Assembly (NCBI RefSeq): GCF_031180885.1
Contig: NZ_JAPSLK010000017.1
Span: 1-64,000, forward strand
DNA: 64,000 bases
Direction: 5' to 3'
Source of the DNA: Saccharothrix sp.
Lineage (GTDB): Bacteria > Actinomycetota > Actinomycetes > Mycobacteriales > Pseudonocardiaceae
Under the pieces are notes generated by a model that saw nothing but the letters and a program-made list of their open reading frames with translations, had not been told where the DNA came from and did not search any database. Made by a program: the position numbers and the translations under genes. The number at the start of each line of letters is the position of its first letter. The first letter of the stretch is position 1. Shown here in pieces: positions 1 through 64,000 of this stretch.

Positions 1-1
1 G

Positions 2-1102
2 TCGGTGAAGGGCATCCTGGTCACCGAGTCGGTCCGCGGCGACGGCGGCGTGCTGCGCAACTCCGACGGCAAGCGGTTCATGTTCGACTACATCCCCGAG
101 GTGTTCAAGGACAAGTACGCCGACAACCCCGAGGAAGCCGACCGCTGGTACACCGACCCGGACAACAACCGCCGCCCGCCGGAGCTGCTGCCCCGCGACG
201 AGGTGGCGCGGGCGATCAACTCCGAGGTCAAGGCGGGGCGCGGCACCGAGCACGGCGGGGTGTTCCTCGACGTGTCGACCCGGTTGCCGGCCGAGGAGAT
301 CACCCGGCGGCTGCCGTCGATGCACCACCAGTTCAAGGAGCTGGCGGACGTCGACATCACCGCGCAGCCCATGGAGGTCGGGCCGACCTGCCACTACGTG
401 ATGGGCGGCGTGCAGGTCGACCCGGACACCGGGGCGTCGTCGGTGCCGGGGTTGTTCGCGGCGGGCGAGGTGTCCGGCGGCATGCACGGCTCGAACCGGT
501 TGGGCGGCAACTCGCTGTCCGACCTGCTGGTGTTCGGCCGGCGGGCGGGGGAGGGCGCGGCGAACTACGTGTCCGGGCTGCCGTCGCGTCCGGTGTGCTC
601 GGAGGAAGCGGTCGCCGAGGCGCAACGCGTTGCGGTGGAACCGTTCTCGCGTGAGGGCGGGGAGAACCCGTACACGCTGCACATGGAGTTGCAGCAGGTG
701 ATGAACGACCTGGTCGGCATCATCCGGCGGGCCGACGAGATGGAACAGGCGTTGAAGCGGCTGGACGACCTCAAGCGGCGGGCGGAAACGCTGTCCGTCG
801 AGGGGCACCGGCAGTTCAACCCCGGTTGGCACCTGGCCCTGGACCTGCGGAACATGCTGCTGGTCAGCGAGTGCGTGGCGCGGGCCGCGTTGCTGCGCAC
901 CGAGAGCCGGGGCGGCCACACGCGCGACGACTACCCCGGGATGGACTCGTCGTGGCGGCGGAAGTTGTTGGTGTGCAAGGCGTCCGGCGGCGAGGTGTCG
1001 GTGGCGGAGGAGCCGCAGATCCCGATCCGGTCCGACCTGTTGGCCCTGTTCGAGCACAGCGAGTTGCAGAAGTACCTGACCGCCGAGGAACTGGAGGGCT
1101 GA
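2..1102 (+). CDS. sdhA: Succinate dehydrogenase/fumarate reductase flavoprotein subunit, 3' part
   Basis: The reading frame is open at the window edge, so only the last ~367 residues are seen; family members are ~630-650 aa. The product is the FAD-bearing catalytic subunit that oxidises succinate to fumarate on the inner face of the membrane. Visible are the family's GPTCHYVMGG stretch, the FAD-contacting GLFAAGEVSGGMHG segment and the active-site SNRLGGNSLSDLLVFGR segment, followed by the helical C-terminal domain. Its TGA is one base before the ATG of sdhB, so the two are one operon. The sequence most resembles what I recall of mycobacterial Sdh1 (Rv0248c). The membrane subunit would lie upstream, outside the window. 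Confidence 0.93.
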   Translation, partial: SVKGILVTESVRGDGGVLRNSDGKRFMFDYIPEVFKDKYADNPEEADRWYTDPDNNRRPPELLPRDEVARAINSEVKAGRGTEHGGVFLDVSTRLPAEEITRRLPSMHHQFKELADVDITAQPMEVGPTCHYVMGGVQVDPDTGASSVPGLFAAGEVSGGMHGSNRLGGNSLSDLLVFGRRAGEGAANYVSGLPSRPVCSEEAVAEAQRVAVEPFSREGGENPYTLHMELQQVMNDLVGIIRRADEMEQALKRLDDLKRRAETLSVEGHRQFNPGWHLALDLRNMLLVSECVARAALLRTESRGGHTRDDYPGMDSSWRRKLLVCKASGGEVSVAEEPQIPIRSDLLALFEHSELQKYLTAEELEG

Positions 1103-1103
1103 C

Positions 1104-1853
1104 ATGGGGTACCAGGGGCACTTCAGGGTGTGGCGCGGTGATGCGGACGGGGGCGGCCTGGAGGACTTCACCGTCGAGGTGAACGAGGGCGAGGTCGTGC
1201 TCGACATCATCCACCGGTTGCAGGCGACTCAGGCCGCGGACCTGGCCGTGCGGTGGAACTGCAAGGCGGGCAAGTGCGGCTCGTGCTCGGCGGAGGTCAA
1301 CGGCCGGCCGCGGCTGCTGTGCATGACGCGGATGTCGGTGTTCGCGGAGGACGAGGTGGTGACCGTGACGCCGATGCGGACGTTTCCCGTCATCCGCGAC
1401 CTGGTGACGGACGTGTCGTACAACTACCAGAAGGCGCGCGAGATCCCGGCGTTCCAGCCGCCCAAGGGGGTGGCGCCGGGTGACTACCGGATGTCCCAGG
1501 TGGACGTCGAGCGGTCGCAGGAGTTCCGGAAGTGCATCGAGTGCTTCCTGTGCCAGAACACCTGCCACGTCATCCGCGACCACGAGGAGAACAAGGAGGC
1601 GTTCTCCGGGCCGCGGTTCCTGATGCGCGTGGCGGAGCTGGAGATGCACCCGCTGGACGAGGCGGACCGGGTGGACGCGGCGCAGTCGTCGCACGGCCTG
1701 GGGCTGTGCAACATCACCAAGTGCTGCACGGAGGTCTGCCCGGAGCACATCAAGATCACCGACAACGCCCTGATCCCGATGAAGGAACGCGTCGCCGACC
1801 GCCGCTACGACCCGATCGTGTGGCTGGGCAACAAGCTGTTCCGGAGGTCGTAA
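1104..1853 (+). CDS. sdhB: Succinate dehydrogenase/fumarate reductase iron-sulfur subunit
   Basis: A 249-aa electron-transfer subunit that passes electrons from the SdhA flavin to membrane quinone. The N-terminal ferredoxin domain has the [2Fe-2S] motif CKAGKCGSC with a fourth Cys in LLCMTR. The C-terminal domain has CIECFLCQNTC and CNITKCCTEVCP for the [4Fe-4S] and [3Fe-4S] clusters. All cluster cysteines are present and the length is normal (about 248 aa in mycobacteria). The ATG follows the sdhA stop by one base, with GAGGAACTGGAGG inside the sdhA end as ribosome site. High similarity to Rv0247c places it in the Sdh1 class. No terminator is obvious directly after it. Confidence 0.95.
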   Translation: MGYQGHFRVWRGDADGGGLEDFTVEVNEGEVVLDIIHRLQATQAADLAVRWNCKAGKCGSCSAEVNGRPRLLCMTRMSVFAEDEVVTVTPMRTFPVIRDLVTDVSYNYQKAREIPAFQPPKGVAPGDYRMSQVDVERSQEFRKCIECFLCQNTCHVIRDHEENKEAFSGPRFLMRVAELEMHPLDEADRVDAAQSSHGLGLCNITKCCTEVCPEHIKITDNALIPMKERVADRRYDPIVWLGNKLFRRS

Positions 1854-1956
1854 ACGCATTGCGCTCGGTTGGGTGACTCGCCGACCCTGGTGCCGTGGAA
1901 TTCGACAGCGCGCGGCACTGGGTCGGCGGTGGCCGAGCACGTGCGGTGCACGCTGG

Positions 1957-2100
1957 TCAACCCGCGTGTGCGGGACGGTGTGGCCGTCGAGCGCGGTAGT
2001 AGCCCAGCGCCACGACTTCCGCGATCAGCAGGACCATCAGTTCCAGCCGCGGCCCCAACGCCCGCCGCAGCCGCACGAACACGGCATCGCTCCAGTCCAC
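1957..2100 (-). CDS. Small putative membrane protein, 47 aa
   Basis: A short reading frame starting at GTG (2100) with purine-rich AGGACGAGAGGA directly upstream on the minus strand. It encodes an amphipathic start, a hydrophobic run around LELMVLLIAEVVALGYY (residues ~18-34) and a basic tail (RARRPHRPAHAG), the layout of a single-pass small membrane protein. It lies between the end of sdhB and the end of the ADP-ribosylglycohydrolase gene, downstream of and on the same strand as the latter. No family is recognised. Third positions are mostly G/C, which suits coding sequence but is weak evidence at this length; it could be a chance frame. Confidence 0.4.
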   Translation of the reverse strand: MDWSDAVFVRLRRALGPRLELMVLLIAEVVALGYYRARRPHRPAHAG

Positions 2101-2189
2101 TCCTCTCGTCCTGTTGTGGGACGGGTGGTGCGGGGGTGGCGTTGCCGGATCGGTGTGGAGATCGCGTGGAGGTTCCGTGGAGGCTTGGC

Positions 2190-3173
2190 TCAGTCCCAGA
2201 GGCGGCCGAAGTGGGCGAGTTCCGCGCTGTACTCGATGCGGTGCGACCAGTCTTCCGGCCACGCCTCGAAGCCGTGGTGCGCGCCCGCGAACGCGCCCGC
2301 CAGGCAGGCGATCGAGTCCGAGTCACCGGACGTCGTGGCCGCTCGGCGCAGCACCCGGACCGGGTCGTCGGGGAACAGCAGGAAGCAGTGCAAGGCGGTG
2401 CCCAGGGCCTCTTCCGCCACCCAGCCCTCGCCGGTCGCCCGGCACGGGTCCTCGTCCGGATCGGGGTGGGCGAGGGCCATGTCGAGGTTGTCGAGGACGC
2501 GCAGGCACTCGTCCCAGCCGCGGGCGATGAAGTCCTCCGGGGTGGTGGCGGCGGGGCCGGTCCACAAATCTTCGAGCCAGTCGCCGTGGTAGGTGGTGCG
2601 CTGCTCGTGGGCGCGGGTGCGCAGGGCGGCGGGCAGGTCGCGCGGAGGCAGGCCGGAGCGCAGCCAGTGCACGGCGAACGCGGTCAGCTCGGACGCGGCG
2701 AGCGCCGTCGGGTGGCCGTGGGTGAGCGCGGACTGGAACTGGGCGACGGCGGCACGGGTCCGGTCCTCCCAACCGTGCACCAGCCCGACCGGCGCGACCC
2801 GCATGTTCGCCCCGCACCCCTTGGACCGGCGGCGGCTCGCCTCGGTCCAGGACAGCCCGGTGGCCAGCCGTTCACACGCTTCCAGGCACGTCAGCCCGGG
2901 CGCGCGGTTGTTCTCGGGGTCACGCCACCAGTCCACGAAGTGCCGCCGCAACGCCGCCTCGACCGGCTCGGGCCACGGCACGACGTCCGTCAACGCCCGC
3001 GCCACCGCCAACGTCATCTGCGTGTCGTCGGTGACCTTCGCAGGCTCCCCTTCAAGATCCGCCGGCCCCCCGACCCCGAACCGCCGCTCGATCTCGGCCA
3101 CGGACAGGAACTCCGTCGCCGCCCCCAACGCGTCCCCGTACGCCAACCCGAACAGACTGCCACTAGCCCTCAC
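2190..3173 (-). CDS. ADP-ribosylglycohydrolase family protein
   Basis: A 327-aa protein of the DraG/ARH family, which removes ADP-ribose from proteins or small molecules using a two-metal (Mg or Mn) site. The N-terminus shows GLAYGDALGAATEF and then DDTQMTLAVARAL, the acidic metal-binding motifs. The C-terminus shows SGDSDSIACLAGAFAGAHHG, the matching distal metal motif, followed by a Trp/Asp-rich tail typical of the family. All metal ligands look intact. The GTG at 3173 is the first start in frame and places the conserved glycine-rich motif at residue 5. Its in vivo substrate cannot be told from sequence, and no ADP-ribosyltransferase gene lies nearby. Confidence 0.88.
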   Translation of the reverse strand: MRASGSLFGLAYGDALGAATEFLSVAEIERRFGVGGPADLEGEPAKVTDDTQMTLAVARALTDVVPWPEPVEAALRRHFVDWWRDPENNRAPGLTCLEACERLATGLSWTEASRRRSKGCGANMRVAPVGLVHGWEDRTRAAVAQFQSALTHGHPTALAASELTAFAVHWLRSGLPPRDLPAALRTRAHEQRTTYHGDWLEDLWTGPAATTPEDFIARGWDECLRVLDNLDMALAHPDPDEDPCRATGEGWVAEEALGTALHCFLLFPDDPVRVLRRAATTSGDSDSIACLAGAFAGAHHGFEAWPEDWSHRIEYSAELAHFGRLWD

Positions 3174-3203
3174 TGCCGCCCCCTCCTCGACCCCGGCAAC
3201 AAA

Positions 3204-3428
3204 CTAGCCGAGAAGGAGAGCAGGGTGCCCTTGGTCATCAAGTACCCGGAAGGTTCCAGTGCGGTGATCCGCCGGGCGAGCTGCACGCGTCCACGGACGT
3301 CCCCCACTCCGGTCGAGCCGATACAGCGTCCCCGCGAGCGCAGCCACCGCGAACCCGTCATCGACCGCTTGAACCCCGCCCATCAGCGGCCGGCCGATGT
3401 CGAACCGCCACCCGAGGCGACCGTCCAC
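3204..3428 (-). pseudogene. Possible remnant of a PQQ/WD-type propeller protein
   Basis: A 74-codon frame from a GTG at 3428. Its start, GWRFDIGRPLMGGVQAVDDG then AVAALAGTLYRLDRSG, reads like one blade of a PQQ-like or quinoprotein propeller (W...G...DG....G.LY.LD), but only one blade is present where six to eight are usual. It lies between the nrdJ terminator hairpin and the ADP-ribosylglycohydrolase start. I read it as the leftover 3' end of a lost gene. It could instead be a meaningless frame in what is otherwise a 317-bp intergenic gap. Confidence 0.3.
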
Positions 3429-3439
3429 CGCGGTCGCAA

Positions 3440-3479
3440 GGAAGCGGGGAGCCTGCGAAGACGCAGACTCCCCGCTTCC
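3440..3479 (-). terminator. Hairpin terminator of nrdJ
   Basis: GGAAGCGGGGAG (3440-3451) pairs with CTCCCCGCTTCC (3468-3479); an inner CTGCG/CGCAG pairing closes an AAGA loop. It lies 11 bases beyond the nrdJ stop on the minus strand. There is no long T run, as is usual for high-GC actinobacteria. Confidence 0.75.
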
Positions 3480-3490
3480 GACCAGCTACA

Positions 3491-6325
3491 TCAGCTGCAA
3501 CCCGACGTCGAGCCGCAGCCCTCGCAGAGGTAGCAGGAGCCGGCCGGGCGCATCTTCGTGCCGCACGTCATGCACAGCGGTGCGTCGGCCGTCGTGCCGA
3601 GGTGGAGTTCGAGGAGTTCCGTCGAGCTGCCGACCTTCACGTCGGCGGACGACTTCTTCTTCTCCTCCACCGCCGGGGCCGGGGAGGCGTCGACGGACGT
3701 CCGCAGGCCCTCCAGGTCCACGTCGGAGCTGTTGCCGTAGTCCTGGGACACCTGCGCGGTGCGCTCATCGGCGGTGAAGATGCCCAGCTGGGCGCGCTTC
3801 TCGAACGGCAGGTAGTCCAGGGCCAAGCGGCGGAACAGGTAGTCCAGGACGCTGGTCGCGATGCGCACGTCCGGGTCGTCGGTCATGCCCGCCGGCTCGA
3901 AGCGCAGGTTCTGGAACTTCGAGACGTAGAACTCCAGCGGGATGCCGTACTGCAGACCCACCGAGATGGACATCGAGAACGCGTCCATCACGCCGGCCAG
4001 CGTCGAACCCTGCTTGCCCAGCTTGACGAAGATCTCGCCCAGGCCGTCGTCCGGGTACGAACCGGCGTGCAGGTAGCCCTCGGCGCCGCCCACGGTGAAC
4101 GACACCGTCTGGGACGGGCGCTTCTTCGGCAGCCGCTTGCGGACCGGCCGGTACTCGACGACCGTCTCCGGCGCCTTGGTGTCCGAAGTGGACTTCGCGG
4201 ACTTGCCCGCCGACAGCGGCTGGCCGACCTTGCAGTTGTCGCGGTAGATCGCGAGCGCCTTCAGGCCCAGCTTCCAGCCCTGGTAGTAGATCTCCTCGAC
4301 GTCCTCGACGGTCGCCGACTCCGGCATGTTCACCGTCTTGGAGATCGCGCCCGAGATGAACGGCTGCACCGCGGCCATCATCCGCACGTGGCCCATCGGC
4401 GCGATGGAGCGCTCGCCCATCGCGCAGTCGAACACCTCGTAGTGCTCCTGGCGCAGACCCGGGGCGTCGACCACGTGGCCGTGCTCGCCGATGTACTCGA
4501 CGATCGCCTCGATCTGCTCCTGCTGGTACCCCAACGCCTTCAGCGCGCGCGGCACCGTCTGGTTGACGATCTGCATGGAGCCGCCGCCGACCAGCTTCTT
4601 GAACTTCACCAGCGCCAGGTCCGGCTCGATGCCGGTCGTGTCGCAGTCCATCATCAGGCCGATGGTGCCGGTGGGCGCGAGCACCGAGGCCTGGGCGTTG
4701 CGCCAGCCGTTCTTGGCGCCGACCTGGATGCCCTCCTGCCACACGCGCGTCGCCAGCTTCTGCACCTGGGCGTCGTTGGCGTGGTAGGTGCGGATCAGGT
4801 CGTTGGCCGCCGCGTGCTTGCGGATGACCCGCTGGTGCGCCTCGGCGTTGCGGGCGTAACCCTCGTACGGGCCGACGATCCCGGCCAGCTCCGCGGACCG
4901 CTTGTACGCCACGGCCTGCATCAGCGACGTGATGGATGCGGCCAGCGCACGGCCGCCCTCGGAGTCGTACGCGTGACCGGTCGCCATGAGCAGCGCGCCC
5001 AGGTTCGCGTAGCCGATGCCCAGCTGGCGGAACTTGCGGGTGGTCTCCGCGATCGGCTCGGTCGGGAAGTCCGCGAAGCTGATGGAGATCTCCATCGCGG
5101 TGATCACGAACTCGACCGACTTCGCGAACAGCTCCGCGTCGAACAGGCCGTCGTCCTTGAGGAACTTCATCAGGTTCAACGACGCCAGGTTGCAGCTGGA
5201 GTTGTCCAGGTGCATGTACTCCGAGCACGGGTTGGACGCGGTGATCCGGCCAGACTCCGGCGTGGTGTGCCAGTCGTTGATCGTGCCGTCGTACTGGATG
5301 CCGGGGTCGGCGCACTCCCACGCCGCCTGCGCCAGCTTGCGGAACAGGCTCTTGGCGTCGACGGTCTCGATGACCTCGCCGGTCAGCCGGGCGCGCAGGC
5401 CGAACTGGCCGCCGTTCTCGTAGGCGTGCATGAACTCGTCCGACACGCGGATCGAGTTGTTCGCGTTCTGGTACTGCACGGACACGATGTCCTTGCCGCC
5501 CAGGTCCATGTCGAACCCGGCGTCGCGCAGCGCGCGGACCTTGTCCTCTTCGCGAGCCTTGGTCTCGATGAACTCCTCGATGTCCGGGTGGTCCACGTCG
5601 AGCACGACCATCTTCGCCGCGCGGCGCGTCGCGCCACCGGACTTGATGGTGCCCGCGGACGCGTCCGCGCCGCGCATGAACGACACCGGGCCGGACGCGG
5701 TGCCGCCGGAGGACAGCAGCTCCTTGGACGACCGGATGCGGGACAGGTTCAGGCCCGCGCCCGACCCGCCCTTGAAGATCAGGCCCTCCTCGCGGTACCA
5801 GTTGAGGATCGACTCCATCGTGTCGTCCACGGCGAGGATGAAGCACGCGCTGACCTGCTGCGGCGAGCTGGTGCCCACGTTGAACCACACCGGCGAGTTG
5901 AAGCTGAACACCTGGTGCAGCAGCATCCAGGTCAGCTCGTGCTCGAACACCTCGGCGTCCTTGCCGGAGCCGAAGTAGCCGTGCTTGACGCCCGCCTCGA
6001 CGTAGGTCTTCACCACGCGGTCGATGAGCTGGCGCAGGCTGTGCTCGCGCTGCGGCGTGCCCACCGCGCCGCGGAAGTACTTGCTGGTCACGATGTTGGT
6101 CGCGTTGACCGACCAGAAGTCGGGGAACTCCACACCGCGCTGCTCGAAGTTGATCGAGCCGTCGCGCCAGTTCGTCATGACGACGTCGCGGCGCTCCCAG
6201 GTCACCTCGTCGTACGGGTGCACACCCTCGGTGGTGTAGACGCGCTCCACCTTCAGGCGCTGCCTGTCCCCCGCGCCGTTCTGGGTGGCGGTCTTCTTGC
6301 TGGAGCCGCCAACGGTCTCCGTCAT
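3491..6325 (-). CDS. nrdJ: Adenosylcobalamin-dependent (class II) ribonucleoside-diphosphate reductase
   Basis: A 944-aa enzyme that makes deoxyribonucleotides using a coenzyme-B12-generated cysteinyl radical, with or without oxygen. The N-terminal half has FNSPVWFNVG, then SACFILAVDD with the first redox Cys, FKGGSGAGLNLSRIRS, the NPCSEYMHLDNSSCNLASLN active-site block with the radical Cys and Glu, and PTGTIGLMMDCDTTGIEP. The C-terminus ends in a zinc-ribbon-like Cys tail (CMTCGTKMRP, then CYLCEGCGSTSGCS) for thioredoxin-fed re-reduction. Length is normal for actinobacterial NrdJ. The ATG at 6325 follows GAGGAA by a proper gap. It lies 94 bases downstream of nrdR on the same strand and is probably co-transcribed with it. 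Confidence 0.96.
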   Translation of the reverse strand: MTETVGGSSKKTATQNGAGDRQRLKVERVYTTEGVHPYDEVTWERRDVVMTNWRDGSINFEQRGVEFPDFWSVNATNIVTSKYFRGAVGTPQREHSLRQLIDRVVKTYVEAGVKHGYFGSGKDAEVFEHELTWMLLHQVFSFNSPVWFNVGTSSPQQVSACFILAVDDTMESILNWYREEGLIFKGGSGAGLNLSRIRSSKELLSSGGTASGPVSFMRGADASAGTIKSGGATRRAAKMVVLDVDHPDIEEFIETKAREEDKVRALRDAGFDMDLGGKDIVSVQYQNANNSIRVSDEFMHAYENGGQFGLRARLTGEVIETVDAKSLFRKLAQAAWECADPGIQYDGTINDWHTTPESGRITASNPCSEYMHLDNSSCNLASLNLMKFLKDDGLFDAELFAKSVEFVITAMEISISFADFPTEPIAETTRKFRQLGIGYANLGALLMATGHAYDSEGGRALAASITSLMQAVAYKRSAELAGIVGPYEGYARNAEAHQRVIRKHAAANDLIRTYHANDAQVQKLATRVWQEGIQVGAKNGWRNAQASVLAPTGTIGLMMDCDTTGIEPDLALVKFKKLVGGGSMQIVNQTVPRALKALGYQQEQIEAIVEYIGEHGHVVDAPGLRQEHYEVFDCAMGERSIAPMGHVRMMAAVQPFISGAISKTVNMPESATVEDVEEIYYQGWKLGLKALAIYRDNCKVGQPLSAGKSAKSTSDTKAPETVVEYRPVRKRLPKKRPSQTVSFTVGGAEGYLHAGSYPDDGLGEIFVKLGKQGSTLAGVMDAFSMSISVGLQYGIPLEFYVSKFQNLRFEPAGMTDDPDVRIATSVLDYLFRRLALDYLPFEKRAQLGIFTADERTAQVSQDYGNSSDVDLEGLRTSVDASPAPAVEEKKKSSADVKVGSSTELLELHLGTTADAPLCMTCGTKMRPAGSCYLCEGCGSTSGCS

Positions 6326-6419
6326 TCCCCGTTCCTCTTTCTTCCGTCACTCGAAATGCCTGGGGGCGGCCAACGTCCGGGCTCCCGTCCGAAACGGCCG
6401 CGGGAAGTCTGTGTGAGTG

Positions 6420-6875
6420 CTATTCGGAGTGCTGCGCGCTGCGCAGGTCCGCGATCTCCTTCTCGAAGTCCTCGACCGAGGAGAAGGAGCGGTACACGCT
6501 GGCGAAGCGGAGGTACGCGACTTCGTCCAGCTCTCTGAGCGGCCCGAGGATCGCGAGCCCCACCTCGTGGCTCGGGATCTCGGCGCACCCGGTGGAGCGG
6601 ATCGACTCCTCGACGCGCTGGGCCAGCAGCGACAGGGCGTCCTCGTCGACGGGCCGGCCCTGGCACGCGCGGCGGACGCCGGTGACCACCTTGTCCCGGC
6701 TGAACGGCTCGGTCACGCCGGAGCGCTTGACCACCGCGAGCACCGCTTCCTCGACGGTGGTGAAGCGGCGCCCGCAGCTGGAGCAGGAGCGTCGGCGGCG
6801 GATCACCTGGCCCTCGTCCACCTCGCGCGAGTCGACCACGCGGGAGTCCGAGTTGCGGCAGAACGGACAGCGCAC
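6420..6875 (-). CDS. nrdR: Transcriptional repressor NrdR
   Basis: A 151-aa zinc-ribbon/ATP-cone repressor of ribonucleotide reductase genes. The N-terminal ribbon has CPFC (residues 3-6) and CSSCGRRF. The ATP-cone follows ([24 protein letters not shown]), sensing dATP/ATP. The family nearly always begins M-R/H-C-P-F-C, so GTG at 6875 is chosen, although the frame is open further upstream to 7109. AGGGG lies about 12 bases upstream. It precedes nrdJ, and paired NrdR-box-like sites lie 60-105 bases upstream of its start, suggesting it represses its own operon. In M. tuberculosis Rv2718c holds the same place beside the LysM gene and lexA. Confidence 0.94.
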
Positions 6876-6934
6876 GACTGGCTCACCCCTCCCCGGCGCA
6901 GCACCCGTCGCGTCAGCCCGCCTGAAGGGGAAAC

Positions 6935-6980
6935 CCACAACCTGTGGACTAACTACAACGGTGTAACCACTAGATGTAGG
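6935..6980 (-). promoter_or_regulatory. Pair of putative NrdR boxes upstream of nrdR-nrdJ
   Basis: Two imperfect palindromes, CCACAACCTGTGG (6935-6947) and CCACTAGATGTAGG (6967-6980), have centres about 32 bp apart, three helical turns. Known actinobacterial NrdR sites come as such pairs with similar ACTAGATGTTG-like cores. The match is by eye. Confidence 0.5.
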
Positions 6981-7146
6981 GGTCAACCTATGCCCGTCGC
7001 CTAGATGGCGCAAGCTGAACGCGGCGTGTCGCGGGACGCGCTGTCGAGTGAACCGCGACGCACGACGCACCGCGACTCGGCGATCACGGGGAGGCGTCGA
7101 GGGCCGCACACCCGGCGGCCGGGCACTCGGCAGCCGGACGCGACGA

Positions 7147-7175
7147 GGGCCGGCACCCGCACAGGGTGCCGGCCC
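7147..7175 (-). terminator. Terminator of the LysM gene
   Basis: GGGCCGGCACCC (7147-7158), five-base loop, GGGTGCCGGCCC (7164-7175): a perfect 12-bp stem 25 bases past the stop of the minus-strand LysM gene. The rest of 6981-7199 holds no recognisable gene. Confidence 0.8.
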
Positions 7176-7199
7176 CGGACCGGACGTGAGGAGGAGGGG

Positions 7200-7694
7200 T
7201 CAGCCGTCGGTGCGCCCGTCCGGGACGACGAGCGCCTGGCCGGGCTTGACCGAGGAGTCGGCGAGCCGGTTCAGTTCCTTGATGCGGACCACGACGGCCT
7301 CGGGGTCGCTGTCCGGGGCGGTGCGCTCGGCGATGTCCCAGAGCGTCTCACCCACCTGGACGTGCACGACGCTGGTGCGTTCGGGGACCGTGGCGGCGCC
7401 GGAGGCGAACAGGTACAGCAGGCTGAGGGTGACCGCCGCGACGACGGCGACGGCGGCGTAGCGGGCGAACTGGACGGCCGGGTGGCGCTCCTCGCGGGCG
7501 GTGCACGCGGCGGCCTCGGGGGCGGTGTGCACGGCGAGCGGCCGGGGGCGCGGGGTCGTCGGACGGCGCTGATCGGTCGGGAAACTGCGCAGGACCCGCG
7601 GTCCGGGCCGGAGCGGCTCGCCGCGCAGCACGTCCTCCGCAACGGCGCCGTCCACGAGTTCGAACCCGCTCCGCGTACCGACCACCACTGCCAT
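7200..7694 (-). CDS. LysM-domain membrane protein, SOS-controlled division inhibitor (ChiZ-like)
   Basis: A 164-aa protein with a cytoplasmic N-terminal ~75 residues, one membrane helix (about AAVAVVAAVTLSLLYLFA, residues ~79-96) and a C-terminal LysM domain (VQVGETLWDIAERTAPDSD ... PGQALVVPDG) outside the membrane, able to bind peptidoglycan. It is divergent from lexA, with a perfect LexA box 34 bases upstream of its ATG, so it should be induced by DNA damage. Gene order nrdR-LysM-lexA equals Rv2718c-Rv2719c-Rv2720, where Rv2719c (ChiZ) delays division on damage. Equivalence to ChiZ is from synteny and architecture. The N-terminal part resembles no enzyme I know. Confidence 0.85.
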   Translation of the reverse strand: MAVVVGTRSGFELVDGAVAEDVLRGEPLRPGPRVLRSFPTDQRRPTTPRPRPLAVHTAPEAAACTAREERHPAVQFARYAAVAVVAAVTLSLLYLFASGAATVPERTSVVHVQVGETLWDIAERTAPDSDPEAVVVRIKELNRLADSSVKPGQALVVPDGRTDG

Positions 7695-7727
7695 GACGTC
7701 CTCCCGTCGCAGGTCAAACGATCATGA

Positions 7728-7743
7728 TCGAACTCTTGTTCGA
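7728..7743. promoter_or_regulatory. LexA (SOS) box, perfect
   Basis: TCGAACtcttGTTCGA is a perfect 6-4-6 palindrome matching the actinobacterial/Bacillus-type SOS box, 34 bp before the LysM gene ATG. Confidence 0.92.
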
Positions 7744-7809
7744 TCGAACGTCCGTGCGAATGTCTACCACTTCGACCGGCGGAACGGGAAGGACACGCCG
7801 ACACTTACT

Positions 7810-7825
7810 TCGAACAGGTGTTTGA
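7810..7825. promoter_or_regulatory. LexA box upstream of lexA
   Basis: TCGAACaggtGTTTGA differs at one position from the perfect palindrome and lies 90 bp before the lexA start. It is probably the autoregulatory site. Confidence 0.85.
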
Positions 7826-7914
7826 TCTGGGCAACGAGTGCGACTACCTTCGACAACTGAAGATCGACGTAACAGCCGGCCTGGGCGATCGGGACCGGTG
7901 AGGAGGGAAGCACC

Positions 7915-8613
7915 GTGGTTCGCAAGAGCAATGACGACCTGCGCATCGCCGATGTGCCCTCCGTGCCCGAACCCGGGGACATCGCGGGCAACGCGGGGCT
8001 GACCCTGCGCCAGCGCAAGGTGCTCGACGTGATCCGGGACTGGCTGGACCGGTTCGGCTACCCGCCCAGCGTGCGGGAGATCGGCGAGGCGGTCGGGCTC
8101 ACGTCCACCTCGTCGGTGGCCCACCAGCTGCGCGCCCTGGAACGCAAGGGCTTCCTCCGCCGCGACCCGAACCGCCCGCGCGCGGTCGGCGTCCTGCCGA
8201 CGGAGATCGTGACCGGCCTCGACCCGGCCTCCAAGCCGACGCCCGCCTACGTGCCGATGCTCGGCCGGATCGCCGCCGGTGGCCCGATCCTGGCCGAGGA
8301 GGCGATCGAGGACGTGTTCCCGCTGCCCCGCGACCTGGTCGGCGAGGGCGAGGTGTTCCTGCTGAAGGTCGTCGGCGACTCGATGGTGGATGCAGCCATC
8401 ACGGACGGTGACTGGGTGGTCGTGCGGCAGCAGCCGACGGCCGACAACGGTGACGTCGTCGCGGCGATGATCGACGGCGAGGCGACGGTGAAGACGTTCA
8501 AGCGCAAGGACGACCACGTGTGGCTGCTGCCGCACAACCCGGCGTACGAGCCGATCCTGGGGGACGAGGCGACCATCCTGGGCAAGGTGACGGCGGTGCT
8601 GCGCCGGCTTTGA
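7915..8613 (+). CDS. lexA: LexA repressor (SOS regulator, self-cleaving serine protease)
   Basis: A 232-aa SOS repressor. The N-terminal winged helix (residues ~28-88) contains [12 protein letters not shown] and [19 protein letters not shown]. The C-terminal S24 peptidase domain has the Ala-Gly cleavage site at 121-122 (GRIAAGGPI), catalytic Ser156 in [10 protein letters not shown] and Lys193 in ATVKTFK. RecA-stimulated cleavage at Ala-Gly releases the SOS genes. GTG at 7915 follows GAGGAGGGAAG. Two LexA boxes lie in the 220-bp gap shared with the LysM gene. The N-terminal extension of ~27 residues before the helix-turn-helix is normal for actinobacterial LexA. Confidence 0.96.
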
Positions 8614-8840
8614 GCGGCCGGTTCGAGTCTCACCCGATCGAGTGACATGCGAGTTTCGGAACCACTTCGGGACTCGCGCGTCCCGTGATTGGAAGGAACG
8701 CGCGGCGGGGCCACGACCAGCAACTTCGCCCCCGCTTCGCCCGCCCCGCCCCGCTCGACTCGCCCCGGCTTGACGGCTCGGGTGCCAGCCGAGCCAGGCC
8801 GCTGACGAAGGCACGTGCCGACGACGCAGGTGCCGACAAA

Positions 8841-8882
8841 GGCACGGCAAGCGCTGGCGGAGGCACGGCAAGCGCTGGCGGA
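8841..8882. repeat. 21-bp tandem repeat, two copies
   Basis: GGCACGGCAAGCGCTGGCGGA occurs twice head to tail and identical in the ~490-bp gap after lexA (8614-9105). No convincing gene is seen in that gap on either strand; it is repeat-rich and G-rich. Confidence 0.85.
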
Positions 8883-8990
8883 GGTTGGTGCGAGTCGCCG
8901 GCGGGGCTTTGATGCGCGTGGTCGCGGGCGGAACTTGAGCTTGGTGCCGGCTCTCAAGTGCTCCGGCGCACAGCGGACCGGTCTACCGCG

Positions 8991-9046
8991 GCGGTGCACG
9001 GCGGATCGGGTCGGCCGCCGGCGGTGCATGGCGGACCGGGTCGGCT
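8991..9046. repeat. 30-bp direct repeat, two near-identical copies
   Basis: GCGGTGCACGGCGGATCGGG (8991 onward) and its variant GCGGTGCATGGCGGACCGGG (9021 onward) are each followed by TCGGC. The 30-bp period differs from the 21-bp repeat 110 bp upstream. Confidence 0.8.
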
Positions 9047-9105
9047 ATGCCCGCGGTCGGCCGCGCTGGGTCGGGCGTGGTGGTGGGTGGGCGGCCGCTC
9101 GGGGG

Positions 9106-10137
9106 TTAGGGCCGGCGGCGGCGGGAGTGGCGTAGGGATAGCCAGATCAGGGTTAGTGCGGCGGCTCCGGCGGCGATCACCGGCCACAGAGGGGGACCGC
9201 TGTCTTCGGGAGTCGGGGTGGGGGAGGCGGCGTTGTCGGCCTGGGGTGGGGGTGGGGGAGTGGTGGTCGGCTCGGGTGGGGCGGCCAGGGTTGTTGCGGA
9301 GGGGATGGCTCGGAGGGTTGAGGTTGTTGCGGCCTGGGCGAATTCGGACGCCGATAGGAGGGTGCCGTCTGGGTCGAAAGCGATGGCCTCGCCTTGGGGT
9401 TCGTTGGGTAGGGGGACGCGGACTGGGTCGGCTTCCAGTGATTTGGCCAGGTCGCCGTTGAGCACGGGGAACAGGTAGGCGTCCGTGTAAGTGCGGAGTG
9501 CGGCCACTCGGCCGTCGTGGGACATGGCGGCGCCGGTCACGACGCGGGTTACGACCGGGCTTTCCAGAGGACCGCCGGGAGTGTCGGTGCCGCGCATCGA
9601 GACTCGGGCGACCTGTTCCATGGGGGTTGGCGCATCGGGATTAAGGGGAGCGGTTGGGCGGTAGACCAAGGCCGAGCCGATTGGTTCCTTGGTGATGATG
9701 TGGGGTATGCCCGCGCCGTCCAGGAGGAGTGCCTCGGCGTCGTGTTTGCCGTCGGGGTAGGTCAGGCGGTAGAGGCGGGAGGTGCCGTTGGGGGCGATTA
9801 CGTGCAGGGCTACGGTCTCGCGGGATTTGGCGTTGTCGCCGGTGTCGGCCAGCCATAGAGAGCCGTCTGCGGCTAGGGCCAGGTCCTCTACGTCGTAAGG
9901 GTTGGCGGGGGCGGTCACGGTTCGGGTCACGGCGCAGGAGCGGTTCAGGACGCGGACCTCGACTCGGCCGTTGTCGCTGTCGTTGACGGCGAACAACTCG
10001 TCACCGGAGGAAGCCAGGCCGGACAGCTCGCTCAACTGGCGAGCGGTGATGGTGCAGACATCGGTGACGGCCGGTTCCGACGAAGCGGAACCGGCCGTCA
10101 CGATCAAGGCCGAAAGAGCGACCAGGAGTGCGCGCAA
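9106..10137 (-). CDS. Secreted, membrane-anchored propeller-like protein of unknown function
   Basis: A 343-aa protein with a signal peptide (residues 1-20, LLVALSALIVTAGSASS). The ~250-residue exterior domain carries repeated propeller-like motifs (LSGLASSGDELFAVNDSDN, VEDLALAADGSLWLADTGDN, GEAIAFDPDGTLLSASE). A Pro/Thr-rich stalk (PEPTTTPPPPPQ) and one C-terminal membrane helix (PVIAAGAAALTLIWLSL) with a basic tail complete it. It is thus anchored with its propeller outside the cell. The TTG at 10137 lies 4 bases after the hflX stop, so it is co-transcribed with hflX. The LADTGDN and HDAEAL motifs recall the esterase-like/phytase propeller group. No catalytic role can be assigned. Confidence 0.75.
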   Translation of the reverse strand: MRALLVALSALIVTAGSASSEPAVTDVCTITARQLSELSGLASSGDELFAVNDSDNGRVEVRVLNRSCAVTRTVTAPANPYDVEDLALAADGSLWLADTGDNAKSRETVALHVIAPNGTSRLYRLTYPDGKHDAEALLLDGAGIPHIITKEPIGSALVYRPTAPLNPDAPTPMEQVARVSMRGTDTPGGPLESPVVTRVVTGAAMSHDGRVAALRTYTDAYLFPVLNGDLAKSLEADPVRVPLPNEPQGEAIAFDPDGTLLSASEFAQAATTSTLRAIPSATTLAAPPEPTTTPPPPPQADNAASPTPTPEDSGPPLWPVIAAGAAALTLIWLSLRHSRRRRP

Positions 10138-10141
10138 GGGA

Positions 10142-11584
10142 TCAGGCGCGGCTTCCGTTCACGGCGAACTGCTCCAGCACGCCTGCCAAGTCGGGACGCA
10201 CCCGAGCGCTCAGCTCGGTCCCCTCCTCGGTGTGCCGCTCCTTGAGCACTTCACCCTCCCGGTGCACGCGCGCCACGATCTCCCCGCGCGCGTACGGCAC
10301 CAGCGCGTCCACCACGACCTCCGGGCGCGGGATCAGCGAAGCGATGCGCTCGCGCAGCTCCACGATGCCCTCGCCGGTGTGCGCCGAGACGAACACCGCC
10401 GTCGGGAACAGGTGCCGCAGTCGCGCCAGCCCCAGATCGCCCACCGCGTCGATCTTGTTGACCACCAGCAGCTCGTGCGGCATCGAGTCGTGCCGCTCGC
10501 TGATCTCCGAGATCACCTCGCGCACCGCCGTGACCTGCTTCTCCGGCATCCCGTCGGACCCGTCGACCACGTGGACCAGCAGGTCCGCGTCGGCGACCTC
10601 CTCCAGCGTCGACCGGAACGCCTCCACCAGCTGGTGCGGCAGGTGCCGGACGAAGCCGACGGTGTCGGTCAGCGTGTACGGCAGCCCCTCGGGGGTCTGC
10701 GTGCGCCTCGTGGTCGGGTCGAGGGTCGCGAACAGGGCGTCCTGCACCAGCACGCCCGCCCCGGTCAGGGCGTTGAGCAGGCTGGACTTGCCCGCGTTCG
10801 TGTACCCCGCGATGGCCACGTTCGGCACCGCGTTGGCCACCCGCGCGCCGCGCTTGGTCTCCCGGATGACGCTCATCGCCGCGATCTCGCGCCGCAGCTT
10901 GGCGATCCGTGCCCGGATGCGCCGGCGGTCGGTCTCCAGCTTGGTCTCACCGGGACCGCGCAGACCCACGCCGCCGTTGCCGCCGCCGGCGCGACCACCG
11001 GCCTGCCGGGACAGCGACTCGCCCCAACCGCGCAGGCGCGGCAGCAGGTACTGCAGCTGCGCCATCTCGACCTGGGCCTTGCCCTCCTTGGTCGAGGCGT
11101 GCTGGGCGAAGATGTCGAGGATCAGCGCGGTGCGGTCGATGACCTTGACCTTGAGCTTCTCCTCCAGCTGCCGCAGCTGGCCGGGGGAGAGCTCACCGTC
11201 GCAGATCACCGTGTCCGCCCCGGTGGCGATCACGACGTCGCGGAGTTCGGCGACCTTGCCGGAGCCGATGTAGGTGGCCGGGTCGGGCCGGTCGCGCCGC
11301 TGGACGAGGCCTTCGAGGACCTCCGAACCCGCGGTCTCGGCGAGCAGCGCCAGTTCGGCGAGCGAGGCCTCGGAGTCGGCGGCCGTGCCCTCGGTCCACA
11401 CGCCGACCAGCACGACGCGCTCCAGTCGGAGCTGCCGGTACTCGACCTCGGTGATGTCCTCGAGTTCGGTGGACAACCCGGCGACGCGGCGGAGGGCCGC
11501 GCGGTCGGCGAGAGCCAACTCGCCGGTGGACAGCTCGGCGTCGTGGTCGAGCCAGTCGTTGCTGTTGTGCGTGTTTTCCGTCAT
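10142..11584 (-). CDS. hflX: GTPase HflX (ribosome-splitting factor)
   Basis: A 480-aa translational GTPase that binds the 50S subunit and splits stalled or stressed ribosomes. The N-terminal glycine-rich HflX domain ends in SRQAGGRAGGGNGGVGLRGPGETKLE, a hallmark of the family. The G domain has G1 GYTNAGKSSLLNAL, the G3 region DTVGFVRHLPHQLVEAF, G4 NKID and a C-terminal ferredoxin-like part. Length is usual for actinobacteria, with a longer N-terminus than E. coli. The ATG at 11584 begins MTENTHNSN. It heads a two-gene transcript with the propeller protein. In M. tuberculosis hflX (Rv2725c) is likewise next to dapF and miaA; here three genes intervene. Confidence 0.95.
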   Translation of the reverse strand: MTENTHNSNDWLDHDAELSTGELALADRAALRRVAGLSTELEDITEVEYRQLRLERVVLVGVWTEGTAADSEASLAELALLAETAGSEVLEGLVQRRDRPDPATYIGSGKVAELRDVVIATGADTVICDGELSPGQLRQLEEKLKVKVIDRTALILDIFAQHASTKEGKAQVEMAQLQYLLPRLRGWGESLSRQAGGRAGGGNGGVGLRGPGETKLETDRRRIRARIAKLRREIAAMSVIRETKRGARVANAVPNVAIAGYTNAGKSSLLNALTGAGVLVQDALFATLDPTTRRTQTPEGLPYTLTDTVGFVRHLPHQLVEAFRSTLEEVADADLLVHVVDGSDGMPEKQVTAVREVISEISERHDSMPHELLVVNKIDAVGDLGLARLRHLFPTAVFVSAHTGEGIVELRERIASLIPRPEVVVDALVPYARGEIVARVHREGEVLKERHTEEGTELSARVRPDLAGVLEQFAVNGSRA

Positions 11585-11626
11585 TTGCCCTTCATCGTCG
11601 CATGTCCCGCCGCCGGCGCCGAGTGG

Positions 11627-12112
11627 TTAATCGCCTGGGTACACCGCCAGGTAGATCGCCACACGCTCCCCTTCCGGGTCGTCCGGTTCAGCGGCCAGCT
11701 CATCCAACAACGTGCGGAGACGCCGTTTTAGTTCCCCGGCGTTGACCCTCGTCACCAGGCGTGTCTGGTCGACCTGGTCGTGGCCCAGCTCGCCGACCTC
11801 GGACAGGAACGCCTGGAGCATGGCCTCGCCCTTGGCGTGCGGGTCGACGCCGGACAGCCGCCAGGACAGGCCGGTGGACAGGTACGGGATCTCCCGGGCG
11901 CCCCGGTTGCCGGTGCGCGCGGGCTGGGGTTCGAGGAAGCCCGTGGCGACGAGTTTGCGCACGTGGTGGAGGGTCGTGGCGGGGTCGCGGCCAAGGCGTT
12001 CGGCGATCTCCTTGTTGGTCATCGCCCGGTCGTAGGTGAGCCGGATGATGCGCAGCCGCACGGCGGAGGAGAGGGCGGCGGCTTCGGCCTCGGTGGCGGG
12101 GCGTCGTTGCAC
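11627..12112 (-). CDS. ArsR/winged-helix transcriptional regulator
   Basis: A 161-aa regulator with an N-terminal winged helix: ALSSAVRLRIIRLTYDRAMTN, KEIAERLGRDPATTLHHVRKL and a wing with GFLEPQPARTGNRGAREIPY. The C-terminal ~80 residues are helical (LLDELAAEPDDPEGE) and probably dimerise or sense a ligand. No CxC metal motif is present, so it is not a classical arsenic sensor. It is divergent from two MFS exporter genes across a 54-bp gap with a 7-bp inverted repeat, the layout of a local drug or metabolite-responsive repressor. GTG at 12112 is chosen because the helix-turn-helix then starts near residue 10; the frame is open upstream without homology. Confidence 0.82.
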   Translation of the reverse strand: MQRRPATEAEAAALSSAVRLRIIRLTYDRAMTNKEIAERLGRDPATTLHHVRKLVATGFLEPQPARTGNRGAREIPYLSTGLSWRLSGVDPHAKGEAMLQAFLSEVGELGHDQVDQTRLVTRVNAGELKRRLRTLLDELAAEPDDPEGERVAIYLAVYPGD

Positions 12113-12125
12113 GGGTCCAGGATAA

Positions 12126-12147
12126 GTGATTGACACTTTCCAATCAC
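12126..12147. promoter_or_regulatory. Putative operator between the ArsR-like gene and MFS exporters
   Basis: GTGATTG (12126-12132) and CAATCAC (12141-12147) form a perfect 7-bp inverted repeat with an 8-bp spacer. It fills the gap of the divergent pair, placing it over both promoters. Confidence 0.6.
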
Positions 12148-12166
12148 TCCCGCGAGACTGCTGCCC

Positions 12167-13384
12167 GTGTCCCTGTGGTCTCACCGCGACTTCCGCCTGC
12201 TCTGGGCAGGCGACACCATCAGCTACTTCGGCGCGTCCGTCGGGCGCGTCGTGCTGCCCCTGCTCGCCGCGGGCACCCTCGCGGCGACGCCCTTCCAGAT
12301 GGGGCTGTTGACGGCGGCGAACACCGCCGCGTTCCTGCTCATCGGCCTGCCGGCGGGCGTGTGGGTGGACCGGATGCGGCGGCGCCCGATCATGCTGACC
12401 GCCGACTTCGTCCGCTTCGGCCTGCTGATGTCCGTGCCGCTGGCGTGGTGGCTGGGCGCGCTGACCCTGGTTCACTTGATCCTGGTGGCCCTGCTGGTGG
12501 GCACGGCCACGGTCATGTTCGACATCGCCTACCAGTCGTACCTGCCGGTGCTGGTCGGGCGGGATCAACTGGTCGAGGGCAATGCCAAGCTGACCGCGAG
12601 CCAGTCCGTGGCGGAGGTGTCCGGGCCGGCGGTGGCCGGTGGTGTCGCCCAGGCGGTCGGGGCGGCCAAGGGTGTGCTGGCGACCGGGGTGGGTTACTTG
12701 TGCTCGGCGCTGTTCCTGATGCGGATCCATACGCACGAACCGGAACCGGTGAAATCCGAGAAGCCCAATCTGGTGGCGGAGATCGGGGAAGGGTTGCGGT
12801 TCGTGTTCGGCAACCGGTCGTTGCGCGCGATCGTCGGCACGACCGGCACGGCGAACTTCTTCGGCGGCATGGGGATGGCCGTCATCGTGCTGTTCCTGGC
12901 CCGGACGCTGAACCTGTCCGACGGGGTGATCGGGCTGATCCTGACCTCGGCCGGGATGGGCGGCGTGCTGGGCGCGCTGACCGCGAACCGGTGGAACCGG
13001 CGGTTCGGGCAGTTGCGGGTGATCTGGCTGGTCATGCTGGTGACCCAGCCGTTCGGCCTGCTGATCCCGCTGGGCGCGGCGGACTGGCGGCTGGTGTTCG
13101 TGTTCGTCGGCGACTTCGCGGTGGCGTACGGGGCGATCGTCTACAACATCGCCCAGGTCAGCTACCGGCAGTCGATCTGCCCGGACCACCTGCTGGGGCG
13201 GATGAACGCGTCGATCCGGTTCGTGGTGTGGGGTTCCATGCCGTTGGGCGGGGTGGTCGGGGGTGTGCTCGGTGGGCAAGTCGGGATCGTGGGGACGCTG
13301 TGGCTGGCGATGGCCGGTCAGGCGCTGGCGGTGCTGTTCGTGATCTTCTCGCCGTTGCGGGCGCGGGAGGCGGTCGCGGCCTGA
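12167..13384 (+). CDS. MFS transporter, drug-exporter type (first of a tandem pair)
   Basis: A 405-aa, 12-helix major facilitator. The start FRLLWAGDTISYFGASVGRV and the loop GVWVDRMRRRPIM (motif A-like D-R-x-R-R) are typical of macrolide/enterobactin-type exporters. The late VSYRQSICPDHLLGRMNASI and RFVVWGSMPLGG are conserved in this subgroup. Proton-driven efflux of a small molecule is likely; the substrate is unknown. It starts at GTG 12167, shortly after the putative operator, and is followed after 16 bp by a paralogue. It is divergent from the ArsR-like regulator, which probably controls both exporters. Confidence 0.85.
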   Translation: MSLWSHRDFRLLWAGDTISYFGASVGRVVLPLLAAGTLAATPFQMGLLTAANTAAFLLIGLPAGVWVDRMRRRPIMLTADFVRFGLLMSVPLAWWLGALTLVHLILVALLVGTATVMFDIAYQSYLPVLVGRDQLVEGNAKLTASQSVAEVSGPAVAGGVAQAVGAAKGVLATGVGYLCSALFLMRIHTHEPEPVKSEKPNLVAEIGEGLRFVFGNRSLRAIVGTTGTANFFGGMGMAVIVLFLARTLNLSDGVIGLILTSAGMGGVLGALTANRWNRRFGQLRVIWLVMLVTQPFGLLIPLGAADWRLVFVFVGDFAVAYGAIVYNIAQVSYRQSICPDHLLGRMNASIRFVVWGSMPLGGVVGGVLGGQVGIVGTLWLAMAGQALAVLFVIFSPLRAREAVAA

Positions 13385-13400
13385 TCACCTTGGGGGGTTG

Positions 13401-14579
13401 GTGCGGGACTTCCGGTTGTTCTGGGGGAGCGACACGGTCAACCAGTTCGGCAGCGCGGTGTCGGTGTTCGCGTTGCCGCTGGTGGCGGTCGAGATGGGGG
13501 TGTCCGAGTTCGCGGTCGCGCTGCTGACCGCGTCGGGCATGGCGGCGTTCCTGGTGGTGGGGCTGCCGGTCGGGGTGTTCGTGGACCGGGTGCGGCGGCG
13601 GCCGGTGCAGGTCTGGGGCAACTTCGGCCGCGCGGTCGTGCTGGCGTCGGTGCCGGTGGTGGGGTGGCTCGGCGGGATGTCGTTCGGGTACCTGCTCGGG
13701 GCCGCGCTGCTGGTGGGGGTGCTGTCGGTGTTCGTCGAGGTCGCGGCCCTGTCGTACGTGACGGTGCTGGTGCCCCGGGCGGAGTTGTCGGCCGCCAACA
13801 GCCGGTTGATGGCCACGCAGCAGGTCGCGCGGTTGTCCGGGAAGCCGCTGGCCGGGGTGTTCGCCGAGGTGTTCGGGGCGGTGGGCGGTCTGTTCGCGGT
13901 CACGGCGAGTTTCGCCCTGTCCGGTGGCCTGCTGAGCCGCATCCGGACGCCGGAGTCCGTGCCGGAGGTGGCCCGCAGAAGGGTGTGGGCGGACATGGGC
14001 GAAGGGTTGCGGTTCGTGTTCGGGCATGGGTTGTTGCGGCCCTTGGTGTTGTGCACGACCACGTTCAACCTGGCCAACGGGGTGTGGAGCGCGCTCAACG
14101 TGGTGTTCCTGGTCCGGGTGCTGGACCTGCCCGCCGGGGTGGCGGCGCTGCTGCTGGGGGTCTGCAGTGCGGGCGGGGTCGTGGCCGGGCTGTTCGTGGG
14201 GCGGTTGGCTCGACTGGGCGGCCGGCGGCTGGTGTGGTTGTCGTTGGTGTGCACGCAGCCCGCGTGGCTGGTGGTGCCGTGGGCGGAGCACGGGTGGGTG
14301 GTTGCCGTCGGGGTGTTCGTGCCCACGATGGGGGTGTTGGTCTACAACGTGGCCCAGGTCAGCTTGCGGCAATCGGTGTGCCCGGACCGGCTCATGGGGC
14401 GGATGAACGCCTCGATCCGGTTCCTGGCGTGGGGCGCGATGCCGTTGGGTGCGCTGCTGGGCGGGGCGCTCGCCGAGTGGGTCGGTGTGCGTGGTGGGTT
14501 GTGGGTGGCGTCGGTTGGGATGGTGCTCGCCGTGGGGTGGGTGCTCGTGTCGCCGCTGCGGGAGGCGGTCGCGGCCTAG
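13401..14579 (+). CDS. MFS transporter, drug-exporter type (second of a tandem pair)
   Basis: A 392-aa, 12-helix major facilitator and clear paralogue of the gene before it: FRLFWGSDTVNQFGSAVSV, GVFVDRVRRRPVQV, VSLRQSVCPDRLMGRMNASI and RFLAWGAMPLGALLGG all have counterparts there. The two probably arose by tandem duplication and are co-transcribed. GTG 13401 follows a G-rich stretch; TTG 13398 is an equally possible start three bases earlier. It ends 5 bases from the convergent dapF stop, leaving no room for a separate terminator. Substrate unknown. Confidence 0.85.
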   Translation: MRDFRLFWGSDTVNQFGSAVSVFALPLVAVEMGVSEFAVALLTASGMAAFLVVGLPVGVFVDRVRRRPVQVWGNFGRAVVLASVPVVGWLGGMSFGYLLGAALLVGVLSVFVEVAALSYVTVLVPRAELSAANSRLMATQQVARLSGKPLAGVFAEVFGAVGGLFAVTASFALSGGLLSRIRTPESVPEVARRRVWADMGEGLRFVFGHGLLRPLVLCTTTFNLANGVWSALNVVFLVRVLDLPAGVAALLLGVCSAGGVVAGLFVGRLARLGGRRLVWLSLVCTQPAWLVVPWAEHGWVVAVGVFVPTMGVLVYNVAQVSLRQSVCPDRLMGRMNASIRFLAWGAMPLGALLGGALAEWVGVRGGLWVASVGMVLAVGWVLVSPLREAVAA

Positions 14580-14583
14580 GCGG

Positions 14584-15393
14584 TCAGAGTGCGTCCCACC
14601 ACGCCTGGTCCAGTTCGCCGCGGGCCAGCAGGACCGCGGGGCCGGTCAGGGTCGAGGTGTCCTCCTCGACGACGACCGAGACCTGTCCACCCGGGACGTC
14701 CACAGTGGCCTTGCCGACGCGCTGACCCGTGGCGTGCAGCCACGACGCCACCGCCGCGACCGTGCCCGTGCCACACGAACGGGTCTCGCCAACCCCCCGT
14801 TCGTGGACGCGCATGCGCAGAGCGCCATCACTCAGCACGTTCACGTACTCGACGTTCACCCCGTTGGGGAACACCTCGGGATCGAAGGTGGGCGTGTTGC
14901 GCAGGAGGTCCAAGCCCGCGACCGGGGTGGTGGTCACGCACGCCAAGTGCGGGTTGCCGACGTCCACCGCCACGCCGTCGAACGACGTTCCGCCGAGCGT
15001 GGTCGAGGACGTGCCGAACACCCGCGCCGGACCCATGTCCACGGTGACCGTGCCGTCCTCGTGGGCGATGACGTGCCGCTGGCCGGCGCGCGTGCCGATG
15101 GTGGACTCGCCGGTCGGGATCAGGCCCTCGGACACCAGGTACCGCACGAACACGCGAACGCCGTTGCCGCACATCTCCGCGATGGAGCCGTCGGCGTTGC
15201 GGTAGTCCATGAACCAGGGGCCGAAGTCGGGCCGCACCACCCGCAGCACGCCGTCCGCGCCCAGGCCGCGCTGCCGGTCGCACAGCGCCCGCACCCGCTC
15301 CTCGGTCAGGTCCAGCAGACCGTCCGGGTCGGGCAGCACCACGAAGTCGTTCTCGGTGCCGTGCCCCTTGAGAAATTCGACGCCCACGCCCAC
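14584..15393 (-). CDS. dapF: Diaminopimelate epimerase
   Basis: A 269-aa, cofactor-free racemase that turns LL- into meso-diaminopimelate, the precursor of lysine and the cell-wall cross-link residue. Catalytic Cys75 lies in [11 protein letters not shown] and Cys207 in [11 protein letters not shown], the two pseudo-symmetric halves. [12 protein letters not shown] at the start and [10 protein letters not shown] before the second half are also conserved. GTG 15393 gives four extra residues before [16 protein letters not shown] 15387 is an alternative. It follows miaA by four bases on the same strand, the gene order of M. tuberculosis Rv2727c-Rv2726c. Confidence 0.95.
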
Positions 15394-15397
15394 CAGG

Positions 15398-16321
15398 CTA
15401 CTTCGCGCCCGACCCCGGCCCCGCCGAGACCAGCCGCAGCACGTCCTCGAACAACCCCGGCGCCGCCGCGTCGAACCACGTCACCCGCCGGTCGCGCCGG
15501 AACCACGAACGCTGCCGCCGCACGAACCGCCGCGTCGCCCGCGCGGTCTCCTCGGCCGCCGCCGCCAGGTCGCACTCGCCGTCGAACGCCGCCAGCACCT
15601 GCTGGTAGCCCAGCGCCCGGGACGCCGTCCGCCCCTCGCGCAGGCCGCGCGCCTCCAACGCCCGCACCTCGTCCACCAGGCCGGCCGCGAACATCCGCGC
15701 CACCCGCAGGTCGACCCGCTGGTCCAGTTCGGACGCGTTCCGGTCCAGGCCGACCAGCACGGTGCCGTACCGGGCGGGACCGGGCCGGGGCAGGGTCGCC
15801 GAGAACGGCTGCCCGGTCAGCTCGATGACCTCCAGCGCCCGCACCACCCGCCGCCCGTTGGACGGCAGGATCGCCAACGCAGCCGCCGGGTCCAGCCGCG
15901 CGAGCCGCTCGTGCAGGACGCCCGGCCCGACGGCCGCCAGCTCGTCCTCCAGCCGCGCCCGGACCGCCTCGTCGGTGGCGGGGAACACCAGGTCGTCCAG
16001 CACGGCCTGCACGTACAGCCCGGAGCCGCCCGCCAGCACCGGCACCCGCCCCCGGGCCAGCACGTCCTCGATCGCGGCACGGGCTTCGCGCTGGTAGACG
16101 GCCACGTGCGCGGTCTGCGTGACGTCCAGGACGTCCAGCTGGTGGTGCGGCACGCCCCGCCGCTCGGCCACGGTCATCTTGGCGGTGCCGATGTCCATGC
16201 CCCGGTAGAGCTGCATCGAGTCGGCGTTCACCACCTCGCCGCCCAGCTCGACCGCGAGCCGCACGGCCAGGTCGGACTTGCCGGTCGCGGTGGGACCGAC
16301 GACGGCGATGGGCGCGTTCAC
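15398..16321 (-). CDS. miaA: tRNA dimethylallyltransferase
   Basis: A 307-aa enzyme adding a dimethylallyl group to N6 of A37 in tRNAs that read UNN codons; MiaB then methylthiolates the product. It has the P-loop [14 protein letters not shown], the [15 protein letters not shown] active-site segment, [21 protein letters not shown] and the C-terminal [11 protein letters not shown] and [14 protein letters not shown]. Length is normal. GTG 16321 places the P-loop at residue 9. It is followed by dapF with a 4-bp gap and preceded at 24 bp by a dioxygenase-like gene, so the three form one transcript. miaB lies 3 kb away in the same block. Confidence 0.95.
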
Positions 16322-16345
16322 ACCGCCAAGCCTCCCAGACGCCTC

Positions 16346-17026
16346 CTACGCCTCCCAGACGGCCACGTGGTAGCCGACGCCGAAGGGCGCCGAGAACTCC
16401 GAGCGCGTGCACCGCCACGCCCCCGGCACCCCCGCCAGCACCTGCCACGCCGCCCGCCCGGCCGCGCCCAGTTCGTCGGCCTGCACCGGGTCCAGGGCCT
16501 TCAGCGCCTCGGTGTCGGCGTGCACCAGCGCCTCGCGCACGGCCTCGTCGAACGGCTCCGCCCGGTCGTCGGGCCGCCCCACGGCCTGCTCGCCGTGCCG
16601 GTGAGACCCGTCACCCAGCACCAACAGCGCCCGGCCCCCCAGCGACGCCCCCAGCGCCACGCACTCGGCGGTCGGCAGGTCCGGCGGCACGAGGTGGACG
16701 CGCACGCTCCGTGCACCCACCTGTTCGCGCAGCCACCCCGCCACCAGGGCGGGCAGGGGCAGCGCCGGTTCCACAGAGGACGCCCCCTCGGCCAGCGCCA
16801 CGGGCACGTCGACGCCGAAGCCGAGAAACGATCCGACAACGTTTTCCAGCACCCGCGGCCCGGTCGGATCGGCCGCGACGGCGGTCCAGTCGACGTCGTG
16901 GGCGCGCAGGTCCCGCGCCGCCGCGAGGCAGGCTGCCCGCACCGCTTGGGTTTCGGCGACGGCTCCACCCACGAGTTCGGGCACGAGCAGGGGCGGGTGC
17001 GGCACGACGGCGACACGCGAGATCAT
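16346..17026 (-). CDS. Class III extradiol dioxygenase-like protein (Rv2728c type)
   Basis: A 226-aa protein with the fold motifs of the LigB/class III extradiol dioxygenase group: AVVPHPPLLVPELVGGAV at the N-terminus with the first His, and LLVLGDGSHRHGE centrally. It is too divergent to claim ring cleavage. Actinobacteria carry this gene as a conserved unknown just upstream of miaA (Rv2728c in M. tuberculosis), and that order is kept here with a 24-bp gap to miaA. Co-transcription with miaA and dapF suggests a housekeeping role. ATG 17026 puts the HPPLL motif at residues 9-13. Metal binding is likely but unproven. Confidence 0.75.
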   Translation of the reverse strand: MISRVAVVPHPPLLVPELVGGAVAETQAVRAACLAAARDLRAHDVDWTAVAADPTGPRVLENVVGSFLGFGVDVPVALAEGASSVEPALPLPALVAGWLREQVGARSVRVHLVPPDLPTAECVALGASLGGRALLVLGDGSHRHGEQAVGRPDDRAEPFDEAVREALVHADTEALKALDPVQADELGAAGRAAWQVLAGVPGAWRCTRSEFSAPFGVGYHVAVWEA

Positions 17027-17209
17027 GGCAACGCACGCTACTCATCGGCCACCACCAGTACCGATGCGAGCCTTGACCTGTTTGAATGCGCGCGGGGTAC
17101 TGGGGACTATTGAGAGTCGCGGTACCCGGGTGCTCAGGCCCCGCCGTAGGCGGGGCGCCCGTGGTCGGCACGGGCACCACGAAGTGGGCAGGCGAGGAGG
17201 AAGCCGGCG

Positions 17210-18529
17210 ATGACGGAACACGAGACGACACCGGAAGCCACTGGTGACAGTGGCACGGGGGCGGTGGTCGAGGAGACCCGGACGGTAGTACCTCCGCCGG
17301 TCCCCGTGGCGTCGGACCACCCTGACCGCTGGGGGCGCGTGGACGAGGACGGCACCGTCTACGTCAAGACGGCGGACGGTGAGCGGGTCGTCGGTTCGTG
17401 GCAGGCGGGGGAGCCCGCCGAGGGCCTGGCGCACTTCGCGCGCCGGTTCGACGACATCCGCACCGAGGTCGAGCTGCTGGTGACCCGGCTGACGTCCGGG
17501 GCGGGCGACCCGAAGCATGCGCTGACCAGCGCGAAGCACGTCCAGGAGAGCTTGAAGGACGCCGCGGTCGTCGGTGACCTGGCGGCCCTGGCCGCCCGGG
17601 TCGAGTACGTCCTGGTGCTCGCCGAGCAGGGCCTGGAGGCCGCCAAGGCCGCCAAGGACGAGGCGCGCGCGGCGGCGGGCGCCCGGAAGCTGGCGCTGGT
17701 CGAGGAGGCCGAAACGCTGGCCAACGAGTCGACGCAGTGGAAGGCCGCCGGCGACCGCCTGCGGGCGATCCTGGACGAGTGGAAGACCATCCGCGGGGTC
17801 GACCGCAAGACCGACGAGCAGCTGTGGCGGCGGTTCTCCAAGGCGCGCGACGCGTTCAACCGGCGCCGGGGTTCGCACTTCGCCGACCTCGACCGGCAGC
17901 GCGGTGTGGCGAAGAACCGCAAGCAGGAGCTGGTCGAGGAGGCGGAGAAGCTCGTCGAGTCCGACGACTGGGGCCCGACCGCCGGCCGCTACAAGGAACT
18001 GATGGTCGAGTGGAAGGCCGCGGGTCGCGCCCCGAAGGAGGCCGACGACGCCCTGTGGCAGCGCTTCCGCGCGGCGCAGGACGCGTTCTTCGCCCGCCGG
18101 TCGGAGGCCTTCAGCGAGCGTGACGCGGAGTTCGCCGCCAACGCGAAGCTGAAGGAGGAACTGCTGGCCGAGGCCGAGCACATCGACCCCAGCCACGACC
18201 TGGAGGCGGCCCGCCAGCAGCTGTACCGCATCCAGGAGCGCTGGGACGCGATCGGCAAGGTCCCGCGCGAGCGGGTCCGCGAGCTGGAGGGCAAGCTGCG
18301 CGCCATCGAGGAGAAGGTGCGCGGCGCGGTCGACGCCCAGTGGCGGCGCTCCGACCCCGAGGCCGAGGCCCGGGTGGCGCAGTTCCGCGAGCGGGTCGAG
18401 CAGTTCGAGGCCCAGGCGGCGAAGGCCCGGTCGGCCGGCGACAAGCGGCGGGCCGAGCAGGCCGAGGCGCAGGCCAAGCAGTGGCGCGAGTGGCTGGCGG
18501 CGGCCGAGCAGGCCGTGGCCACCCGGTAA
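17210..18529 (+). CDS. DUF349 coiled-coil protein
   Basis: A 439-aa, highly charged protein. After an acidic, Pro-rich N-terminus (1-45) and a short beta segment (RVDEDGTVYVKTADGERVV), the rest is helical with several DUF349 repeats: WKAAGDRLRAILDEWKTIRG, DEQLWRRFSKARDAFNRRR, RYKELMVEWKAAGRAP, ALWQRFRAAQDAFFARR. The C-terminal ~80 residues are heptad-rich and rich in Ala, Glu and Gln. Rv2731 holds the same place between Rv2728c and miaB. Function unknown; E. coli YfcC/YccJ-like links are not safe. ATG 17210 follows GAGGAGG. A strong hairpin ends the gene. Confidence 0.85.
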   Translation: MTEHETTPEATGDSGTGAVVEETRTVVPPPVPVASDHPDRWGRVDEDGTVYVKTADGERVVGSWQAGEPAEGLAHFARRFDDIRTEVELLVTRLTSGAGDPKHALTSAKHVQESLKDAAVVGDLAALAARVEYVLVLAEQGLEAAKAAKDEARAAAGARKLALVEEAETLANESTQWKAAGDRLRAILDEWKTIRGVDRKTDEQLWRRFSKARDAFNRRRGSHFADLDRQRGVAKNRKQELVEEAEKLVESDDWGPTAGRYKELMVEWKAAGRAPKEADDALWQRFRAAQDAFFARRSEAFSERDAEFAANAKLKEELLAEAEHIDPSHDLEAARQQLYRIQERWDAIGKVPRERVRELEGKLRAIEEKVRGAVDAQWRRSDPEAEARVAQFRERVEQFEAQAAKARSAGDKRRAEQAEAQAKQWREWLAAAEQAVATR

Positions 18530-18560
18530 GTCGAAGCAGCACCGGTAAGCAAGAAGCACG

Positions 18561-18597
18561 AAAGAGCCCCTTCCCGCCCGCGGGAAGGGGCTCTTTT
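18561..18597. terminator. Bidirectional terminator between DUF349 and membrane-protein genes
   Basis: AAAGAGCCCCTTCCCG (18561-18576) pairs with CGGGAAGGGGCTCTTT (18581-18596). A T run on one side and an A run on the other make it work for both converging genes. Confidence 0.92.
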
Positions 18598-18603
18598 ACG
18601 AGG

Positions 18604-19077
18604 TCATTGCAGTGCGGGGCGCGAAGCGGCGATCTTCAGCCACTTCACCAGCAGCACGACGATGGCGATCACCGCGACCACCAGGCCCGCGCCCGGTCCC
18701 GGACCCGGCTGGTGACCCGTGGTCGTCTGGGTCATCCAGATCGACAGGACCCCGCTCACCGACGCCGCGAAGGACGCCAGGGCGCTCAGCCACGCCAATG
18801 CCCACCGCCGCACGGCCAGCGTGACCGCCGGGAACAGCACCCCCGCCACCAGCACCGCGTACGAGAACACCTTGGGCATCGCCGGCGCCTCGCCGAACAA
18901 CACCCGCAACCCGGTGTCCTCGTCCACCCACGGCAGGACCAGCGACACCAGGATCGCCAGCACCGCCACCGCGATCAGCATCGCGCCCGCCCCGGGGTCG
19001 AAGCGCTTGGCCGCCGAACGGCCCACGCGGTCGATCTCGTCCCGCAGGCCCGCCAGGTCTTCCGGGTCGTCGGTCAT
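18604..19077 (-). CDS. Membrane protein, Rv2732c-like
   Basis: A 157-aa protein with an N-terminal cytoplasmic helix ([17 protein letters not shown]) and four predicted membrane helices: about [56 protein letters not shown] and [17 protein letters not shown]. The ATG (19077) overlaps the miaB stop by four bases (ATGA), so it is translationally coupled to miaB. The same pair exists in M. tuberculosis (Rv2733c-Rv2732c). No enzymatic motif is seen; function unknown. A role tied to miaB is suggested only by the coupling. Confidence 0.8.
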
Positions 19078-20549
19078 CCGACCGCGCACCCGTTCGTGGC
19101 GGCCGGCAGCGGGTCGGGCGCGCCGAACTTCGGGAGGCCGAGGGTGACACCCGCCGTCTTCGGGCGGATGCCGGCCTCGGAGCGGTCGCCCGCCTTGGTG
19201 CGGCGGTGGCCGACCAGCGGGCCGTCGGCGATGAGGTTGTGCGGGGCGGCGTAGGTGATGACGGTCTCCACCACGTCGCCGGGGCGGATGTGCGCGTCGC
19301 CGGGGGTGAAGTGCACCAGGCGGCCGTCGCGGGCGCGGCCGGACAGGCGGTGGGTCTCGGCGTCCTTGCGGCCCTCGCCGTTGGCGACCAGGACCTCCAC
19401 CGCGCGGCCGACCTGGAGCTTGTTCTGCTCCCAGGACATCTCGTTCTGCAACGCCACCAGGCGGTCGTAGCGCTCCTGCACGACCTCCTTGGGCAGCTGG
19501 TCGGGCAGCGTCGCTGCGGGCGTGCCGGGGCGCTTGGAGTACTGGAAGGTGAAGGCGCTGGAGAACTTCGAGGCGCGGACGACGTCCAAAGTGGCCTGGA
19601 AGTCCTCCTCGGTCTCACCGGGGAAGCCGACGATGATGTCGGTGGTGATGGCCGCGTCCGGCATGGCTTCGCGGACCTTGTCCAGGATGGACAGGTACTT
19701 CGCCGACCGGTACGAGCGGCGCATCTCCTTCAGCACGCGGTCCGAGCCGGACTGCAACGGCATGTGCAGCTGGTGGCACACGTTCGGCGTCTCGGCCATG
19801 GCGGCGATGACGTCGTCGGTGAAGTCCTTCGGGTGCGGCGAGGTGAAGCGGACGCGCTCCAGGCCCTCGATGCCGCCGCACGCGCGCAGCAGCTTGCCGA
19901 AGGCGAACCGGTCGCCGAACTCGACGCCGTAGGAGTTGACGTTCTGCCCGAGCAGGGTCACCTCCAGCACGCCCTCGTCGACCAGCGCCTGCACCTCGGC
20001 CAGCACCTCGCCCGGCCGGCGGTCCTTCTCCTTGCCGCGCAGCGACGGGACGATGCAGAACGTGCACGTGTTGTTGCAGCCGACCGACACCGACACCCAG
20101 CCCGAGTAGGCCGAGTCGCGGCGGGCGGGCAGCGTGGACGGGAAGGTCTCCAGCGCGTCGAGGATCTCGACCTGGGCCTCGCGGTTGTGCCGGGCGCGTT
20201 CGAGCAGCACCGGCAGCGACCCGATGTTGTGCGTGCCGAAGACCACGTCGACCCACGGGGCGCGCTTGACGATCTCGCCCTGGTCCTTCTGCGCGAGGCA
20301 GCCGCCCACGGCGATCTGCATGCCCGGGTTGGCCGCCTTGGCGGGCGCGAGGTGGCCCAGGGTGCCGTAGAGCTTGTTGTCCGCGTTCTCGCGCACCGCG
20401 CAGGTGTTGAACACCACCACGTCGGGCGTCGCGTCACCCTCCGCGGGCGCGTAGCCGGCGTCCTCGAGCATCCCGGCCAGGCGCTCGGAGTCGTGCACGT
20501 TCATCTGGCAGCCGAACGTGCGGATCTGGTAACTGCGGGTCACTCCCAC
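19074..20549 (-). CDS. miaB: tRNA-2-methylthio-N6-dimethylallyladenosine synthase
   Basis: A 491-aa radical-SAM enzyme that adds a methylthio group to i6A37 of tRNA after MiaA. The N-terminal UPF0004 domain holds three cluster Cys ([25 protein letters not shown]). The radical-SAM core has [10 protein letters not shown], and a C-terminal TRAM domain covers about [10 protein letters not shown] to [16 protein letters not shown] 20549 lies five bases after GGAAGGA; GTG 20543 is a second choice. The frame is open to 20708 without homology. It is coupled to the downstream membrane-protein gene by a 4-bp overlap. Confidence 0.95.
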
Positions 20550-20601
20550 CCCATCCTTCCGTCGGGTCCAGGGTAGAGCGTGGACGTGGGACGATGCGCG
20601 G

Positions 20602-21561
20602 GTGTCGGGAGTGCTGCTGCGGGTGCAGGCGGCCGGGGCCGTGCTGGCCCTGGCCACGCTGTCGCTGACCGCGTGCGGCGACGAGTTCGACCACGTCAAG
20701 CTCACCATGGCGGCGGGCAGCGACTCGGGCGTCTACCACCGGCTCAGCGGCGCGCTGGCCGACTCGTGGACCCGCGACCCCGGCATCCCGCACCCCCAGG
20801 TCGTCGTCACCGCCGGTTCGGTGGACAACCTCGAACGGCTCGGCGCCAACACCGCCCAGGTGGGGTTCTCGGCGGCCGACGCGGCGGAACTGGCCTACAA
20901 CCAGGCGAAGGGCCACCGGATCTCCGCGCTGGCCCGGATGCACGACGACTACCTCCAGGTCGTGGTGCGCGACGACATCCCGGCCACCAGGCTCACCGAC
21001 CTCAAGGGCCTGCGCGTCTCGCTGGGCGCGAAGGACTCCGGCGTGCTGCTCATCGCCGAACGGCTGCTCCAGTCCGCCGGCATGTCGCCGACCACCGACC
21101 TGAAGCCCCAGTACCTCGACCTCAACGCCACCACAGACGCCATGCGCGACGGCTCGCTGGACGCGTTCTTCTGGTCCGGCGGCGTCCCCACCACGGGCGT
21201 GCGCACGCTCGCCACCACGGTCAAGATCCGGATGCTGGACCTGAGCGACGTCCTGCCGCGGCTGCGCGCCCAGTACCCCGTCTACGGCTCGGCCACCCTG
21301 CCCGCGTCGGCCTACGAGCTGCCCGGCGGCCCGGTCACCAAGCCGGTCACCACCCTGGTGGTGCGCAACTTCCTGCTGGTCAACGACACGATGTCGGACG
21401 ACGTGGCGGAAGCGCTGCTCAGGGGCCTGTTCCAGGCGCAGGGCGCGATGGTCGCGGCGAGCCCGGTGGCCCGGTCGATAGAGGTCAGATCGGCGATCGA
21501 GACCACCCCGATCCCGCTGCACCCGGGCGCGATGCGCTACTACCGGGACGTGAAGGTCTAG
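20602..21561 (+). CDS. TAXI-family TRAP transporter solute-binding lipoprotein
   Basis: A 319-aa exported binding protein. The lipobox LSLTACGD (Cys ~25) predicts a lipoprotein. The mature part matches the TAXI family: [18 protein letters not shown], then [43 protein letters not shown] and [15 protein letters not shown] proteins bind C4/C5 carboxylates or amino acids such as glutamate and normally feed a TRAP DctQM membrane part, but no such genes lie in the window. It converges with a histidine kinase gene, overlapping by four bases. It may deliver ligand to that sensor rather than to a transporter. GTG 20602 is the first start giving a full signal peptide. Confidence 0.85.
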
Positions 21562-22934
21562 ACGGCGGGGAAGGTGACGGTCACCCGCAGCCCGCCCACC
21601 TCCGGCAGGGACAGCTCCACCGACCCGTCCACCCGCTCCACGATCTGCCGCACGATCGCCAGCCCCAGGCCCGAGCCCTGGATGTTCTGGTGCGCCGGGG
21701 ACCGCCAGAACCGGTCGGTCGCCCGCTCCAGCTCCTCCGGCGACAGCCCCGGCCCCTCGTCCTGCACCGACAGCCGCACGACCCCGTCCCGCCGCCGCAC
21801 GTCCACCCGGATCAGGGTGTCGTCGGGGGTGAACTTCAGCGCGTTGTCCAGCAGGGCGTCCAGCACCGCCTCCACGCCGCGCGGCGGGGCCAGGGCGCGC
21901 CCGCCGCGCTCGCCGTCGAGCACCAGGTGCACCGAGCGGGCCGCGGCGGCGGCGTTCCACGCCGAGAGCCGACCGGCGACGGCCTGGTCGACGTCCACCG
22001 GCAGCGGGTCCACCGAGGGCGCGGCGGCGCGGGCCATGGCCAGCAGCTCGTCCAGGATTCGGTTGAGCCGGTCGGCCTCGTCCAGCGCGGCCGCCTGGTG
22101 CACCTCGGCCTCGCCGTCGACGTGCCCCTCCAGGTTGGACAGCCGCAGTTTCAACGCGGTCAAGGGGTTGCGCAGCTGGTGCGAGGCGTCGGCGACGAAC
22201 GCCCGCTGCGCGGCGAGCACGTCGGACACGTTCGCCGCCATCTGGTCGAACGACCGGGACAGCTGCCGCAGCTCGGGTGGGCCGGACGCGGACCCCACCG
22301 GTTCCACCGCCCGCCCGGACACCACCGAGGCCAGCAGCTTGCCGGTGGCGTCGTCCAGCGCGCGCACCGGCCGCAGCGTCCAGCGCACCAGCGGCAGGGC
22401 CGCGAACACGCCCAGCGCGAGCACCAGCAGGCTGGCCACCAGCAGCACCGACCACCACAGGGCGACCTCGCGGCGGGTCTTGTCGGTGGGGGAGAAGGTG
22501 ACGATCGCGCCCCGCACCTCGCCGTCGGCCAGCACCGGCTCGGCCAGCACCAGCTCGGTGTGGTCCCACGGCATGAACAGCGCGGGCGCGGTCGGCTGCC
22601 GGCCCGCCAGCGCGCTGTCCACCAGCTCCCGCACCCCGTCCGGGGACACGTCCACCGGCCCGGACGCGGCCACCACCGCGCCCGACCGGTCCAGCAGCGC
22701 CACCTTGATCCCGTACAGCTCTTGGTAACGAACGAGTTCCCGTTCCATCACGGTCGGCTGGTCGTCGATCAGGGGACGCTGCGCGACCGAGGCGAAGCGG
22801 GCCGTGTCGGTCAGCCGGTCCAGGAACATCTCCTGCTGCTCGGTCGCCGCGACCCCGCGCCCGAGCGGCACGCCCATGCCGACCAGCACCAGCACCACCA
22901 GGGTGAGGACGATCCCGAGCAGCCGCGACCGCAT
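21558..22934 (-). CDS. Sensor histidine kinase
   Basis: A 458-aa membrane kinase. Helix 1 (LLGIVLTLVVLVLVGMGVP, residues 5-23), an exterior sensing region of ~135 residues, helix 2 (SVLLVASLLVLALGVFAALP, ~162-181), a HAMP domain, then the dimerisation box FVADASHQLRNPLTALKLRL with His252. The ATP domain has DNALKF (N box), DEGPGLS (G1) and GSGLGLAIVRQI (G2). It is one base downstream of the response-regulator gene, so they are one operon. The extracytoplasmic domain shows no named fold. The convergent TAXI lipoprotein is a candidate ligand carrier. Confidence 0.92.
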   Translation of the reverse strand: MRSRLLGIVLTLVVLVLVGMGVPLGRGVAATEQQEMFLDRLTDTARFASVAQRPLIDDQPTVMERELVRYQELYGIKVALLDRSGAVVAASGPVDVSPDGVRELVDSALAGRQPTAPALFMPWDHTELVLAEPVLADGEVRGAIVTFSPTDKTRREVALWWSVLLVASLLVLALGVFAALPLVRWTLRPVRALDDATGKLLASVVSGRAVEPVGSASGPPELRQLSRSFDQMAANVSDVLAAQRAFVADASHQLRNPLTALKLRLSNLEGHVDGEAEVHQAAALDEADRLNRILDELLAMARAAAPSVDPLPVDVDQAVAGRLSAWNAAAAARSVHLVLDGERGGRALAPPRGVEAVLDALLDNALKFTPDDTLIRVDVRRRDGVVRLSVQDEGPGLSPEELERATDRFWRSPAHQNIQGSGLGLAIVRQIVERVDGSVELSLPEVGGLRVTVTFPAV

Positions 22935-22935
22935 G

Positions 22936-23610
22936 TCAGCCGGTCTCCGACAGCCGGTAGCCGACGCCGCGCACGGTCTCCAGCAGCGACGGCCGGCCGA
23001 GCTTGGTGCGCAGGGTCGCCACGTGGACGTCCAGCGTCCGGTTCGCCCCCGCCCACGTCCGGCCCCACACCTCGGCCAGGATGCGCTCCCGGGTGCACAC
23101 CGCGCCGCCCGCGGCCATGACCAGCGCGAGCACCTGGAACTCCTTGCGGGACAGCGCCACCGGTTCACCCGCCACGGTGACCTCGTGCCGGGCGAGGTCG
23201 ACCCGCACGTCGGCCACCTCGAACACCTCGGTGCCGGTCCCGCCGACCCCGACCGGGTCGCCGCGCCGCCGTCGCACCGCGTGCACGCGGGCCACGAGTT
23301 CACCCACGTCGTAGGGTTTGACCAGGTAATCGTCCGCGCCGGCGTGCAACCCCAGGATTCGGTCGTCGATTTCCCCGCGGGCCGACACGACGATGATGGC
23401 GACGTCACTCGCCGCCCGGATATTGCGGCAGAGAGTGACGCCGTCGATATCCGGCAGACCGAGGTCCAGCAACACGACGTCGATACCGGCCAACCGGTCT
23501 AGCGTCCCCCGACCGGTAGCCTGTCGGTCTACTGTGAAACCCCGCCGTGTCAGCGCCGGGACCAGCGCTTCTGCCACGCGGTCGTCGTCTTCGACCAACA
23601 GCACGCGCAC
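22936..23610 (-). CDS. OmpR-family response regulator
   Basis: A 224-aa regulator. The receiver domain has the acidic pair EDDD (7-10), phospho-acceptor Asp49 in VVLLDLGLP, a switch Ser in VVSARG and Lys in YLVKPYD. The C-terminal winged helix is of the OmpR/PhoB type: VALSRKEFQVLALVMAAGG, RTLDVHVATLRTKLG, VRGVGYRL. GTG 23610. It is first in the operon with its kinase and divergent from gluABCD across a 136-bp gap. It could therefore control the glutamate transporter, the TAXI gene or itself. Its target sites are not known. Confidence 0.93.
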   Translation of the reverse strand: MRVLLVEDDDRVAEALVPALTRRGFTVDRQATGRGTLDRLAGIDVVLLDLGLPDIDGVTLCRNIRAASDVAIIVVSARGEIDDRILGLHAGADDYLVKPYDVGELVARVHAVRRRRGDPVGVGGTGTEVFEVADVRVDLARHEVTVAGEPVALSRKEFQVLALVMAAGGAVCTRERILAEVWGRTWAGANRTLDVHVATLRTKLGRPSLLETVRGVGYRLSETG

Positions 23611-23650
23611 CGGCGTCCTCCCGAGTTATTGTCGCCTGCCTGTGACAGAG

Positions 23651-23702
23651 TTGAGACCCTAAGTCTTGCTCAACCGCCTGGACTGGTGTGGTGATTCACA
23701 CC
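23651..23702. promoter_or_regulatory. Dyad sites in the gap between the response regulator and gluA
   Basis: Two inverted repeats lie here: GTTGAGAC with GTCTTGCTCAAC (23651-23674), and GGTGTG-N6-CACACC (23685-23702). Either could bind the divergent OmpR-type regulator or a nitrogen regulator. No AmtR- or GlnR-type consensus was recognised. Confidence 0.4.
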
Positions 23703-23746
23703 TAGGTTTCCCGCCATCGCTCTCCGAGCCCCGACTGGAGGATCTG

Positions 23747-24502
23747 ATGACCGCCCCCACACCTGCTCCGCCGATGATCCGGATGGCGGGCGTGGACAAG
23801 TTCTTCGGGCCTCTCCACGTGCTCAAGCAGGTCAACCTCGAGGTGCCCAAGGGCCAGGTCGTCGTCGTGCTGGGGCCGTCCGGCTCGGGCAAGTCGACCC
23901 TGTGCCGCACGATCAACCGCCTCGAACCGATCAACTCCGGCACCATCGAGGTCGACGGCCAGCCGCTGCCCGCGGAGGGCAAGGAGCTGGCGCGCCTGCG
24001 CGCGGATGTCGGCATGGTCTTCCAGTCGTTCAACCTGTTCGCGCACAAGAGCATCGTCGACAACGTGATGCTCGCGCCGGTCAAGGTGCGCAAGACCCCG
24101 TCGGCGCAGGCCCGCAAGACGGCCATGGAGCTGCTGGAGCGGGTCGGCATCGCGAACCAGGCGGAGAAGTTCCCCGCCCAGCTGTCGGGTGGGCAGCAGC
24201 AGCGGGCGGCGATCGCCCGTGCCCTGGCGATGAAGCCCAAGGTGATGCTGTTCGACGAGCCGACCTCCGCGCTGGACCCGGAGATGGTCCAGGAGGTGCT
24301 CGACGTCATGACGACCCTGGCCCGCGAGGGCATGACCATGCTCGTGGTCACCCACGAGATGGGCTTCGCCCGCAAGGCCGCGGACCGGGTGATCTTCATG
24401 GCCGACGGCGAGGTCGTCGAGGACTCGACGCCCGAGGACTTCTTCTCGGCGCCGAAGTCCAACCGCGCGAAGGACTTCCTTGGCAAGATCCTGACCCACT
24501 GA
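23747..24502 (+). CDS. gluA: Glutamate ABC transporter ATP-binding protein
   Basis: A 251-aa ATPase of a polar amino-acid (PAAT) importer. Walker A is [12 protein letters not shown], the Q loop [11 protein letters not shown], the signature [15 protein letters not shown], Walker [15 protein letters not shown] and the switch His in VVTHEMGFA. Length is normal. ATG 23747 is chosen: GGAGG lies 6 bases upstream and the protein then begins 10 residues before the conserved [12 protein letters not shown]; the frame is open upstream to 23666 without homology. It is the first gene of gluABCD, as in Corynebacterium glutamicum. Confidence 0.93.
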
Positions 24503-24515
24503 AGTCCCGCTGACC

Positions 24516-24540
24516 GCGGCGCTGAAAAGCCTGGCGCCGC
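24516..24540 (+). other. Intercistronic hairpin between gluA and gluB
   Basis: GCGGCGC (24516-24522) pairs with GCGCCGC (24534-24540) across an 11-base loop. It probably protects or partly ends the transcript, adjusting the ratio of ATPase to binding protein. Confidence 0.5.
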
Positions 24541-24570
24541 CAGACCCCGACGAAGAGCAGGAGAAAGACG

Positions 24571-25458
24571 ATGAGGGTTCGCACCCTTGCGGTGGCGCTG
24601 CTGGCCGGCGGCCTCGCCCTGACCGCGTGCGGCAAGGAGGGGACCCCGGGCGGGTCGACCCCGGCCCCGACGCAGCAGGTCGCCACCGACGTGAAGGTGG
24701 ACGGCTCGGAGACGTTCAAGAAGATCCAGGCCCGCGGCAAGGTCGTCATCGGCGTCAAGGAGGACCAGCCGGGTCTGGGCTACAAGGACCCGACCAGCGG
24801 CAAGTACAGCGGCTTCGACGTCGAGATCGCGAAGCTCGTCGCGGCCAAGCTGGGCTACGGCGACGACAAGATCGAGTACAAGGCGATCGCCTCCGCCGGT
24901 CGCGAGCAGGCGCTGATCAACGGTGACGTCGACTACTACGTCGGCACGTACACCATCAACGACAAGCGCAAGCAGCAGGTCTCGTTCGCCGGCCCGTACT
25001 TCACCGCCGGCCAGGACCTGCTGGTGAAGAAGACCGACAACTCGATCACCGGCCCGGAGACCCTCAAGGGCAAGAAGGTCTGCTCGGTCACCGGCTCGAC
25101 GCCGATCCAGAAGGTCAAGAACGAGGGCCTGACCGAGGCGTCGAACATCGTCGAGCTGCAGAACTACTCGCAGTGCGTGCAGCAGCTGGAGCAGGGCGCG
25201 GTCGACGCCGTCACGACCGACGACGCGATCCTCAAGGGCTACGCGGCGCAGCAGCCCGACGTGTTCAAGGTCGTCGGCAAGCCGTTCTCCAAGGAGCCCT
25301 ACGGCATCGGCCTGGCCAAGGACGACAAGGCCCTGCGGGACAAGGTGAACGACATCCTCGAAGAGGCCATCACCGGCGGCCAGTGGGAGAGCATCTACAA
25401 CGCGACCCTCGGCAAGTCGGGCTCGCCGGCCACCAAGCCGGTGCTCGAGCGGTACTGA
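24571..25458 (+). CDS. gluB: Glutamate-binding lipoprotein of the ABC importer
   Basis: A 295-aa extracellular binding protein. The signal peptide (VRTLAVALLAGGLALTACGK) ends in a lipobox with Cys21. The mature part is an SBP_bac_3 domain: KIQARGKVVIGVKEDQPGLG, YSGFDVEIAKLVAAKLG, VGTYTINDKRKQQVSFAGPY, GKKVCSVTGSTPIQ. Two further Cys, one in KKVCSVTG and one in NYSQCVQQ, probably form a disulfide as in GluB. GAGCAGGAG precedes ATG 24571. It captures glutamate for GluC/GluD; in binding-protein operons it is usually the most expressed gene, which the flanking hairpins fit. Confidence 0.93.
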   Translation: MRVRTLAVALLAGGLALTACGKEGTPGGSTPAPTQQVATDVKVDGSETFKKIQARGKVVIGVKEDQPGLGYKDPTSGKYSGFDVEIAKLVAAKLGYGDDKIEYKAIASAGREQALINGDVDYYVGTYTINDKRKQQVSFAGPYFTAGQDLLVKKTDNSITGPETLKGKKVCSVTGSTPIQKVKNEGLTEASNIVELQNYSQCVQQLEQGAVDAVTTDDAILKGYAAQQPDVFKVVGKPFSKEPYGIGLAKDDKALRDKVNDILEEAITGGQWESIYNATLGKSGSPATKPVLERY

Positions 25459-25472
25459 TCCCTTCGGTGGTC

Positions 25473-25495
25473 GCCCCGCCCGTCCGCGGCGGGGC
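25473..25495 (+). other. Intercistronic hairpin between gluB and gluC
   Basis: GCCCCGCC (25473-25480) pairs with GGCGGGGC (25488-25495). It lies in a 73-bp gap and probably acts as a partial terminator that keeps permease levels below binding-protein levels. Confidence 0.6.
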
Positions 25496-25531
25496 GGCCA
25501 CGCCCCCGACCCCCACTAGCCGAGGAAGACG

Positions 25532-26206
25532 ATGGACGTCCTGCTCGACAACCTCGACCTGTACGGGCCGGGGTTCCTCAACACCATTGAGCTGTTCCTG
25601 ATCGCCGCGGCGGGATCACTGGTGTTGGGCACGATCCTGGCGATGCTGCGCGTCTCGCCGGTCCCCATCTTCCGCGCGGCGGGCACCCTGTACGTCACGA
25701 TCCTGCGCAACACCCCGCTGACGCTGGTGTTCTTCTTCTTCGCCTTCGCGTTCCCGCTGCTCAAGATCGTGGACGCGGCGGACTTCGGCGGCTCGGCCGC
25801 CGCCTACTACTTCACCTTCGCGCTCGTCTCGCTCACGCTGTACACCTCCGCGTTCGTGTGCGAGGTCGTGCGCTCGGGCATCAACACCGTGCCGGTGGGC
25901 CAGGCCGAGGCGTCCCGCGCGCTGGGCCTGACGTTCGGCCAGATGCTCGGCTCGATCGTGCTGCCGCAGGCGACCCGCGCGGTCGTGCCGCCGATGATGA
26001 GCACGATGATCGCGTTGCTGAAGAACACCACGATCGCGGCCGGCTTCTCGGTGTTCCAGTCCGGCTCGATCAGCCTGAACCTGTCCGAGCGCGGCGAGAA
26101 CCAGCTGATCGGCCTGCTCTGGGTGGCGCTGTTCTTCATCATCCTCGTGATCCCCATGACCCTGTTGCAACGCAGCCTCGAGAAGCGGTGGAGCATCGCC
26201 CGATGA
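25532..26206 (+). CDS. gluC: Glutamate ABC transporter permease
   Basis: A 224-aa inner-membrane permease of the HisMQ/PAAT type with about five helices. Conserved segments include TLYVTILRNTPLTLVFFFF, the EAA-loop EVVRSGINTVPVGQAEASRALGLTFGQ contacting the ATPase, and IVLPQATRAVVPPMMS. ATG 25532 follows GAGGAAGACG. The stop overlaps the gluD start by four bases (ATGA), so GluC and GluD are translated in step as the two halves of the channel. Confidence 0.92.
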   Translation: MDVLLDNLDLYGPGFLNTIELFLIAAAGSLVLGTILAMLRVSPVPIFRAAGTLYVTILRNTPLTLVFFFFAFAFPLLKIVDAADFGGSAAAYYFTFALVSLTLYTSAFVCEVVRSGINTVPVGQAEASRALGLTFGQMLGSIVLPQATRAVVPPMMSTMIALLKNTTIAAGFSVFQSGSISLNLSERGENQLIGLLWVALFFIILVIPMTLLQRSLEKRWSIAR

Positions 26207-27054
26207 GCGCCTCGGTCCTCTTCGACATCCCCGGTCCGAAGGCCCGGATGCGCTACCGCCTCTACGCGGCGATCGGCATCGCGGTCCTGGTCGCGGGCAT
26301 CGGTTTCGTGGTCTACCGGTTCGCCGCCAGCGGCCAGTTCGACGCCGCCAAGTGGGAGTGGTTGCAGTACAAGAACGTCCAGACGACCCTGCTGGACGCG
26401 CTGTGGAACACCGTCCGCGCGTTCCTCGTGGGAGCCGTGCTGGCCATGGTGTTCGGCGCGATCTTCGCCGCCGGCCAGCTGTCCGACCACAAGGTCGTGC
26501 GGGTGCCGGCGATGGCGGTCGTCGAGCTGTTCCGCGCGGTCCCGCTGGTCGTGCTGATCTTCATCTTCCACTACGGCATCGGCCTGGGCGCGCCGTTCTA
26601 CTCCGTGGTGGCGGGCCTGACCCTCTACAACGGCTCGGTGCTCGCGGAGGTCTTCCGCGCGGGTGTGCTGTCGCTGCCGCGTGGCCAGAGCGAGGCCGCG
26701 TACGCGGTGGGCATGCGCAAGACCCAGGTGATGACGCTGGTGCTGCTGCCGCAGGCGGTGCGGGCGATGATGCCGGCCATCATCAGCCAGCTGGTGGTGC
26801 TGCTGAAGGACTCGGCGCTGGGCTTCCTCATCACCTACGAGGAGCTGCTCTACCAGGCGCGCTACTTGGGCGGCATCTTCGAGTTCGGCCGTCCGCTGGT
26901 GCCGATCACGATCGTGGTGGCGGCGATCTACATCGCGATGTGCCTGCTGCTGACGTGGTTCGCGAACTACCTGGAGAAGCGCAACCGCCGCAGCAAGAAG
27001 GTGCTGGAGCTGGAGGCCAAGCCGGCCGAGGACGTGGTGGCGGCGGCCGTTTAG
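26203..27054 (+). CDS. gluD: Glutamate ABC transporter permease
   Basis: A 283-aa inner-membrane permease partnering GluC. It has a longer N-terminus than GluC with its first helix at about LYAAIGIAVLVAGIGFVVYR. The EAA loop reads EVFRAGVLSLPRGQSEAAYAVGMRKTQ, followed by VLLPQAVRAMMPAIIS. The basic C-terminal tail (EKRNRRSKK) is cytoplasmic. ATG 26203 overlaps the gluC stop. A strong hairpin follows 38 bases after the stop, ending the operon. Confidence 0.92.
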   Translation: MSASVLFDIPGPKARMRYRLYAAIGIAVLVAGIGFVVYRFAASGQFDAAKWEWLQYKNVQTTLLDALWNTVRAFLVGAVLAMVFGAIFAAGQLSDHKVVRVPAMAVVELFRAVPLVVLIFIFHYGIGLGAPFYSVVAGLTLYNGSVLAEVFRAGVLSLPRGQSEAAYAVGMRKTQVMTLVLLPQAVRAMMPAIISQLVVLLKDSALGFLITYEELLYQARYLGGIFEFGRPLVPITIVVAAIYIAMCLLLTWFANYLEKRNRRSKKVLELEAKPAEDVVAAAV

Positions 27055-27091
27055 GAACAGCCGCCTGGGAGCAACCCGCCTGGGAACACCC

Positions 27092-27128
27092 GACGCCGCC
27101 CGCGCTCCCGTCGAGCGCGGGCGGCGTC
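27092..27128. terminator. Terminator of gluABCD, shared with the convergent gene
   Basis: GACGCCGCCCGCGCTC (27092-27107) pairs with GAGCGCGGGCGGCGTC (27113-27128): a perfect 16-bp stem with a 5-base loop between two converging genes. Confidence 0.9.
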
Positions 27129-27140
27129 GTGCTGTGCGGG

Positions 27141-28232
27141 TCAGGTGTGGCGCAGGAGTGCGCCGACGCCTTCCCAGAGCTTGGCCTCGTCGGTGATGAC
27201 CACCTCCGCGCCGGTGGCGCTCGCGGCCACGGTCAGGACCTCGTCGGCCGGCTGTTGTTCGACGTGGTCGACGCCGAGCGCGCGCAGGTCGGACTCGCGG
27301 GTGGCCACCTGGGCCGGGTCGTCGCCGGCGAACACCATCCGGTCGCCCAGCGGGGTTCGGTTGGCGACCAGGAGCGCGGCCACGTTGGCCTCGCGCAGCG
27401 CCGCCACCACCTGCTCCATGCCCTGCACCGCCAGACCTCCGTCGCGGCCGGCTTCGGCGGTGAAGCGCTCGACGACGTCGTGTTCCCGCGTGTAGCGGTG
27501 TTGGGCGACCAGGGACTGCACGGCCGCGTCGAACGCCTCGTCGTCGGTGCCGCCGGACAGGCTGGCGCCCTCGACCTCGACCAGGACGTCCCGGCACCGC
27601 TGGCTCAGCTCCTCGCGGATCATGGCGCGGGCCTGGACTTCGCCGCCCAGGATGAGCAGCGGGGCGTTCAGGCCGTCGACCAGGGTCTCCGCCGCCTCGG
27701 CCACGCGGGCGGCGTTGCGCTGGGCGGTTTCCTCGACGGTGTTCTGGAGGCGTTTGTGGGACCAGCCGCCGCCGCCGACCTTGTGCAGCGGGTGCTGTTC
27801 GCCGCGGACCTCGGTCGACGTCTCGACCCGGCCGTCGTGGGCGTGCAGGTCGGCGCCGGCGCGGTCGGCCACCACCACGACGTGCGGCACCTGCGGTTCG
27901 TGCAGGCTGGCCAGCGGCAGCAGGTTCGGGCGGCGGGACCAGCGGGCCGAGTCGGCGGCCGGCGGTCGGGGCAGGGGTTCGTTGAGCAGGAGTTCGCCGT
28001 GGGCCGCGATGAGGGCCCGGCCGGCCTTGCCCACGGCGGGTTCCAGGGCCGCCGTGTCCATCGCGCGCATGGTGTCCTCGTCCGCACCCTGTCGCGCCAG
28101 GTCGTCGCGCAGCCCGCGCCACCGAAGTTCCAGCGCCTTGGCCGCGTCCTCCGTGTCGTGCGAGGCGTCCAGGTAGACCGACGCGAACGGTCCGCGCTCC
28201 CGGACCACCTCTCCCAAGGTGGACATGTCCAT
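27141..28232 (-). CDS. Rv2629-like protein, archaeo-eukaryotic release-factor fold (baeRF family)
   Basis: A 363-aa protein resembling M. tuberculosis Rv2629: GPFASVYLDASHDTEDA near the N-terminus, AVGKAGRALIAAHGELLLNE, VVVADRAGADLHAHDG, a GGEVQARAM segment and the C-terminal DEAKLWEGVGALLRHT. These features fit the bacterial relatives of eRF1 middle/C-terminal domains, proposed to act at the ribosome in dormancy or stress. The GGQ peptide-release motif of true release factors is not seen. ATG 28232 begins MDMSTLGEVVRERGPF. It is divergent from the EcsC gene with 42 bp between. Confidence 0.78.
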   Translation of the reverse strand: MDMSTLGEVVRERGPFASVYLDASHDTEDAAKALELRWRGLRDDLARQGADEDTMRAMDTAALEPAVGKAGRALIAAHGELLLNEPLPRPPAADSARWSRRPNLLPLASLHEPQVPHVVVVADRAGADLHAHDGRVETSTEVRGEQHPLHKVGGGGWSHKRLQNTVEETAQRNAARVAEAAETLVDGLNAPLLILGGEVQARAMIREELSQRCRDVLVEVEGASLSGGTDDEAFDAAVQSLVAQHRYTREHDVVERFTAEAGRDGGLAVQGMEQVVAALREANVAALLVANRTPLGDRMVFAGDDPAQVATRESDLRALGVDHVEQQPADEVLTVAASATGAEVVITDEAKLWEGVGALLRHT

Positions 28233-28274
28233 GGGTGTCGGCTACCCGCTGTGCCACCGCGTAACCTCGGTGCC

Positions 28275-28985
28275 ATGGCCGACGAACCCGGTGCGCTGGC
28301 GAAGGCCCAGCAAGGAGCGGTGGACCACCTGCTGAGGGTCGGCATCGAGGGCTTCGGCCCGTTCAAGAGCGCGCACACCATGGCGTCCGACCTGCTGGAC
28401 CGCGGGCTGACCAGGGACGAGGCGGTGCGCAACCTGATCCGCACGCACGTCACCGCCGCGGGCATCCAGGGGTTCGCCACCAACATCGGCGGGCTGATCA
28501 CCCTCCCGGTCACGCTGCCCGCCAACGTCGCCGCCGCCTACCTGGTGCAGACGCACCTGATCGCCTCCATCGCCGCCGTCTACGGGCACGACCTGGAGAG
28601 CGAGGAGGTGCGCACGGCGATCCTGGTGTGCCTGCTGGGCAACGCCGGCACCGAGGTGCTGAAGAAGGCGGGCATCAAGGTGGGCGCGAAGCTCACCATG
28701 AACCTGATCGAGCGAATCCCGGCGCAGCTGATCCGGGAGATCAACAAGCGGGTCGGCTTCACGCTGCTGGCCAAGTACGGCACGTCCAAGGGCGTGATCA
28801 CGCTGGCCAAGGGCGTCCCCCTGGTGGGTGGCGTGATCGGCGGCGGGTTCGACGCGGTGACCACGCGGGCGGTGGGCGGCTTCGCGCGGCGGTTCTTCGC
28901 CGAGCGCGCCGAGGTGCCGTTCGTGGTGGACGGGCAGGTCGTGGAAGGCGAGATCGTCGAGGAGCGGCGCGCCGAGCTGGAGTGA
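28275..28985 (+). CDS. EcsC family protein
   Basis: A 236-aa protein with the EcsC pattern: helical N-terminus, TNIGGLITLPVTLPANVAAAYLVQTHLIASIAAVYG (two hydrophobic amphipathic helices), ILVCLLGNAGTEVLKKAGIKVG, and the late GVPLVGGVIGGGFDAVTTRAVG. EcsC proteins are widespread and poorly understood; Bacillus EcsC sits beside the EcsAB transporter, but no transporter partner is here. A TAACCT -10-like element ends seven bases before ATG 28275, suggesting a leaderless message. The acidic tail (EGEIVEERRAELE) may be exposed. A hairpin follows. Confidence 0.72.
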   Translation: MADEPGALAKAQQGAVDHLLRVGIEGFGPFKSAHTMASDLLDRGLTRDEAVRNLIRTHVTAAGIQGFATNIGGLITLPVTLPANVAAAYLVQTHLIASIAAVYGHDLESEEVRTAILVCLLGNAGTEVLKKAGIKVGAKLTMNLIERIPAQLIREINKRVGFTLLAKYGTSKGVITLAKGVPLVGGVIGGGFDAVTTRAVGGFARRFFAERAEVPFVVDGQVVEGEIVEERRAELE

Positions 28986-28986
28986 C

Positions 28987-29035
28987 GATTGGCCCGAGAT
29001 CTCGGGTCGATCGTGGCCCTTCACCTGGGCCAATC
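28987..29035 (+). terminator. Terminator after the EcsC gene
   Basis: GATTGGCCC (28987-28995) pairs with GGGCCAATC (29027-29035); an inner CGAGATCTCG palindrome adds structure. Confidence 0.65.
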
Positions 29036-29055
29036 ACCCGAATAGCGTAACCGCC

Positions 29056-30270
29056 ATGGGGGCGACGAAGCGGCTCGCGCTGGCGCAGGCGGTCAACTCG
29101 GTGGGGGGCGGCGCGTTCTACGCGTCGTCGGCGCTGTTCTTCACGCGGGTCGTCGGGTTGTCGGTGGCGGAGGTCGGGTTCGCGTTGACGCTGGCCTGGG
29201 CGGTCGGCGCGGTGGCCGGCGTCCCGCTGGGGCAGCTCGCGGACCGGTTCGGGGCGCGGCGGATCGCGGTCGCGCTGGCCGTGGTGACGGCGGGGGCGTT
29301 GGCGTTGTTCCCGGTGGTGCGGTCGTGGCCGGCGTTCCTGGCGGCGGCGTGCCTCTACACGTCCGGGCAGAGCGGGTTGCAGGCCGCGCGGCAGGCGCTG
29401 TTGGCGGGGCTGGTCGAGCCGGAGCGGCGGGTGCGGGTGCGGGCGGCGCTGCAGTCGGTGCTCAACGCGGGGCTCGCGGTCGGGGCCGGGCTGGGCGCGG
29501 TCGCGCTGCACCTGGACACGCCGGCGGCGTACCTCACCGTGTTCGCGGTGGACGCCGCCGGGTTCCTGGTCGCCGCGCTGGTGCTGCTGGGTCTGCCGGA
29601 GGTCGTGGTTCGGGTGTCCGGGCCGAAGCGGGCCGGGGTGCTGCGGGACCGGCCGTACGCGGTGGTGGCGCTGTTGAACGCGATCATCCTGCTGTACATG
29701 CCGATGCTCAGCCTGGTCATTCCACTGTGGATCGTGCAGCGGACGGAGGCGCCCGCGTGGGTGGTCGGCGCGCTGTTCGTGCTCAACACCGGTGCGGTCG
29801 TGGTGGGGCAGGTGCGGTTGGCGCGCGGTGTCACGGACCTGCGGACGGCGGTGCGTTCGGTGCGGCGCGGCGGTGTGCTGCTGCTGGTGTCGTGCGGGGT
29901 GTTCGCGCTGTCCGAGGGGCGCGGTGCGTGGGTGGCGGTGGCGGTGCTGGTGGTCGCGGCGGCCGTGCAGGTGGTGGGGGAGATGTTCCACGGCGCGGGG
30001 TCGTGGGAGATCGGGTTCGGGCTCGCGCCGGCGGACAAACAGGGGCAGTACCAAGGGTTCTACGGGACCGGCACGGCCGTGGCGCGGACCGTCGGGCCGC
30101 TGCTGCTGACCACGTTGGTGTTGGGTGGTGGCGCGTGGGGGTGGCTCGCGCTGGGTGGGCTGTTCCTGGCCGCCGCGCCGGCGATGGGGCCGGCGGTGCG
30201 CGTTGCCTCGGCGCCCGGTGATCTTGATCGCTCGGAAAAGTCCTTGGCATCCGTGGACGGGACGCGCTAA
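29056..30270 (+). CDS. MFS transporter
   Basis: A 404-aa, 12-helix major facilitator. GQLADRFGARRIAVAL is the motif A loop between helices 2 and 3. ALNAIILLYMPMLSLVIPLWIV-like and LLLTTLVLGGGAWGWLALGGLFLAA segments are membrane helices. Substrate unknown; the pattern fits actinobacterial antibiotic-type exporters. ATG 29056 is preceded by TAGCGTAACC a few bases upstream, suggesting a leaderless transcript. Its stop is followed within 11 bases by a tiny leader frame whose promoter overlaps the end of this gene, so the next transcript starts separately. Confidence 0.82.
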   Translation: MGATKRLALAQAVNSVGGGAFYASSALFFTRVVGLSVAEVGFALTLAWAVGAVAGVPLGQLADRFGARRIAVALAVVTAGALALFPVVRSWPAFLAAACLYTSGQSGLQAARQALLAGLVEPERRVRVRAALQSVLNAGLAVGAGLGAVALHLDTPAAYLTVFAVDAAGFLVAALVLLGLPEVVVRVSGPKRAGVLRDRPYAVVALLNAIILLYMPMLSLVIPLWIVQRTEAPAWVVGALFVLNTGAVVVGQVRLARGVTDLRTAVRSVRRGGVLLLVSCGVFALSEGRGAWVAVAVLVVAAAVQVVGEMFHGAGSWEIGFGLAPADKQGQYQGFYGTGTAVARTVGPLLLTTLVLGGGAWGWLALGGLFLAAAPAMGPAVRVASAPGDLDRSEKSLASVDGTR

Positions 30271-30273
30271 CGT
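30244..30273 (+). promoter_or_regulatory. Predicted promoter of the leader peptide/small-protein transcript
   Basis: TTGGCA (30244-30249), 18-bp spacer, TAACGT (30268-30273). It overlaps the 3' end of the MFS gene and would start RNA at about 30280, the position of the leader ATG. Confidence 0.5.
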
Positions 30274-30280
30274 CATCGAC

Positions 30281-30304
30281 ATGTTCTTCCAGATCTACCT
30301 CTGA
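30281..30304 (+). CDS. Putative 7-residue leader peptide MFFQIYL
   Basis: ATG-TTC-TTC-CAG-ATC-TAC-CTC-TGA. It lies directly downstream of a predicted promoter, so that its ATG would be at or within two bases of the RNA start, as in actinobacterial leaderless leader peptides. It is followed by ~260 bases of untranslated sequence with a large hairpin, then two small genes. Translation of the leader may govern folding of the RNA behind it. The evidence is position only; seven codons can occur by chance. Confidence 0.45.
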   Translation: MFFQIYL

Positions 30305-30422
30305 GGATTCTCCTCCTCCGCGCCGCACGCGAGGCTCTGTGCCCGTGCCGAGCGCTCTTCTCTGGTGGCCCTAGCGGCTCTGTGACGACCCTTTCGGTCG
30401 TCTGCTCTTCACCCCCTCGAAT

Positions 30423-30521
30423 GCGAGGCCGCGGCGGCTTGTCGGGCTGCCGTTCCCGCCGATCACGTTCTTCGATCGGTGGGAACGGCGGGCCGACGAG
30501 CCGACTTTCAGGCGGCCTCGC
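30423..30521 (+). ncRNA. Large three-segment RNA hairpin in the 5' region of two small genes
   Basis: Nested pairing is visible by eye. Outer GCGAGGCCGC (30423-30432) pairs with GCGGCCTCGC (30512-30521). Middle CGGCTTGTCGG (30435-30445) pairs with CCGACGAGCCG (30493-30503) with one T-G pair. Inner GCCGTTCCCGCCGATC (30449-30464) pairs with 30474-30489 through one wobble and closes a 9-base loop. About 37 pairs in 99 bases is far above chance. A smaller hairpin, GACGACC-ctttc-GGTCGTC, lies upstream near 30396-30414. Its place between leader peptide and genes suggests a regulatory RNA, perhaps an attenuator. No known riboswitch class is recognised. Confidence 0.6.
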
Positions 30522-30563
30522 CGCGACGCCGAAGGCGGCGCAATTCAGCAGAGAGGCGGTCGT

Positions 30564-30707
30564 ATGCCCACCATGCGCAACGAACAACCCCACGACGGTT
30601 TGCCGACCAACCGCAAGGCCCGTCGTGCCAAGGGCGCGGCCCAGCCGCGCTTCGGCGGGGGACGCGTCGTCGCCAACCCGCGCCAGTACGCCATGCGGCG
30701 TCGCTGA
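30564..30707 (+). CDS. Small basic protein, 47 aa
   Basis: ATG 30564 follows AGAGAGG at a good distance. The product is very basic: an N-terminal MPTMRNEQPHDGLP, then NRKARRAKGAAQPRFGGGRV and a C-terminal AMRRR. It is disorder-like with a K/R-rich core and an RFGGGR loop, consistent with RNA or ribosome binding. It shares NRKARR with NRRERR of the next gene, so the two may be distantly related. No family is recognised. The large hairpin upstream implies tight control. Confidence 0.7.
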   Translation: MPTMRNEQPHDGLPTNRKARRAKGAAQPRFGGGRVVANPRQYAMRRR

Positions 30708-30740
30708 CCAGCGACAACGCCACACCTGAGGAGGGGTCCG

Positions 30741-30923
30741 ATGATCGAGCAGAACGACGTACCGGCCGAGGGCGAACAGCCCGAGCAGGAGCCGGAGTAC
30801 GTCCCGAACCGCCGCGAACGGCGCGGCCACGCCCAGAAGAACACGGGCGTGAACAAGATCCCCGGCCGGCCGCACCAGGCGAACTTCGTCGGGCGCAGGC
30901 TCTTCCGCCGCAACGGCGGCTGA
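30741..30923 (+). CDS. Small basic protein, 60 aa
   Basis: ATG 30741 follows the strong site GAGGAGGGG. The first 20 residues are acidic (DVPAEGEQPEQEPEY), the rest basic: VPNRRERRGHAQKNTG, NKIPGRPHQANFVGRRLFRRN. An acidic head and basic tail suit a nucleic-acid-binding or ribosome-associated protein. It is 33 bases downstream of the other small gene and co-transcribed with it. Unknown family. A 50-bp dyad element starts 8 bases after its stop, then a 16-bp-stem terminator. Confidence 0.75.
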   Translation: MIEQNDVPAEGEQPEQEPEYVPNRRERRGHAQKNTGVNKIPGRPHQANFVGRRLFRRNGG

Positions 30924-30930
30924 GCGCCCC

Positions 30931-30980
30931 GCGGCCTCCGGCCCCCGGTGTCCATTGTCGCATCGGGGACCGACAGTTCC
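30931..30980 (-). repeat. Two-hairpin element, copy A
   Basis: Minus-strand copy of the 50-bp family described in the findings. Read in sense it has CTGTCGG...GCGACAAT and GGGGGCCGGAGGCCGC. It is the only intergenic copy and the most diverged at its right end (GCCGC rather than GCCGGC). It lies between the small-protein gene and its terminator. Confidence 0.85.
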
Positions 30981-30997
30981 CGGCGGCCGGCCATTCG

Positions 30998-31037
30998 GCA
31001 CCGCCGGCACCGCGCTCATCACGCGGTGCCGGCGGTG
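30998..31037 (+). terminator. Terminator of the small-protein operon
   Basis: CACCGCCGGCACCGCG (30999-31014) pairs with CGCGGTGCCGGCGGTG (31022-31037) over a 7-base loop. Confidence 0.85.
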
Positions 31038-31095
31038 TGCCCGCATTTGTCCGTTTCCTTTGGGGTGCGCGGAATTCGTCTAGGCTCGTGGCGTC

Positions 31096-33930
31096 ATGAG
31101 CGCACAGCGGGTGAGTCCGGTTCTCGTCGGCCGGGCCGAGGAGTTCACGCGGCTGGGTGACGCGTTCGCCGACGTGCCCGCGACCGTGCTCGTCGGCGGT
31201 GAGGCCGGGGTCGGGAAGTCGCGGCTGGTGGCGGAGTTCGTCGCCGGGCTGGACGCGCGCGTGCTGGTCGGCGGGTGCGTCGAACTGGACGGGCTGCCGT
31301 TCGCGCCGTTCGTCGCCGCTCTGCGCGGGGTGGCGTTGACCGACCGGGAACGTGCCGATCTTGCGTCCCTGGTGCCGGGGCTGGAACCACGTCCGGGTGA
31401 CGAGGCGCGTCCTCGGTTGTTCGAGGGCGTGTTGGCGCTGTTGGCCCGGTTGTCCGAGCAGCAGCCCGTTGTCCTGGTGGTCGAGGACGCCCACTGGGCC
31501 GACCGGTCCAGCCGCGACCTGCTGGACTTCCTGGTGCGCAACCAGCGCGCGGTGCCGCGGTCGTTGATCGTGGTGACCCACCGGACCGACGAGACCAGTC
31601 GTCCGCTGCGCGCTGTGCTGGCCGAACTCGGCCGGGTGCCGTGGGTGCGTTCGGTCGAGTTGGGGCGGTTGTCGGCGCGGGACGTCCGGCAGCAGTTGCG
31701 GGAGATCCTGGGCAGTGAGCCCGATCCCGAGTTCGCGCGCGCGGTTTTCCGGCGCAGCGCGGGCAATCCGCTGTTCGTGGAGGCCCTGCTGGACGGGTCC
31801 GACGGGCGGTCGCTGGCCGAGTTGCTGCTGGGTCGGGTGGATCGCCTCGGCCCGGACGCTGTGGCGATCGTGCGCGCGGCGGCAGTCGGTGGCGCACGCG
31901 TCTCTCATGCGGTGCTCAGCCGCGTTGTCGACACCACGGCCATCAGGTCCACTGTGGACGGTGGTGTGCTGGTCGTGGACGGCGACGGGTACGCGTTCCG
32001 ACACGCCCTGATCCGCGACGCCGTGTGCGCGGACCTCCTGCCCGGCGAACGGGTCGACCTCCACGCCCGCTACGCCCAAGCCCTGCCCGAGGACGCCGCC
32101 GCCGAACTGACCCACCACCGCCACGCCGCCGGTGACCTGACCGGTGCCGTCGAAGCCGCATGGCGCGCAGCCGACACCGCTCGACGTGCCCTCGCCTACG
32201 CCGAACAGCTGGCCATGCTGGAACGTGTGCTCGACCTGTGGGACCACGCCGGGCACTTGGACGTCGACCGGAGCACCGTGCTGGAGAACGCGGGCGAGGC
32301 CGCGTGGCGGGCCGGCGAGGACTCCCGGGGCGTCGAGCTGACCACGGAACTCCTGGCATCCCTGGACATCGACGCCGAACGCATCCGTTACGCGGCGGTG
32401 CTAGAGCAACGGGCCCGAATGCTGGCCCGCCTGGGCCGCCCCGAGGCATTGGACGACCACCGCCGCGCCGTCGACACCGTTCCCGAAGGTCACGCGATCC
32501 GCGGCTACCTGCTCAACTCCCTGGCCGACCGCCTGATGGAGGTCCCCGCGCCGGACGAGGCCCGCGCCGCCGCCGAACAGGCCCTGGGCGCTTCCCACCA
32601 CGCCGGTGACGACCCGTCCGAAGCCGCGGCCTTGATCACCCTCGCCGTCCTGGACGCCCGCGAAGGCGACCTCGACGCCCAGCTACCACGCCTGGCCACA
32701 GCCGCCGCAATCGCAGAATCCGTTGCCGCCCACCAGATTCGGCTCCGCGCATTGCGCTGGGAGTCGTCCCTGTCCGAGGCGTTCGGCAGACTGGACCGGG
32801 CGGAGGAGTTGGCCCGACACGGCCTCCAGACCGCCCGCGAACTGGGCCTGGCCCGATCGGCCGGCGTAGAACACGCGGTCGCGCTGGCCATGGCCCAAGT
32901 CGGCGGCGGCAAGTGGGACGAGGCCGTCGAATGCATCGACCACGCCCTCGACCACGCCCCACCCCCGAACCACCACGCCCACCTGTTGTGCCTCAAGGGT
33001 TACGTGACCCTCCACCGCGGCGACCCCGACCACGCGGCATGGGCTGTCGCCAGGGCACGCGACCTGGTCGGTTCAGGCTTCAGCCAAGACCCCCTCCTCT
33101 TGGCCCGCCTGGACGCCGAAGTCCGCCGAGCCCAAGGCCACGACCCCGCCGAGGTCCTGCTGCCAGCCCTGGACCTGCCCCACCTGGCCCACGCGTCCCG
33201 CTTCGCCTGGCCCCTGCTGGTGATCGCCCGCCGAGCCGGAATTGTCGCACCCCCATGGGACAATGGAACCGGGGGCCGGAGGCCGGCCCGCGACGCCGGA
33301 GCCGAGGGTGGAGCCGAGGGTGGAGCCGAGGGTGGAGCCGACGCCGGGAGCGAGCCACCGACCCGCGATGCCGCGAGCGTGCAGCCGCGTCGCGATGCTG
33401 CGGGCGTGCCGCCGGGCCGCGACGTCGGGGGCGGGCCGCCGCGCGTAGCGCCGGAGCTGCCGGTGGTGGGTCCGGTGCAGCGCGCCTGGTCGCTCACCTT
33501 CCACGGCTCACCCGAGGCGATCCCCGCCTGGGAAGACCTCAACCAGCCCTTCCACCTCGCCTCCACCCTCGTCGAGCACGCCGCCGAAAACCCGAAAGCC
33601 CGCGCCGACGACCTGCGCCGAGCCGTGCAGCTCGCCGACGCGCTCCAAGCCGCACCCCTCCGCGCCCGCGCCGCCGACCTCGCCCGCCGCGCCCACGTCA
33701 CCCTCACCGGCGAAGGCACCGCCAAGCGCACCAGCTTCGGCCTGACCGCCCGCGAGGTGGAGGTCCTGCGCCTGGTCACCGACGGCCTGGCCAACCGGGA
33801 GATCGCCGAACGCCTGTTCATCTCGGCGAAGACGGCGAGCGTGCACGTGTCGAACATCCTCGGCAAGCTGGGCGTGGCCAACCGCGTCGAGGCCGCCGCC
33901 ACCGCACACCGGCTGGGCCTCTTCGAATAA
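31096..33930 (+). CDS. LuxR-family ATP-binding regulator (LAL type) with an in-frame repeat insertion
   Basis: A 944-aa regulator. The N-terminal ATPase has Walker A GGEAGVGKSRLVAEF (~residues 34-48) and Walker B VVLVVEDAHWAD. A long helical, TPR-like middle follows. The C-terminal LuxR helix-turn-helix reads LTAREVEVLRLVTDGLANRE, IAERLFISAKTASVHVSNIL and GKLGVANRVEA. LALs often control antibiotic or sugar genes. Residues ~715-790 are foreign-looking: GIVAPPWDNGTGGRRPA from repeat copy B, then AEGG repeats and an Arg/Pro-rich part, all in frame, after which helical sequence resumes (VQRAWSLTFHGSPEAIPAWE). A TAGGCT -10-like element before ATG 31096 suggests a leaderless message. Target genes unknown. 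Confidence 0.88.
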   Translation: MSAQRVSPVLVGRAEEFTRLGDAFADVPATVLVGGEAGVGKSRLVAEFVAGLDARVLVGGCVELDGLPFAPFVAALRGVALTDRERADLASLVPGLEPRPGDEARPRLFEGVLALLARLSEQQPVVLVVEDAHWADRSSRDLLDFLVRNQRAVPRSLIVVTHRTDETSRPLRAVLAELGRVPWVRSVELGRLSARDVRQQLREILGSEPDPEFARAVFRRSAGNPLFVEALLDGSDGRSLAELLLGRVDRLGPDAVAIVRAAAVGGARVSHAVLSRVVDTTAIRSTVDGGVLVVDGDGYAFRHALIRDAVCADLLPGERVDLHARYAQALPEDAAAELTHHRHAAGDLTGAVEAAWRAADTARRALAYAEQLAMLERVLDLWDHAGHLDVDRSTVLENAGEAAWRAGEDSRGVELTTELLASLDIDAERIRYAAVLEQRARMLARLGRPEALDDHRRAVDTVPEGHAIRGYLLNSLADRLMEVPAPDEARAAAEQALGASHHAGDDPSEAAALITLAVLDAREGDLDAQLPRLATAAAIAESVAAHQIRLRALRWESSLSEAFGRLDRAEELARHGLQTARELGLARSAGVEHAVALAMAQVGGGKWDEAVECIDHALDHAPPPNHHAHLLCLKGYVTLHRGDPDHAAWAVARARDLVGSGFSQDPLLLARLDAEVRRAQGHDPAEVLLPALDLPHLAHASRFAWPLLVIARRAGIVAPPWDNGTGGRRPARDAGAEGGAEGGAEGGADAGSEPPTRDAASVQPRRDAAGVPPGRDVGGGPPRVAPELPVVGPVQRAWSLTFHGSPEAIPAWEDLNQPFHLASTLVEHAAENPKARADDLRRAVQLADALQAAPLRARAADLARRAHVTLTGEGTAKRTSFGLTAREVEVLRLVTDGLANREIAERLFISAKTASVHVSNILGKLGVANRVEAAATAHRLGLFE
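33238..33287 (+). repeat. Two-hairpin element, copy B, inside the LuxR-type gene
   Basis: Plus-strand copy: ATTGTCGCA...ATGGGACAAT, then GGGGGCCGGAGGCCGGC (33271-33287). It is translated in frame as GIVAPPWDNGTGGRRPA and followed directly by a tandem repeat. Confidence 0.9.
33301..33336 (+). repeat. 12-bp tandem repeat in the LuxR-type gene
   Basis: GCCGAGGGTGGA occurs three times in perfect register, with degenerate flanking copies, coding for (AEGG)n just downstream of element copy B. Confidence 0.9.
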
Positions 33931-33995
33931 GGGCCTCTTCGCATAGGGCTGCCGCCCGATGTGCCGACACGGGCCTTAGACCGACCGTCGTGGGC

Positions 33996-34529
33996 ATGAC
34001 GATCACGATCCTGGGCATCGCGGGCAGCCTGCGCGGCCAGTCGTTCAACCGCAGGCTGCTGGCCGCCGCCCGGCACGAGCTGCCACCCGGCGCCGAACTG
34101 GTGGTGTGGGACGACCTGGCCACCGTGCCCCCGTTCGACGAGGACGCCGAGGAAGCGCCCGGCGAGGCGGTCGCGGGCCTGCGCAAGGCCGTCGCCGAGG
34201 CGCACGCGGTGCTCATCTCGACCCCCGAGTACAACAACTCCCTGCCCGGTCAGCTGAAGAACGCGCTGGACTGGGCGTCCCGGCCCTACGGCGCAGGTGT
34301 GCTGACCGGCAAGCCCGTCGCCGTCGTCGGCGCGAGCCCCGGTCCGCTCGGCGCGGTGTCCGCGCAGGCCGACGCCCGCCGCGTCCTGGCCACCGCCGGT
34401 GCCCGGGTGCTGCCCGGCCAGGTCGCCGTCGGGGACGCGTTCCGCCGGTTCGACGAGCACGGCCGGCTGCTCGACCACGACCTGCGCTCCGCGCTCGCCG
34501 ACCTGCTCAAGGCGCTGGTGCCCGCGTGA
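33996..34529 (+). CDS. NADPH-dependent FMN reductase family protein
   Basis: A 177-aa flavodoxin-fold oxidoreductase. TILGIAGSLRGQSFNRRLL is the phosphate loop for FMN; ISTPEYNNSLPGQLKNALDWASRP is the signature of the NADPH:FMN/azoreductase group; VAVVGASPGPLGAVSAQADARRVL follows. It reduces free FMN, quinones or azo/nitro compounds. ATG 33996 is chosen over GTG 33990 because it begins MTITILGIAGS directly. The stop overlaps the start of the next MFS gene (GTGA), so the two are coupled, suggesting reduction plus export of a toxic compound. Confidence 0.88.
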   Translation: MTITILGIAGSLRGQSFNRRLLAAARHELPPGAELVVWDDLATVPPFDEDAEEAPGEAVAGLRKAVAEAHAVLISTPEYNNSLPGQLKNALDWASRPYGAGVLTGKPVAVVGASPGPLGAVSAQADARRVLATAGARVLPGQVAVGDAFRRFDEHGRLLDHDLRSALADLLKALVPA

Positions 34530-35818
34530 CCCGCTGGGGCGCCGTGCTGGCGGTGGCGCTGTCGGTGGTGCTCGCGGCGCTGGACCTGACCGCCGTGGTG
34601 GTGGCGCTGCCGGTGATGGGGGAGGACCTGGGCGCGGGGCCGACCGTGACCCAGTGGGTCCTGCACGCCTACAACCTGCCGATGGTCGCGCTGAGCATCC
34701 CGGCCGGCCGGTGGCTGGACCGGGTGGGGCACCGGCCCGCGTACCTGCTTTCCGTCATCGGCTTCGGCGTGGCGAGCCTGGCGATCGCGCTGGCCCCGAC
34801 CGCCGGGCTGGTGCTCGCGGGTCGGGCGGTGCAGGGCCTGTTCAGCGCGTTGATCGGGGCGGTGACGATGCCGGTGATCGGCGCGGCGGTCCTCCCGCGG
34901 CACCGGGGGCGGGCGATGAGCCTGGTGCTGACGCTGATCCCGTTGAGCGGGGTGGCGGGGCCGGCGCTGGGCGGGGTGCTGACCGACGCGTTCGGGTGGC
35001 GGTCGGTGTTCCTGATCAACGTGCCGGTGGTGCTGGTGGCCGCGCTGGTCGGGTTGCGGACGATCCCGCGCTCGGACTTGGGGCTGCCGTGGCCGGGCAA
35101 GCGCTTGCTGCTGGAGGCGGCGGTCGTCGGTGTCGGGGCGACGGCGTTGTTCGTGCACGTGTACCTGCTGCCGGTGGCTGTGGTCGCGCTCGTGGTGTGG
35201 CTGCGGCTGCCGGAGGCGCGTCCGGTGCGGGACATGCTGCGCAGGCCCCGGCTGAGCCTGGCGCTGACGTCGATGCCGTTGATCATCGTCGGCATCGCGG
35301 CGCTGAACTTCGTCGTGCCCTACCTGATCGCCGACCGGCCGGCGGTCGTCATCGGCTTGGCGGTGCTGTCGATGTCGGCGGGCATGGCGGTGTTCTCGCC
35401 GCTCGCGGGCGTGCTCGCGGACCGGTTCGGCGCGGTCCCGGTGGCGGCGGTCGGCTCGGTCGTCGCCATGATCGGCACCGTTCTCCTGCTGCCCGTGGAC
35501 GCCGCGACCCCGACCGCGGACCTGGTCTGGCGGCTGGCCGTGCTCGGCGTCGGCCACGGCCTGTTCGCCGGCCCGAACGCCGCCGCGATCCTCGCCGAGA
35601 CCCCGCCGGACCTGGTCGGCACGTCCGGCGGCCTGACCTCGCTGCTGCGCACCCTGGGGTTCTCGGCCGGACCGGCCCTCGGCGCGGCGATCGGCGTGTT
35701 CACCCCCACGGTCGTGGCGTTGCTGGTGGTCACGGCACTGGGTATCACCGCGTCGGCCGCACAACTGCGGTGGTCCCATCGGGCGGATGATCTGCCGTTC
35801 GAGCGCCGGGCGAACTAG
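34526..35818 (+). CDS. MFS transporter, DHA2-like exporter
   Basis: A 430-aa transporter. The start VLAVALSVVLAALDLTAVVVALPVMGEDLG (D-x-T-V-V-x-x-A-L-P) is the motif of the EmrB/QacA drug-exporter family. The motif A loop is RWLDRVGHRPAYLL, and motif C-like GPALGGVLTDAFGWRSVFLINVP follows. At 430 aa it is shorter than the ~480-500 of 14-helix members, so it may have fewer helices. GTG 34526 overlaps the preceding FMN reductase stop by four bases. Substrate unknown; co-translation with a reductase hints at detoxification. Confidence 0.85.
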   Translation: MTRWGAVLAVALSVVLAALDLTAVVVALPVMGEDLGAGPTVTQWVLHAYNLPMVALSIPAGRWLDRVGHRPAYLLSVIGFGVASLAIALAPTAGLVLAGRAVQGLFSALIGAVTMPVIGAAVLPRHRGRAMSLVLTLIPLSGVAGPALGGVLTDAFGWRSVFLINVPVVLVAALVGLRTIPRSDLGLPWPGKRLLLEAAVVGVGATALFVHVYLLPVAVVALVVWLRLPEARPVRDMLRRPRLSLALTSMPLIIVGIAALNFVVPYLIADRPAVVIGLAVLSMSAGMAVFSPLAGVLADRFGAVPVAAVGSVVAMIGTVLLLPVDAATPTADLVWRLAVLGVGHGLFAGPNAAAILAETPPDLVGTSGGLTSLLRTLGFSAGPALGAAIGVFTPTVVALLVVTALGITASAAQLRWSHRADDLPFERRAN

Positions 35819-35865
35819 CCTGAGGTGGGTAGCACCGGATCTGGCTCGGATCAGGGAGGCGCCAC

Positions 35866-36294
35866 ATGAGGATCGCTGACGTCCTGCGGACCAAGGGCTC
35901 GGCCGTCGCGACGGTCGGGACGAGAGCGTCGGTGGCTGAGCTGGTAGCCGCCCTCGCCGAGCACAACGTGGGCGCGATGGTCGTCGTCGGACCGGACGGC
36001 ATCGCGGGCATCGTGTCCGAACGGGACGTCGTCCGCAGGCTGCACGACCGCGGCCCGGCCCTGCTGGAGTCGCCGGTCGAGGAGATCATGACGACCGAGG
36101 TCTTCACCTGCTCCCCGAAGGACTCGGTGGAAAGCCTGTCGGTCCTGATGACCGAACGCCGGATCCGCCACGTGCCGGTGGTGGCCGACGGGCAGTTGGT
36201 CGGCATCGTCAGCATCGGCGACGTGGTGAAGAGCCGCATCAGCCAACTGGAAGAAGACCAGGACCAGCTGACCGCTTACATCGTTCAAGGCTGA
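35866..36294 (+). CDS. CBS-domain protein
   Basis: A 142-aa protein made only of a CBS pair (Bateman module). CBS1 covers ~7-60 (ASVAELVAALAEHNVGAMVVV, GIAGIVSERDVVRRLHDRG) and CBS2 ~75-130 (CSPKDSVESLSVLMTERRIRHVPVV, GQLVGIVSIGDVVKSRI). Such stand-alone proteins bind AMP, ATP or NAD and resemble M. tuberculosis HRP1 in plan, but no zinc Cys are seen. ATG 35866 follows AGGGAGG. It is a single-gene unit ended by a strong hairpin; the partner enzyme is unknown. Confidence 0.88.
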   Translation: MRIADVLRTKGSAVATVGTRASVAELVAALAEHNVGAMVVVGPDGIAGIVSERDVVRRLHDRGPALLESPVEEIMTTEVFTCSPKDSVESLSVLMTERRIRHVPVVADGQLVGIVSIGDVVKSRISQLEEDQDQLTAYIVQG

Positions 36295-36304
36295 TCCGGG
36301 CTCG

Positions 36305-36340
36305 ATGCCGCGCTGCGCTTCTCCACGCGCAGCGCGGCAT
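36305..36340. terminator. Terminator after the CBS gene
   Basis: ATGCCGCGCTGCGC (36305-36318) pairs with GCGCAGCGCGGCAT (36327-36340). The perfect stem lies between two converging reading frames. Confidence 0.9.
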
Positions 36341-36366
36341 TCGCGCTGAATAAGGATCGGTCGGAG

Positions 36367-38273
36367 TCACGCCTTGTCTGCCGCCAGGTCGGCTGCCTGG
36401 GCGCGTGCGGTTTCGGCGGCTGGGTCGTTGAACGCCTCCAGCAGGGTCAGGGCCTCCAACGCCGGTTCTCGGGCGTCCTCCACGGCTCCGGACCCGCGCA
36501 GTGCTCGTGCGAGGTTCGTCAAGGCGGTGGCGAGCAGCCAGGGGTTCTCCGCGTCCCGCAGCGCGGATACGGCCATGCGGTGGAAGCGCGTGGCGTCCTC
36601 GTGACGGCCCAGTTGCGTGTATGCCTCGCCGGTCACGTCGAGGGCGACAGCCTCCCGGACGCGGTCGCCGAAGCGGCGTTGCATCGTCGCCGACCGCTGG
36701 AGTGCCGTGAGTGCGTGGTCCGGGTGGCCCAGGCCGCATTGGACGCGGGCCGACTCGACCAGCCAGAGCGCCTCGGCCACCGGGTACTCGTCAGCGCGGG
36801 CGAGCGTCAGGGCGTGGTCGATCGCCTCCAGCGCTTCGGTGAAGCGGCCCTGGCCGCGCAGTGCGCCGCTCAACCCGTGCAGGCAGTCGCCCTCGCAGAT
36901 CCGGTCGCCGATCACCCGGTAGACCTCGAGGGCCCACCGGAGCCGTCGCTCCGCTTCCGCCCACCGGCCGGCGTCGAGGTGGACCTGGGCGATGTTGGTG
37001 GTCGAAACGGCCGACCAGTAGTCGCTGTCCAATCGACCGGCGATGTCGCGAGCCTCCTCGAAGCAGTGGAGTGCGTCGTCCAGGTCTCGGCGTCGCAGGA
37101 AGGCCAGGCCCAGCGCGTTGACTGAGGAGAGGGTGCCGGGCAGGTCGTCCAGGTCCCGCCTGATCGACAGGGCGGTGCGGTGGTACCCGATGCCCTCGCG
37201 CACGGCACCGGACTGGACCTTGGCCTTGCCGAGGCTCTCCAGGATCTCGGCCTCGCCGGCGCGGTCCCCGAGCATGCGAACTGAGCGCAGCGCGACCTCG
37301 CCGGTCAAGGCGGAACAGCTTGCCCGCGTCCTTGGTCAGGGCCCGGTACGACCACGCGAACACGGCTCGGACGGCGTCCGCGTCGTCATCGTCGGCGGTG
37401 AGCGCGTCCCACAGCATCGACTCGTCGCGCAGTTCCGCGATCAGCGCGTGCAGCGGCATGTGGGGGCGGCTGGCCGCGCGTTCCGCGGCGATGCACAGCG
37501 CCAGCGGCAGCCGTGCGCACAGTCCCGCCAGTTCCCGCAGCTCGGCCGGGTCGTCCCGGCGGGCGGTACCCGGCGGTCACGCCCTGGAGCAGTTCGATCG
37601 ACTGTTCCTCGGACAGCACGCCCAGGCTGACCCGGTGCGCGCCGTCCCGGGCCACCAGCCCGGACAACCTGCTGCGGCTGGTGATCAGGACCAGGCAGCC
37701 CGCCGTCCCGGGCAGCAGCGGGCGGACCTGCGCCACGCTGGACGCGTTGTCCAGCACGACCAGGATGCGCCGGTCGGCGAGCAGCGACCGGTAGGCGGCG
37801 GCACGGGCTTCGGGATCAGCCGGGATCGACTCGGCCGGCACCTGGAGGGCGCCGAGGAACCGTTCGAGGGCCTGGTGCGGGGTCACCGGTGGGCCGGGGT
37901 CGTAGCCGTGGAGGTTGACGTAGAGCTGCCCGTCGGGGAACCGGTCCACCACCCGGTGCGCCCAATGCACCGCCAGCGACGTCTTCCCGACGCCGGCGGT
38001 CCCGACCAGGATGCACAGCGCCAACGACCGTTCGGGACCGGAGCCGTCGCCGAGGAGGCGGTCGAGCCGGTCCAGGTCGTCGACCCGGTTGACGAAGCCC
38101 CGGACGTCGGCGGGCAGTTGCCGGGGCGGGTCCCGGCGGCCGCGGTGACCGCCGTAGAAGTGCACGCCGCCGCTGACGTCTCGGGCCTGGACGATCTCAT
38201 CGGCGCTGCCCGAGACCTCGTTGGACTGGTCCGGCCGGTCGGCGTTCCCCGCGATGTCGAGACCCCCTGCCGA
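36367..38273 (-). pseudogene. Broken NB-ARC/TPR regulator (AfsR-like), internal deletion plus frameshift
   Basis: Three pieces in three frames are recognised on the minus strand. Piece 1 (38273-~37560) has NEVSGSADEIVQARDVSGG, LPADVRGFVNRVDDLDRLD, the P-loop VGTAGVGKTSLAVHWAHRV and Walker B RILVVLDNAS. A +1 shift near 37560 leads to piece 2 (~37560-37310), DDPAELRELAGLCARLPLAL to FAWSYRALTKDAGKLFRL. That breaks into piece 3 (37310-36367), the TPR part (TGEVALRSVRMLGDRAGEAE onward). About 200-300 residues (winged helix and linker) normally between pieces 2 and 3 are missing. Piece 1 also lacks an ATG/GTG before 38165. The gene is probably dead; the shift alone could be a sequencing error, but the deletion could not. 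Confidence 0.8.
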
Positions 38274-38876
38274 TCAGCGTGCGCCGGGCGGGCGCAGCCC
38301 CGCGATCTCGCGGTCGAAGAAGTCGGCGATGTCCTCGGACCGGTCGAACAACGCGACGAACACACCCCGCCAGCGCGCGACCTGCTCCCGCTCGGTCGAC
38401 CGGATCGCGCCCGTGGCCACGCCATCGTCGTCGTAGAGCACCTGGTAGACCACCGCTTCGTCGATGCCGACGACCTCCGGCAGCGCTCCGCCTGCTTCGT
38501 GCGGTGCGACCAGGTCGTGACCGGCCACGCGGATCAGCTCGCCGAGTTCCCGCCGCTGGCGCAGGGAGTTCAGCTCCCAGATCAGGTAGGGGCTGACGGG
38601 TTGCTCCACCACCCGGACGCGCCGGACGTCCAACCCGCGTTCGGCGAGCTGCTCGTGGTACTCGCGCAGCGCGGGCTTGCGCTCGTCGATCAGCCGAAGT
38701 GCTTCCGCCCAATCGCCGCGGGCGAACGCGTCGTAGCTGGCGCTGCCCTGCTCGACGAACGTCTGCCGCCGTTCCAGCTTCCAGCAGTCGGCTGCCGGCC
38801 CTTCGAAGCGCTCGGTGAAGTCCGCGATGTAGTCGTCCAGGGAGAGGCGGTCACCGGTCACCGCGTTGTCGCTCAA
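38274..38876 (-). CDS. DUF6879-type protein
   Basis: A 200-aa protein. SLDDYIADFTERFEGPAADCWKLERRQTFVEQGSASYDAFARGDW is a helical N-terminus; LDVRRVRVVEQPVSPYLIWELN is the beta core seen in actinobacterial DUF6879 proteins; the end is helical (WRGVFVALFDRSEDIADFFDRE). These genes are numerous in actinomycetes beside regulators and tiny proteins; function unknown. TTG 38876 overlaps the stop of the preceding gene by four bases. It lies directly upstream of the broken NB-ARC gene, whose frame begins at this gene's stop, so all three were probably one operon. Confidence 0.7.
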   Translation of the reverse strand: MSDNAVTGDRLSLDDYIADFTERFEGPAADCWKLERRQTFVEQGSASYDAFARGDWAEALRLIDERKPALREYHEQLAERGLDVRRVRVVEQPVSPYLIWELNSLRQRRELGELIRVAGHDLVAPHEAGGALPEVVGIDEAVVYQVLYDDDGVATGAIRSTEREQVARWRGVFVALFDRSEDIADFFDREIAGLRPPGAR

Positions 38877-39136
38877 GGGATGTCGACCTTCGCTGCGCGC
38901 ATCATGTTGCCGGGGATGACGACGAGTCGTTCGTCGGGGCCGACGTGGACGCCGTCGGGAAGCCGGGTGGCGTACTGGGTGGTGAGGTCGCGCCCGATCA
39001 CGACGACGTCACCGTTGTCGAGTTCCCAGATGTCCGGGCACGTCGGCGTGTTGTCGGTGTTCCCCAATTCGGCCGCTGTCTTGCCCAACCGTCGGCTGAA
39101 ACCCGCCGTCGGATCGGCCTCCCACGGTCGAGGCAT
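38873..39136 (-). CDS. Small actinobacterial protein, 87 aa
   Basis: It begins MPRPWEADPTAGFSRRLG and carries a compact domain TCPDIWELDNGDVVVIGRDL ... RLPDGVHVGPDERLVVIPG. Small proteins with CPDIWEL..GD..VIG and a later GERLVVIP-like segment recur beside DUF6879 and helix-turn-helix genes in actinomycetes, as I recall them. ATG 39136 has AGCGGAGG about 8 bases upstream. It overlaps the DUF6879 gene, heading the operon. It might be a small partner of the regulator below; role unknown. Confidence 0.65.
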   Translation of the reverse strand: MPRPWEADPTAGFSRRLGKTAAELGNTDNTPTCPDIWELDNGDVVVIGRDLTTQYATRLPDGVHVGPDERLVVIPGNMMRAAKVDIP

Positions 39137-39249
39137 TGTCGACCTCCGCTGTTCAGTTGGTGACTGTCCGGCAGTCCTATGGGTGCGGACAGTTATCGGA
39201 GCCGCAACAATGCGGTCCACCCTCGCCGGTTCACCTGATCGGAGAACTG

Positions 39250-39786
39250 TTAATCGTGGGTGCGGTGGTAGTGGCGGCTTACTCGGGCTCGGTTGCCGCA
39301 GGAGGGTTTGCACCACTGTTGTTTCGGGTGGGTGCGGACGAAGTAGCGGATGCACCTGGGGGACGGGCAGGCGCGTAGGTCGTCGCGTGTTTCGCCGGCC
39401 AGGAGTTCGATCGCGGACGTGGCCAGGTCGGCCAGGAGGCGTTCGCCGGGGGTCGCGGTGTCGACGTAGTGGAGCGTGGGCGGGGTACCCCAGTGGAGTT
39501 GGGCGGATCTGGGGGCGGCGGCTGCCCTGGTGTTGACCAGGTGGAGGGCCTCGTCCAGCGGGCGCAGGTACGGCGTGTCGATGCGGGGGCCGGCGTTCGA
39601 GGCGTGGGCGAAGAGGGAGCGGATGGCCCAGCGGAGGTCGGTGACGGCGTGCAGGAGGTCCTCGGTCGCGGGTGTGCCGGACCACGCGGTCAGGGCCTCC
39701 ACCGTCGACAGGGCGTCTTCGAGGCCGCCGTGGCCGTCGTGGCGCACCGTGGCGGCGAACTCCAGCGCGCGATTCATCCTCCTCAT
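39250..39786 (-). CDS. CGNR zinc-finger (ABATE-domain) regulator
   Basis: A 178-aa protein. The N-terminal ~125 residues are the helical ABATE-like ligand domain. The C-terminal zinc finger reads LRACPSPRCIRYFVRTHPKQ then WCKPSCGNRARVSRHYHR, with four Cys and the CGNR signature. Such proteins are thought to be stress- or ligand-responsive DNA binders. ATG 39786 is used; ATG 39777 (MNRALEF) is possible, with AGGAGG immediately before it. It is divergent from a mycothiol-type DinB enzyme across a 73-bp gap with a CCTAATGG...CCATTAGG dyad, so probably controls itself and that gene. Confidence 0.85.
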   Translation of the reverse strand: MRRMNRALEFAATVRHDGHGGLEDALSTVEALTAWSGTPATEDLLHAVTDLRWAIRSLFAHASNAGPRIDTPYLRPLDEALHLVNTRAAAAPRSAQLHWGTPPTLHYVDTATPGERLLADLATSAIELLAGETRDDLRACPSPRCIRYFVRTHPKQQWCKPSCGNRARVSRHYHRTHD

Positions 39787-39852
39787 CCTAATGGACTTCG
39801 GGTGGGTGAACCGCTAGGTTGCCTAACGGCTTAACGTATCAATCCCATTAGG
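39787..39852. promoter_or_regulatory. Putative operator region of the CGNR regulator
   Basis: CCTAATGG (39787-39794) and CCATTAGG (39845-39852) form a perfect 8-bp inverted repeat, one arm next to each start codon. A central TAGG-ttg-CCTA lies near 39815. Spacing suggests looping or two half-sites. Confidence 0.5.
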
Positions 39853-39859
39853 GGGAGTC

Positions 39860-40510
39860 GTGACGATCACTGGGGCCGCGTTGGACGCGCACCGCCGGCT
39901 GGGCGAACTGGTCGCCGGGCTGACCGACGACCGGGTCCGCGAGCCGTCCGTCCTGCCCGGCTGGACCCGTGGGCACGTGTTGGCGCACATCGCGGGCGTC
40001 ACCGAGGCCATGGCCCGCCAGGCGGAGAACGAGGGCACCAAGCTGGAGCCCTACCCGGGTGGCCGGCCGGCGCGGGACGCGGCGATCGAGGAGCGGGCCG
40101 GGCGGTCGGCGGCCGAGCACCGAACCGCGATCGCGGCGGCCGTCGAGCGGCTGGAGAAGGCGTGGGACGGCGTGCGGGACTGGTCGACGCCGGTCGCCTA
40201 CCGCGACGGCACGCTGGAGGACACCGCCTACGCGGTCTGGCGCGAGATCGAGATCCACACGTTCGACCTCGGCCTCGGGCCGGTCACCTTCTCGCCCGAG
40301 TTCTGCGAGCACGCGGTGGACTTCCTGGCCAAGCGGGTCCCGGACGGCGTGCAGCTCATCCTCGCCTCACCGGGTCGCAAGTGGACGATCGGCACGGGTG
40401 AACCGCACGAACTGCGCGGCGAGGCGACCGATCTCGTGGTGTGGCTCGCGGGCCGCGAACCGCTGGGCGAGGTCACCGGGACGCGGCCGGAGCTGAACCC
40501 CTGGCCGTAG
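39860..40510 (+). CDS. Maleylpyruvate isomerase-family (mycothiol-dependent DinB fold) protein
   Basis: A 216-aa four-helix protein of the MDMPI/DinB_2 group. LPGWTRGHVLAHIAGVTEAM provides the first metal His pair region and WREIEIHTFDLGLG the later metal His, so the divalent-metal site looks intact. The C-terminal MDMPI_C-like part includes PGRKWTIGTGEP. Members use mycothiol for isomerisation or thiol transfer; the substrate here is unknown. GTG 39860 follows AGGGGGAG. Divergent from a CGNR regulator that may control it. Confidence 0.82.
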   Translation: MTITGAALDAHRRLGELVAGLTDDRVREPSVLPGWTRGHVLAHIAGVTEAMARQAENEGTKLEPYPGGRPARDAAIEERAGRSAAEHRTAIAAAVERLEKAWDGVRDWSTPVAYRDGTLEDTAYAVWREIEIHTFDLGLGPVTFSPEFCEHAVDFLAKRVPDGVQLILASPGRKWTIGTGEPHELRGEATDLVVWLAGREPLGEVTGTRPELNPWP

Positions 40511-40513
40511 GGA

Positions 40514-41710
40514 CTACATGCTCCACACGGACCGGGTGCGGGTGATCAGGACCGCTTGGACCACCAGACCCGCCACGGCGATCCACAACGCGGTCCGGTG
40601 GTCGAAGAGGCCTGCCAGCAGGCCTCCCAAAGGCGCCCCGACCACGATCATCGCCCGGTTCAGCGACCGGATCGTGGCGTTCATCCGGCCCTGGAGGTGG
40701 TCGGGCGTGATGGCCTGCCGGTAAGCCATCTCCGGCGGGCTGTCCACGCCCACGCCCAGGCCCCACACCAACTGGGCGGCCGACAGCACGACCAGGCCGG
40801 TCACGGTCGAGTCGGCGAACGGGACCAGCGCGTAGGCCACCGGCGTCATCCACCGGCCGAGCGAGATCACCCGTCCCGGACCGCCCAGCGCCGCCACCGC
40901 CCGGTTGGACAGGGACGCGCCGACGACCGTGCCGATCCCGCCCACCGCGAACGCGATGCCCAGCTCGAACGCCGAGAACCCCAGCACCTCGTACCCGAAC
41001 ACCAGGAACACCGTCGCCGCCAGCCCGTTGAACAGGAACCACATGTGCGACGTGACCGCCAACGGCCGCAGCACCGGGTGCCGGTACACCCACGCCAGCC
41101 CTTCGCGCAGCTCACGCCGCAGGTTCCGGCGTTCGGGCGGCACGACCTGCTCCTCCACCCGGAGGGTCGTCAGCACCAGCCCCGACACCAGGTAGGACAC
41201 CGCGTCCACGAGGATCGCCAGCGGCGCGCCGACGGCCGTGATCAGCACACCCGCCAGGGTCGGGCCGGCCGACTGCGCGGTCGCCCGGGTCTGCTCCATG
41301 CGGGCGTTGGCGGTGGTCAGCCAGGTCGCCGGCACCAGCTTCGGCAGGAACGACTGGTGCGCCGCGTCGTACCCCAGCGACAGCGCGCCGAACACCGTGA
41401 CCAGCGCGAACAGCACCGGCAGGGTCAGCGCGCCGGCCGCGTGCAGCACCGGCACCAGGCCCAGCACGACGAACCGCGCCAGGTCCGCCCCGACCAGGAT
41501 CGGCCACCGCCGGTACCGGTCCACCACCACGCCCGCCAGCAGGCCGAACAGCAGGTACGGCACCCACGGCGCGGACCGCAGCAGCCCCACCTCGAACTCG
41601 GACGCGGCCAACTCGTCCATCGCCAGGACGGCCAGCGCCAGCGTCGTGATGTGCGTGCCGACCAACGACACCGTGTCCGCGGCCCAGAACTTCGAGAATG
41701 TTCTTGTCAA
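40514..41710 (-). CDS. MFS transporter
   Basis: A 398-aa, 12-helix major facilitator. The start FSKFWAADTVSLVGTHITTLAL and the motif A loop GVVVDRYRRWPILVGADL are like those of the tandem pair at 12-14.5 kb, as is MAYRQAITPDHLQGRMNATI near the end. It thus belongs to the same exporter subgroup, though not adjacent. TTG 41710 is the only start giving the full first helix. Its stop converges four bases from the DinB-fold gene's stop. Substrate unknown. Confidence 0.82.
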   Translation of the reverse strand: MTRTFSKFWAADTVSLVGTHITTLALAVLAMDELAASEFEVGLLRSAPWVPYLLFGLLAGVVVDRYRRWPILVGADLARFVVLGLVPVLHAAGALTLPVLFALVTVFGALSLGYDAAHQSFLPKLVPATWLTTANARMEQTRATAQSAGPTLAGVLITAVGAPLAILVDAVSYLVSGLVLTTLRVEEQVVPPERRNLRRELREGLAWVYRHPVLRPLAVTSHMWFLFNGLAATVFLVFGYEVLGFSAFELGIAFAVGGIGTVVGASLSNRAVAALGGPGRVISLGRWMTPVAYALVPFADSTVTGLVVLSAAQLVWGLGVGVDSPPEMAYRQAITPDHLQGRMNATIRSLNRAMIVVGAPLGGLLAGLFDHRTALWIAVAGLVVQAVLITRTRSVWSM

Positions 41711-41773
41711 AGCGCCCCCTTGGGCAACAAGCTTGCCAAACCGCCGCGTGTCTTCGTGGTGGAAGGAGACGAC

Positions 41774-42529
41774 GTGGCACCAACCCGTCGTTCAGTGCTG
41801 GCAGGCATCGCGGCGTCGCCGCTGCTCATCGGAGGTGGCGTGGCGAACGCGGCCACATGGCGGCAGAAGTGGGCCGCCCAGGGCATGAGCGCCTTCGAGA
41901 GCATCGAGGACGACCGCGCCGACTCGCACCCCGGCGTCACGCACATCTACATGCAGGGCACCGACTACCGGTTCGACATGCACACACGTGACCGCGACAC
42001 GTCCACCGACCGGCAGCGCAACGAGGTCGCGGGCATGCGAACCAACGGCGCCAACGTCAACATCTACAAGGGCGAGACGTGGCGCTTCCGGTACTCGATG
42101 TTCATCCCCAGCTCGCTCCAGGCGACGACCACCTTCACGCACATCATGCAGACCAAGATGCCCGGCGTCGGGTCCGCTCCCGTGACGGTGATGTCGCTGC
42201 GCCGCACCAACGGCGTGCAGAAGATCGAGTTCAAGGTGGTCGAGGGCAACGTGCTGGTCGGCAACACCGACCTGGTCCCCCTGCACAACCGGTGGATCGA
42301 CACCGTGGTCGAGATCGGGGTCGGCGACGGCACGTCCGGCCGCGTGCGGTGGATCGTGCGCAGCGGCGGCACGACCGTGCTGGACAAGACCCGCACCGGC
42401 GTGGACACCTGGCTGGGCGACCGCCTGCGCCCGAAGTGGGGCATCTACCGGTCGCTCGGCGACACCTCCGGGTCGATCAAGAACTGCCACCTGCTGCTCC
42501 GCGATCTGCGGGCGGATAAATTCGAGTGA
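41774..42529 (+). CDS. Tat-exported polysaccharide-lyase-like protein
   Basis: A 251-aa protein with a twin-arginine signal, APTRRSVLAGIAASPLLIGG (residues ~2-21), probably cut after VANA. The mature protein is a beta jelly roll of the heparin-lyase/PL-like family: KGETWRFRYSMFIPSSLQAT, TFTHIMQTKMPGVGSAP, LHNRWIDTVVEIGVGDGT, DTWLGDRLRPKWGIYRSL. Such proteins cleave uronic-acid polysaccharides by beta-elimination; the exact substrate and catalytic residues are not determinable here. GTG 41774 has AAGGAG at a good distance. The stop overlaps the next gene by four bases. Confidence 0.78.
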   Translation: MAPTRRSVLAGIAASPLLIGGGVANAATWRQKWAAQGMSAFESIEDDRADSHPGVTHIYMQGTDYRFDMHTRDRDTSTDRQRNEVAGMRTNGANVNIYKGETWRFRYSMFIPSSLQATTTFTHIMQTKMPGVGSAPVTVMSLRRTNGVQKIEFKVVEGNVLVGNTDLVPLHNRWIDTVVEIGVGDGTSGRVRWIVRSGGTTVLDKTRTGVDTWLGDRLRPKWGIYRSLGDTSGSIKNCHLLLRDLRADKFE

Positions 42530-43467
42530 TGCTGCACGAGATCGCCGAGGCCACCCGCCGCTTCCTCGACCTGCTCGACGAGCGGCAGCGCGCGGCGGCG
42601 GTGCGGGACGTCGCCGACGACGACCTGCGCCGCACGTGGGCCTACACGCCCGGACCGCGCCCTGGGCTGGTCCTCGGCGATCTCGACCGCGACCAGCGCA
42701 AGGCCGTGCACGGGCTGCTGGCGTGCGTGCTCAGCCCGCACGCCTACGCGCAGGCGGCGGCCGTGATGGCGCTGGAGGACGTGCTGGACGACCGCGAGGG
42801 CGGGCGGCGGGACCGGCACCAGGGTGACTACTGGACCGTCCTGCTCGGCGAACCGGGGTCCGATGAGCCGTGGGGCTGGCGGGTCGAGGGGCACCACCTG
42901 TCGGTGAGCGTGGTCGTGGCGGACGGCCGCGTGTCGGCGACCCCGTTCTTCCTGGGCGCGAACCCGGCCCGGGTCACCTACCGGGGGCGGACCGTCTCCC
43001 AGCCCCTGCGGCTGGAGGAGGAGCTGGCCCGCGAACTCCTCGACCGCATGGGACGCACCGCGCGAGGCCTCGCCGTGGTGTCCGACCGGCCGCCGCCGGA
43101 CCTGTACACCGGCAACGCGTCCCGGGTCGGCGACATCGAGCCGCAGGGCGTGACGCCGGCGCAGCTGGACCGGGCGTCGCGCGGCCTGCTGGTGGGCCTG
43201 GTGCGCTACTACCTGGACCGCCTGCACAGCGACCTCGCCGACGAGGAGTTCGACCAGCTCGACCTGGACCGGTTGCACTTCGCGTGGCAGGGCTCGGCGT
43301 CGCGGGGCGCCGGGCACTACTACCGCATCCAGGGTCCCGAGTTGTTGATCGAGTACGACAACACGGCCAACGAAGCCAACCACGTGCACTCGGTGTGGCG
43401 CAGGCGTTCCGGGGACTTCGGCGACGACCTGCTGGCGGCGCACCGGGCGGCGGTGAGGCACGAGTGA
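42526..43467 (+). CDS. DUF3500 family protein
   Basis: A 313-aa protein with the DUF3500 pattern: QGDYWTVLLGEPGSDEPWGW, RVEGHHLSVSVVVADGRV, TPFFLGANPARV, and late HFAWQGSASRGAGHYYRIQG, ELLIEYDNTANEANHVHSVW, RRRSGDFGDDLL. It is conserved across bacteria and fungi, with no proven activity. The His, Asp and Glu residues in GHH, HYYRIQGP and EYDN suggest a metal or catalytic site. GTG 42526 or ATG 42529 overlaps the polysaccharide-lyase stop, and its own stop overlaps endonuclease V, so the three are translationally coupled. Confidence 0.85.
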   Translation: MMLHEIAEATRRFLDLLDERQRAAAVRDVADDDLRRTWAYTPGPRPGLVLGDLDRDQRKAVHGLLACVLSPHAYAQAAAVMALEDVLDDREGGRRDRHQGDYWTVLLGEPGSDEPWGWRVEGHHLSVSVVVADGRVSATPFFLGANPARVTYRGRTVSQPLRLEEELARELLDRMGRTARGLAVVSDRPPPDLYTGNASRVGDIEPQGVTPAQLDRASRGLLVGLVRYYLDRLHSDLADEEFDQLDLDRLHFAWQGSASRGAGHYYRIQGPELLIEYDNTANEANHVHSVWRRRSGDFGDDLLAAHRAAVRHE

Positions 43468-44096
43468 CGCCGGAGGAGGCGGTCGCGGAGCAGGAACGGC
43501 TGCGTCCGCTGGTGCGTGCTTCGTGCGACCCGGGTTTCTCGGTCCGGTACGTCGCCGGCTTGGACGTCGCCTATGCGGATGACGACCGGGTGGTCGGTGC
43601 GGTGGTCGTCTTGGACGCGGTGTCGTTGGAGACCGTGGACACGGCGGTGGTCGCTGGTGTTGCCGACTTCCCTTATGTGCCGGGGCTTTTCGCCTTCCGT
43701 GAGCTGCCGACTCTGTTGGCTGCCTTGGACCGGTTGACCGTGCGGCCGGACCTGTTGGTGTGCGACGGGCAGGGGTTGGCGCATCCGAGGCGGTTCGGGC
43801 TGGCGTGTCACATCGGGGTGCTGACCGACTTGCCTTCTGTCGGGGTGGCGAAGACGCCGATGGGTGTTTTCGAGATGCCTTCCGATGAGCGCGGTGCGCG
43901 GACGGACTTGGTGGATGACGGCGAGGTGGTGGGTCGGGCGTTGCGGACGCGGGCCGGGGTGAAGCCGGTGTTCGTGTCCGTGGGGCACCGGATCGACCTG
44001 GACCGGGCGTGCGCCGAGGTGCTGCGACTGTGCTCGGTGCGGTTGCCGGAGACCACCCGGCGGGCGGATGCCCTGGGGCGGGCTCACTTGAGGTAG
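43464..44096 (+). CDS. nfi: Endonuclease V (deoxyinosine-specific)
   Basis: A 210-aa repair or RNA-processing nuclease that cuts one base 3' of inosine. Motifs: VAGLDVAYADD with the first catalytic Asp, VADFPYVPGLFAFRELP, LLVCDGQGLAHPRRFGLACH with the second Asp, and SVGVAKTPMG. All key residues are present and the length is normal. GTG 43464 overlaps the DUF3500 stop by four bases. The 3' end overlaps the convergent GH4 gene by 13 bases. Its coupling to a polysaccharide lyase and DUF3500 looks like chance operon assembly. Confidence 0.92.
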   Translation: MTPEEAVAEQERLRPLVRASCDPGFSVRYVAGLDVAYADDDRVVGAVVVLDAVSLETVDTAVVAGVADFPYVPGLFAFRELPTLLAALDRLTVRPDLLVCDGQGLAHPRRFGLACHIGVLTDLPSVGVAKTPMGVFEMPSDERGARTDLVDDGEVVGRALRTRAGVKPVFVSVGHRIDLDRACAEVLRLCSVRLPETTRRADALGRAHLR

Positions 44097-45574
44097 GCCA
44101 GCTCCGGGTGGCGGTTCAGGTAGGTGTCCAGCAGGCTTTTCGCGATCTTGGTGGAGTCGACGAGCGGGTGCAGGCCGAACGCCTTGAGCGCGGCGGGGTA
44201 GGTGCCTTCGAGGACCAGTCGGTCGATCGCCTTGATCGTTTGGACCAGGCCGGCGGCGTGGTCGGGCAACGGGCTCACCGCGTCCGGCTTGGCACCGTTT
44301 GCTCCTACTGTGCACGGCACTTCTACTACAGCTTTGTGGTCCAGTATGGACAGTGTGTTTCCGTTGCGTACGTTGAGGATTAGCGTAGTGCGTTCGTCGT
44401 TGGCGATGGCGTGCATGAGCTTGAGCGCGACGTGTTCGTACCCGCCGCCTTCGAGGGAGTCGCGCTCCTGCTTCATGTAGGTGGCTTCGCGTTCGAGCCG
44501 GGTCGTCTCCCAGTCGACTTCGCCGTCGTAAAACCGTTGTTGTTGGCGTAGCAGGAACGCGCCCCGGTCGCCCCCCATGGCGTCGCGGGTGTCGTAGTAG
44601 TAGTGCAGGTACTCGTTCGGGATGACACCCAGTGCCCGCAGCCACTCCGCCCCGAACAGCCGACCTTCCTCGAACGACCGGAGCTTGTCGTCGTCGGTGA
44701 GCAGTCGGGGTAGCAGGTTCTCGTGGTCGACGTACACGCCTTGCAGCCAGCCGAGGTGGTTGAGCCCGGCGTAGTCGAACCGGGCGTTCTCGACACCGAG
44801 CGCGCGCTCGACGCGTCGGCACAGGCCGTAGGGGGAGTCGCAGATGCCGATCACGCGGTCGCCGAGGTGGTCGGCCATGGCTTCGGTGACCAGTCCGGCG
44901 GGGTTGGTGAAGTTGATGACCCAGGCCTGCGGCGCGATTTCGGCGATCCGGCGGGCGATCTCCCGCGCCACCGGCACAGTCCGCAACCCGTACGCGATCC
45001 CGCCCGCGCCCACGGTTTCCTGCCCCAACACCCCGTGCGCGTGCGCGACCCGCTCATCCACCGCCCGGCCGCTCAACCCGCCCACCCGGATCGCGGAGAA
45101 CACGAAATCCGCGCCCCGCAACGCCTCGTCGAGGTCCGTCGTCGCCCACACCCGAGGCCCGCTGCCGGCCTCCGGCCCCCGGTGACCATTGTCCCACCCA
45201 CCACCGACAATTCCGCCGCTGTCGCTGTCGCTGTCGCTGCTGCCGCTGCTGTCGCTGGTGCCGCTGCTGTCGCCACCGCCACCGCTGCTGTCGCTGGTGC
45301 TGCTGCCGCTGCTGGCGCCGCCGCTCCCGCTGCTGGCGCCTGTGCTGCCGCCGCCTGCGCTGCTGGCGTGGCCGCTGGTTCGGCCGTGGTTGTCGGTGGT
45401 CCGTGGGACAATGGAAGCGGGGGCCGGAGGCCGGCCCAGCACCTCCTGCACCCGCGCCAGCCGAGCGGCATCGACGTCGTAAAGCACCAGTTCGTCCACC
45501 AGACCGTCGCCCACCAGCGCCCGGTGCACCAACGGCACCCGGAACCCGCCACCGCCCAGGATCACCAGCCTCAC
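44084..45574 (-). CDS. GH4 family 6-phospho-beta-glucosidase with a ~90-residue repeat insertion
   Basis: A 496-aa NAD+/Mn2+-dependent glycosidase. The Rossmann start is LVILGGGGFRVPLVHRALVG. Later come FTNPAGLVTEAMADHLGD, GICDSPYGLCRRV (metal Cys), YAGLNHLGWLQG (metal His) and DTRDAMGGDRGAF. Family members are ~410-450 aa. Residues ~48-137 are an extra segment: GRPPAPASIVPRTTDN (element copy D read backwards), ~57 Ser/Gly/Asp-rich residues, then GGIVGGGWDNGHRGPEAG (copy C). Removing it leaves a normal enzyme joining VQEVLG to PRVWATTDLDEALRGAD. The insert is in frame, in a surface loop after the first beta-alpha unit. GTG 45574 overlaps the LysR stop. Confidence 0.88.
   Translation of the reverse strand: MRLVILGGGGFRVPLVHRALVGDGLVDELVLYDVDAARLARVQEVLGRPPAPASIVPRTTDNHGRTSGHASSAGGGSTGASSGSGGASSGSSTSDSSGGGGDSSGTSDSSGSSDSDSDSGGIVGGGWDNGHRGPEAGSGPRVWATTDLDEALRGADFVFSAIRVGGLSGRAVDERVAHAHGVLGQETVGAGGIAYGLRTVPVAREIARRIAEIAPQAWVINFTNPAGLVTEAMADHLGDRVIGICDSPYGLCRRVERALGVENARFDYAGLNHLGWLQGVYVDHENLLPRLLTDDDKLRSFEEGRLFGAEWLRALGVIPNEYLHYYYDTRDAMGGDRGAFLLRQQQRFYDGEVDWETTRLEREATYMKQERDSLEGGGYEHVALKLMHAIANDERTTLILNVRNGNTLSILDHKAVVEVPCTVGANGAKPDAVSPLPDHAAGLVQTIKAIDRLVLEGTYPAALKAFGLHPLVDSTKIAKSLLDTYLNRHPELAYLK
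45164..45214 (-). repeat. Two-hairpin element, copy C, inside the GH4 gene
   Basis: Read on the minus strand: ATTGTCGGT...GGGACAAT, then GGGGGCCGGAGGCCGGC. It is in the sense of the host gene and in inverted orientation to copy D, 169 bp away. Confidence 0.9.
45215..45383. repeat. Low-complexity Ser/Gly-coding repeat between element copies C and D
   Basis: Imperfect 3- and 6-bp tandem repeats based on GCTGTC, GCTGCC and GCTGGC (plus strand). On the minus strand they code for runs of Ser, Gly, Asp and Ala (SSDSDSDSGG, SSGGGGDSSG). The tract is bounded exactly by the two element copies. Confidence 0.88.
45384..45433 (+). repeat. Two-hairpin element, copy D, inside the GH4 gene
   Basis: Plus-strand copy: GTTGTCGGT...GTGGGACAAT, then GGGGGCCGGAGGCCGGC. 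It is antisense to the host gene, yet its translation in that direction (GRPPAPASIVPRTTDN) is open. Confidence 0.9.
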
Positions 45575-46437
45575 AGCTCACATCCTGCCTCGCCCAACAA
45601 CCCGATGAACGCCCGAGTCAGCGGATCCGGCTCCTTGTGGCTGTACGCGACCAACGTCCGCCGCACCGGCGGGTCCACCCGCAGCACCACCCCGTCGAAC
45701 GTCTCCGGCAGCACGTTCCGCGGCACCAGCGCCGGCCCCAACCCCGCCGCCGCCAGCACGGGCACCGCCGCCGTCTGCTCGGTCCGCACCGCCGCCCACG
45801 GCTGGAACCCGCGCTCCCGGCACGCCGCGTCGACCAGGTCCGCGAGCCCGTTGCCCGGCGCGTAGTGCACCCACCCCTCGTCGGCGAACACCCGCAGGTC
45901 CACCGGTGACCGCAGCTCCGTGTCCGCCGGCACCACCATCACGAACTCCTCCACCCCCAGGGTGTGCGTGAACCCCGGCCAGCCCGGCGGTTCCGGCCCG
46001 ACCGCGACATCCGCCTGACCCTCGGCCATGGCCTCCCGCAGTTCGTCGGCGTGCCGGTGCTCGAACAGCCGGATCCGCACGTCCGGGTGCCGCGCCCGCC
46101 ACGCCCGCAGGACCGGCGGCAGCACGCCCAGCGTCAGCGAGTACAGCGTCGCCACGTGCAGTTCACCGCACTCCAGGCCACCCGCCCGCCGCGCCGCCGT
46201 CAACGCCCGCTCGGCATCGGCCAACGCCTGCCGCGCGAACGGCAGCCAGGCCCGACCGGCGGGCGTCAGCCGCACGGTGCGCGGCAAGCGGTCCAGCAAC
46301 TGCGTGCCCACCGCCTTCTCCAACGCCCTGATCTGGTGCGACAGCGCCGGTTGGGTGACGTGCAGCAGCTCGGCGGCCCGCGTGAAGGACCCTTCGTCCA
46401 CGACCGTCACCAGGTACTCGAACTGCCGCAACGTCAT
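45571..46437 (-). CDS. LysR-family transcriptional regulator
   Basis: A 288-aa regulator. The N-terminal winged helix reads MTLRQFEYLVTVVDEGSFTR, AAELLHVTQPALSHQIRALE, LLDRLPRTVRLTPAGRA. The C-terminal two-lobed effector domain covers ~90-288 (GELHVATLYSLTLGVLPPVL, then GWVHYAPGNGLADLVDAACRERGFQPW). ATG 46437. It is divergent from an esterase-MFS pair across a 70-bp gap and upstream of the GH4 gene, whose start overlaps its stop. By the usual LysR rule it controls the divergent esterase; the effector is unknown. Confidence 0.9.
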   Translation of the reverse strand: MTLRQFEYLVTVVDEGSFTRAAELLHVTQPALSHQIRALEKAVGTQLLDRLPRTVRLTPAGRAWLPFARQALADAERALTAARRAGGLECGELHVATLYSLTLGVLPPVLRAWRARHPDVRIRLFEHRHADELREAMAEGQADVAVGPEPPGWPGFTHTLGVEEFVMVVPADTELRSPVDLRVFADEGWVHYAPGNGLADLVDAACRERGFQPWAAVRTEQTAAVPVLAAAGLGPALVPRNVLPETFDGVVLRVDPPVRRTLVAYSHKEPDPLTRAFIGLLGEAGCEL

Positions 46438-46507
46438 GAAAGCAGTTTATATTGCCCAGTAGATCTATGTCTTGGACTTATGGGTGACACCCGCGCACGA
46501 TCGGGTC

Positions 46508-47398
46508 ATGGCACTGAACGACCAAGCCCGCGCCGTCCTCGACAAGTGGGCGGGCGCGGCACCCCTGGAGACGCTCACCGCGTTCGAAGCCCGCCAGGCC
46601 GGCCTCGGCTACCTGGAACTCCGGGGACCGAAGGAACCGGCCCGGGTGGAGCACTTGTTCATCCCCGGCCCGACCGCCGACCTGCCCGCCCGCGCCTACT
46701 ACCCGGAGACCGGCGAGGGCCCGTTCCCCGGCATCGTCTTCCTGCACGGCAGCGGCTTCGTGATCCTCAACCTGGAGGTCTACGACGTCGCCCTGCGCGC
46801 CCTGGCCAACGCCACCGGGCACGCCGTCCTCGCCGTCAACTACCAGAAGGCCCCGGAACACCCCTTCCCCGTGCCGCTGGACGACTGCCGCGCCGCCACC
46901 GGGTGGTTCCTCGACCACGCCGCCGAACTCGGTGTCGACGGCATCGGCATCATGGGCGACAGCGCGGGCGGCACCCTGGCGGCCACGATCGCGCACGAGT
47001 TCAAGGACCGCCTCAAGTTCCAGGTCCTGGTCTACCCGCCACTGGACACCGACTTCGCCACTGAGTCCTATGTGGACAACGCGCGCGGCTACGGCCTGGA
47101 GCGCGAAGGGATGCGCTGGTTCTGGCGGCAGTACCTGGGCGACCGCGAGCCCACCGCGCAGGCCGCCCCGCTGCGGGCGCACGACGTCAGCGGACCGCCC
47201 GCGTTCATCGCCACCGCCGAACACGACCCGGTCCGCACGGACGGCGAGCGGTACGCGCGCAAGCTCGAAGAGGCCGGGGTCCCGGTGCGGCTGCGCGAGT
47301 TCGCGGGCACCATCCACGCCTTCCTGCTGATGGACGGCGCCTTGGACGAGTACCGCGTGCTGCTGGCCGAACTCGCCGACTGGCTGAAGGCCCGGTAG
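46508..47398 (+). CDS. Alpha/beta hydrolase (hormone-sensitive-lipase family)
   Basis: A 296-aa esterase. Oxyanion-hole motif FLHGSGFVILN replaces the usual HGGG; nucleophile GDSAGGTLAAT (Ser ~160); acid Asp in TAEHDPVRTDGE; His in GTIHAFLLM. All triad residues are present. ATG 46508 is chosen because it gives the normal family start; the frame is open to 46472. It is divergent from LysR and followed after two bases by an MFS gene, so the two are probably co-expressed: hydrolysis plus export or import of a small ester. Confidence 0.88.
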   Translation: MALNDQARAVLDKWAGAAPLETLTAFEARQAGLGYLELRGPKEPARVEHLFIPGPTADLPARAYYPETGEGPFPGIVFLHGSGFVILNLEVYDVALRALANATGHAVLAVNYQKAPEHPFPVPLDDCRAATGWFLDHAAELGVDGIGIMGDSAGGTLAATIAHEFKDRLKFQVLVYPPLDTDFATESYVDNARGYGLEREGMRWFWRQYLGDREPTAQAAPLRAHDVSGPPAFIATAEHDPVRTDGERYARKLEEAGVPVRLREFAGTIHAFLLMDGALDEYRVLLAELADWLKAR

Positions 47399-47400
47399 CC

Positions 47401-48549
47401 ATGCCCCTCGCACTCGTCGCGCTGGCGATCGGCGCGTTCGGCATCGGCACCACCGAGTTCGTCATCGTCGGACTGTTGCCGCAGGTGGCGGCCGATCTCC
47501 AGGTGTCCGTCCCGGTGGCCGGCCTGCTGGTGTCGGGATACGCGCTGAGCGTCGTCGTAGGTGCTCCACTGATCACGGCGTTGGGCTCGCGGGTGCCGCG
47601 CAAGCGTTTGCTCATCGGATTGACGGTGTTGTTCGTCCTGGGCAACCTGCTGTGCGCGGTGGCCGACAGCTACCCGTTGCTGATGGTCGGACGGGTCGTG
47701 GCGGCGCTGTGCCACGGGGCGTTCTTCGGCGTGGGCGCGGTGGTGGCGGCCGGTTTGGTCGCGCCGGACCGGCAGGCGCGGGCGATCGCGCTGATGTTCA
47801 CCGGCCTGACCGTGGCCAACGTGCTGGGCGTGCCGATGGGCACCGCGTTGGGGCAGGAGTTCGGCTGGCGGTCGACGTTCTGGGCGGTGACGGCGCTCGG
47901 TGTCGTGGGGCTGCTGGGCATCCTCGTGCTGGTCCCGCCGCAGCCCGCGTCGGACGGGTTGCGCGGAGAGCTGGAGGTGTTCCGGCGGCCCGGGGTGTGG
48001 CTGGCGCTGGGCACGACGGCGCTCGGGTTCGGCGCGGTGTTCGCCTCCTTCACCTACATCGCGCCGATGATGACCGAGGTCGCCGGGTTCTCGCCGGGCG
48101 CGGTGACGTGGCTGCTGGTGCTGTTCGGGGCCGGGCTGTGCGCGGGCAACGTGCTCGGCGGCCGGGCGGCGGACCGCAGCCTGATGCCAAGCCTGTACGC
48201 GATCCTGGCGGTGCTCGCGGTGGTGCTGGCGGTGTTCGTGTTCACCGCGCGGTCGCAGGTGCTCGGCGCGGTCACCATCGGCCTGCTGGGCGTGGCCGGG
48301 TTCGCCACCGTGGCCCCGTTGCAGAGCTGGGTGCTCCAGCAGGCCGAGGGCGCGCCCGCGCTGGCCTCGGCGGCGAACATCGCCGCGTTCAACCTCGGCA
48401 ACGCGGCGGGCGCGTGGCTCGGCGGCGTCGCCATCGACGCCGGGTTCGGCTACACCGCGCCGAACTGGGTGGCCGCGCTGATGGCGGTGGCGGCGCTGGG
48501 TGTGGCGGTGGCGGGCGGCCGGATCAGGACCCTTGTTCCACTGCGGTGA
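47401..48549 (+). CDS. MFS transporter, AraJ/Cmr-like
   Basis: A 382-aa, 12-helix major facilitator. The start LALAIGAFGIGTTEFVIVGLLPQVA-like motif (G-T-T/S-E-F-x-x-x-G-L-L) is characteristic of the AraJ/Cmr/YdhP drug or sugar exporters. Further conserved are GAPLITALGSRVPRKRLL and GRVVAALCHGAFFGVG. ATG 47401 lies two bases after the esterase stop. Its 3' end overlaps the convergent adenosine deaminase gene by 26 bases. It is probably under control of the LysR gene two loci upstream. Confidence 0.87.
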   Translation: MPLALVALAIGAFGIGTTEFVIVGLLPQVAADLQVSVPVAGLLVSGYALSVVVGAPLITALGSRVPRKRLLIGLTVLFVLGNLLCAVADSYPLLMVGRVVAALCHGAFFGVGAVVAAGLVAPDRQARAIALMFTGLTVANVLGVPMGTALGQEFGWRSTFWAVTALGVVGLLGILVLVPPQPASDGLRGELEVFRRPGVWLALGTTALGFGAVFASFTYIAPMMTEVAGFSPGAVTWLLVLFGAGLCAGNVLGGRAADRSLMPSLYAILAVLAVVLAVFVFTARSQVLGAVTIGLLGVAGFATVAPLQSWVLQQAEGAPALASAANIAAFNLGNAAGAWLGGVAIDAGFGYTAPNWVAALMAVAALGVAVAGGRIRTLVPLR

Positions 48550-49531
48550 TCGCGGCGAGGAGTTCGGCCTTGCGCTCCGGGGAGGCGAAACTGGCGTGGA
48601 CGCCCGCGCGGGCGAGGTCCGCCAGTTCGCTCCGGCCGAGGCCGAATCGCTCGTGGCACAACAGGTATTCGGCGTTGAGGTCGGTGTGGAACATGCCGGG
48701 GTCGTCGGTGGCGATGGTCACCGGCACCCCGGCTTCGAGCAGCCTGGGCAGCGGGTGGTCCTCGATCCGGCCCACGGCGGCCGTGCGCAGGTTGGACGTC
48801 GGGCACACCTCCAGCACGATCCCGTTGTCCCGCAGGTGCGCCAGCAGTTCCGGGTCCCGCACGGCGGCGGTGCCGTGGCCGATCCGCTCCGCGCCCAGGT
48901 CGCGCAGGGCCTCCCAGATCTGGTCCGGCCCGGTGGTCTCACCCGCGTGCGGCACGCTGCGCAGCCCGGCGTCCCGCGCCATCGCGAACGCCTCGCGGAA
49001 CGCCCGGCGCGGCGCGTCCGACTCGCCGCCGCCCAATCCGAACGCGACCGTCCCCGGCGGGCGGTGGTCGACGGCGTAGCGGGCGCTGGTCACCCCGAAG
49101 TCCCGATCCCACGTGCCGGGAACGTCGAACACCCAGGCCAGCTCGACGCCGTGCTTCTCCCACGCCTCAGCCCGGCTCGACGCCAGCGCCTCGTCCAGTT
49201 CGTCGGGCGCGATGCCGGCCCGCAGGTGGCTGGTCGCGCTCACGGTCACCTCGGCGTAGCGGACGTTGCGCCGCGCCTGCTCCTCGGCCAGGCCGACCAC
49301 CAGCGCGGCCACGTCGTCGCCGGTCGTGACCAGGTCGTTGACCTTGGCGTACACGTCGATGAAGTGGGTGAAGTCGGTGAACTCGTAGAACGCGCGGAGT
49401 TCGGCCTCGTCGGTGGGCACGCCGCGGTGCGGGTGCCTCCGGGCGAGGGTGAGGACGGTGTCGAGGGAGGCTGACCCGACGAGGTGGACGTGCAGCTCCA
49501 CCTTGGGCAGCGCGGCGATGAATTCACGCAT
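48524..49531 (-). CDS. add: Adenosine deaminase
   Basis: A 335-aa zinc hydrolase converting adenosine to inosine in purine salvage. Metal and active-site motifs: KVELHVHLVGS (HxH), a conserved Gly-rich GLGGGESDAP, SVPHAGETTGP (His, Glu), RIGHGTAAVRDP and TIATDDPGMFHT (Asp pair). All zinc ligands are present. ATG 49531 is chosen because MREFIAALPKVELHVH is the usual start; the frame is open to 49597. The 3' end overlaps the MFS gene by 26 bases on the opposite strand. No purine genes are adjacent. Confidence 0.93.
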   Translation of the reverse strand: MREFIAALPKVELHVHLVGSASLDTVLTLARRHPHRGVPTDEAELRAFYEFTDFTHFIDVYAKVNDLVTTGDDVAALVVGLAEEQARRNVRYAEVTVSATSHLRAGIAPDELDEALASSRAEAWEKHGVELAWVFDVPGTWDRDFGVTSARYAVDHRPPGTVAFGLGGGESDAPRRAFREAFAMARDAGLRSVPHAGETTGPDQIWEALRDLGAERIGHGTAAVRDPELLAHLRDNGIVLEVCPTSNLRTAAVGRIEDHPLPRLLEAGVPVTIATDDPGMFHTDLNAEYLLCHERFGLGRSELADLARAGVHASFASPERKAELLAAITAVEQGS

Positions 49532-49691
49532 GGCGCGGGCGAGTCTGCACACCTGGTCCGCGCTGGTCAAGCCGCCGATCGTCGGGTGTGCTCGCACTGT
49601 CCACAGAGGACTTGATCGCTACTTGACACGTCTTGTGTCGCAGGGGAAAGGTCTGCGCAAAGCCTGTCGTGGACATGATGGGGGAACTGCC

Positions 49692-51533
49692 GTGAAGGGT
49701 GTTCGGAGAGCCGCGGTGCTCGCGGCTCTGGTGACGCTGCCCCTGGGAACGCTGCCCGTGGTCGCTTCGGCCGCGGAAGGCCCGGTCTTCAAGGACGGCG
49801 AGGCGCAACCCGTCTTCGACCCGAAGGACGTGGTCAAGGAGAGCGTGTGGGTCCGCGCGCCGGTAGACAGCGACCGGGACGGGCGGGACGACGAGGTGTA
49901 CACCGAGGTGGTGCGCCAGAAGGCCACCGACCGGGGGCTGAAGGTCCCGGTGGTGTTCTTCAACAGCCCGTACTTCTCCGGCGGCAACGACGTGGCCAAC
50001 CACAACGTCGACGTCGAGCTGTACGTGCCCAACCGGCACGGCGGCTACGACAAGCGGGACGGGTCGCTGCTCAAGGCCCAGGCGGACGAGCGCATCACCG
50101 CCGCGGTCGGGCCCAACGCCGGTCCGATCCGGTCCGGCCGGTACGAGGACTACTTCATCTCGCGCGGCTTCGCGATGGTGTACGCGGAGTCGTTGGGCAC
50201 CGGCAAGTCGTCGGGCTGCCCGACCTCGGGCGGGGTCAACGAGACCATCGGGTCCAAGGCGGTCGTGGACTGGCTCAACGGCCGCGCCACGGCCCGCAAC
50301 GCCGCCGGCGCGGACGTGAAGGCCACCTGGACCACCGGCAACACCGCGATGATGGGCGTGTCCTACAACGGGACCCTGCCCAACGCCGTGGCGTCGACCG
50401 GTGTGGAGGGCCTGAAGGCGATCGTGCCGATCGCGGCCATCTCCAGCTGGTACGACTACTACCGCGCGGACGGGGCCGTGGTGGCGCCCGGGACGTTCCA
50501 GGGCGAGGACCTGGACGTGCTCGCGGAGTACGTCTACACGCGCGCGGACCGCGAGATCTGCAAGCCGGTGATCGCCGAGATCGCCCGCAAGCAGGACCGC
50601 GTGACCGGCGACTACAGCGCGTTCTGGGACGAGCGGAACTACGTCAAGGACGCGTCGAAGGTCAAGGCCGCGGTGCTCGCCGTGCACGGCCTCAGCGACT
50701 GGAACGTCAAGGTCAAGCACGTCTACCAGTGGTACGAGGCGCTGAAGAAGCACGGCGTGGAGCACAAGATCTGGCTGCACCAGGCCGCGCACACCGACCC
50801 CGACACGCTGCGGTCGGCCGAGTGGCGGCGGACGGTCAACCGGTGGTTCTCGCACTACCTGTACGGGATCGACAACGGCATCGAGAAGGAGCCGAAGTCG
50901 ACCATCCAGCGCGAGGACAAGTCGTGGGTGGACGAGGCGGAGTGGCCCGCGCCGGGCACCGCTCCGGCCCGGTTGTTCCCGTGGGCCGGCGGTTCGGCCA
51001 AGGGGGCGCTGCGGTCGGCGTCCGTCCCGGGTCACGCGGTGGTGGAGTCGCTGCGGGACGACTCGTCCAAGCTCGCCGACGACCTGGTGGACCTGCCCAG
51101 CTCCGGTAACCGTCTGTCGTACGCGACCCGTGTGGCGTCCTCGGACCTCCGCCTTTCGGGTGTCGCCCGGGTGGACCTGGCGATCTCGTTCGACCGGCCC
51201 GCGGCCAACGTGACGGCGCTGCTGGTGGACCGGGCGCCGGACGGCACGAGCCACATCATCACGCGGGGGTGGACCGACCCGCAGAACCGGGTGGACCCGT
51301 CCCGGACCAAGCCCATCGCGCCTGGTCACACGTACCGGGTCGAGGTGGAGCTTGAGCCGCAGGACTACGTGGTGAAGGCCGGTCACAAGGTCGAGTTCGT
51401 GCTGATCTCCAGCGACTACGACTACACCCTGCGGCCCAAGCCGGGCGCCGGGCTGTCGATCGACCTGACCGCCACCTCGGTGGAACTCCCCGTAGTGGGT
51501 GGTCGGGAGGCGTTGCGCCGATCGGTTGGTTAG
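49692..51533 (+). CDS. Secreted Xaa-Pro dipeptidyl-peptidase (S15 family)
   Basis: A 613-aa exported peptidase. Sec signal peptide RRAAVLAALVTLPLGTLPVV (residues ~5-24), cut near ASA-AEG. The catalytic domain has VYAESLGTGKSSGCPTSGG, nucleophile Ser in MMGVSYNGTLPNAVAS, SWYDYYRADGAV, VHGLSDWNVKVKH (Asp) and LHQAAHTDP (His). The C-terminal jelly roll follows (ARVDLAISFDRPAANVTALL to YDYTLRPKPG). It releases X-Pro dipeptides from peptides outside the cell. GTG 49692 follows GGGGGAAC. It and the next M23 gene are both exported but have separate starts. Confidence 0.92.
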   Translation: MKGVRRAAVLAALVTLPLGTLPVVASAAEGPVFKDGEAQPVFDPKDVVKESVWVRAPVDSDRDGRDDEVYTEVVRQKATDRGLKVPVVFFNSPYFSGGNDVANHNVDVELYVPNRHGGYDKRDGSLLKAQADERITAAVGPNAGPIRSGRYEDYFISRGFAMVYAESLGTGKSSGCPTSGGVNETIGSKAVVDWLNGRATARNAAGADVKATWTTGNTAMMGVSYNGTLPNAVASTGVEGLKAIVPIAAISSWYDYYRADGAVVAPGTFQGEDLDVLAEYVYTRADREICKPVIAEIARKQDRVTGDYSAFWDERNYVKDASKVKAAVLAVHGLSDWNVKVKHVYQWYEALKKHGVEHKIWLHQAAHTDPDTLRSAEWRRTVNRWFSHYLYGIDNGIEKEPKSTIQREDKSWVDEAEWPAPGTAPARLFPWAGGSAKGALRSASVPGHAVVESLRDDSSKLADDLVDLPSSGNRLSYATRVASSDLRLSGVARVDLAISFDRPAANVTALLVDRAPDGTSHIITRGWTDPQNRVDPSRTKPIAPGHTYRVEVELEPQDYVVKAGHKVEFVLISSDYDYTLRPKPGAGLSIDLTATSVELPVVGGREALRRSVG

Positions 51534-51626
51534 GAAGTAATTCACGAACTGTCTAGCTGGTTAGCCTTCCACTTGACGGCTGGGCGTGGTCCGATCACCA
51601 CACCCAGTCGTCAAGGAGGTTGGCAG

Positions 51627-52379
51627 ATGCGCCGCGTCTTAGTCACCGCCCTCGTCGCGCCGCTCTTCGGCCTCGCCCTCACCGCGGGCGAGGCCGTGGC
51701 GGCTCCGGCCTTCCAGTTGCCGTTCCCGTGCGGGCAGGTCTGGGAGGGGCAGACCCGGACCAACCACAGCCCGCCCAACTCGATCGACTTCAACCGTTCC
51801 GGTGATGACGGTGACCCGGTCGTGGCGTCCGCCGGCGGCACCGTGACCAGGGTGGCGAACGAGGGCAGCGTCAGCTACGGCCGGTGGATCGAGATCGACC
51901 ACGGCAGCGGGTGGCGGACCCGGTACGCGCACCTTTCCGCGCAGCGGGTGTCCGTGGGGCAGACCGTGCGGATCGGGCAGCAGATCGGCAACGTCGGGTC
52001 GACCGGCGGTTCGACCGGGCCGCACCTGCACTACGAGCAGCGGCTCAACGGTGCGGACGTGAAGATCGTGTTCAACGGCACCCAGGCCTACTACTGGGGG
52101 ACCCGCAGCTACACCAGCCGCAACTCGTGCAGCGGGGTGACCGGGACGGTGAACACCAGCGGTTCGTCGCTGACCATCCGGTCCGGTCCGGGGACGAGCT
52201 ACGCGGCCGTGGGTTCGGTGGCGGACGGCGCCACGGTGACCATCCGGTGCCAGGCGGTGGGCGAGTCGATCACCGGGACGTACGGCACCACCAACCTGTG
52301 GGACCACATCGGTTCCGGGTACATCTCCGACGCTTATGTGTACACCGGCTCTGACGGCCGCGTGGCTCCAGACTGCTGA
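51627..52379 (+). CDS. Secreted M23 peptidase with SH3-like domain
   Basis: A 250-aa wall hydrolase. The signal peptide is RRVLVTALVAPLFGLALTAG (residues ~2-21), cut near AVA-APA. The M23 domain has TNHSPPNSIDFN (zinc His and Asp), ASAGGTVTRV, RYAHLSAQRVSVGQ and GSTGPHLHYEQ (HxH). The C-terminal bacterial SH3 domain covers ~175-250 (SSLTIRSGPGTSYAAVG, IRCQAVGESITG) with a Cys pair. It is probably an endopeptidase on peptidoglycan or other proteins, self or foreign. ATG 51627 follows AAGGAGG; a hairpin terminator lies 15 bases past the stop. Confidence 0.9.
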   Translation: MRRVLVTALVAPLFGLALTAGEAVAAPAFQLPFPCGQVWEGQTRTNHSPPNSIDFNRSGDDGDPVVASAGGTVTRVANEGSVSYGRWIEIDHGSGWRTRYAHLSAQRVSVGQTVRIGQQIGNVGSTGGSTGPHLHYEQRLNGADVKIVFNGTQAYYWGTRSYTSRNSCSGVTGTVNTSGSSLTIRSGPGTSYAAVGSVADGATVTIRCQAVGESITGTYGTTNLWDHIGSGYISDAYVYTGSDGRVAPDC

Positions 52380-52393
52380 CTTCGCTCTTATAT

Positions 52394-52425
52394 GCCGCCC
52401 CGGCCACTTTATGCGCCGGGGCGGC
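52394..52425 (+). terminator. Terminator of the M23 gene
   Basis: GCCGCCCCGG (52394-52403) pairs with CCGGGGCGGC (52416-52425), followed by a T-rich TTCGCTTTT. Confidence 0.88.
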
Positions 52426-52545
52426 TTCGCTTTTCTCCCTCTTTCGAGTCGCTTCCGAGTCCCCTTTCGAGTGACCAGCCAAAGTTATCCACAGCTCTGA
52501 ACTTCCTGCCGGCCCGCTTTGCTTTTTGGGGCCACAGTCGATCCC

Positions 52546-53574
52546 ATGACGACTTCCGTGAACCTGGCCGGCGATGTCCGCACCCCGGGCGACCTGATCG
52601 CCGCCTTGCCGCACCTGATCGGCTTCCACCCCGTCGACTCGGTGGTGCTGGTGGTCCTGGTGGGTCAAGCCGTGGAACAAACCCTGCGCGCCGACCTACC
52701 CCCACAGCACGACGACCGCCGAGCCGCCCGCCACTTGGCCGCTCCACTGCTGACGTACCCGAACCGCCGCCGGGCAGTGGTCTTCGTGGTAGGCGGTGGC
52801 AGAGGCGATCCTCCCGAACGCCTGCCACGCGAACACCTGGTAGCCCACGTGGAATCTGCTCTGGCCAACGTGGGCGTACCGGTGACCTGCGCGATCTGGA
52901 CCCCGGCCACGGCCCGGGACGCCCCGTGGTTCAACTACCACGACCTGGGCGACGAGGGCACCGTCCCCGATCCCGCGTCCACCCCACTGGCCGCGCTCTC
53001 GGTGTCACGCGGCCTGATCACCTACCCCGATCGCGAGAGCCTCGCCGACACCCTGGCTCCCGACCCGGAGGACGCCCTGGCCCGCCGCTCCAGAGCCCTG
53101 GACCGCCTTGTCGCTCGGGCCGAGCCCCACACCTACGACGATCCAGCCACCCTCCTGCGCCACCGGGCCCTGGTCCAGGCGGAGGTCGTGCGCGCGGCGG
53201 ACCGAAAACGCCCGCTGACCGATTCCGAGGTGGCGGCACTGGCCTTCGCGCTGTCGGACCTGCTGATCCGTGACGTGAGCCTGGCGTACGCGGTCGGCGA
53301 GCACGCGAGATCAGCCGAAACCCTGTGGGCCGAACTGACCCGCGCCACACCGCTACCGGAAAGAGCGGAACCCGCGACCCTGCTGGCTTTTTCGGCTTAC
53401 ATCCGGGGCGATGGCGCTTATGCGGCAATAGCCTTGGACAGGGCTCAGGAAGCCCAACCCGGCCACCGCCTGGCCCGCCTGCTCCGAATGGCCTTGGACA
53501 ACGGAATGCCACCCGCAACAGTCCGCCAGTTGGCCGAACGAGCCGCCGACCTCCCTTTCCCCGAGCCACCCTGA
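52546..53574 (+). CDS. DUF4192 family protein
   Basis: A 342-aa protein found widely in actinobacteria. The start LAGDVRTPGDLIAALPHLIG, FHPVDSVVLVVL is the family signature. Also present are APWFNYHDLGDEGTVPDP in the middle and a helical C-terminal half (LLAFSAYIRGDGAYAAIALD, RLARLLRMALDNGMPP). Function unknown. It has no signal peptide, so is cytoplasmic. ATG 52546 gives the conserved start; a frame is open to 52519. Its 3' side faces ~250 bp of GC-rich sequence and then a tandem repeat. Confidence 0.85.
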   Translation: MTTSVNLAGDVRTPGDLIAALPHLIGFHPVDSVVLVVLVGQAVEQTLRADLPPQHDDRRAARHLAAPLLTYPNRRRAVVFVVGGGRGDPPERLPREHLVAHVESALANVGVPVTCAIWTPATARDAPWFNYHDLGDEGTVPDPASTPLAALSVSRGLITYPDRESLADTLAPDPEDALARRSRALDRLVARAEPHTYDDPATLLRHRALVQAEVVRAADRKRPLTDSEVAALAFALSDLLIRDVSLAYAVGEHARSAETLWAELTRATPLPERAEPATLLAFSAYIRGDGAYAAIALDRAQEAQPGHRLARLLRMALDNGMPPATVRQLAERAADLPFPEPP

Positions 53575-53831
53575 CCTAGCCACCCTGACCCCGAGAAAGG
53601 AGCACCGGACCCCGCCAGCCCGCCACGCAGTGCCGGCGGCGGGCTGGCGGGCTGGCCCCGGCAAGTCCGGCCGCCCTCGGCGATCCCGGCTGCCCCGGCA
53701 AGCCGCCGCGGGTCGGACACCCTGGCAGCCCGCAGCGCCCGCAACCTCCCAAGCGACACCCGGTAGCCCCGCCGCGACCCGACAACCCCACCCGGCGGCT
53801 GCTCTGCCGATCTCAGTGGGTGGCGCGGGCG

Positions 53832-54020
53832 TTGAAGCGGCCGGCTCGGTCGATCTTGGCGGCGTGGCGGTTTGAGGCGGCCGGCTCGGCCGACTTCGGC
53901 GAGCGGCGCGGGTGTTGAGGCGGCCGGCTCGGCCGACTTCAGCGAGCGGTGCGGGTTGAGGCGGCGGGCTCGGTCGATCTCGGCGGGCGTCGCGGGTTGA
54001 CGCGGGCTGCTCGGCCGACT

Positions 54021-54036
<16 letters not shown>
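53832..54036. repeat. ~41-bp tandem repeat, five copies, running into the sigma-factor 3' end
   Basis: Units start at about 53832, 53872, 53915, 53956 and 53997 with core TTGAGGCGGCCGGCTCGG then (T/C)CGA(C/T)(T/C)T and G-rich spacer. The last unit includes the stop region of the sigma gene (54021). The gap 53575-54020 holds no gene I can support. Confidence 0.88.
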
Positions 54037-55171
<1,135 letters not shown>

Positions 55172-55175
<4 letters not shown>

Positions 55176-55579
55176 TCGGTGATGGTGGGAGGGGAGGCGT
55201 AGAACGGGCGCAGCTCGAGCCACTCGTGGATCGGCTTGCCACCGGCGCCGGGAGCGGCCGACAGCTCCCCGGCCAGTTCGACCGCGCGCTCGTAGCTGTC
55301 GACGTCGACGATCATCCAGCCGGCGATGAGGTCCTTGGTCTCGGCGAACGGACCGTCGGTCACCGGCGGGCGACCCTCGCCGTCGTAGCGGACCCACGTG
55401 CCCTCCGGGGCCAGGGCCTGCCCGTCGACGAACTCGCCGGTCTGCTCCAGCCGCGCGGCGAAGTCCCGCATGTACTGCACGTGCGCCGAGATCTCCTCCG
55501 GCGTCCACTGCTCCATCGGCACGTCGTTGACCGCTGCCGGAGCGCCGCGGTAGTGCTTGAGCAGCAGGTACTTGGCCAT
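55172..55579 (-). CDS. YCII/DGPF-domain protein, partner of the ECF42 sigma factor
   Basis: A 135-aa protein of the YCII (DGPF) family: MAKYLLLKHYRGAPAAV, WTPEEISAHVQYMRDFAARL, the signature VTDGPFAETKDLIAGW and ELRPFYASP. YCII folds are ferredoxin-like with a His-Asp site; enzymatic role unproven. ATG 55579 follows GAGGAGAACGAC; the frame is open to 55663 without homology. It overlaps the sigma-factor start. In ECF42 systems such genes are the main targets of the sigma factor, and an ECF42-like promoter lies 54-80 bp upstream. Confidence 0.92.
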
Positions 55580-55632
55580 CGTCGTTCTCCTCGGTGTCCC
55601 CGCGACCCATTGTGGTTCGCGTTCACCCCGGG

Positions 55633-55659
55633 GACGGAGCGGCGCACCGGATCTCGACA
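55633..55659 (-). promoter_or_regulatory. Predicted ECF42-dependent promoter
   Basis: Read on the minus strand: TGTCGA (-35, 55659-55654), 17-bp spacer, CGTC (-10, 55636-55633), then ~53 bp to the YCII start. This matches the ECF42 consensus as I recall it (TGTCGA, N16-17, CGWC) and predicts autoregulation. Confidence 0.6.
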
Positions 55660-55715
55660 TCACCGCCGAAGATTTTTCCGGGTCGCCGGCGAAGATCTTC
55701 CGGCGGGATCGTGAC

Positions 55716-55835
55716 GGGCTGGCGGACGGCTGTGCCTACGGGTCGGCGGACGGTTGTGCCTACGGGCTGGTGGACGGCTGTGCCCACGGGTCGGTGGACG
55801 GCTGTGCCCACGGGTCGGCGGATGGTTGTGCCCGC
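55716..55835. repeat. 24-bp tandem repeat, five copies
   Basis: Five contiguous units of the form GGGTCGGCGGACGGCTGTGC followed by C(T/C)AC, at 55716, 55740, 55764, 55788 and 55812. Each differs from its neighbours at 2-4 positions. The 24-bp period keeps frames open on both strands but no gene is convincing. The array lies in the ~317-bp gap (55580-55896) and abuts a hairpin. Confidence 0.92.
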
Positions 55836-55865
55836 GCCACCGCCGGGGTGGCGTGGCGCGGGCAC
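55828..55865 (-). terminator. Terminator of the ideR-galK-galE-peptidase operon
   Basis: GTGCCCGCGCCA (55828-55839) pairs with TGGCGCGGGCAC (55854-55865); an inner CCACC/GGTGG pairing adds length. It lies 32 bases past the S9 peptidase stop on the minus strand and overlaps the last 24-bp repeat unit. Confidence 0.82.
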
Positions 55866-55896
55866 AGTGCAGGCCGTCGAAGGAGGTCGGTACAGG

Positions 55897-58095
55897 TCAG
55901 AGCAGATCTGGGCGTTGCCACGGCTCGCCGAGCACGTGTTCGGCCAGGAACGCGAAGATCGTCTCGTACCAGACCTTGGTGTTGCCGGGTGTCAGGATCC
56001 AGTGGTTCTCGGTCGGGAAGTACAGGAACTTCGCCGGGACCCCGTGCCGGACAAGGTCGAAGAACAGCCGCTGGCCCTCGCCGACCGGCACCCGGTAGTC
56101 CTTGTCCCCGTGGATCACCAGCATCGGCGTCTTGATGTCGGCCACCCGCAGGTGCGGTGAGTTCGCGCGCACCCGCTCGTCGTCGTGCTGCGGGTCGCCG
56201 ACCTCGCGGATCCAGTAGTAGGGGCTGTCCGTGGTCCCGGTGAACGCGTCCAGGTGCCACAGGGACGCGTGGGTCACGATCGCCTTGAAGCGGTCGGTTT
56301 GCGTGGCGATCCAGTTCGCCATGTACCCGCCGAACGACCCACCCATCGCCGCGGTCCGGCTGTCGTCGATGTCCGGCCGCCGCACGACCACGTCCGTGAT
56401 CGCCATCAGGTCGGTGTACGGCTTGGCGCCCCAACTGCCCCAGCCGGCCTGGATGAACTCCTGGCCGTACCCCAGCGACAGCGCCGGGTCGGGCAGCAGC
56501 ACGGCGTACCCGCGCGCGGCCATCAGCCACGGGTTCCACCGCCAGCTCCACGCGTTCCAGCTCATGATCGGACCGCCGTGCACCCACAGCAGCAGCGGCG
56601 CCGGGTCCTCGTCCGAGCAGCCCGTGGGCAGCACCAGCCACGCCCGCACGGTCCGGCCGTCATCCACGACGGTCGACACCTCGGCCAGCGTGCCCGGCAG
56701 GGACTCCACGGCACCGGGCGCGAGCAGCGCGACCGGCTGCTGGTCCGCGCCAGTCAGCTCCAGGCGCACCGGCCGCGGCGGGTGGTCCCACGCGCTGCGC
56801 AACGCGTAGACGTGGTCCCGGCCCACGATGACCTCGCTGTACGCGCCGGACGCGGTCAGCCGGACCAGCTCGTTCGACGCCAGGTCCAGCCGCCAGATCG
56901 GCTGGTGACCGCGCTGGGCGGCGGTGAAGTACACGGCCAGGCCGCCCGGTGCGACGACCGGGTGTTCGACCTCCTCGACGAAGTCCGGGACGAGTTCGGT
57001 GATCTCGCCGTCCAGGGAGATCCGGACCAGGTTGTTGCGCCACGGCCGGTCCCCGGTGGAGTCCAACGCGCGCACCGCGACCAGGCCCGACGAGTCGGGC
57101 AGGAACGCCGCCTGGCTGAACGAGTGCCCGTCCTGGTCGGCCAGCACCCGGCTGGACGACCCGTCGGCCGCCACCAGCCGCAGCCGGACCCGGGCACCGT
57201 AGGACGCACTGACCTCGACCCGCTCGGTGTGCACGACCCACTGGCCGTCCGGGCTGATCACGGCCGCGTCGTCGAGGCGGGTCGCCGACTCGGGCGTGAG
57301 GTCGACCAGCGTGGCGGGGTCGAGGCGTTCGGAATCCACGGCACCGGTCAGGAGGCGGGGGTAGGCGGGGCCGAGGTCGGAGTCCCAGTAACGGATCGGG
57401 TATGACTCGTGCAGGATCGCGGTCACGCCCGCGTCCTCGCGGGCCTTCCGCAACTCACCGTCCTTCGTGAACTCCCCGCCGGGGTGTGCGCCCGCCGTCA
57501 GCAGGAGGGTGCCGGACTCGCCGGCCACCAGGACCCGGTCCACGCCGCCCGCCGGGCGGAACAGCTCCCTCGCCTCGCCGACCGGCGGCAAGAGCCACAG
57601 GGCGGTCTTGTCCTTCGTGGAACCGGTGTCGCCGGGTTTCGCCTGCTGGTCCGGTCTGCCCGACAGGAACAGAAGATCACCCGACGGCGTGAACACCGGG
57701 TTGGACTCGCCCTTCGCGCCGCGGGTCAGCCGGCGGGCCGGGCGCTCCCCGGTCGGGTCCACTTCCCACAGCGCGCCCTGCCAGGTCTTGCCGTCCGCCG
57801 ACAACCCGGCCACCACCGCGACCAGGCGCGTGCCGTCGGGGGACAGGGCCAGCGACCCGATCCTCGGCATCCGGGTGTACGCGGTCAGGTCGGCGAAGTC
57901 ACCCGCTTCGATCGCCCCGCCCGCTCCGATCGCCCCGCCCGCTCCGATCGCCCCGCCAGGCCCGCCCGCTGCGCCAGGCCCGCCCGCTGCGCCAGGCCCG
58001 GCCGCCGCGCCACGCCCGCCCGCACCGGTCGCTCCGCCCGCACCGGTCGCCCCGTCGGCACCGATCGCTCCGACCGCTTCGTTCGCCTCGCCCAT
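55897..58095 (-). CDS. S9 prolyl-oligopeptidase-family peptidase with Gly-rich N-terminal repeat
   Basis: A 732-aa serine peptidase. Residues ~10-65 are a Gly/Ala-rich repeat ([26 protein letters not shown]). A seven-blade propeller follows from TRMPRIGSLALSPDGTRLV. The C-terminal alpha/beta hydrolase has PLLLWVHGGPIMSWNAWSW, nucleophile Ser in AAMGGSFGGYMANWI, Asp in HGDKDYRVPVGEG and His in ENHWILTPGNT. No signal peptide, so cytoplasmic; it cleaves short peptides. ATG 58095 overlaps the galE stop by one base; GTG 58131 upstream would lie inside galE. The Gly repeat is not part of the family and looks like later expansion. Confidence 0.9.
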   Translation of the reverse strand: MGEANEAVGAIGADGATGAGGATGAGGRGAAAGPGAAGGPGAAGGPGGAIGAGGAIGAGGAIEAGDFADLTAYTRMPRIGSLALSPDGTRLVAVVAGLSADGKTWQGALWEVDPTGERPARRLTRGAKGESNPVFTPSGDLLFLSGRPDQQAKPGDTGSTKDKTALWLLPPVGEARELFRPAGGVDRVLVAGESGTLLLTAGAHPGGEFTKDGELRKAREDAGVTAILHESYPIRYWDSDLGPAYPRLLTGAVDSERLDPATLVDLTPESATRLDDAAVISPDGQWVVHTERVEVSASYGARVRLRLVAADGSSSRVLADQDGHSFSQAAFLPDSSGLVAVRALDSTGDRPWRNNLVRISLDGEITELVPDFVEEVEHPVVAPGGLAVYFTAAQRGHQPIWRLDLASNELVRLTASGAYSEVIVGRDHVYALRSAWDHPPRPVRLELTGADQQPVALLAPGAVESLPGTLAEVSTVVDDGRTVRAWLVLPTGCSDEDPAPLLLWVHGGPIMSWNAWSWRWNPWLMAARGYAVLLPDPALSLGYGQEFIQAGWGSWGAKPYTDLMAITDVVVRRPDIDDSRTAAMGGSFGGYMANWIATQTDRFKAIVTHASLWHLDAFTGTTDSPYYWIREVGDPQHDDERVRANSPHLRVADIKTPMLVIHGDKDYRVPVGEGQRLFFDLVRHGVPAKFLYFPTENHWILTPGNTKVWYETIFAFLAEHVLGEPWQRPDLL
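57902..58064 (-). repeat. 18-bp coding repeats at the 5' end of the S9 peptidase gene
   Basis: Near-perfect 18-bp units (plus strand CGATCGCCCCGCCCGCTC, three copies), then CCAGGCCCGCCCGCTGCG units (two to three copies) and degenerate ones. They code for GAIGAG and GPGAAG hexapeptides. Confidence 0.88.
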
Positions 58096-59060
58096 CAGGC
58101 GCCCTGCGACCGGGACCGGGTGAACTCCCACGCGTCGCGGACGATGCCCGCCAGGTCGACGCGCTCGGGCTTCCAGCCCAGCTCGGTGCGCGCCTTCTCG
58201 CTGGACGCCACCAGGACCGCCGGGTCACCCGCGCGGCGCGGGGCCACGTCGGCCGGGATCGGGTGGCCGGTCACCTCGCGGCACGCGTCGACGACCTGCT
58301 TGACGGTGAACCCGAACCCGTTGCCCAGGTTGTAGATCCGGTGCTCGCCCGCGGTGGCCGCGCCGATCGCCTTGACGTGCGCGTCGGCCAGGTCGACCAC
58401 GTGGATGTAGTCGCGGACGCAGGTGCCGTCCTCGGTCGGGTAGTCGTCGCCGTACATGGCGACCTTCTCCCGCGCGCCGGCCGCGACCTGGAGCACGATC
58501 GGGATCAGGTGCGTCTCGGTGGCGTGCCGCTCGCCGAACCGGCCGTACGCGCCGGCCACGTTGAAGTACCGCAGGGACACCGCCGCGAGGCCGTGCGCCG
58601 AGGCGTACCCGGTGATCGCGTGGTCGATGGCGAGCTTGGTCGCGCCGTAGGTGTTGGTCGGCCGGGTCGGCGCGGTCTCCGGGATGGGCACCTCGTCCGG
58701 CTCGCCGTAGCAGGCGGCGGTCGAGGAGAACACCAGGCGCGGGGTGCCGTGCGCGAGCATCGCGTCCAGCAGCTTCAGGGCGGTGCCGACGTTGCCGTGC
58801 CAGTACTTCGCGGGGTCCTGCATGGACTCGCCGACCAGGGACTTGGCGGCGAAGTGCATGACGCCGTCGTAGCCCTCGGCCAGGACCTCGTCGATGACGT
58901 CGTTGATGTCGGCCTCGATGAGCCGGACCCCGTCGGGGACCGCGTCGGCGTGCCCGGTCGACAGGTCGTCGAGCACGACCACCTCGTGACCCGCCTCGAC
59001 CAGTCGAGCCGCGCACACGCTGCCGACGTACCCAGCACCGCCCGTCACGAGCAGCTTCAC
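58095..59060 (-). CDS. galE: UDP-glucose 4-epimerase
   Basis: A 321-aa short-chain dehydrogenase-type epimerase interconverting UDP-glucose and UDP-galactose. NAD motif [17 protein letters not shown], then [20 protein letters not shown], catalytic Ser in [12 protein letters not shown] and YxxxK in [12 protein letters not shown], with [16 protein letters not shown] and [19 protein letters not shown] 59060. It is 15 bases downstream of galK and overlaps the S9 peptidase start by one base. A galE next to dtxR/ideR is also known in corynebacteria. It supplies UDP-galactose for wall polymers. Confidence 0.95.
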
Positions 59061-59075
59061 CGTGATCCCCGCTTT

Positions 59076-60244
<1,169 letters not shown>

Positions 60245-60248
<4 letters not shown>

Positions 60249-60937
60249 CTCGCCTGCACCAGGACCGCGTGCGCCACGGACGGATCCAGCTCGGCCGTCG
60301 TGCCGTTGCCGCGGACCTGCACCACCTTCGCGCCGCCCATCGAGTCGACGTCCACCGTGCCGCCCGGCACCACGCCCGCCGCCTTCAGTTCGGCCATCAG
60401 GTCCGGGTCGAGCTGCACGTGCTCGGCGATCCGCCGCACCTCGACGCGACCGCCGCCGCGCCGGGCCACCTCGTCCACGCGGACCAGGTCGGACTCCGCC
60501 GGCGGGGCCGGGTCGCCGTCGCCCAGCTTGTCCAGGCCGGGGATCGGGTTGCCGTACGGGGAGGTGGTGGGGTTGCCCAGCAGCTTGACCAGCTTGCGCT
60601 CCACGGCCTCGCTCATGACGTGCTCCCACCGGCACGCCTCGCTGTGCACGTGCTCCCACTCCAGGCCGATGATGTCGACCAGGAGGCGCTCGGCGAGCCG
60701 GTGCTTGCGCATGACCGCGATGGCCAGGTTGCGCCCCTGCTCGGTCAGCTCCAGGTGGCGGTCGTCGGCGACGACGACCAGGCCGTCGCGCTCCATCCGC
60801 CCCACGGTCTGGCTCACCGTGGGACCGCTCTGACCGAGCCGCTCGGCGATGCGGGCGCGCAGAGGCACGACGCCCTCTTCTTCGAGCTCGTAGATCGTGC
60901 GGAGGTACATCTCCGTGGTGTCGATGAGGTCGTTCAC
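60245..60937 (-). CDS. ideR: Iron-dependent repressor IdeR/DtxR
   Basis: A 230-aa iron-sensing repressor. The winged helix reads VNDLIDTTEMYLRTIYELEE, VPLRARIAERLGQSGPTVSQ, TVGRMERDGLVVV. The metal-binding dimer domain has LAERLLVDIIGLEWEHVHSEACRWEHV-like residues including the primary-site Met, Cys, Glu and His. A C-terminal SH3-like FeoA domain covers ~150-230. Intact metal ligands imply Fe(II) activation. GTG 60937 is chosen since the family starts M-N-D/E-L-I-D-T-T. It heads a four-gene operon with galK, galE and a peptidase, linked by 1-4 bp overlaps or short gaps. Confidence 0.95.
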
Positions 60938-60998
60938 ACCCGCTCCCCTTCGTATGGTTGCAATGCTAGTCGCCCGGTGAGGGGTGCAGGATGGTGCC

Positions 60999-61847
60999 GT
61001 GCATCCATTGATCAGCACCGAAGCCCTGGCCTCCGCGCTCGCCGACGCAGCTGGGCCGGTCGTGGTGGACGTCCGCTGGCGGCTCGGCGGACCTCCCGGA
61101 CGTCAAGACTACGAGGTCGGGCACCTGCCGGGCGCGCACTACCTCGACCTCGACACCGACCTCTCGGCCGCGCCCGGCGCGGGTGGACGACACCCGCTGC
61201 CCGCACCCGACGACCTGCAGCGCGTGCTGCGCTCGATCGGGGTCGACCAAGGTCACCCGGTCGTGGCGTACGACGGCGGTGACGGGTCGGTCGCGGCGCG
61301 TGTCTGGTGGCTGCTGCGCTGGGCCGGGCACCGCGAGGTGGCCGTCCTGGACGGCGGGTTCGCGGCGTGGGCCGCCGAGGGCCGGCCGGTGACCACGGAG
61401 GTCCCGACCGCCCGGGAGGGCGACATCGTGGTCAAGCCGGGCGCGATGCCCGTGGTCGACGCCGACGAGGCCGCGGCCCTGGCCCGCGAGGGCGTCCTCC
61501 TCGACGCCCGCGCCGCCGCCCGGTACCGCGGCGAAACCGAGCCGGTGGACCCGCGGGCCGGCCACATCCCGGGCGCCCTGAACGCCCCGTCCGCCGAACA
61601 CGTCGGCCCGGACGGCCGCTGGCAGGACGCGGCGGCCCTGGCGGAGCGCTTCCGCGCGCTCGGCGTGCGTGACGGCGTGCGCGTGGGCGCTTACTGCGGG
61701 TCGGGCGTCACGGCGTCATCCGTCGTCCTCGCCCTGGAGGCCGCAGGCGTGACCACCCCGGACAAGCCTGCCGAGCTGTACACGGGCTCGTGGTCGCACT
61801 GGTGCGTGGACCCGTCCCGGCCGCTGGCGACCGGCCCGAACCCCTAG
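60999..61847 (+). CDS. Thiosulfate/3-mercaptopyruvate sulfurtransferase (tandem rhodanese)
   Basis: A 282-aa protein of two rhodanese domains. The N-terminal inactive one covers ~1-125 (VDVRWRLGGPPGRQDYEVGH, VVAYDGGDGSVAARVWWLLR). The C-terminal active one covers ~140-282, with catalytic Cys in GAYCGSGVTASSVVLALE and the end SWSHWCVDPSRPLATG. It transfers sulfur from thiosulfate or mercaptopyruvate to cyanide or thiols. The C-G-S-G-V-T loop favours thiosulfate-type rhodanese, but assignment between the two substrates is uncertain. GTG 60999 is chosen; GTG 60984 is possible. It is divergent from ideR and overlaps the convergent lipoprotein gene by four bases. Confidence 0.88.
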   Translation: MHPLISTEALASALADAAGPVVVDVRWRLGGPPGRQDYEVGHLPGAHYLDLDTDLSAAPGAGGRHPLPAPDDLQRVLRSIGVDQGHPVVAYDGGDGSVAARVWWLLRWAGHREVAVLDGGFAAWAAEGRPVTTEVPTAREGDIVVKPGAMPVVDADEAAALAREGVLLDARAAARYRGETEPVDPRAGHIPGALNAPSAEHVGPDGRWQDAAALAERFRALGVRDGVRVGAYCGSGVTASSVVLALEAAGVTTPDKPAELYTGSWSHWCVDPSRPLATGPNP

Positions 61848-62464
61848 GCGTTGGGGATCTTCTCGAAGCCCTTGGTGGCGAGCTTCAGGGCCGCCTCGCA
61901 GGGCTTGCCGTTGTCGTCGATCGGCGTCACGGTCGCGCTGAAGGCGGGGGTGATCCCGATGCTGTCCGGCTCGTCCAGCACGACCACGACGGTGCAGGAG
62001 CCGCCCTCCTCGGGCACCTCGTAGGCCGTGTTGCCGCCGATCTCGAACGCCCGGCGCTGCTGGTCGTCGGTGATGTCCGCGCCGATCCGGAACAGCACCA
62101 GGGTGAACGGGTCGTCGGTGCTCTGCACGCAGCCAGGGTCACCGGGCTGCTGGGCACCGACGGCCTCGGCGACGTCCTGCGGCGTGAGCAGTTCGCAGCT
62201 GTCGAAGCCCTCGGACTTCTTGCGCGTGCCGATCTTGACGTCACCGCCCGACGAGCTGCCCGGCTTGGTCGCCGTGGTGCTCACCGCCGTCTTCTTCCCG
62301 CCCGTGGACTCCTTGGTCGAGCTGGGCTTGCCGGACGTGGTCTTGGTGCCGCTCGACCCGCCCGCGGCCGGCTTCGCGGAGCCGGTGACCGTGGTCGCGC
62401 ACGCGGAGAGGCCGAGCACGAGGGCCAGCGCCAGCGCGGCCGTGAGGGTGGTGGAGCGTCGCAT
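61844..62464 (-). CDS. DUF3558 lipoprotein
   Basis: A 206-aa exported lipoprotein. Signal peptide RRSTTLTAALALALVLGLSAC with lipobox LSAC (Cys ~22), a Ser/Thr/Gly/Lys-rich linker of ~50 residues (GTKTTSGKPSSTKESTGGKK) and a C-terminal DUF3558 domain: FDSCELLTPQDVAEAVGAQQ, GDPGCVQSTDDPFTLVLF, SCTVVVVLDE, KPCEAALKLATKGFEKIPNA. Four Cys in the domain probably pair. Pseudonocardiales have many DUF3558 lipoproteins, none with a known task. ATG 62464 fits the signal peptide; the frame is open to 62500. Confidence 0.88.
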   Translation of the reverse strand: MRRSTTLTAALALALVLGLSACATTVTGSAKPAAGGSSGTKTTSGKPSSTKESTGGKKTAVSTTATKPGSSSGGDVKIGTRKKSEGFDSCELLTPQDVAEAVGAQQPGDPGCVQSTDDPFTLVLFRIGADITDDQQRRAFEIGGNTAYEVPEEGGSCTVVVVLDEPDSIGITPAFSATVTPIDDNGKPCEAALKLATKGFEKIPNA

Positions 62465-62626
62465 TCCTGTCTGACCCCGTTCCGACGCGCGGGGTTCCAT
62501 CCTGGTGAACGCGTTCCGCCCCGACTCGTCGCGGCAGACTCTAGGACCTGGCGATCGCGGCGCACGCCGAGCGCCGCCAACCTGTGATCACACCGCCCGC
62601 GGGTGCGTGCATTAGGTTCCGGGGTC

Positions 62627-63808
62627 ATGGGCGCCGAAGAAACCGCCGCGGTCGTGTGGGACGAGTCGTTCCTCGGCTACGACCTGGGCGGCGACCACCC
62701 GTTGAACCCGGTCCGGCTCGACCTGACCATCCGGTTGGCGACCTCGCTGGGCGTGCTGGACGGCGTGGAGACCCTGGTGCCGCACCCCGCGACCGACGCC
62801 GAGATCGAACGCGTCCACGAGCCGTCCTACCTGTCCGCCGTGCAGGCCGCGCCGATGGCCGCCTGGGACGTCGGCCACGGTCTGGGCACCGCCGACAACC
62901 CGGTGTTCGAGCGGATGCACGAGGCGTCCGCGCTGGTCGTGGGCGGTTCGCTGGCGGGGGCGCGGGCGATCGCCGACGGGCGGACCAAGCGGGCGGTGAA
63001 CATCGCGGGCGGGCTGCACCACGCCATGCGCGACCACGCCGCCGGGTTCTGCGTCTACAACGACTGCGCGGTGGCCATCTCGTGGCTGCTGGACAACGGC
63101 TTCGACCGGGTCGCCTACATCGACTCCGACGTCCACCACGGCGACGGCGTGCAGGACGCCTTCTACGACGACCCGCGCGTCCTCACCATCTCCCTGCACC
63201 AGAACCCGCTGAGCCTGTGGCCGGGCACCGGGCGTCCCGCCGAGCTGGGCGGACCGGGCGCGGAGGGCACCGCGGTGAACGTCGCCCTGCCGCCGGGCAC
63301 CCGCGACCCGGGCTGGCTGCGCGCGTTCCACGCGACCGTCCCGGCGCTGCTGCGGGGTTTCCGGCCGCAGATCCTGGTCACCCAGTGCGGCGTGGACACC
63401 CACCGCGAAGACCCGCTGGCCGACCTGGCGCTGTCGGTCGACGGGCACCGCGCGATCTACCGGACCTTCCGCGACCTGGCCGAGGAGATCACCGGCGGGC
63501 ACTGGCTCGCGCTGGGCGGCGGCGGGTACGAACTGGTCCGCGTGGTGCCCCGGTCCTGGACGCACCTGCTGGCCACCGCGCTGGACCGCGACGTCGACCC
63601 GAAGACCCCGCTGCCCGCCGACTGGGTCGCCGACACCGCCAAGCGCGCGCCGAACTGGCCGCTGCCGGCCACCATGTCCGACGACGCCGACGTGGCGTTC
63701 GAGCCGTGGGGCGGCGACGCGGACACCCCGCTGGACGCCGCCGTCCGCGAGACCCGCCGCGCGGTGTTCCCGCTGCACGGCCTGGACCCCGACGACCCGA
63801 GGGACTGA
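62627..63808 (+). CDS. acuC: Acetoin utilisation protein AcuC / class I lysine deacetylase
   Basis: A 393-aa zinc deacetylase of the histone-deacetylase fold. DESFLGYDLGGDHPLNPVRL is the N-terminal signature; GGLHHAMRDHAAGFCVYNDC contains the His-His catalytic pair; YIDSDVHHGDGVQDAFY carries zinc Asp and His; CGVDTHREDPLADLAL the second Asp; ALGGGGYELVRVV the Gly-rich Tyr loop. All key residues are intact. ATTAGGTT before ATG 62627 suggests a leaderless transcript. Four bases later begins a GNAT-type acetyltransferase gene, so this operon probably encodes opposing deacetylase and acetyltransferase acting on acetyl-CoA synthetase. Confidence 0.92.
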   Translation: MGAEETAAVVWDESFLGYDLGGDHPLNPVRLDLTIRLATSLGVLDGVETLVPHPATDAEIERVHEPSYLSAVQAAPMAAWDVGHGLGTADNPVFERMHEASALVVGGSLAGARAIADGRTKRAVNIAGGLHHAMRDHAAGFCVYNDCAVAISWLLDNGFDRVAYIDSDVHHGDGVQDAFYDDPRVLTISLHQNPLSLWPGTGRPAELGGPGAEGTAVNVALPPGTRDPGWLRAFHATVPALLRGFRPQILVTQCGVDTHREDPLADLALSVDGHRAIYRTFRDLAEEITGGHWLALGGGGYELVRVVPRSWTHLLATALDRDVDPKTPLPADWVADTAKRAPNWPLPATMSDDADVAFEPWGGDADTPLDAAVRETRRAVFPLHGLDPDDPRD

Positions 63809-63812
63809 CCCG

Positions 63813-64000
63813 GTGGACCCGTACGACTACCCGCGGACCTGGGAGGCCGACGTCGTCCTGATCGACGGCGGCACCGTCCACCTGCGCCCGATCACACCCG
63901 ACGACGGCGAGCGGCTGCTCGCCTTCCACGGCCGGCTGTCCGAGCGGACCCGGTACTTCCGCTTCTTCGGGCCGTATCCCCGGATGCCGAAGCGGGACGT
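63813..64000 (+). CDS. Protein acetyltransferase (GNAT plus CoA-ligase-like), 5' part
   Basis: Only the first ~62 residues are in the window. DPYDYPRTWEADVVLIDGGT, VHLRPITPDDGERLLAFHGR, LSERTRYFRFFGPYPRMPKR is the typical beginning of actinobacterial Pat-type proteins. Those join an N-terminal GNAT domain to an NDP-forming acyl-CoA synthetase-like domain and acetylate, and so silence, acetyl-CoA synthetase. GTG 63813 is four bases after the acuC stop, so they are coupled. Whether the GNAT domain is N-terminal with a full ligase part behind it cannot be seen here. Confidence 0.8.
   Translation, partial: MDPYDYPRTWEADVVLIDGGTVHLRPITPDDGERLLAFHGRLSERTRYFRFFGPYPRMPKRD

Follow-up and report, generated by a model that had tools for sequence, protein, structure and literature searches.

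The four short sequences that recur in the window (the whole 64,000-nucleotide stretch of Saccharothrix sp. DNA analysed here) probably belong, at about two chances in three, to a novel family of small, non-autonomous, palindromic dispersed repeats of the REP/MITE/RPE kind, derived from a damage-promoter cassette and with members in several genera of a single actinobacterial family. The window's own genome, G000, holds at least 150 copies of the ~47-bp repeat. The evidence consists of this copy number, a modular organization, occupied and empty sites, a bias toward convergent gene ends, intragenic copies, and identity of the left module to a promoter consensus in other genera. The initial annotation had likened the four copies to REP or MITE elements and knew of no described family with their sequence. 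The likeness is supported by copy number, by site differences between close relatives and by the coding copies; no comparable family for these actinobacteria was found in the open-access literature, where a search with sequence strings of the repeat returned unrelated titles among the matches listed.

A covariance model trained on 34 rows, the four window copies included, recovered all four at the positions first noted (Table 1), each with E ≤ 4.4e-12; a fifth match in the window was at chance level (E 0.96), and there were no others. Three of the four copies lie in predicted coding sequence, as had been proposed. Copy 1 follows a predicted 60-aa ORF (30,741–30,923) without a Pfam match, and copy 2 falls between the AAA_16 (residues 5–154) and GerE (878–930) domains of its host protein. 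A known RNA family was rejected as the source, with 0 Rfam matches at gathering score in the window and 0 in 9 further loci.

Table 1. Copies of the repeat, adjoining sequences and host genes in the window. G166 is a congener, 88–90% identical to G000; T unit, terminal unit.
Feature	Positions	Strand	Context
Copy 1, T unit	30932..30980	-	Intergenic; 8 bp past stop of predicted ORF
Gene hosting copy 2: AAA_16 ATPase, C-terminal LuxR/GerE domain	31111..33930	+	
Copy 2, T unit	33238..33285	+	In frame in LuxR-type ATPase regulator gene, aa 710-725
Low-complexity coding stretch adjoining copy 2	33286..33451	+	Missing, like copy 2, from G166 orthologue
Gene hosting copies 3 and 4: glycoside hydrolase family 4 (GH4)	44084..45574	-	
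Copy 3, T unit	45166..45214	-	In frame in GH4 gene, aa 121-136; missing in G166
Coding spacer, low-complexity GCTGTC-type, copy 3 to copy 4	45215..45385	-	Missing in G166
Copy 4, T unit	45386..45433	+	Antisense within same GH4 gene as copy 3, aa 48-63

Beyond the window, the covariance model found the family dispersed through G000, which excludes the possibility, raised at the outset, that only these four copies exist; the count of 150 is a lower bound, set by the 150 candidates scored. Allowing no more than one mismatch, TTGTCG-N8-TGNGACAATGG matches G000 131 times and a reversed control not at all. The 60 G000 regions analysed were picked knowing earlier matches. Single copies are T units, whose edges, judged by information content, are AATTGTCG and GGAGGCC. 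Some T units are preceded on the 5′ side by 1–3 tandem units of 47–49 bp (I units), which have the same left half and a different right half, and at some sites arrays and right ends are duplicated in tandem. The T unit is patchily distributed, occurring in 7 of the 25 genomes of the genus and missing from the other 18 at E ≤ 0.001. Matches to the I-unit model occur in 17 of the 25, including 10 genomes without T units; since most of these matches are weak and the four inspected are a sibling unit, this model is unfit for tracing T-unit carriers. A CTCTCAGCT box lies ~22 bp upstream of several copies in S. algeriensis, G164 and G110.

The left part of the repeat had been described as a stem-forming dyad in which compensating changes accompany preserved stems. 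We found no compensatory changes in the left stem among 103 T units and 25 I units: its pairs vary without covariation, the outermost being formed in 64 of the 103 T units and the third being G-G in 12 of the 25 I units. A conserved left hairpin was therefore rejected, and this part of the sequence is better accounted for by kinship with the RecA-independent (RecA-NDp/PafBC) damage-promoter motif, with which actinobacteria switch on DNA-repair genes and the consensus of which is tTGTCRgtg-8nt-TannnT (quoted in PMC5656591). In other genera the left module reads TGTCGGTG-N8-TAnnnT, which is that consensus, fused to a G-rich hairpin. Among 30 genomes picked knowing earlier matches, TGTCGGTG-N8-TANNNT-GG-N1-6-CGGGGG is present in 14 (reversed control, 0); these are 14 of the 19 genomes outside Saccharothrix, representing 5 of 8 genera with up to 52 exact copies per genome, and none of the 11 Saccharothrix genomes. 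In G000 the -10 slot is GA, not TA, in 103/103 T units, the unit search having been built on such units, so that the window copies fail the promoter consensus and promoter activity in G000 is doubtful. Across 1.15 Mb of G000 there is a single strict promoter motif, directly upstream of uvrC. The right module is a G-rich hairpin placed where a transcript from a left-module promoter would begin, and right halves fold more stably on average than nearby sequence (-15.1 vs -9.9 kcal/mol in G000; -13.5 vs -10.3 elsewhere).

A count of genic against intergenic copies, proposed in the initial annotation, placed 32 of 104 G000 arrays inside predicted genes. All six frames are used; that such copies are free of stops follows by construction, because the gene finder calls open frames only. 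Some lie in linkers and some within domains, a domain match enclosing 4 of the 11 arrays in host genes checked for domains, and NRPS/PKS megasynthases are among the genes with in-frame copies. Intergenic arrays in G000 are concentrated between convergent genes (29/64, against 23% of intergenic bases; p 8e-5) and scarce between divergent ones (5/64, against 29%; p 3e-5). Convergent neighbours likewise flank 14 of 22 intergenic clusters among loci of genus g31 and 17 of 34 clusters for which both neighbours are present in a second, mixed set. This bias, together with the stability of the right half, would be expected if the units were host-selected 3′-end elements, acting as bidirectional terminators or mRNA 3′ stabilizers between convergent genes, and not selfish DNA. 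We consider this unlikely: about a third of the arrays sit in predicted genes, 18 of the 25 genomes of the genus lack a T unit at threshold, none of the listed copies has a T run after its hairpin, and a selfish element pruned by selection would give the same convergent bias.

Orientation bears on a second alternative, that the units form a genuine DNA-damage regulon in which working PafBC promoters drive neighbouring genes. The exact consensus in other genera and the site in front of uvrC speak for it. However, units mostly face the 3′ end of an opposite-strand gene (45 of 63 arrays in G000; 26/33 and 28/40 units in two other sets), those between tandem genes have no clear preference in three sets (17 vs 12, 5 vs 6 and 7 vs 8), and divergent regions are avoided in G000. 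Since the orientation of the units argues against a promoter-for-neighbour function, we rejected it, and a damage regulon of this kind is very unlikely.

The dispersed-repeat reading is further supported by comparison of orthologous sites, which revealed loci with and without the element. Both flanks were present in the G166 loci compared for 31 of the 109 G000 unit clusters tested; at these sites G166 has a unit in 14 cases, only a right end in 4 and nothing in 13. The copy 1 locus in G166 has about 11 different bases and lacks the element, and the LuxR-type gene lacks copy 2; among 20 congener loci, both could be bridged in G166 alone, on which these two comparisons rest. Outgroups polarize the GH4 site only, where 19 of 20 congener loci were bridged: copy 4 is common to G166 and missing in the other 18. 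Arrays also differ by whole units between G000 and G166 (C73:13731 and C27:149575). Many G000 insertions are accompanied by extra low-complexity DNA, so some apparent gains could reflect turnover rich in indels, or loss from G166. Inspection by eye of copies 1, 2, 3/4 and C51:540882 revealed no target-site duplication, although the ~10% divergence of the two species could hide a short one. With no such duplication seen and no transposase tied to the family, we infer movement from presence and absence only. Strictly vertical inheritance, named in the initial annotation as an outcome that would count against mobility, would have old repeats changing by decay and local slippage expansion without dispersal. 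Tandem duplication of arrays and right ends does occur, and nearly half of the comparable sites hold the unit in G166 too, yet the empty orthologous sites, both window host genes included, the 18 outgroup GH4 loci without a unit, and the contrast of at least 150 copies in a single species with none at threshold in most of the genus make this reading highly improbable.

The lone Y1 transposase that had been suggested (Y1_Tnp, PF01797) is absent from G000 and from five of the other six carriers (G166, G110, G151, G164 and G150); G157, a T-unit carrier with 4 copies, has one. Within the genus, 5 of the 25 genomes carry Y1_Tnp, but 4 of these lack T units, and the unit consensus has neither a GTAG tag nor an unpaired CGTC tag at its edges. 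REP elements moved by a RAYT/IS200-type enzyme, which would match the repeat in size, hairpin, inverted pairs, 3′-end preference and intragenic copies, are therefore the least probable source, and for G000, which has no such gene, we rejected mobilization of this type. A REP13E12 or DUF222-HNH origin was rejected as well (PF02720, 0 in G000). Plasmid and phage searches gave no match to the repeat, and viral spread was discarded, as the 30 contigs matched by a short pattern have neither the right half of the repeat nor its flanks there, and the matches look like chance.

A composite arrangement was found in G115, of genus g31, where units face outward as inverted pairs that flank one or two TTGTCCACAG-like boxes, about 130–180 bp in all. 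Terminal inverted repeats are lacking in the consensus of single G000 T units, and the G115 composites end in inverted T units. For g31 sites a first regular expression, with 4 sites, was too narrow; a broader one gave 37, and on G000 the g31 expression had 86 forward matches vs 8 on reversed sequence. Outward pairs in G000 were rejected as full MITEs, being inconsistent in spacing and content, which limits the pair reading to G115. A more ambitious interpretation can be offered tentatively, with the odds well against it: the repeat may be a family-wide mobile cassette serving as a DNA-damage switch, with dozens of PafBC-driven units between convergent genes and, in one genus, divergent pairs around a DnaA-box-like centre. 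Damage would then trigger transcripts genome-wide that are capped by the hairpin and run antisense to gene ends, and the Saccharothrix cassette would have lost its -10 element, turned selfish, reached its present copy number, and now also lengthen proteins.

Several known systems resemble parts of this family. Correia elements (NEMIS) of Neisseria are described in passages of PMC2229807 as small elements, intergenic and intragenic, that have inverted ends and carry putative divergent promoters as well as a protein-binding site in their interior. The G115 composite, with its outward promoter-like ends and central box, is similar, but its sequence is unrelated and the TTGTCCACAG-like box stands where Correia has an IHF site; moreover, no target duplication was seen here, the promoter-like motif is of a damage-inducible class, and most G000 units are single. 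Rickettsia palindromic elements (RPEs) are in-frame insertions in unrelated protein genes, according to passages of PMC10969869 and PMC2229807, and our repeat too sits in frame in unrelated protein genes. It differs in its ~47-bp length (105–150 bp palindromes for RPEs), promoter-like left half and actinobacterial host, and the use of all six frames means that, unlike RPEs, it has no conserved peptide. REPs (GTAG and CGTC palindromes) appear in passages of PMC3733652 as short repeats that form hairpins, are often paired in inverted orientation and are sometimes intragenic; those of the CGTC type, named there for other phyla, lack a dedicated transposase, and none was tied to the present family either. 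Neither 'actinobacter' nor 'Streptomyces' occurs in the main text of that paper. The absence of both tags and the scarcity of Y1 genes among carriers set our repeat apart from REPs. Compared with the RecA-NDp (P1) promoter of the PafBC regulon, to whose consensus the left module conforms in other genera, the repeat is multicopy, dispersed, hairpin-fused, mostly directed into gene 3′ ends and, in Saccharothrix, changed from TA to GA. BOX elements and MIRU are modular tandem units that, by description only, resemble the I/T arrays; in the present family the left half is common to I and T units, and the right half distinguishes them.

For the dispersed-repeat family that we favour, the following course can be proposed. 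The TA slot would be the older state and GA the derived one, and, judging from sequence alone, copies of the TA type probably give rise to damage-induced transcripts that run outward and have the hairpin at their start. Copies may have spread by mobilization in trans without evident target-site duplication, arrays may lengthen and shorten through unit slippage or recombination, and insertions would persist mainly where promoters and reading frames stay unbroken. In Saccharothrix, the GA-slot T unit, sometimes with its tandem I units, would have multiplied to the level seen in G000.

Small dispersed palindromic repeats are well known elsewhere in bacteria; unusual here is a RecA-independent damage-response motif as the left half. 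The repeat occurs in two ways, between genes where their ends converge and in frame within them, and the similarity of G000 and G166 makes its dynamics measurable. If the TA-type copies are active, the family would provide a ready test of whether repeats spread a stress-inducible transcription programme.

The four copies in the window align as the initial annotation described, and a covariance model trained on 34 copies recovered all four there with no other convincing match. Extended to the whole genome (G000; 9.46 Mb, 125 contigs), as had been suggested, the model found at least 150 copies rather than four only, a lower bound, since 150 candidates were scored. The left-half pattern with up to one mismatch has 131 matches in G000 and none in a reversed control, and a weight matrix (>16 bits) gave 126 hits versus 0 on reversed sequence in 60 regions (1.15 Mb) which were chosen around known copies and overlap slightly, so that a few units are counted twice.

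Sites in the G000 genome and their state in the close congener G166 (C, G000 contig)
Feature	Position	Strand	Context	State in G166
Copy 1	window 30932..30980	-		missing
Copy 2	window 33238..33285	+	LuxR-type regulator gene (AAA_16 + GerE)	missing, with ~165 bp of adjoining low-complexity coding DNA
Low-complexity coding DNA	window 33286-33451		beside T unit	absent with unit
~3 kb stretch	window ~36294-39254			~20 bp instead
Copy 3	window 45166..45214	-	GH4 gene	missing, with GCTGTC-type spacer
Low-complexity coding DNA	window 45215-45385		beside T units	absent with unit
Copy 4	window 45386..45433	+	GH4 gene	one T unit also present
Right end + flank in tandem duplication	C51:540931
Right end + flank in tandem duplication	C65:54057
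Right end + flank in tandem duplication	C4:306603
Array of four units	C73:13731			one unit
Array of two units	C27:149575			one unit
Degenerate unit	C51:410096			shared
Tandem array (L241)	C80 ~41,440		continues into stretch read as N

Terminal (T) units of about 47 bp and 5′ tandem (I) units share a left half, (A)TTGTCG-N8-TGGGACAATGR. The T-unit tail is GG-A-R-N-C-GGGGGCCGGAGGCC; the I-unit tail is GCCCCAGGGGGCGCTC, with the next unit following after 47–49 bp, and in the G000 list I-type units precede, on the 5′ side, a further unit of the same orientation. Of 104 arrays in the window and the 60 regions, 86 are single units, while 13 comprise two units, 3 comprise three and 2 comprise four; by a loose test a T-type tail terminates 101. 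T units are bounded by AATTGTCG and GGAGGCC(R), with little information content beyond these edges, and 93 of 103 have a recognised right hairpin. Tandem duplication of the right end with its flank is frequent, also in S. algeriensis. Right halves vary (GGGGGCCGGAGGCC, GGGGGGCGCCCCC, GGGGGGATCCCC, GGGGGCTGCTCAGC and others), always G-rich; their mean folding energies are −15.1 versus −9.9 kcal/mol in nearby sequence for G000 T units and −13.5 versus −10.3 kcal/mol in other genera, values that are descriptive and carry no test because loci were selected by motif. A third right half, AGATCGGGGGCTGCTCAGC, is present in G000, G151 and S. tamanrassetensis, and a sibling unit joins the same left half to a different hairpin, CAGGGGTCCCCTGG..GGGGAC, in four congeners free of T units (G160, G165, G088 and G152; L254–L257), each with 2–4 I-model matches, one of which was read per genome. 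The family looks modular, with one left half joined to several right halves.

Across Saccharothrix, the genus of G000, the T model (E ≤ 0.001) matches 7 of 25 genomes, with at least 150 copies in G000, 104 in G166, 28 in G110, 22 in G151, 16 in S. tamanrassetensis, 14 in S. algeriensis and 4 in G157; mostly weak I-model matches occur in 17 of the 25, 10 of them without T units. Across the family, the T model under stricter filters matches 16/249 genomes in 6/46 genera, and the exact left-half pattern 5/150 genomes.

The left half had been read as a dyad whose stem is kept while compensating changes occur in the loop, a reading that the copies do not support. From the outermost inward, its five stem pairs are formed in 64, 92, 93, 102 and 103 of 103 T units and in 14, 22, 12, 25 and 20 of 25 I units; the changes break or wobble pairs, and none is two-sided. 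As a sequence, the left half fits a promoter-like motif. The RecA-independent damage promoter consensus is given as tTGTCRgtg - 8 nt - TannnT in PMC5656591; PafBC works via this consensus according to PMC6789036 and PMC8223512, and a figure legend of the latter mentions recA, uvrA and uvrC in the context of the PafBC regulon. The single strict consensus site in 1.15 Mb of G000 lies 6 bases ahead of a predicted uvrC start. At the −10 position, G000 T units, collected with a weight matrix itself built from GA-type units, have GA in 103/103 and GACAAT in 61, and a TA pattern has no match in G000. A regular expression applied to 27 loci of other genera found by the T model (91 kb) gave 37 units and 0 on reversed sequence, with TA at the −10 position in 20 and the terminal T in 35; it gave 86 hits versus 8 on reversed sequence in the G000 regions and none in 13 congener loci lacking T units (139 kb). 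The exact form TGTCGGTG-N8-TANNNT-GG-N1-6-CGGGGG occurs in 14 of 30 chosen genomes and 5 of 8 genera (52 copies in G115, 41 in G141, 19 in G209, 14 in G066, 13 in G148, 10 in G132, 7 each in G253 and G208, and 1–4 in each of six more), whereas the remaining five genomes from outside Saccharothrix, the 11 Saccharothrix genomes searched and the reversed control of all 30 gave 0.

Genes were predicted with a home-made codon-usage gene finder, by which ~88% of the sequence is coding. Of the 104 arrays, 68 are intergenic, 32 lie inside predicted CDSs and 4 cross a CDS end. Both neighbours are available for 64 of the intergenic arrays: convergent spaces hold 29 of these at a 23% share of the intergenic bases (p = 8e-5), and divergent spaces hold 5 at a 29% share (p = 3e-5). 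Elsewhere, 14 of 22 intergenic clusters in the first other-genera set and 17 of 34 clusters with both neighbours in a second, mixed set are convergent, and 4 more clusters of the first set lie inside predicted genes; several of the paired composites described below occupy most of the space separating two stop codons. In 45/63 G000 arrays, and in 26/33 and 28/40 units of the two other sets, the motif is aimed at the 3′ end of a gene on the opposite strand, and tandem intergenic regions of all three sets show no clear preference; this orientation argues against the units being simple promoters of the next gene. The 32 intragenic arrays occupy all six frames (sense 10, 5, 1; antisense 7, 5, 4) and are stop-free by construction, because the gene finder calls open frames only. 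Eleven arrays had Pfam-scanned hosts. Five are outside every match: one separates AAA_16 from GerE in the window's regulator, one is placed between condensation and carrier domains, two are close to the N-termini of a carbamoyltransferase and a helicase, respectively, and one is in a pentapeptide-repeat protein. Two interrupt the N-terminal part of GH4, and four fall within domain matches, one each to CobN and MFS and two to AMP-binding. The arrays of three NRPS/PKS proteins are clear of the best domain stretches, the ones listed for these proteins. NRPS and PKS genes at L066 (C73), L069 and L070 (both C17) have two to three T arrays apiece in the stretches read.

In G115, from another genus, 8 of 27 loci read contain outward-pointing T-unit pairs 39–83 bp apart, with one or two boxes between them that resemble TTGTCCACAG or CTGTGGACAA, the DnaA box of high-G+C actinobacteria. 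A box lies ≤45 bp upstream in 25/37 units of the first set, ≤50 bp upstream in 17/44 of the second and, with a narrower pattern, upstream of 0/103 in G000. In S. algeriensis, S. tamanrassetensis and G110, a CTCTCAGC-like box ~22 bp upstream of T units (L055, L060, L179, L052, L062, L048) occupies the place where G115 has TTGTCCACAG.

G000 and G166 are 88–90% identical over most of the compared window stretch. For copies 1 and 2, G166 is the sole bridgeable congener. At the GH4 site, bridging succeeded for 19 of 20 congener loci, with a unit in G166 and none in the other 18; the 19 loci besides that of G166 contain no unit anywhere. Since G166 has the copy 4 unit without copy 3, and the 18 congeners have neither, copy 4 most simply predates the G000/G166 split and copy 3 came afterwards. 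Of 109 unit clusters tested, 31 have their two flanks represented in the G166 regions retrieved, which carry a unit at 14, the right end alone at 4 and nothing at 13, a count in which the match scored for copy 3 is actually copy 4's partner and one of the four right-end sites, C51:410096, is by alignment a shared degenerate unit. Arrays also differ by whole units (Table). The low-complexity DNA in the window is of GGAGCCGAGGGT and GCTGTCGCTGCC types, and extra low-complexity DNA adjoining T units recurs at further sites.

The REP or MITE likeness proposed in the initial annotation is supported in that the family is small and dispersed, with sites that differ between close relatives. The units fail the REP/RAYT and CGTC REP tests. 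Target-site duplication, a DDE MITE feature, was evident at none of the sites read by eye in G000/G166 alignments, where ~10% divergence could hide a short one. The Y1 transposase suggested for a search is absent from G000, as is DUF222; searches of plasmids, phages and Rfam for the repeat returned nothing, and literature searches aimed at such a family turned up none among the open-access papers listed. The units resemble REPs in lying between genes and RPEs in lying inside them; the paired form resembles Correia/NEMIS elements, whose putative divergent promoters come with a central protein-binding site. They may be mobilised in trans, and arrays would in addition change by slippage.
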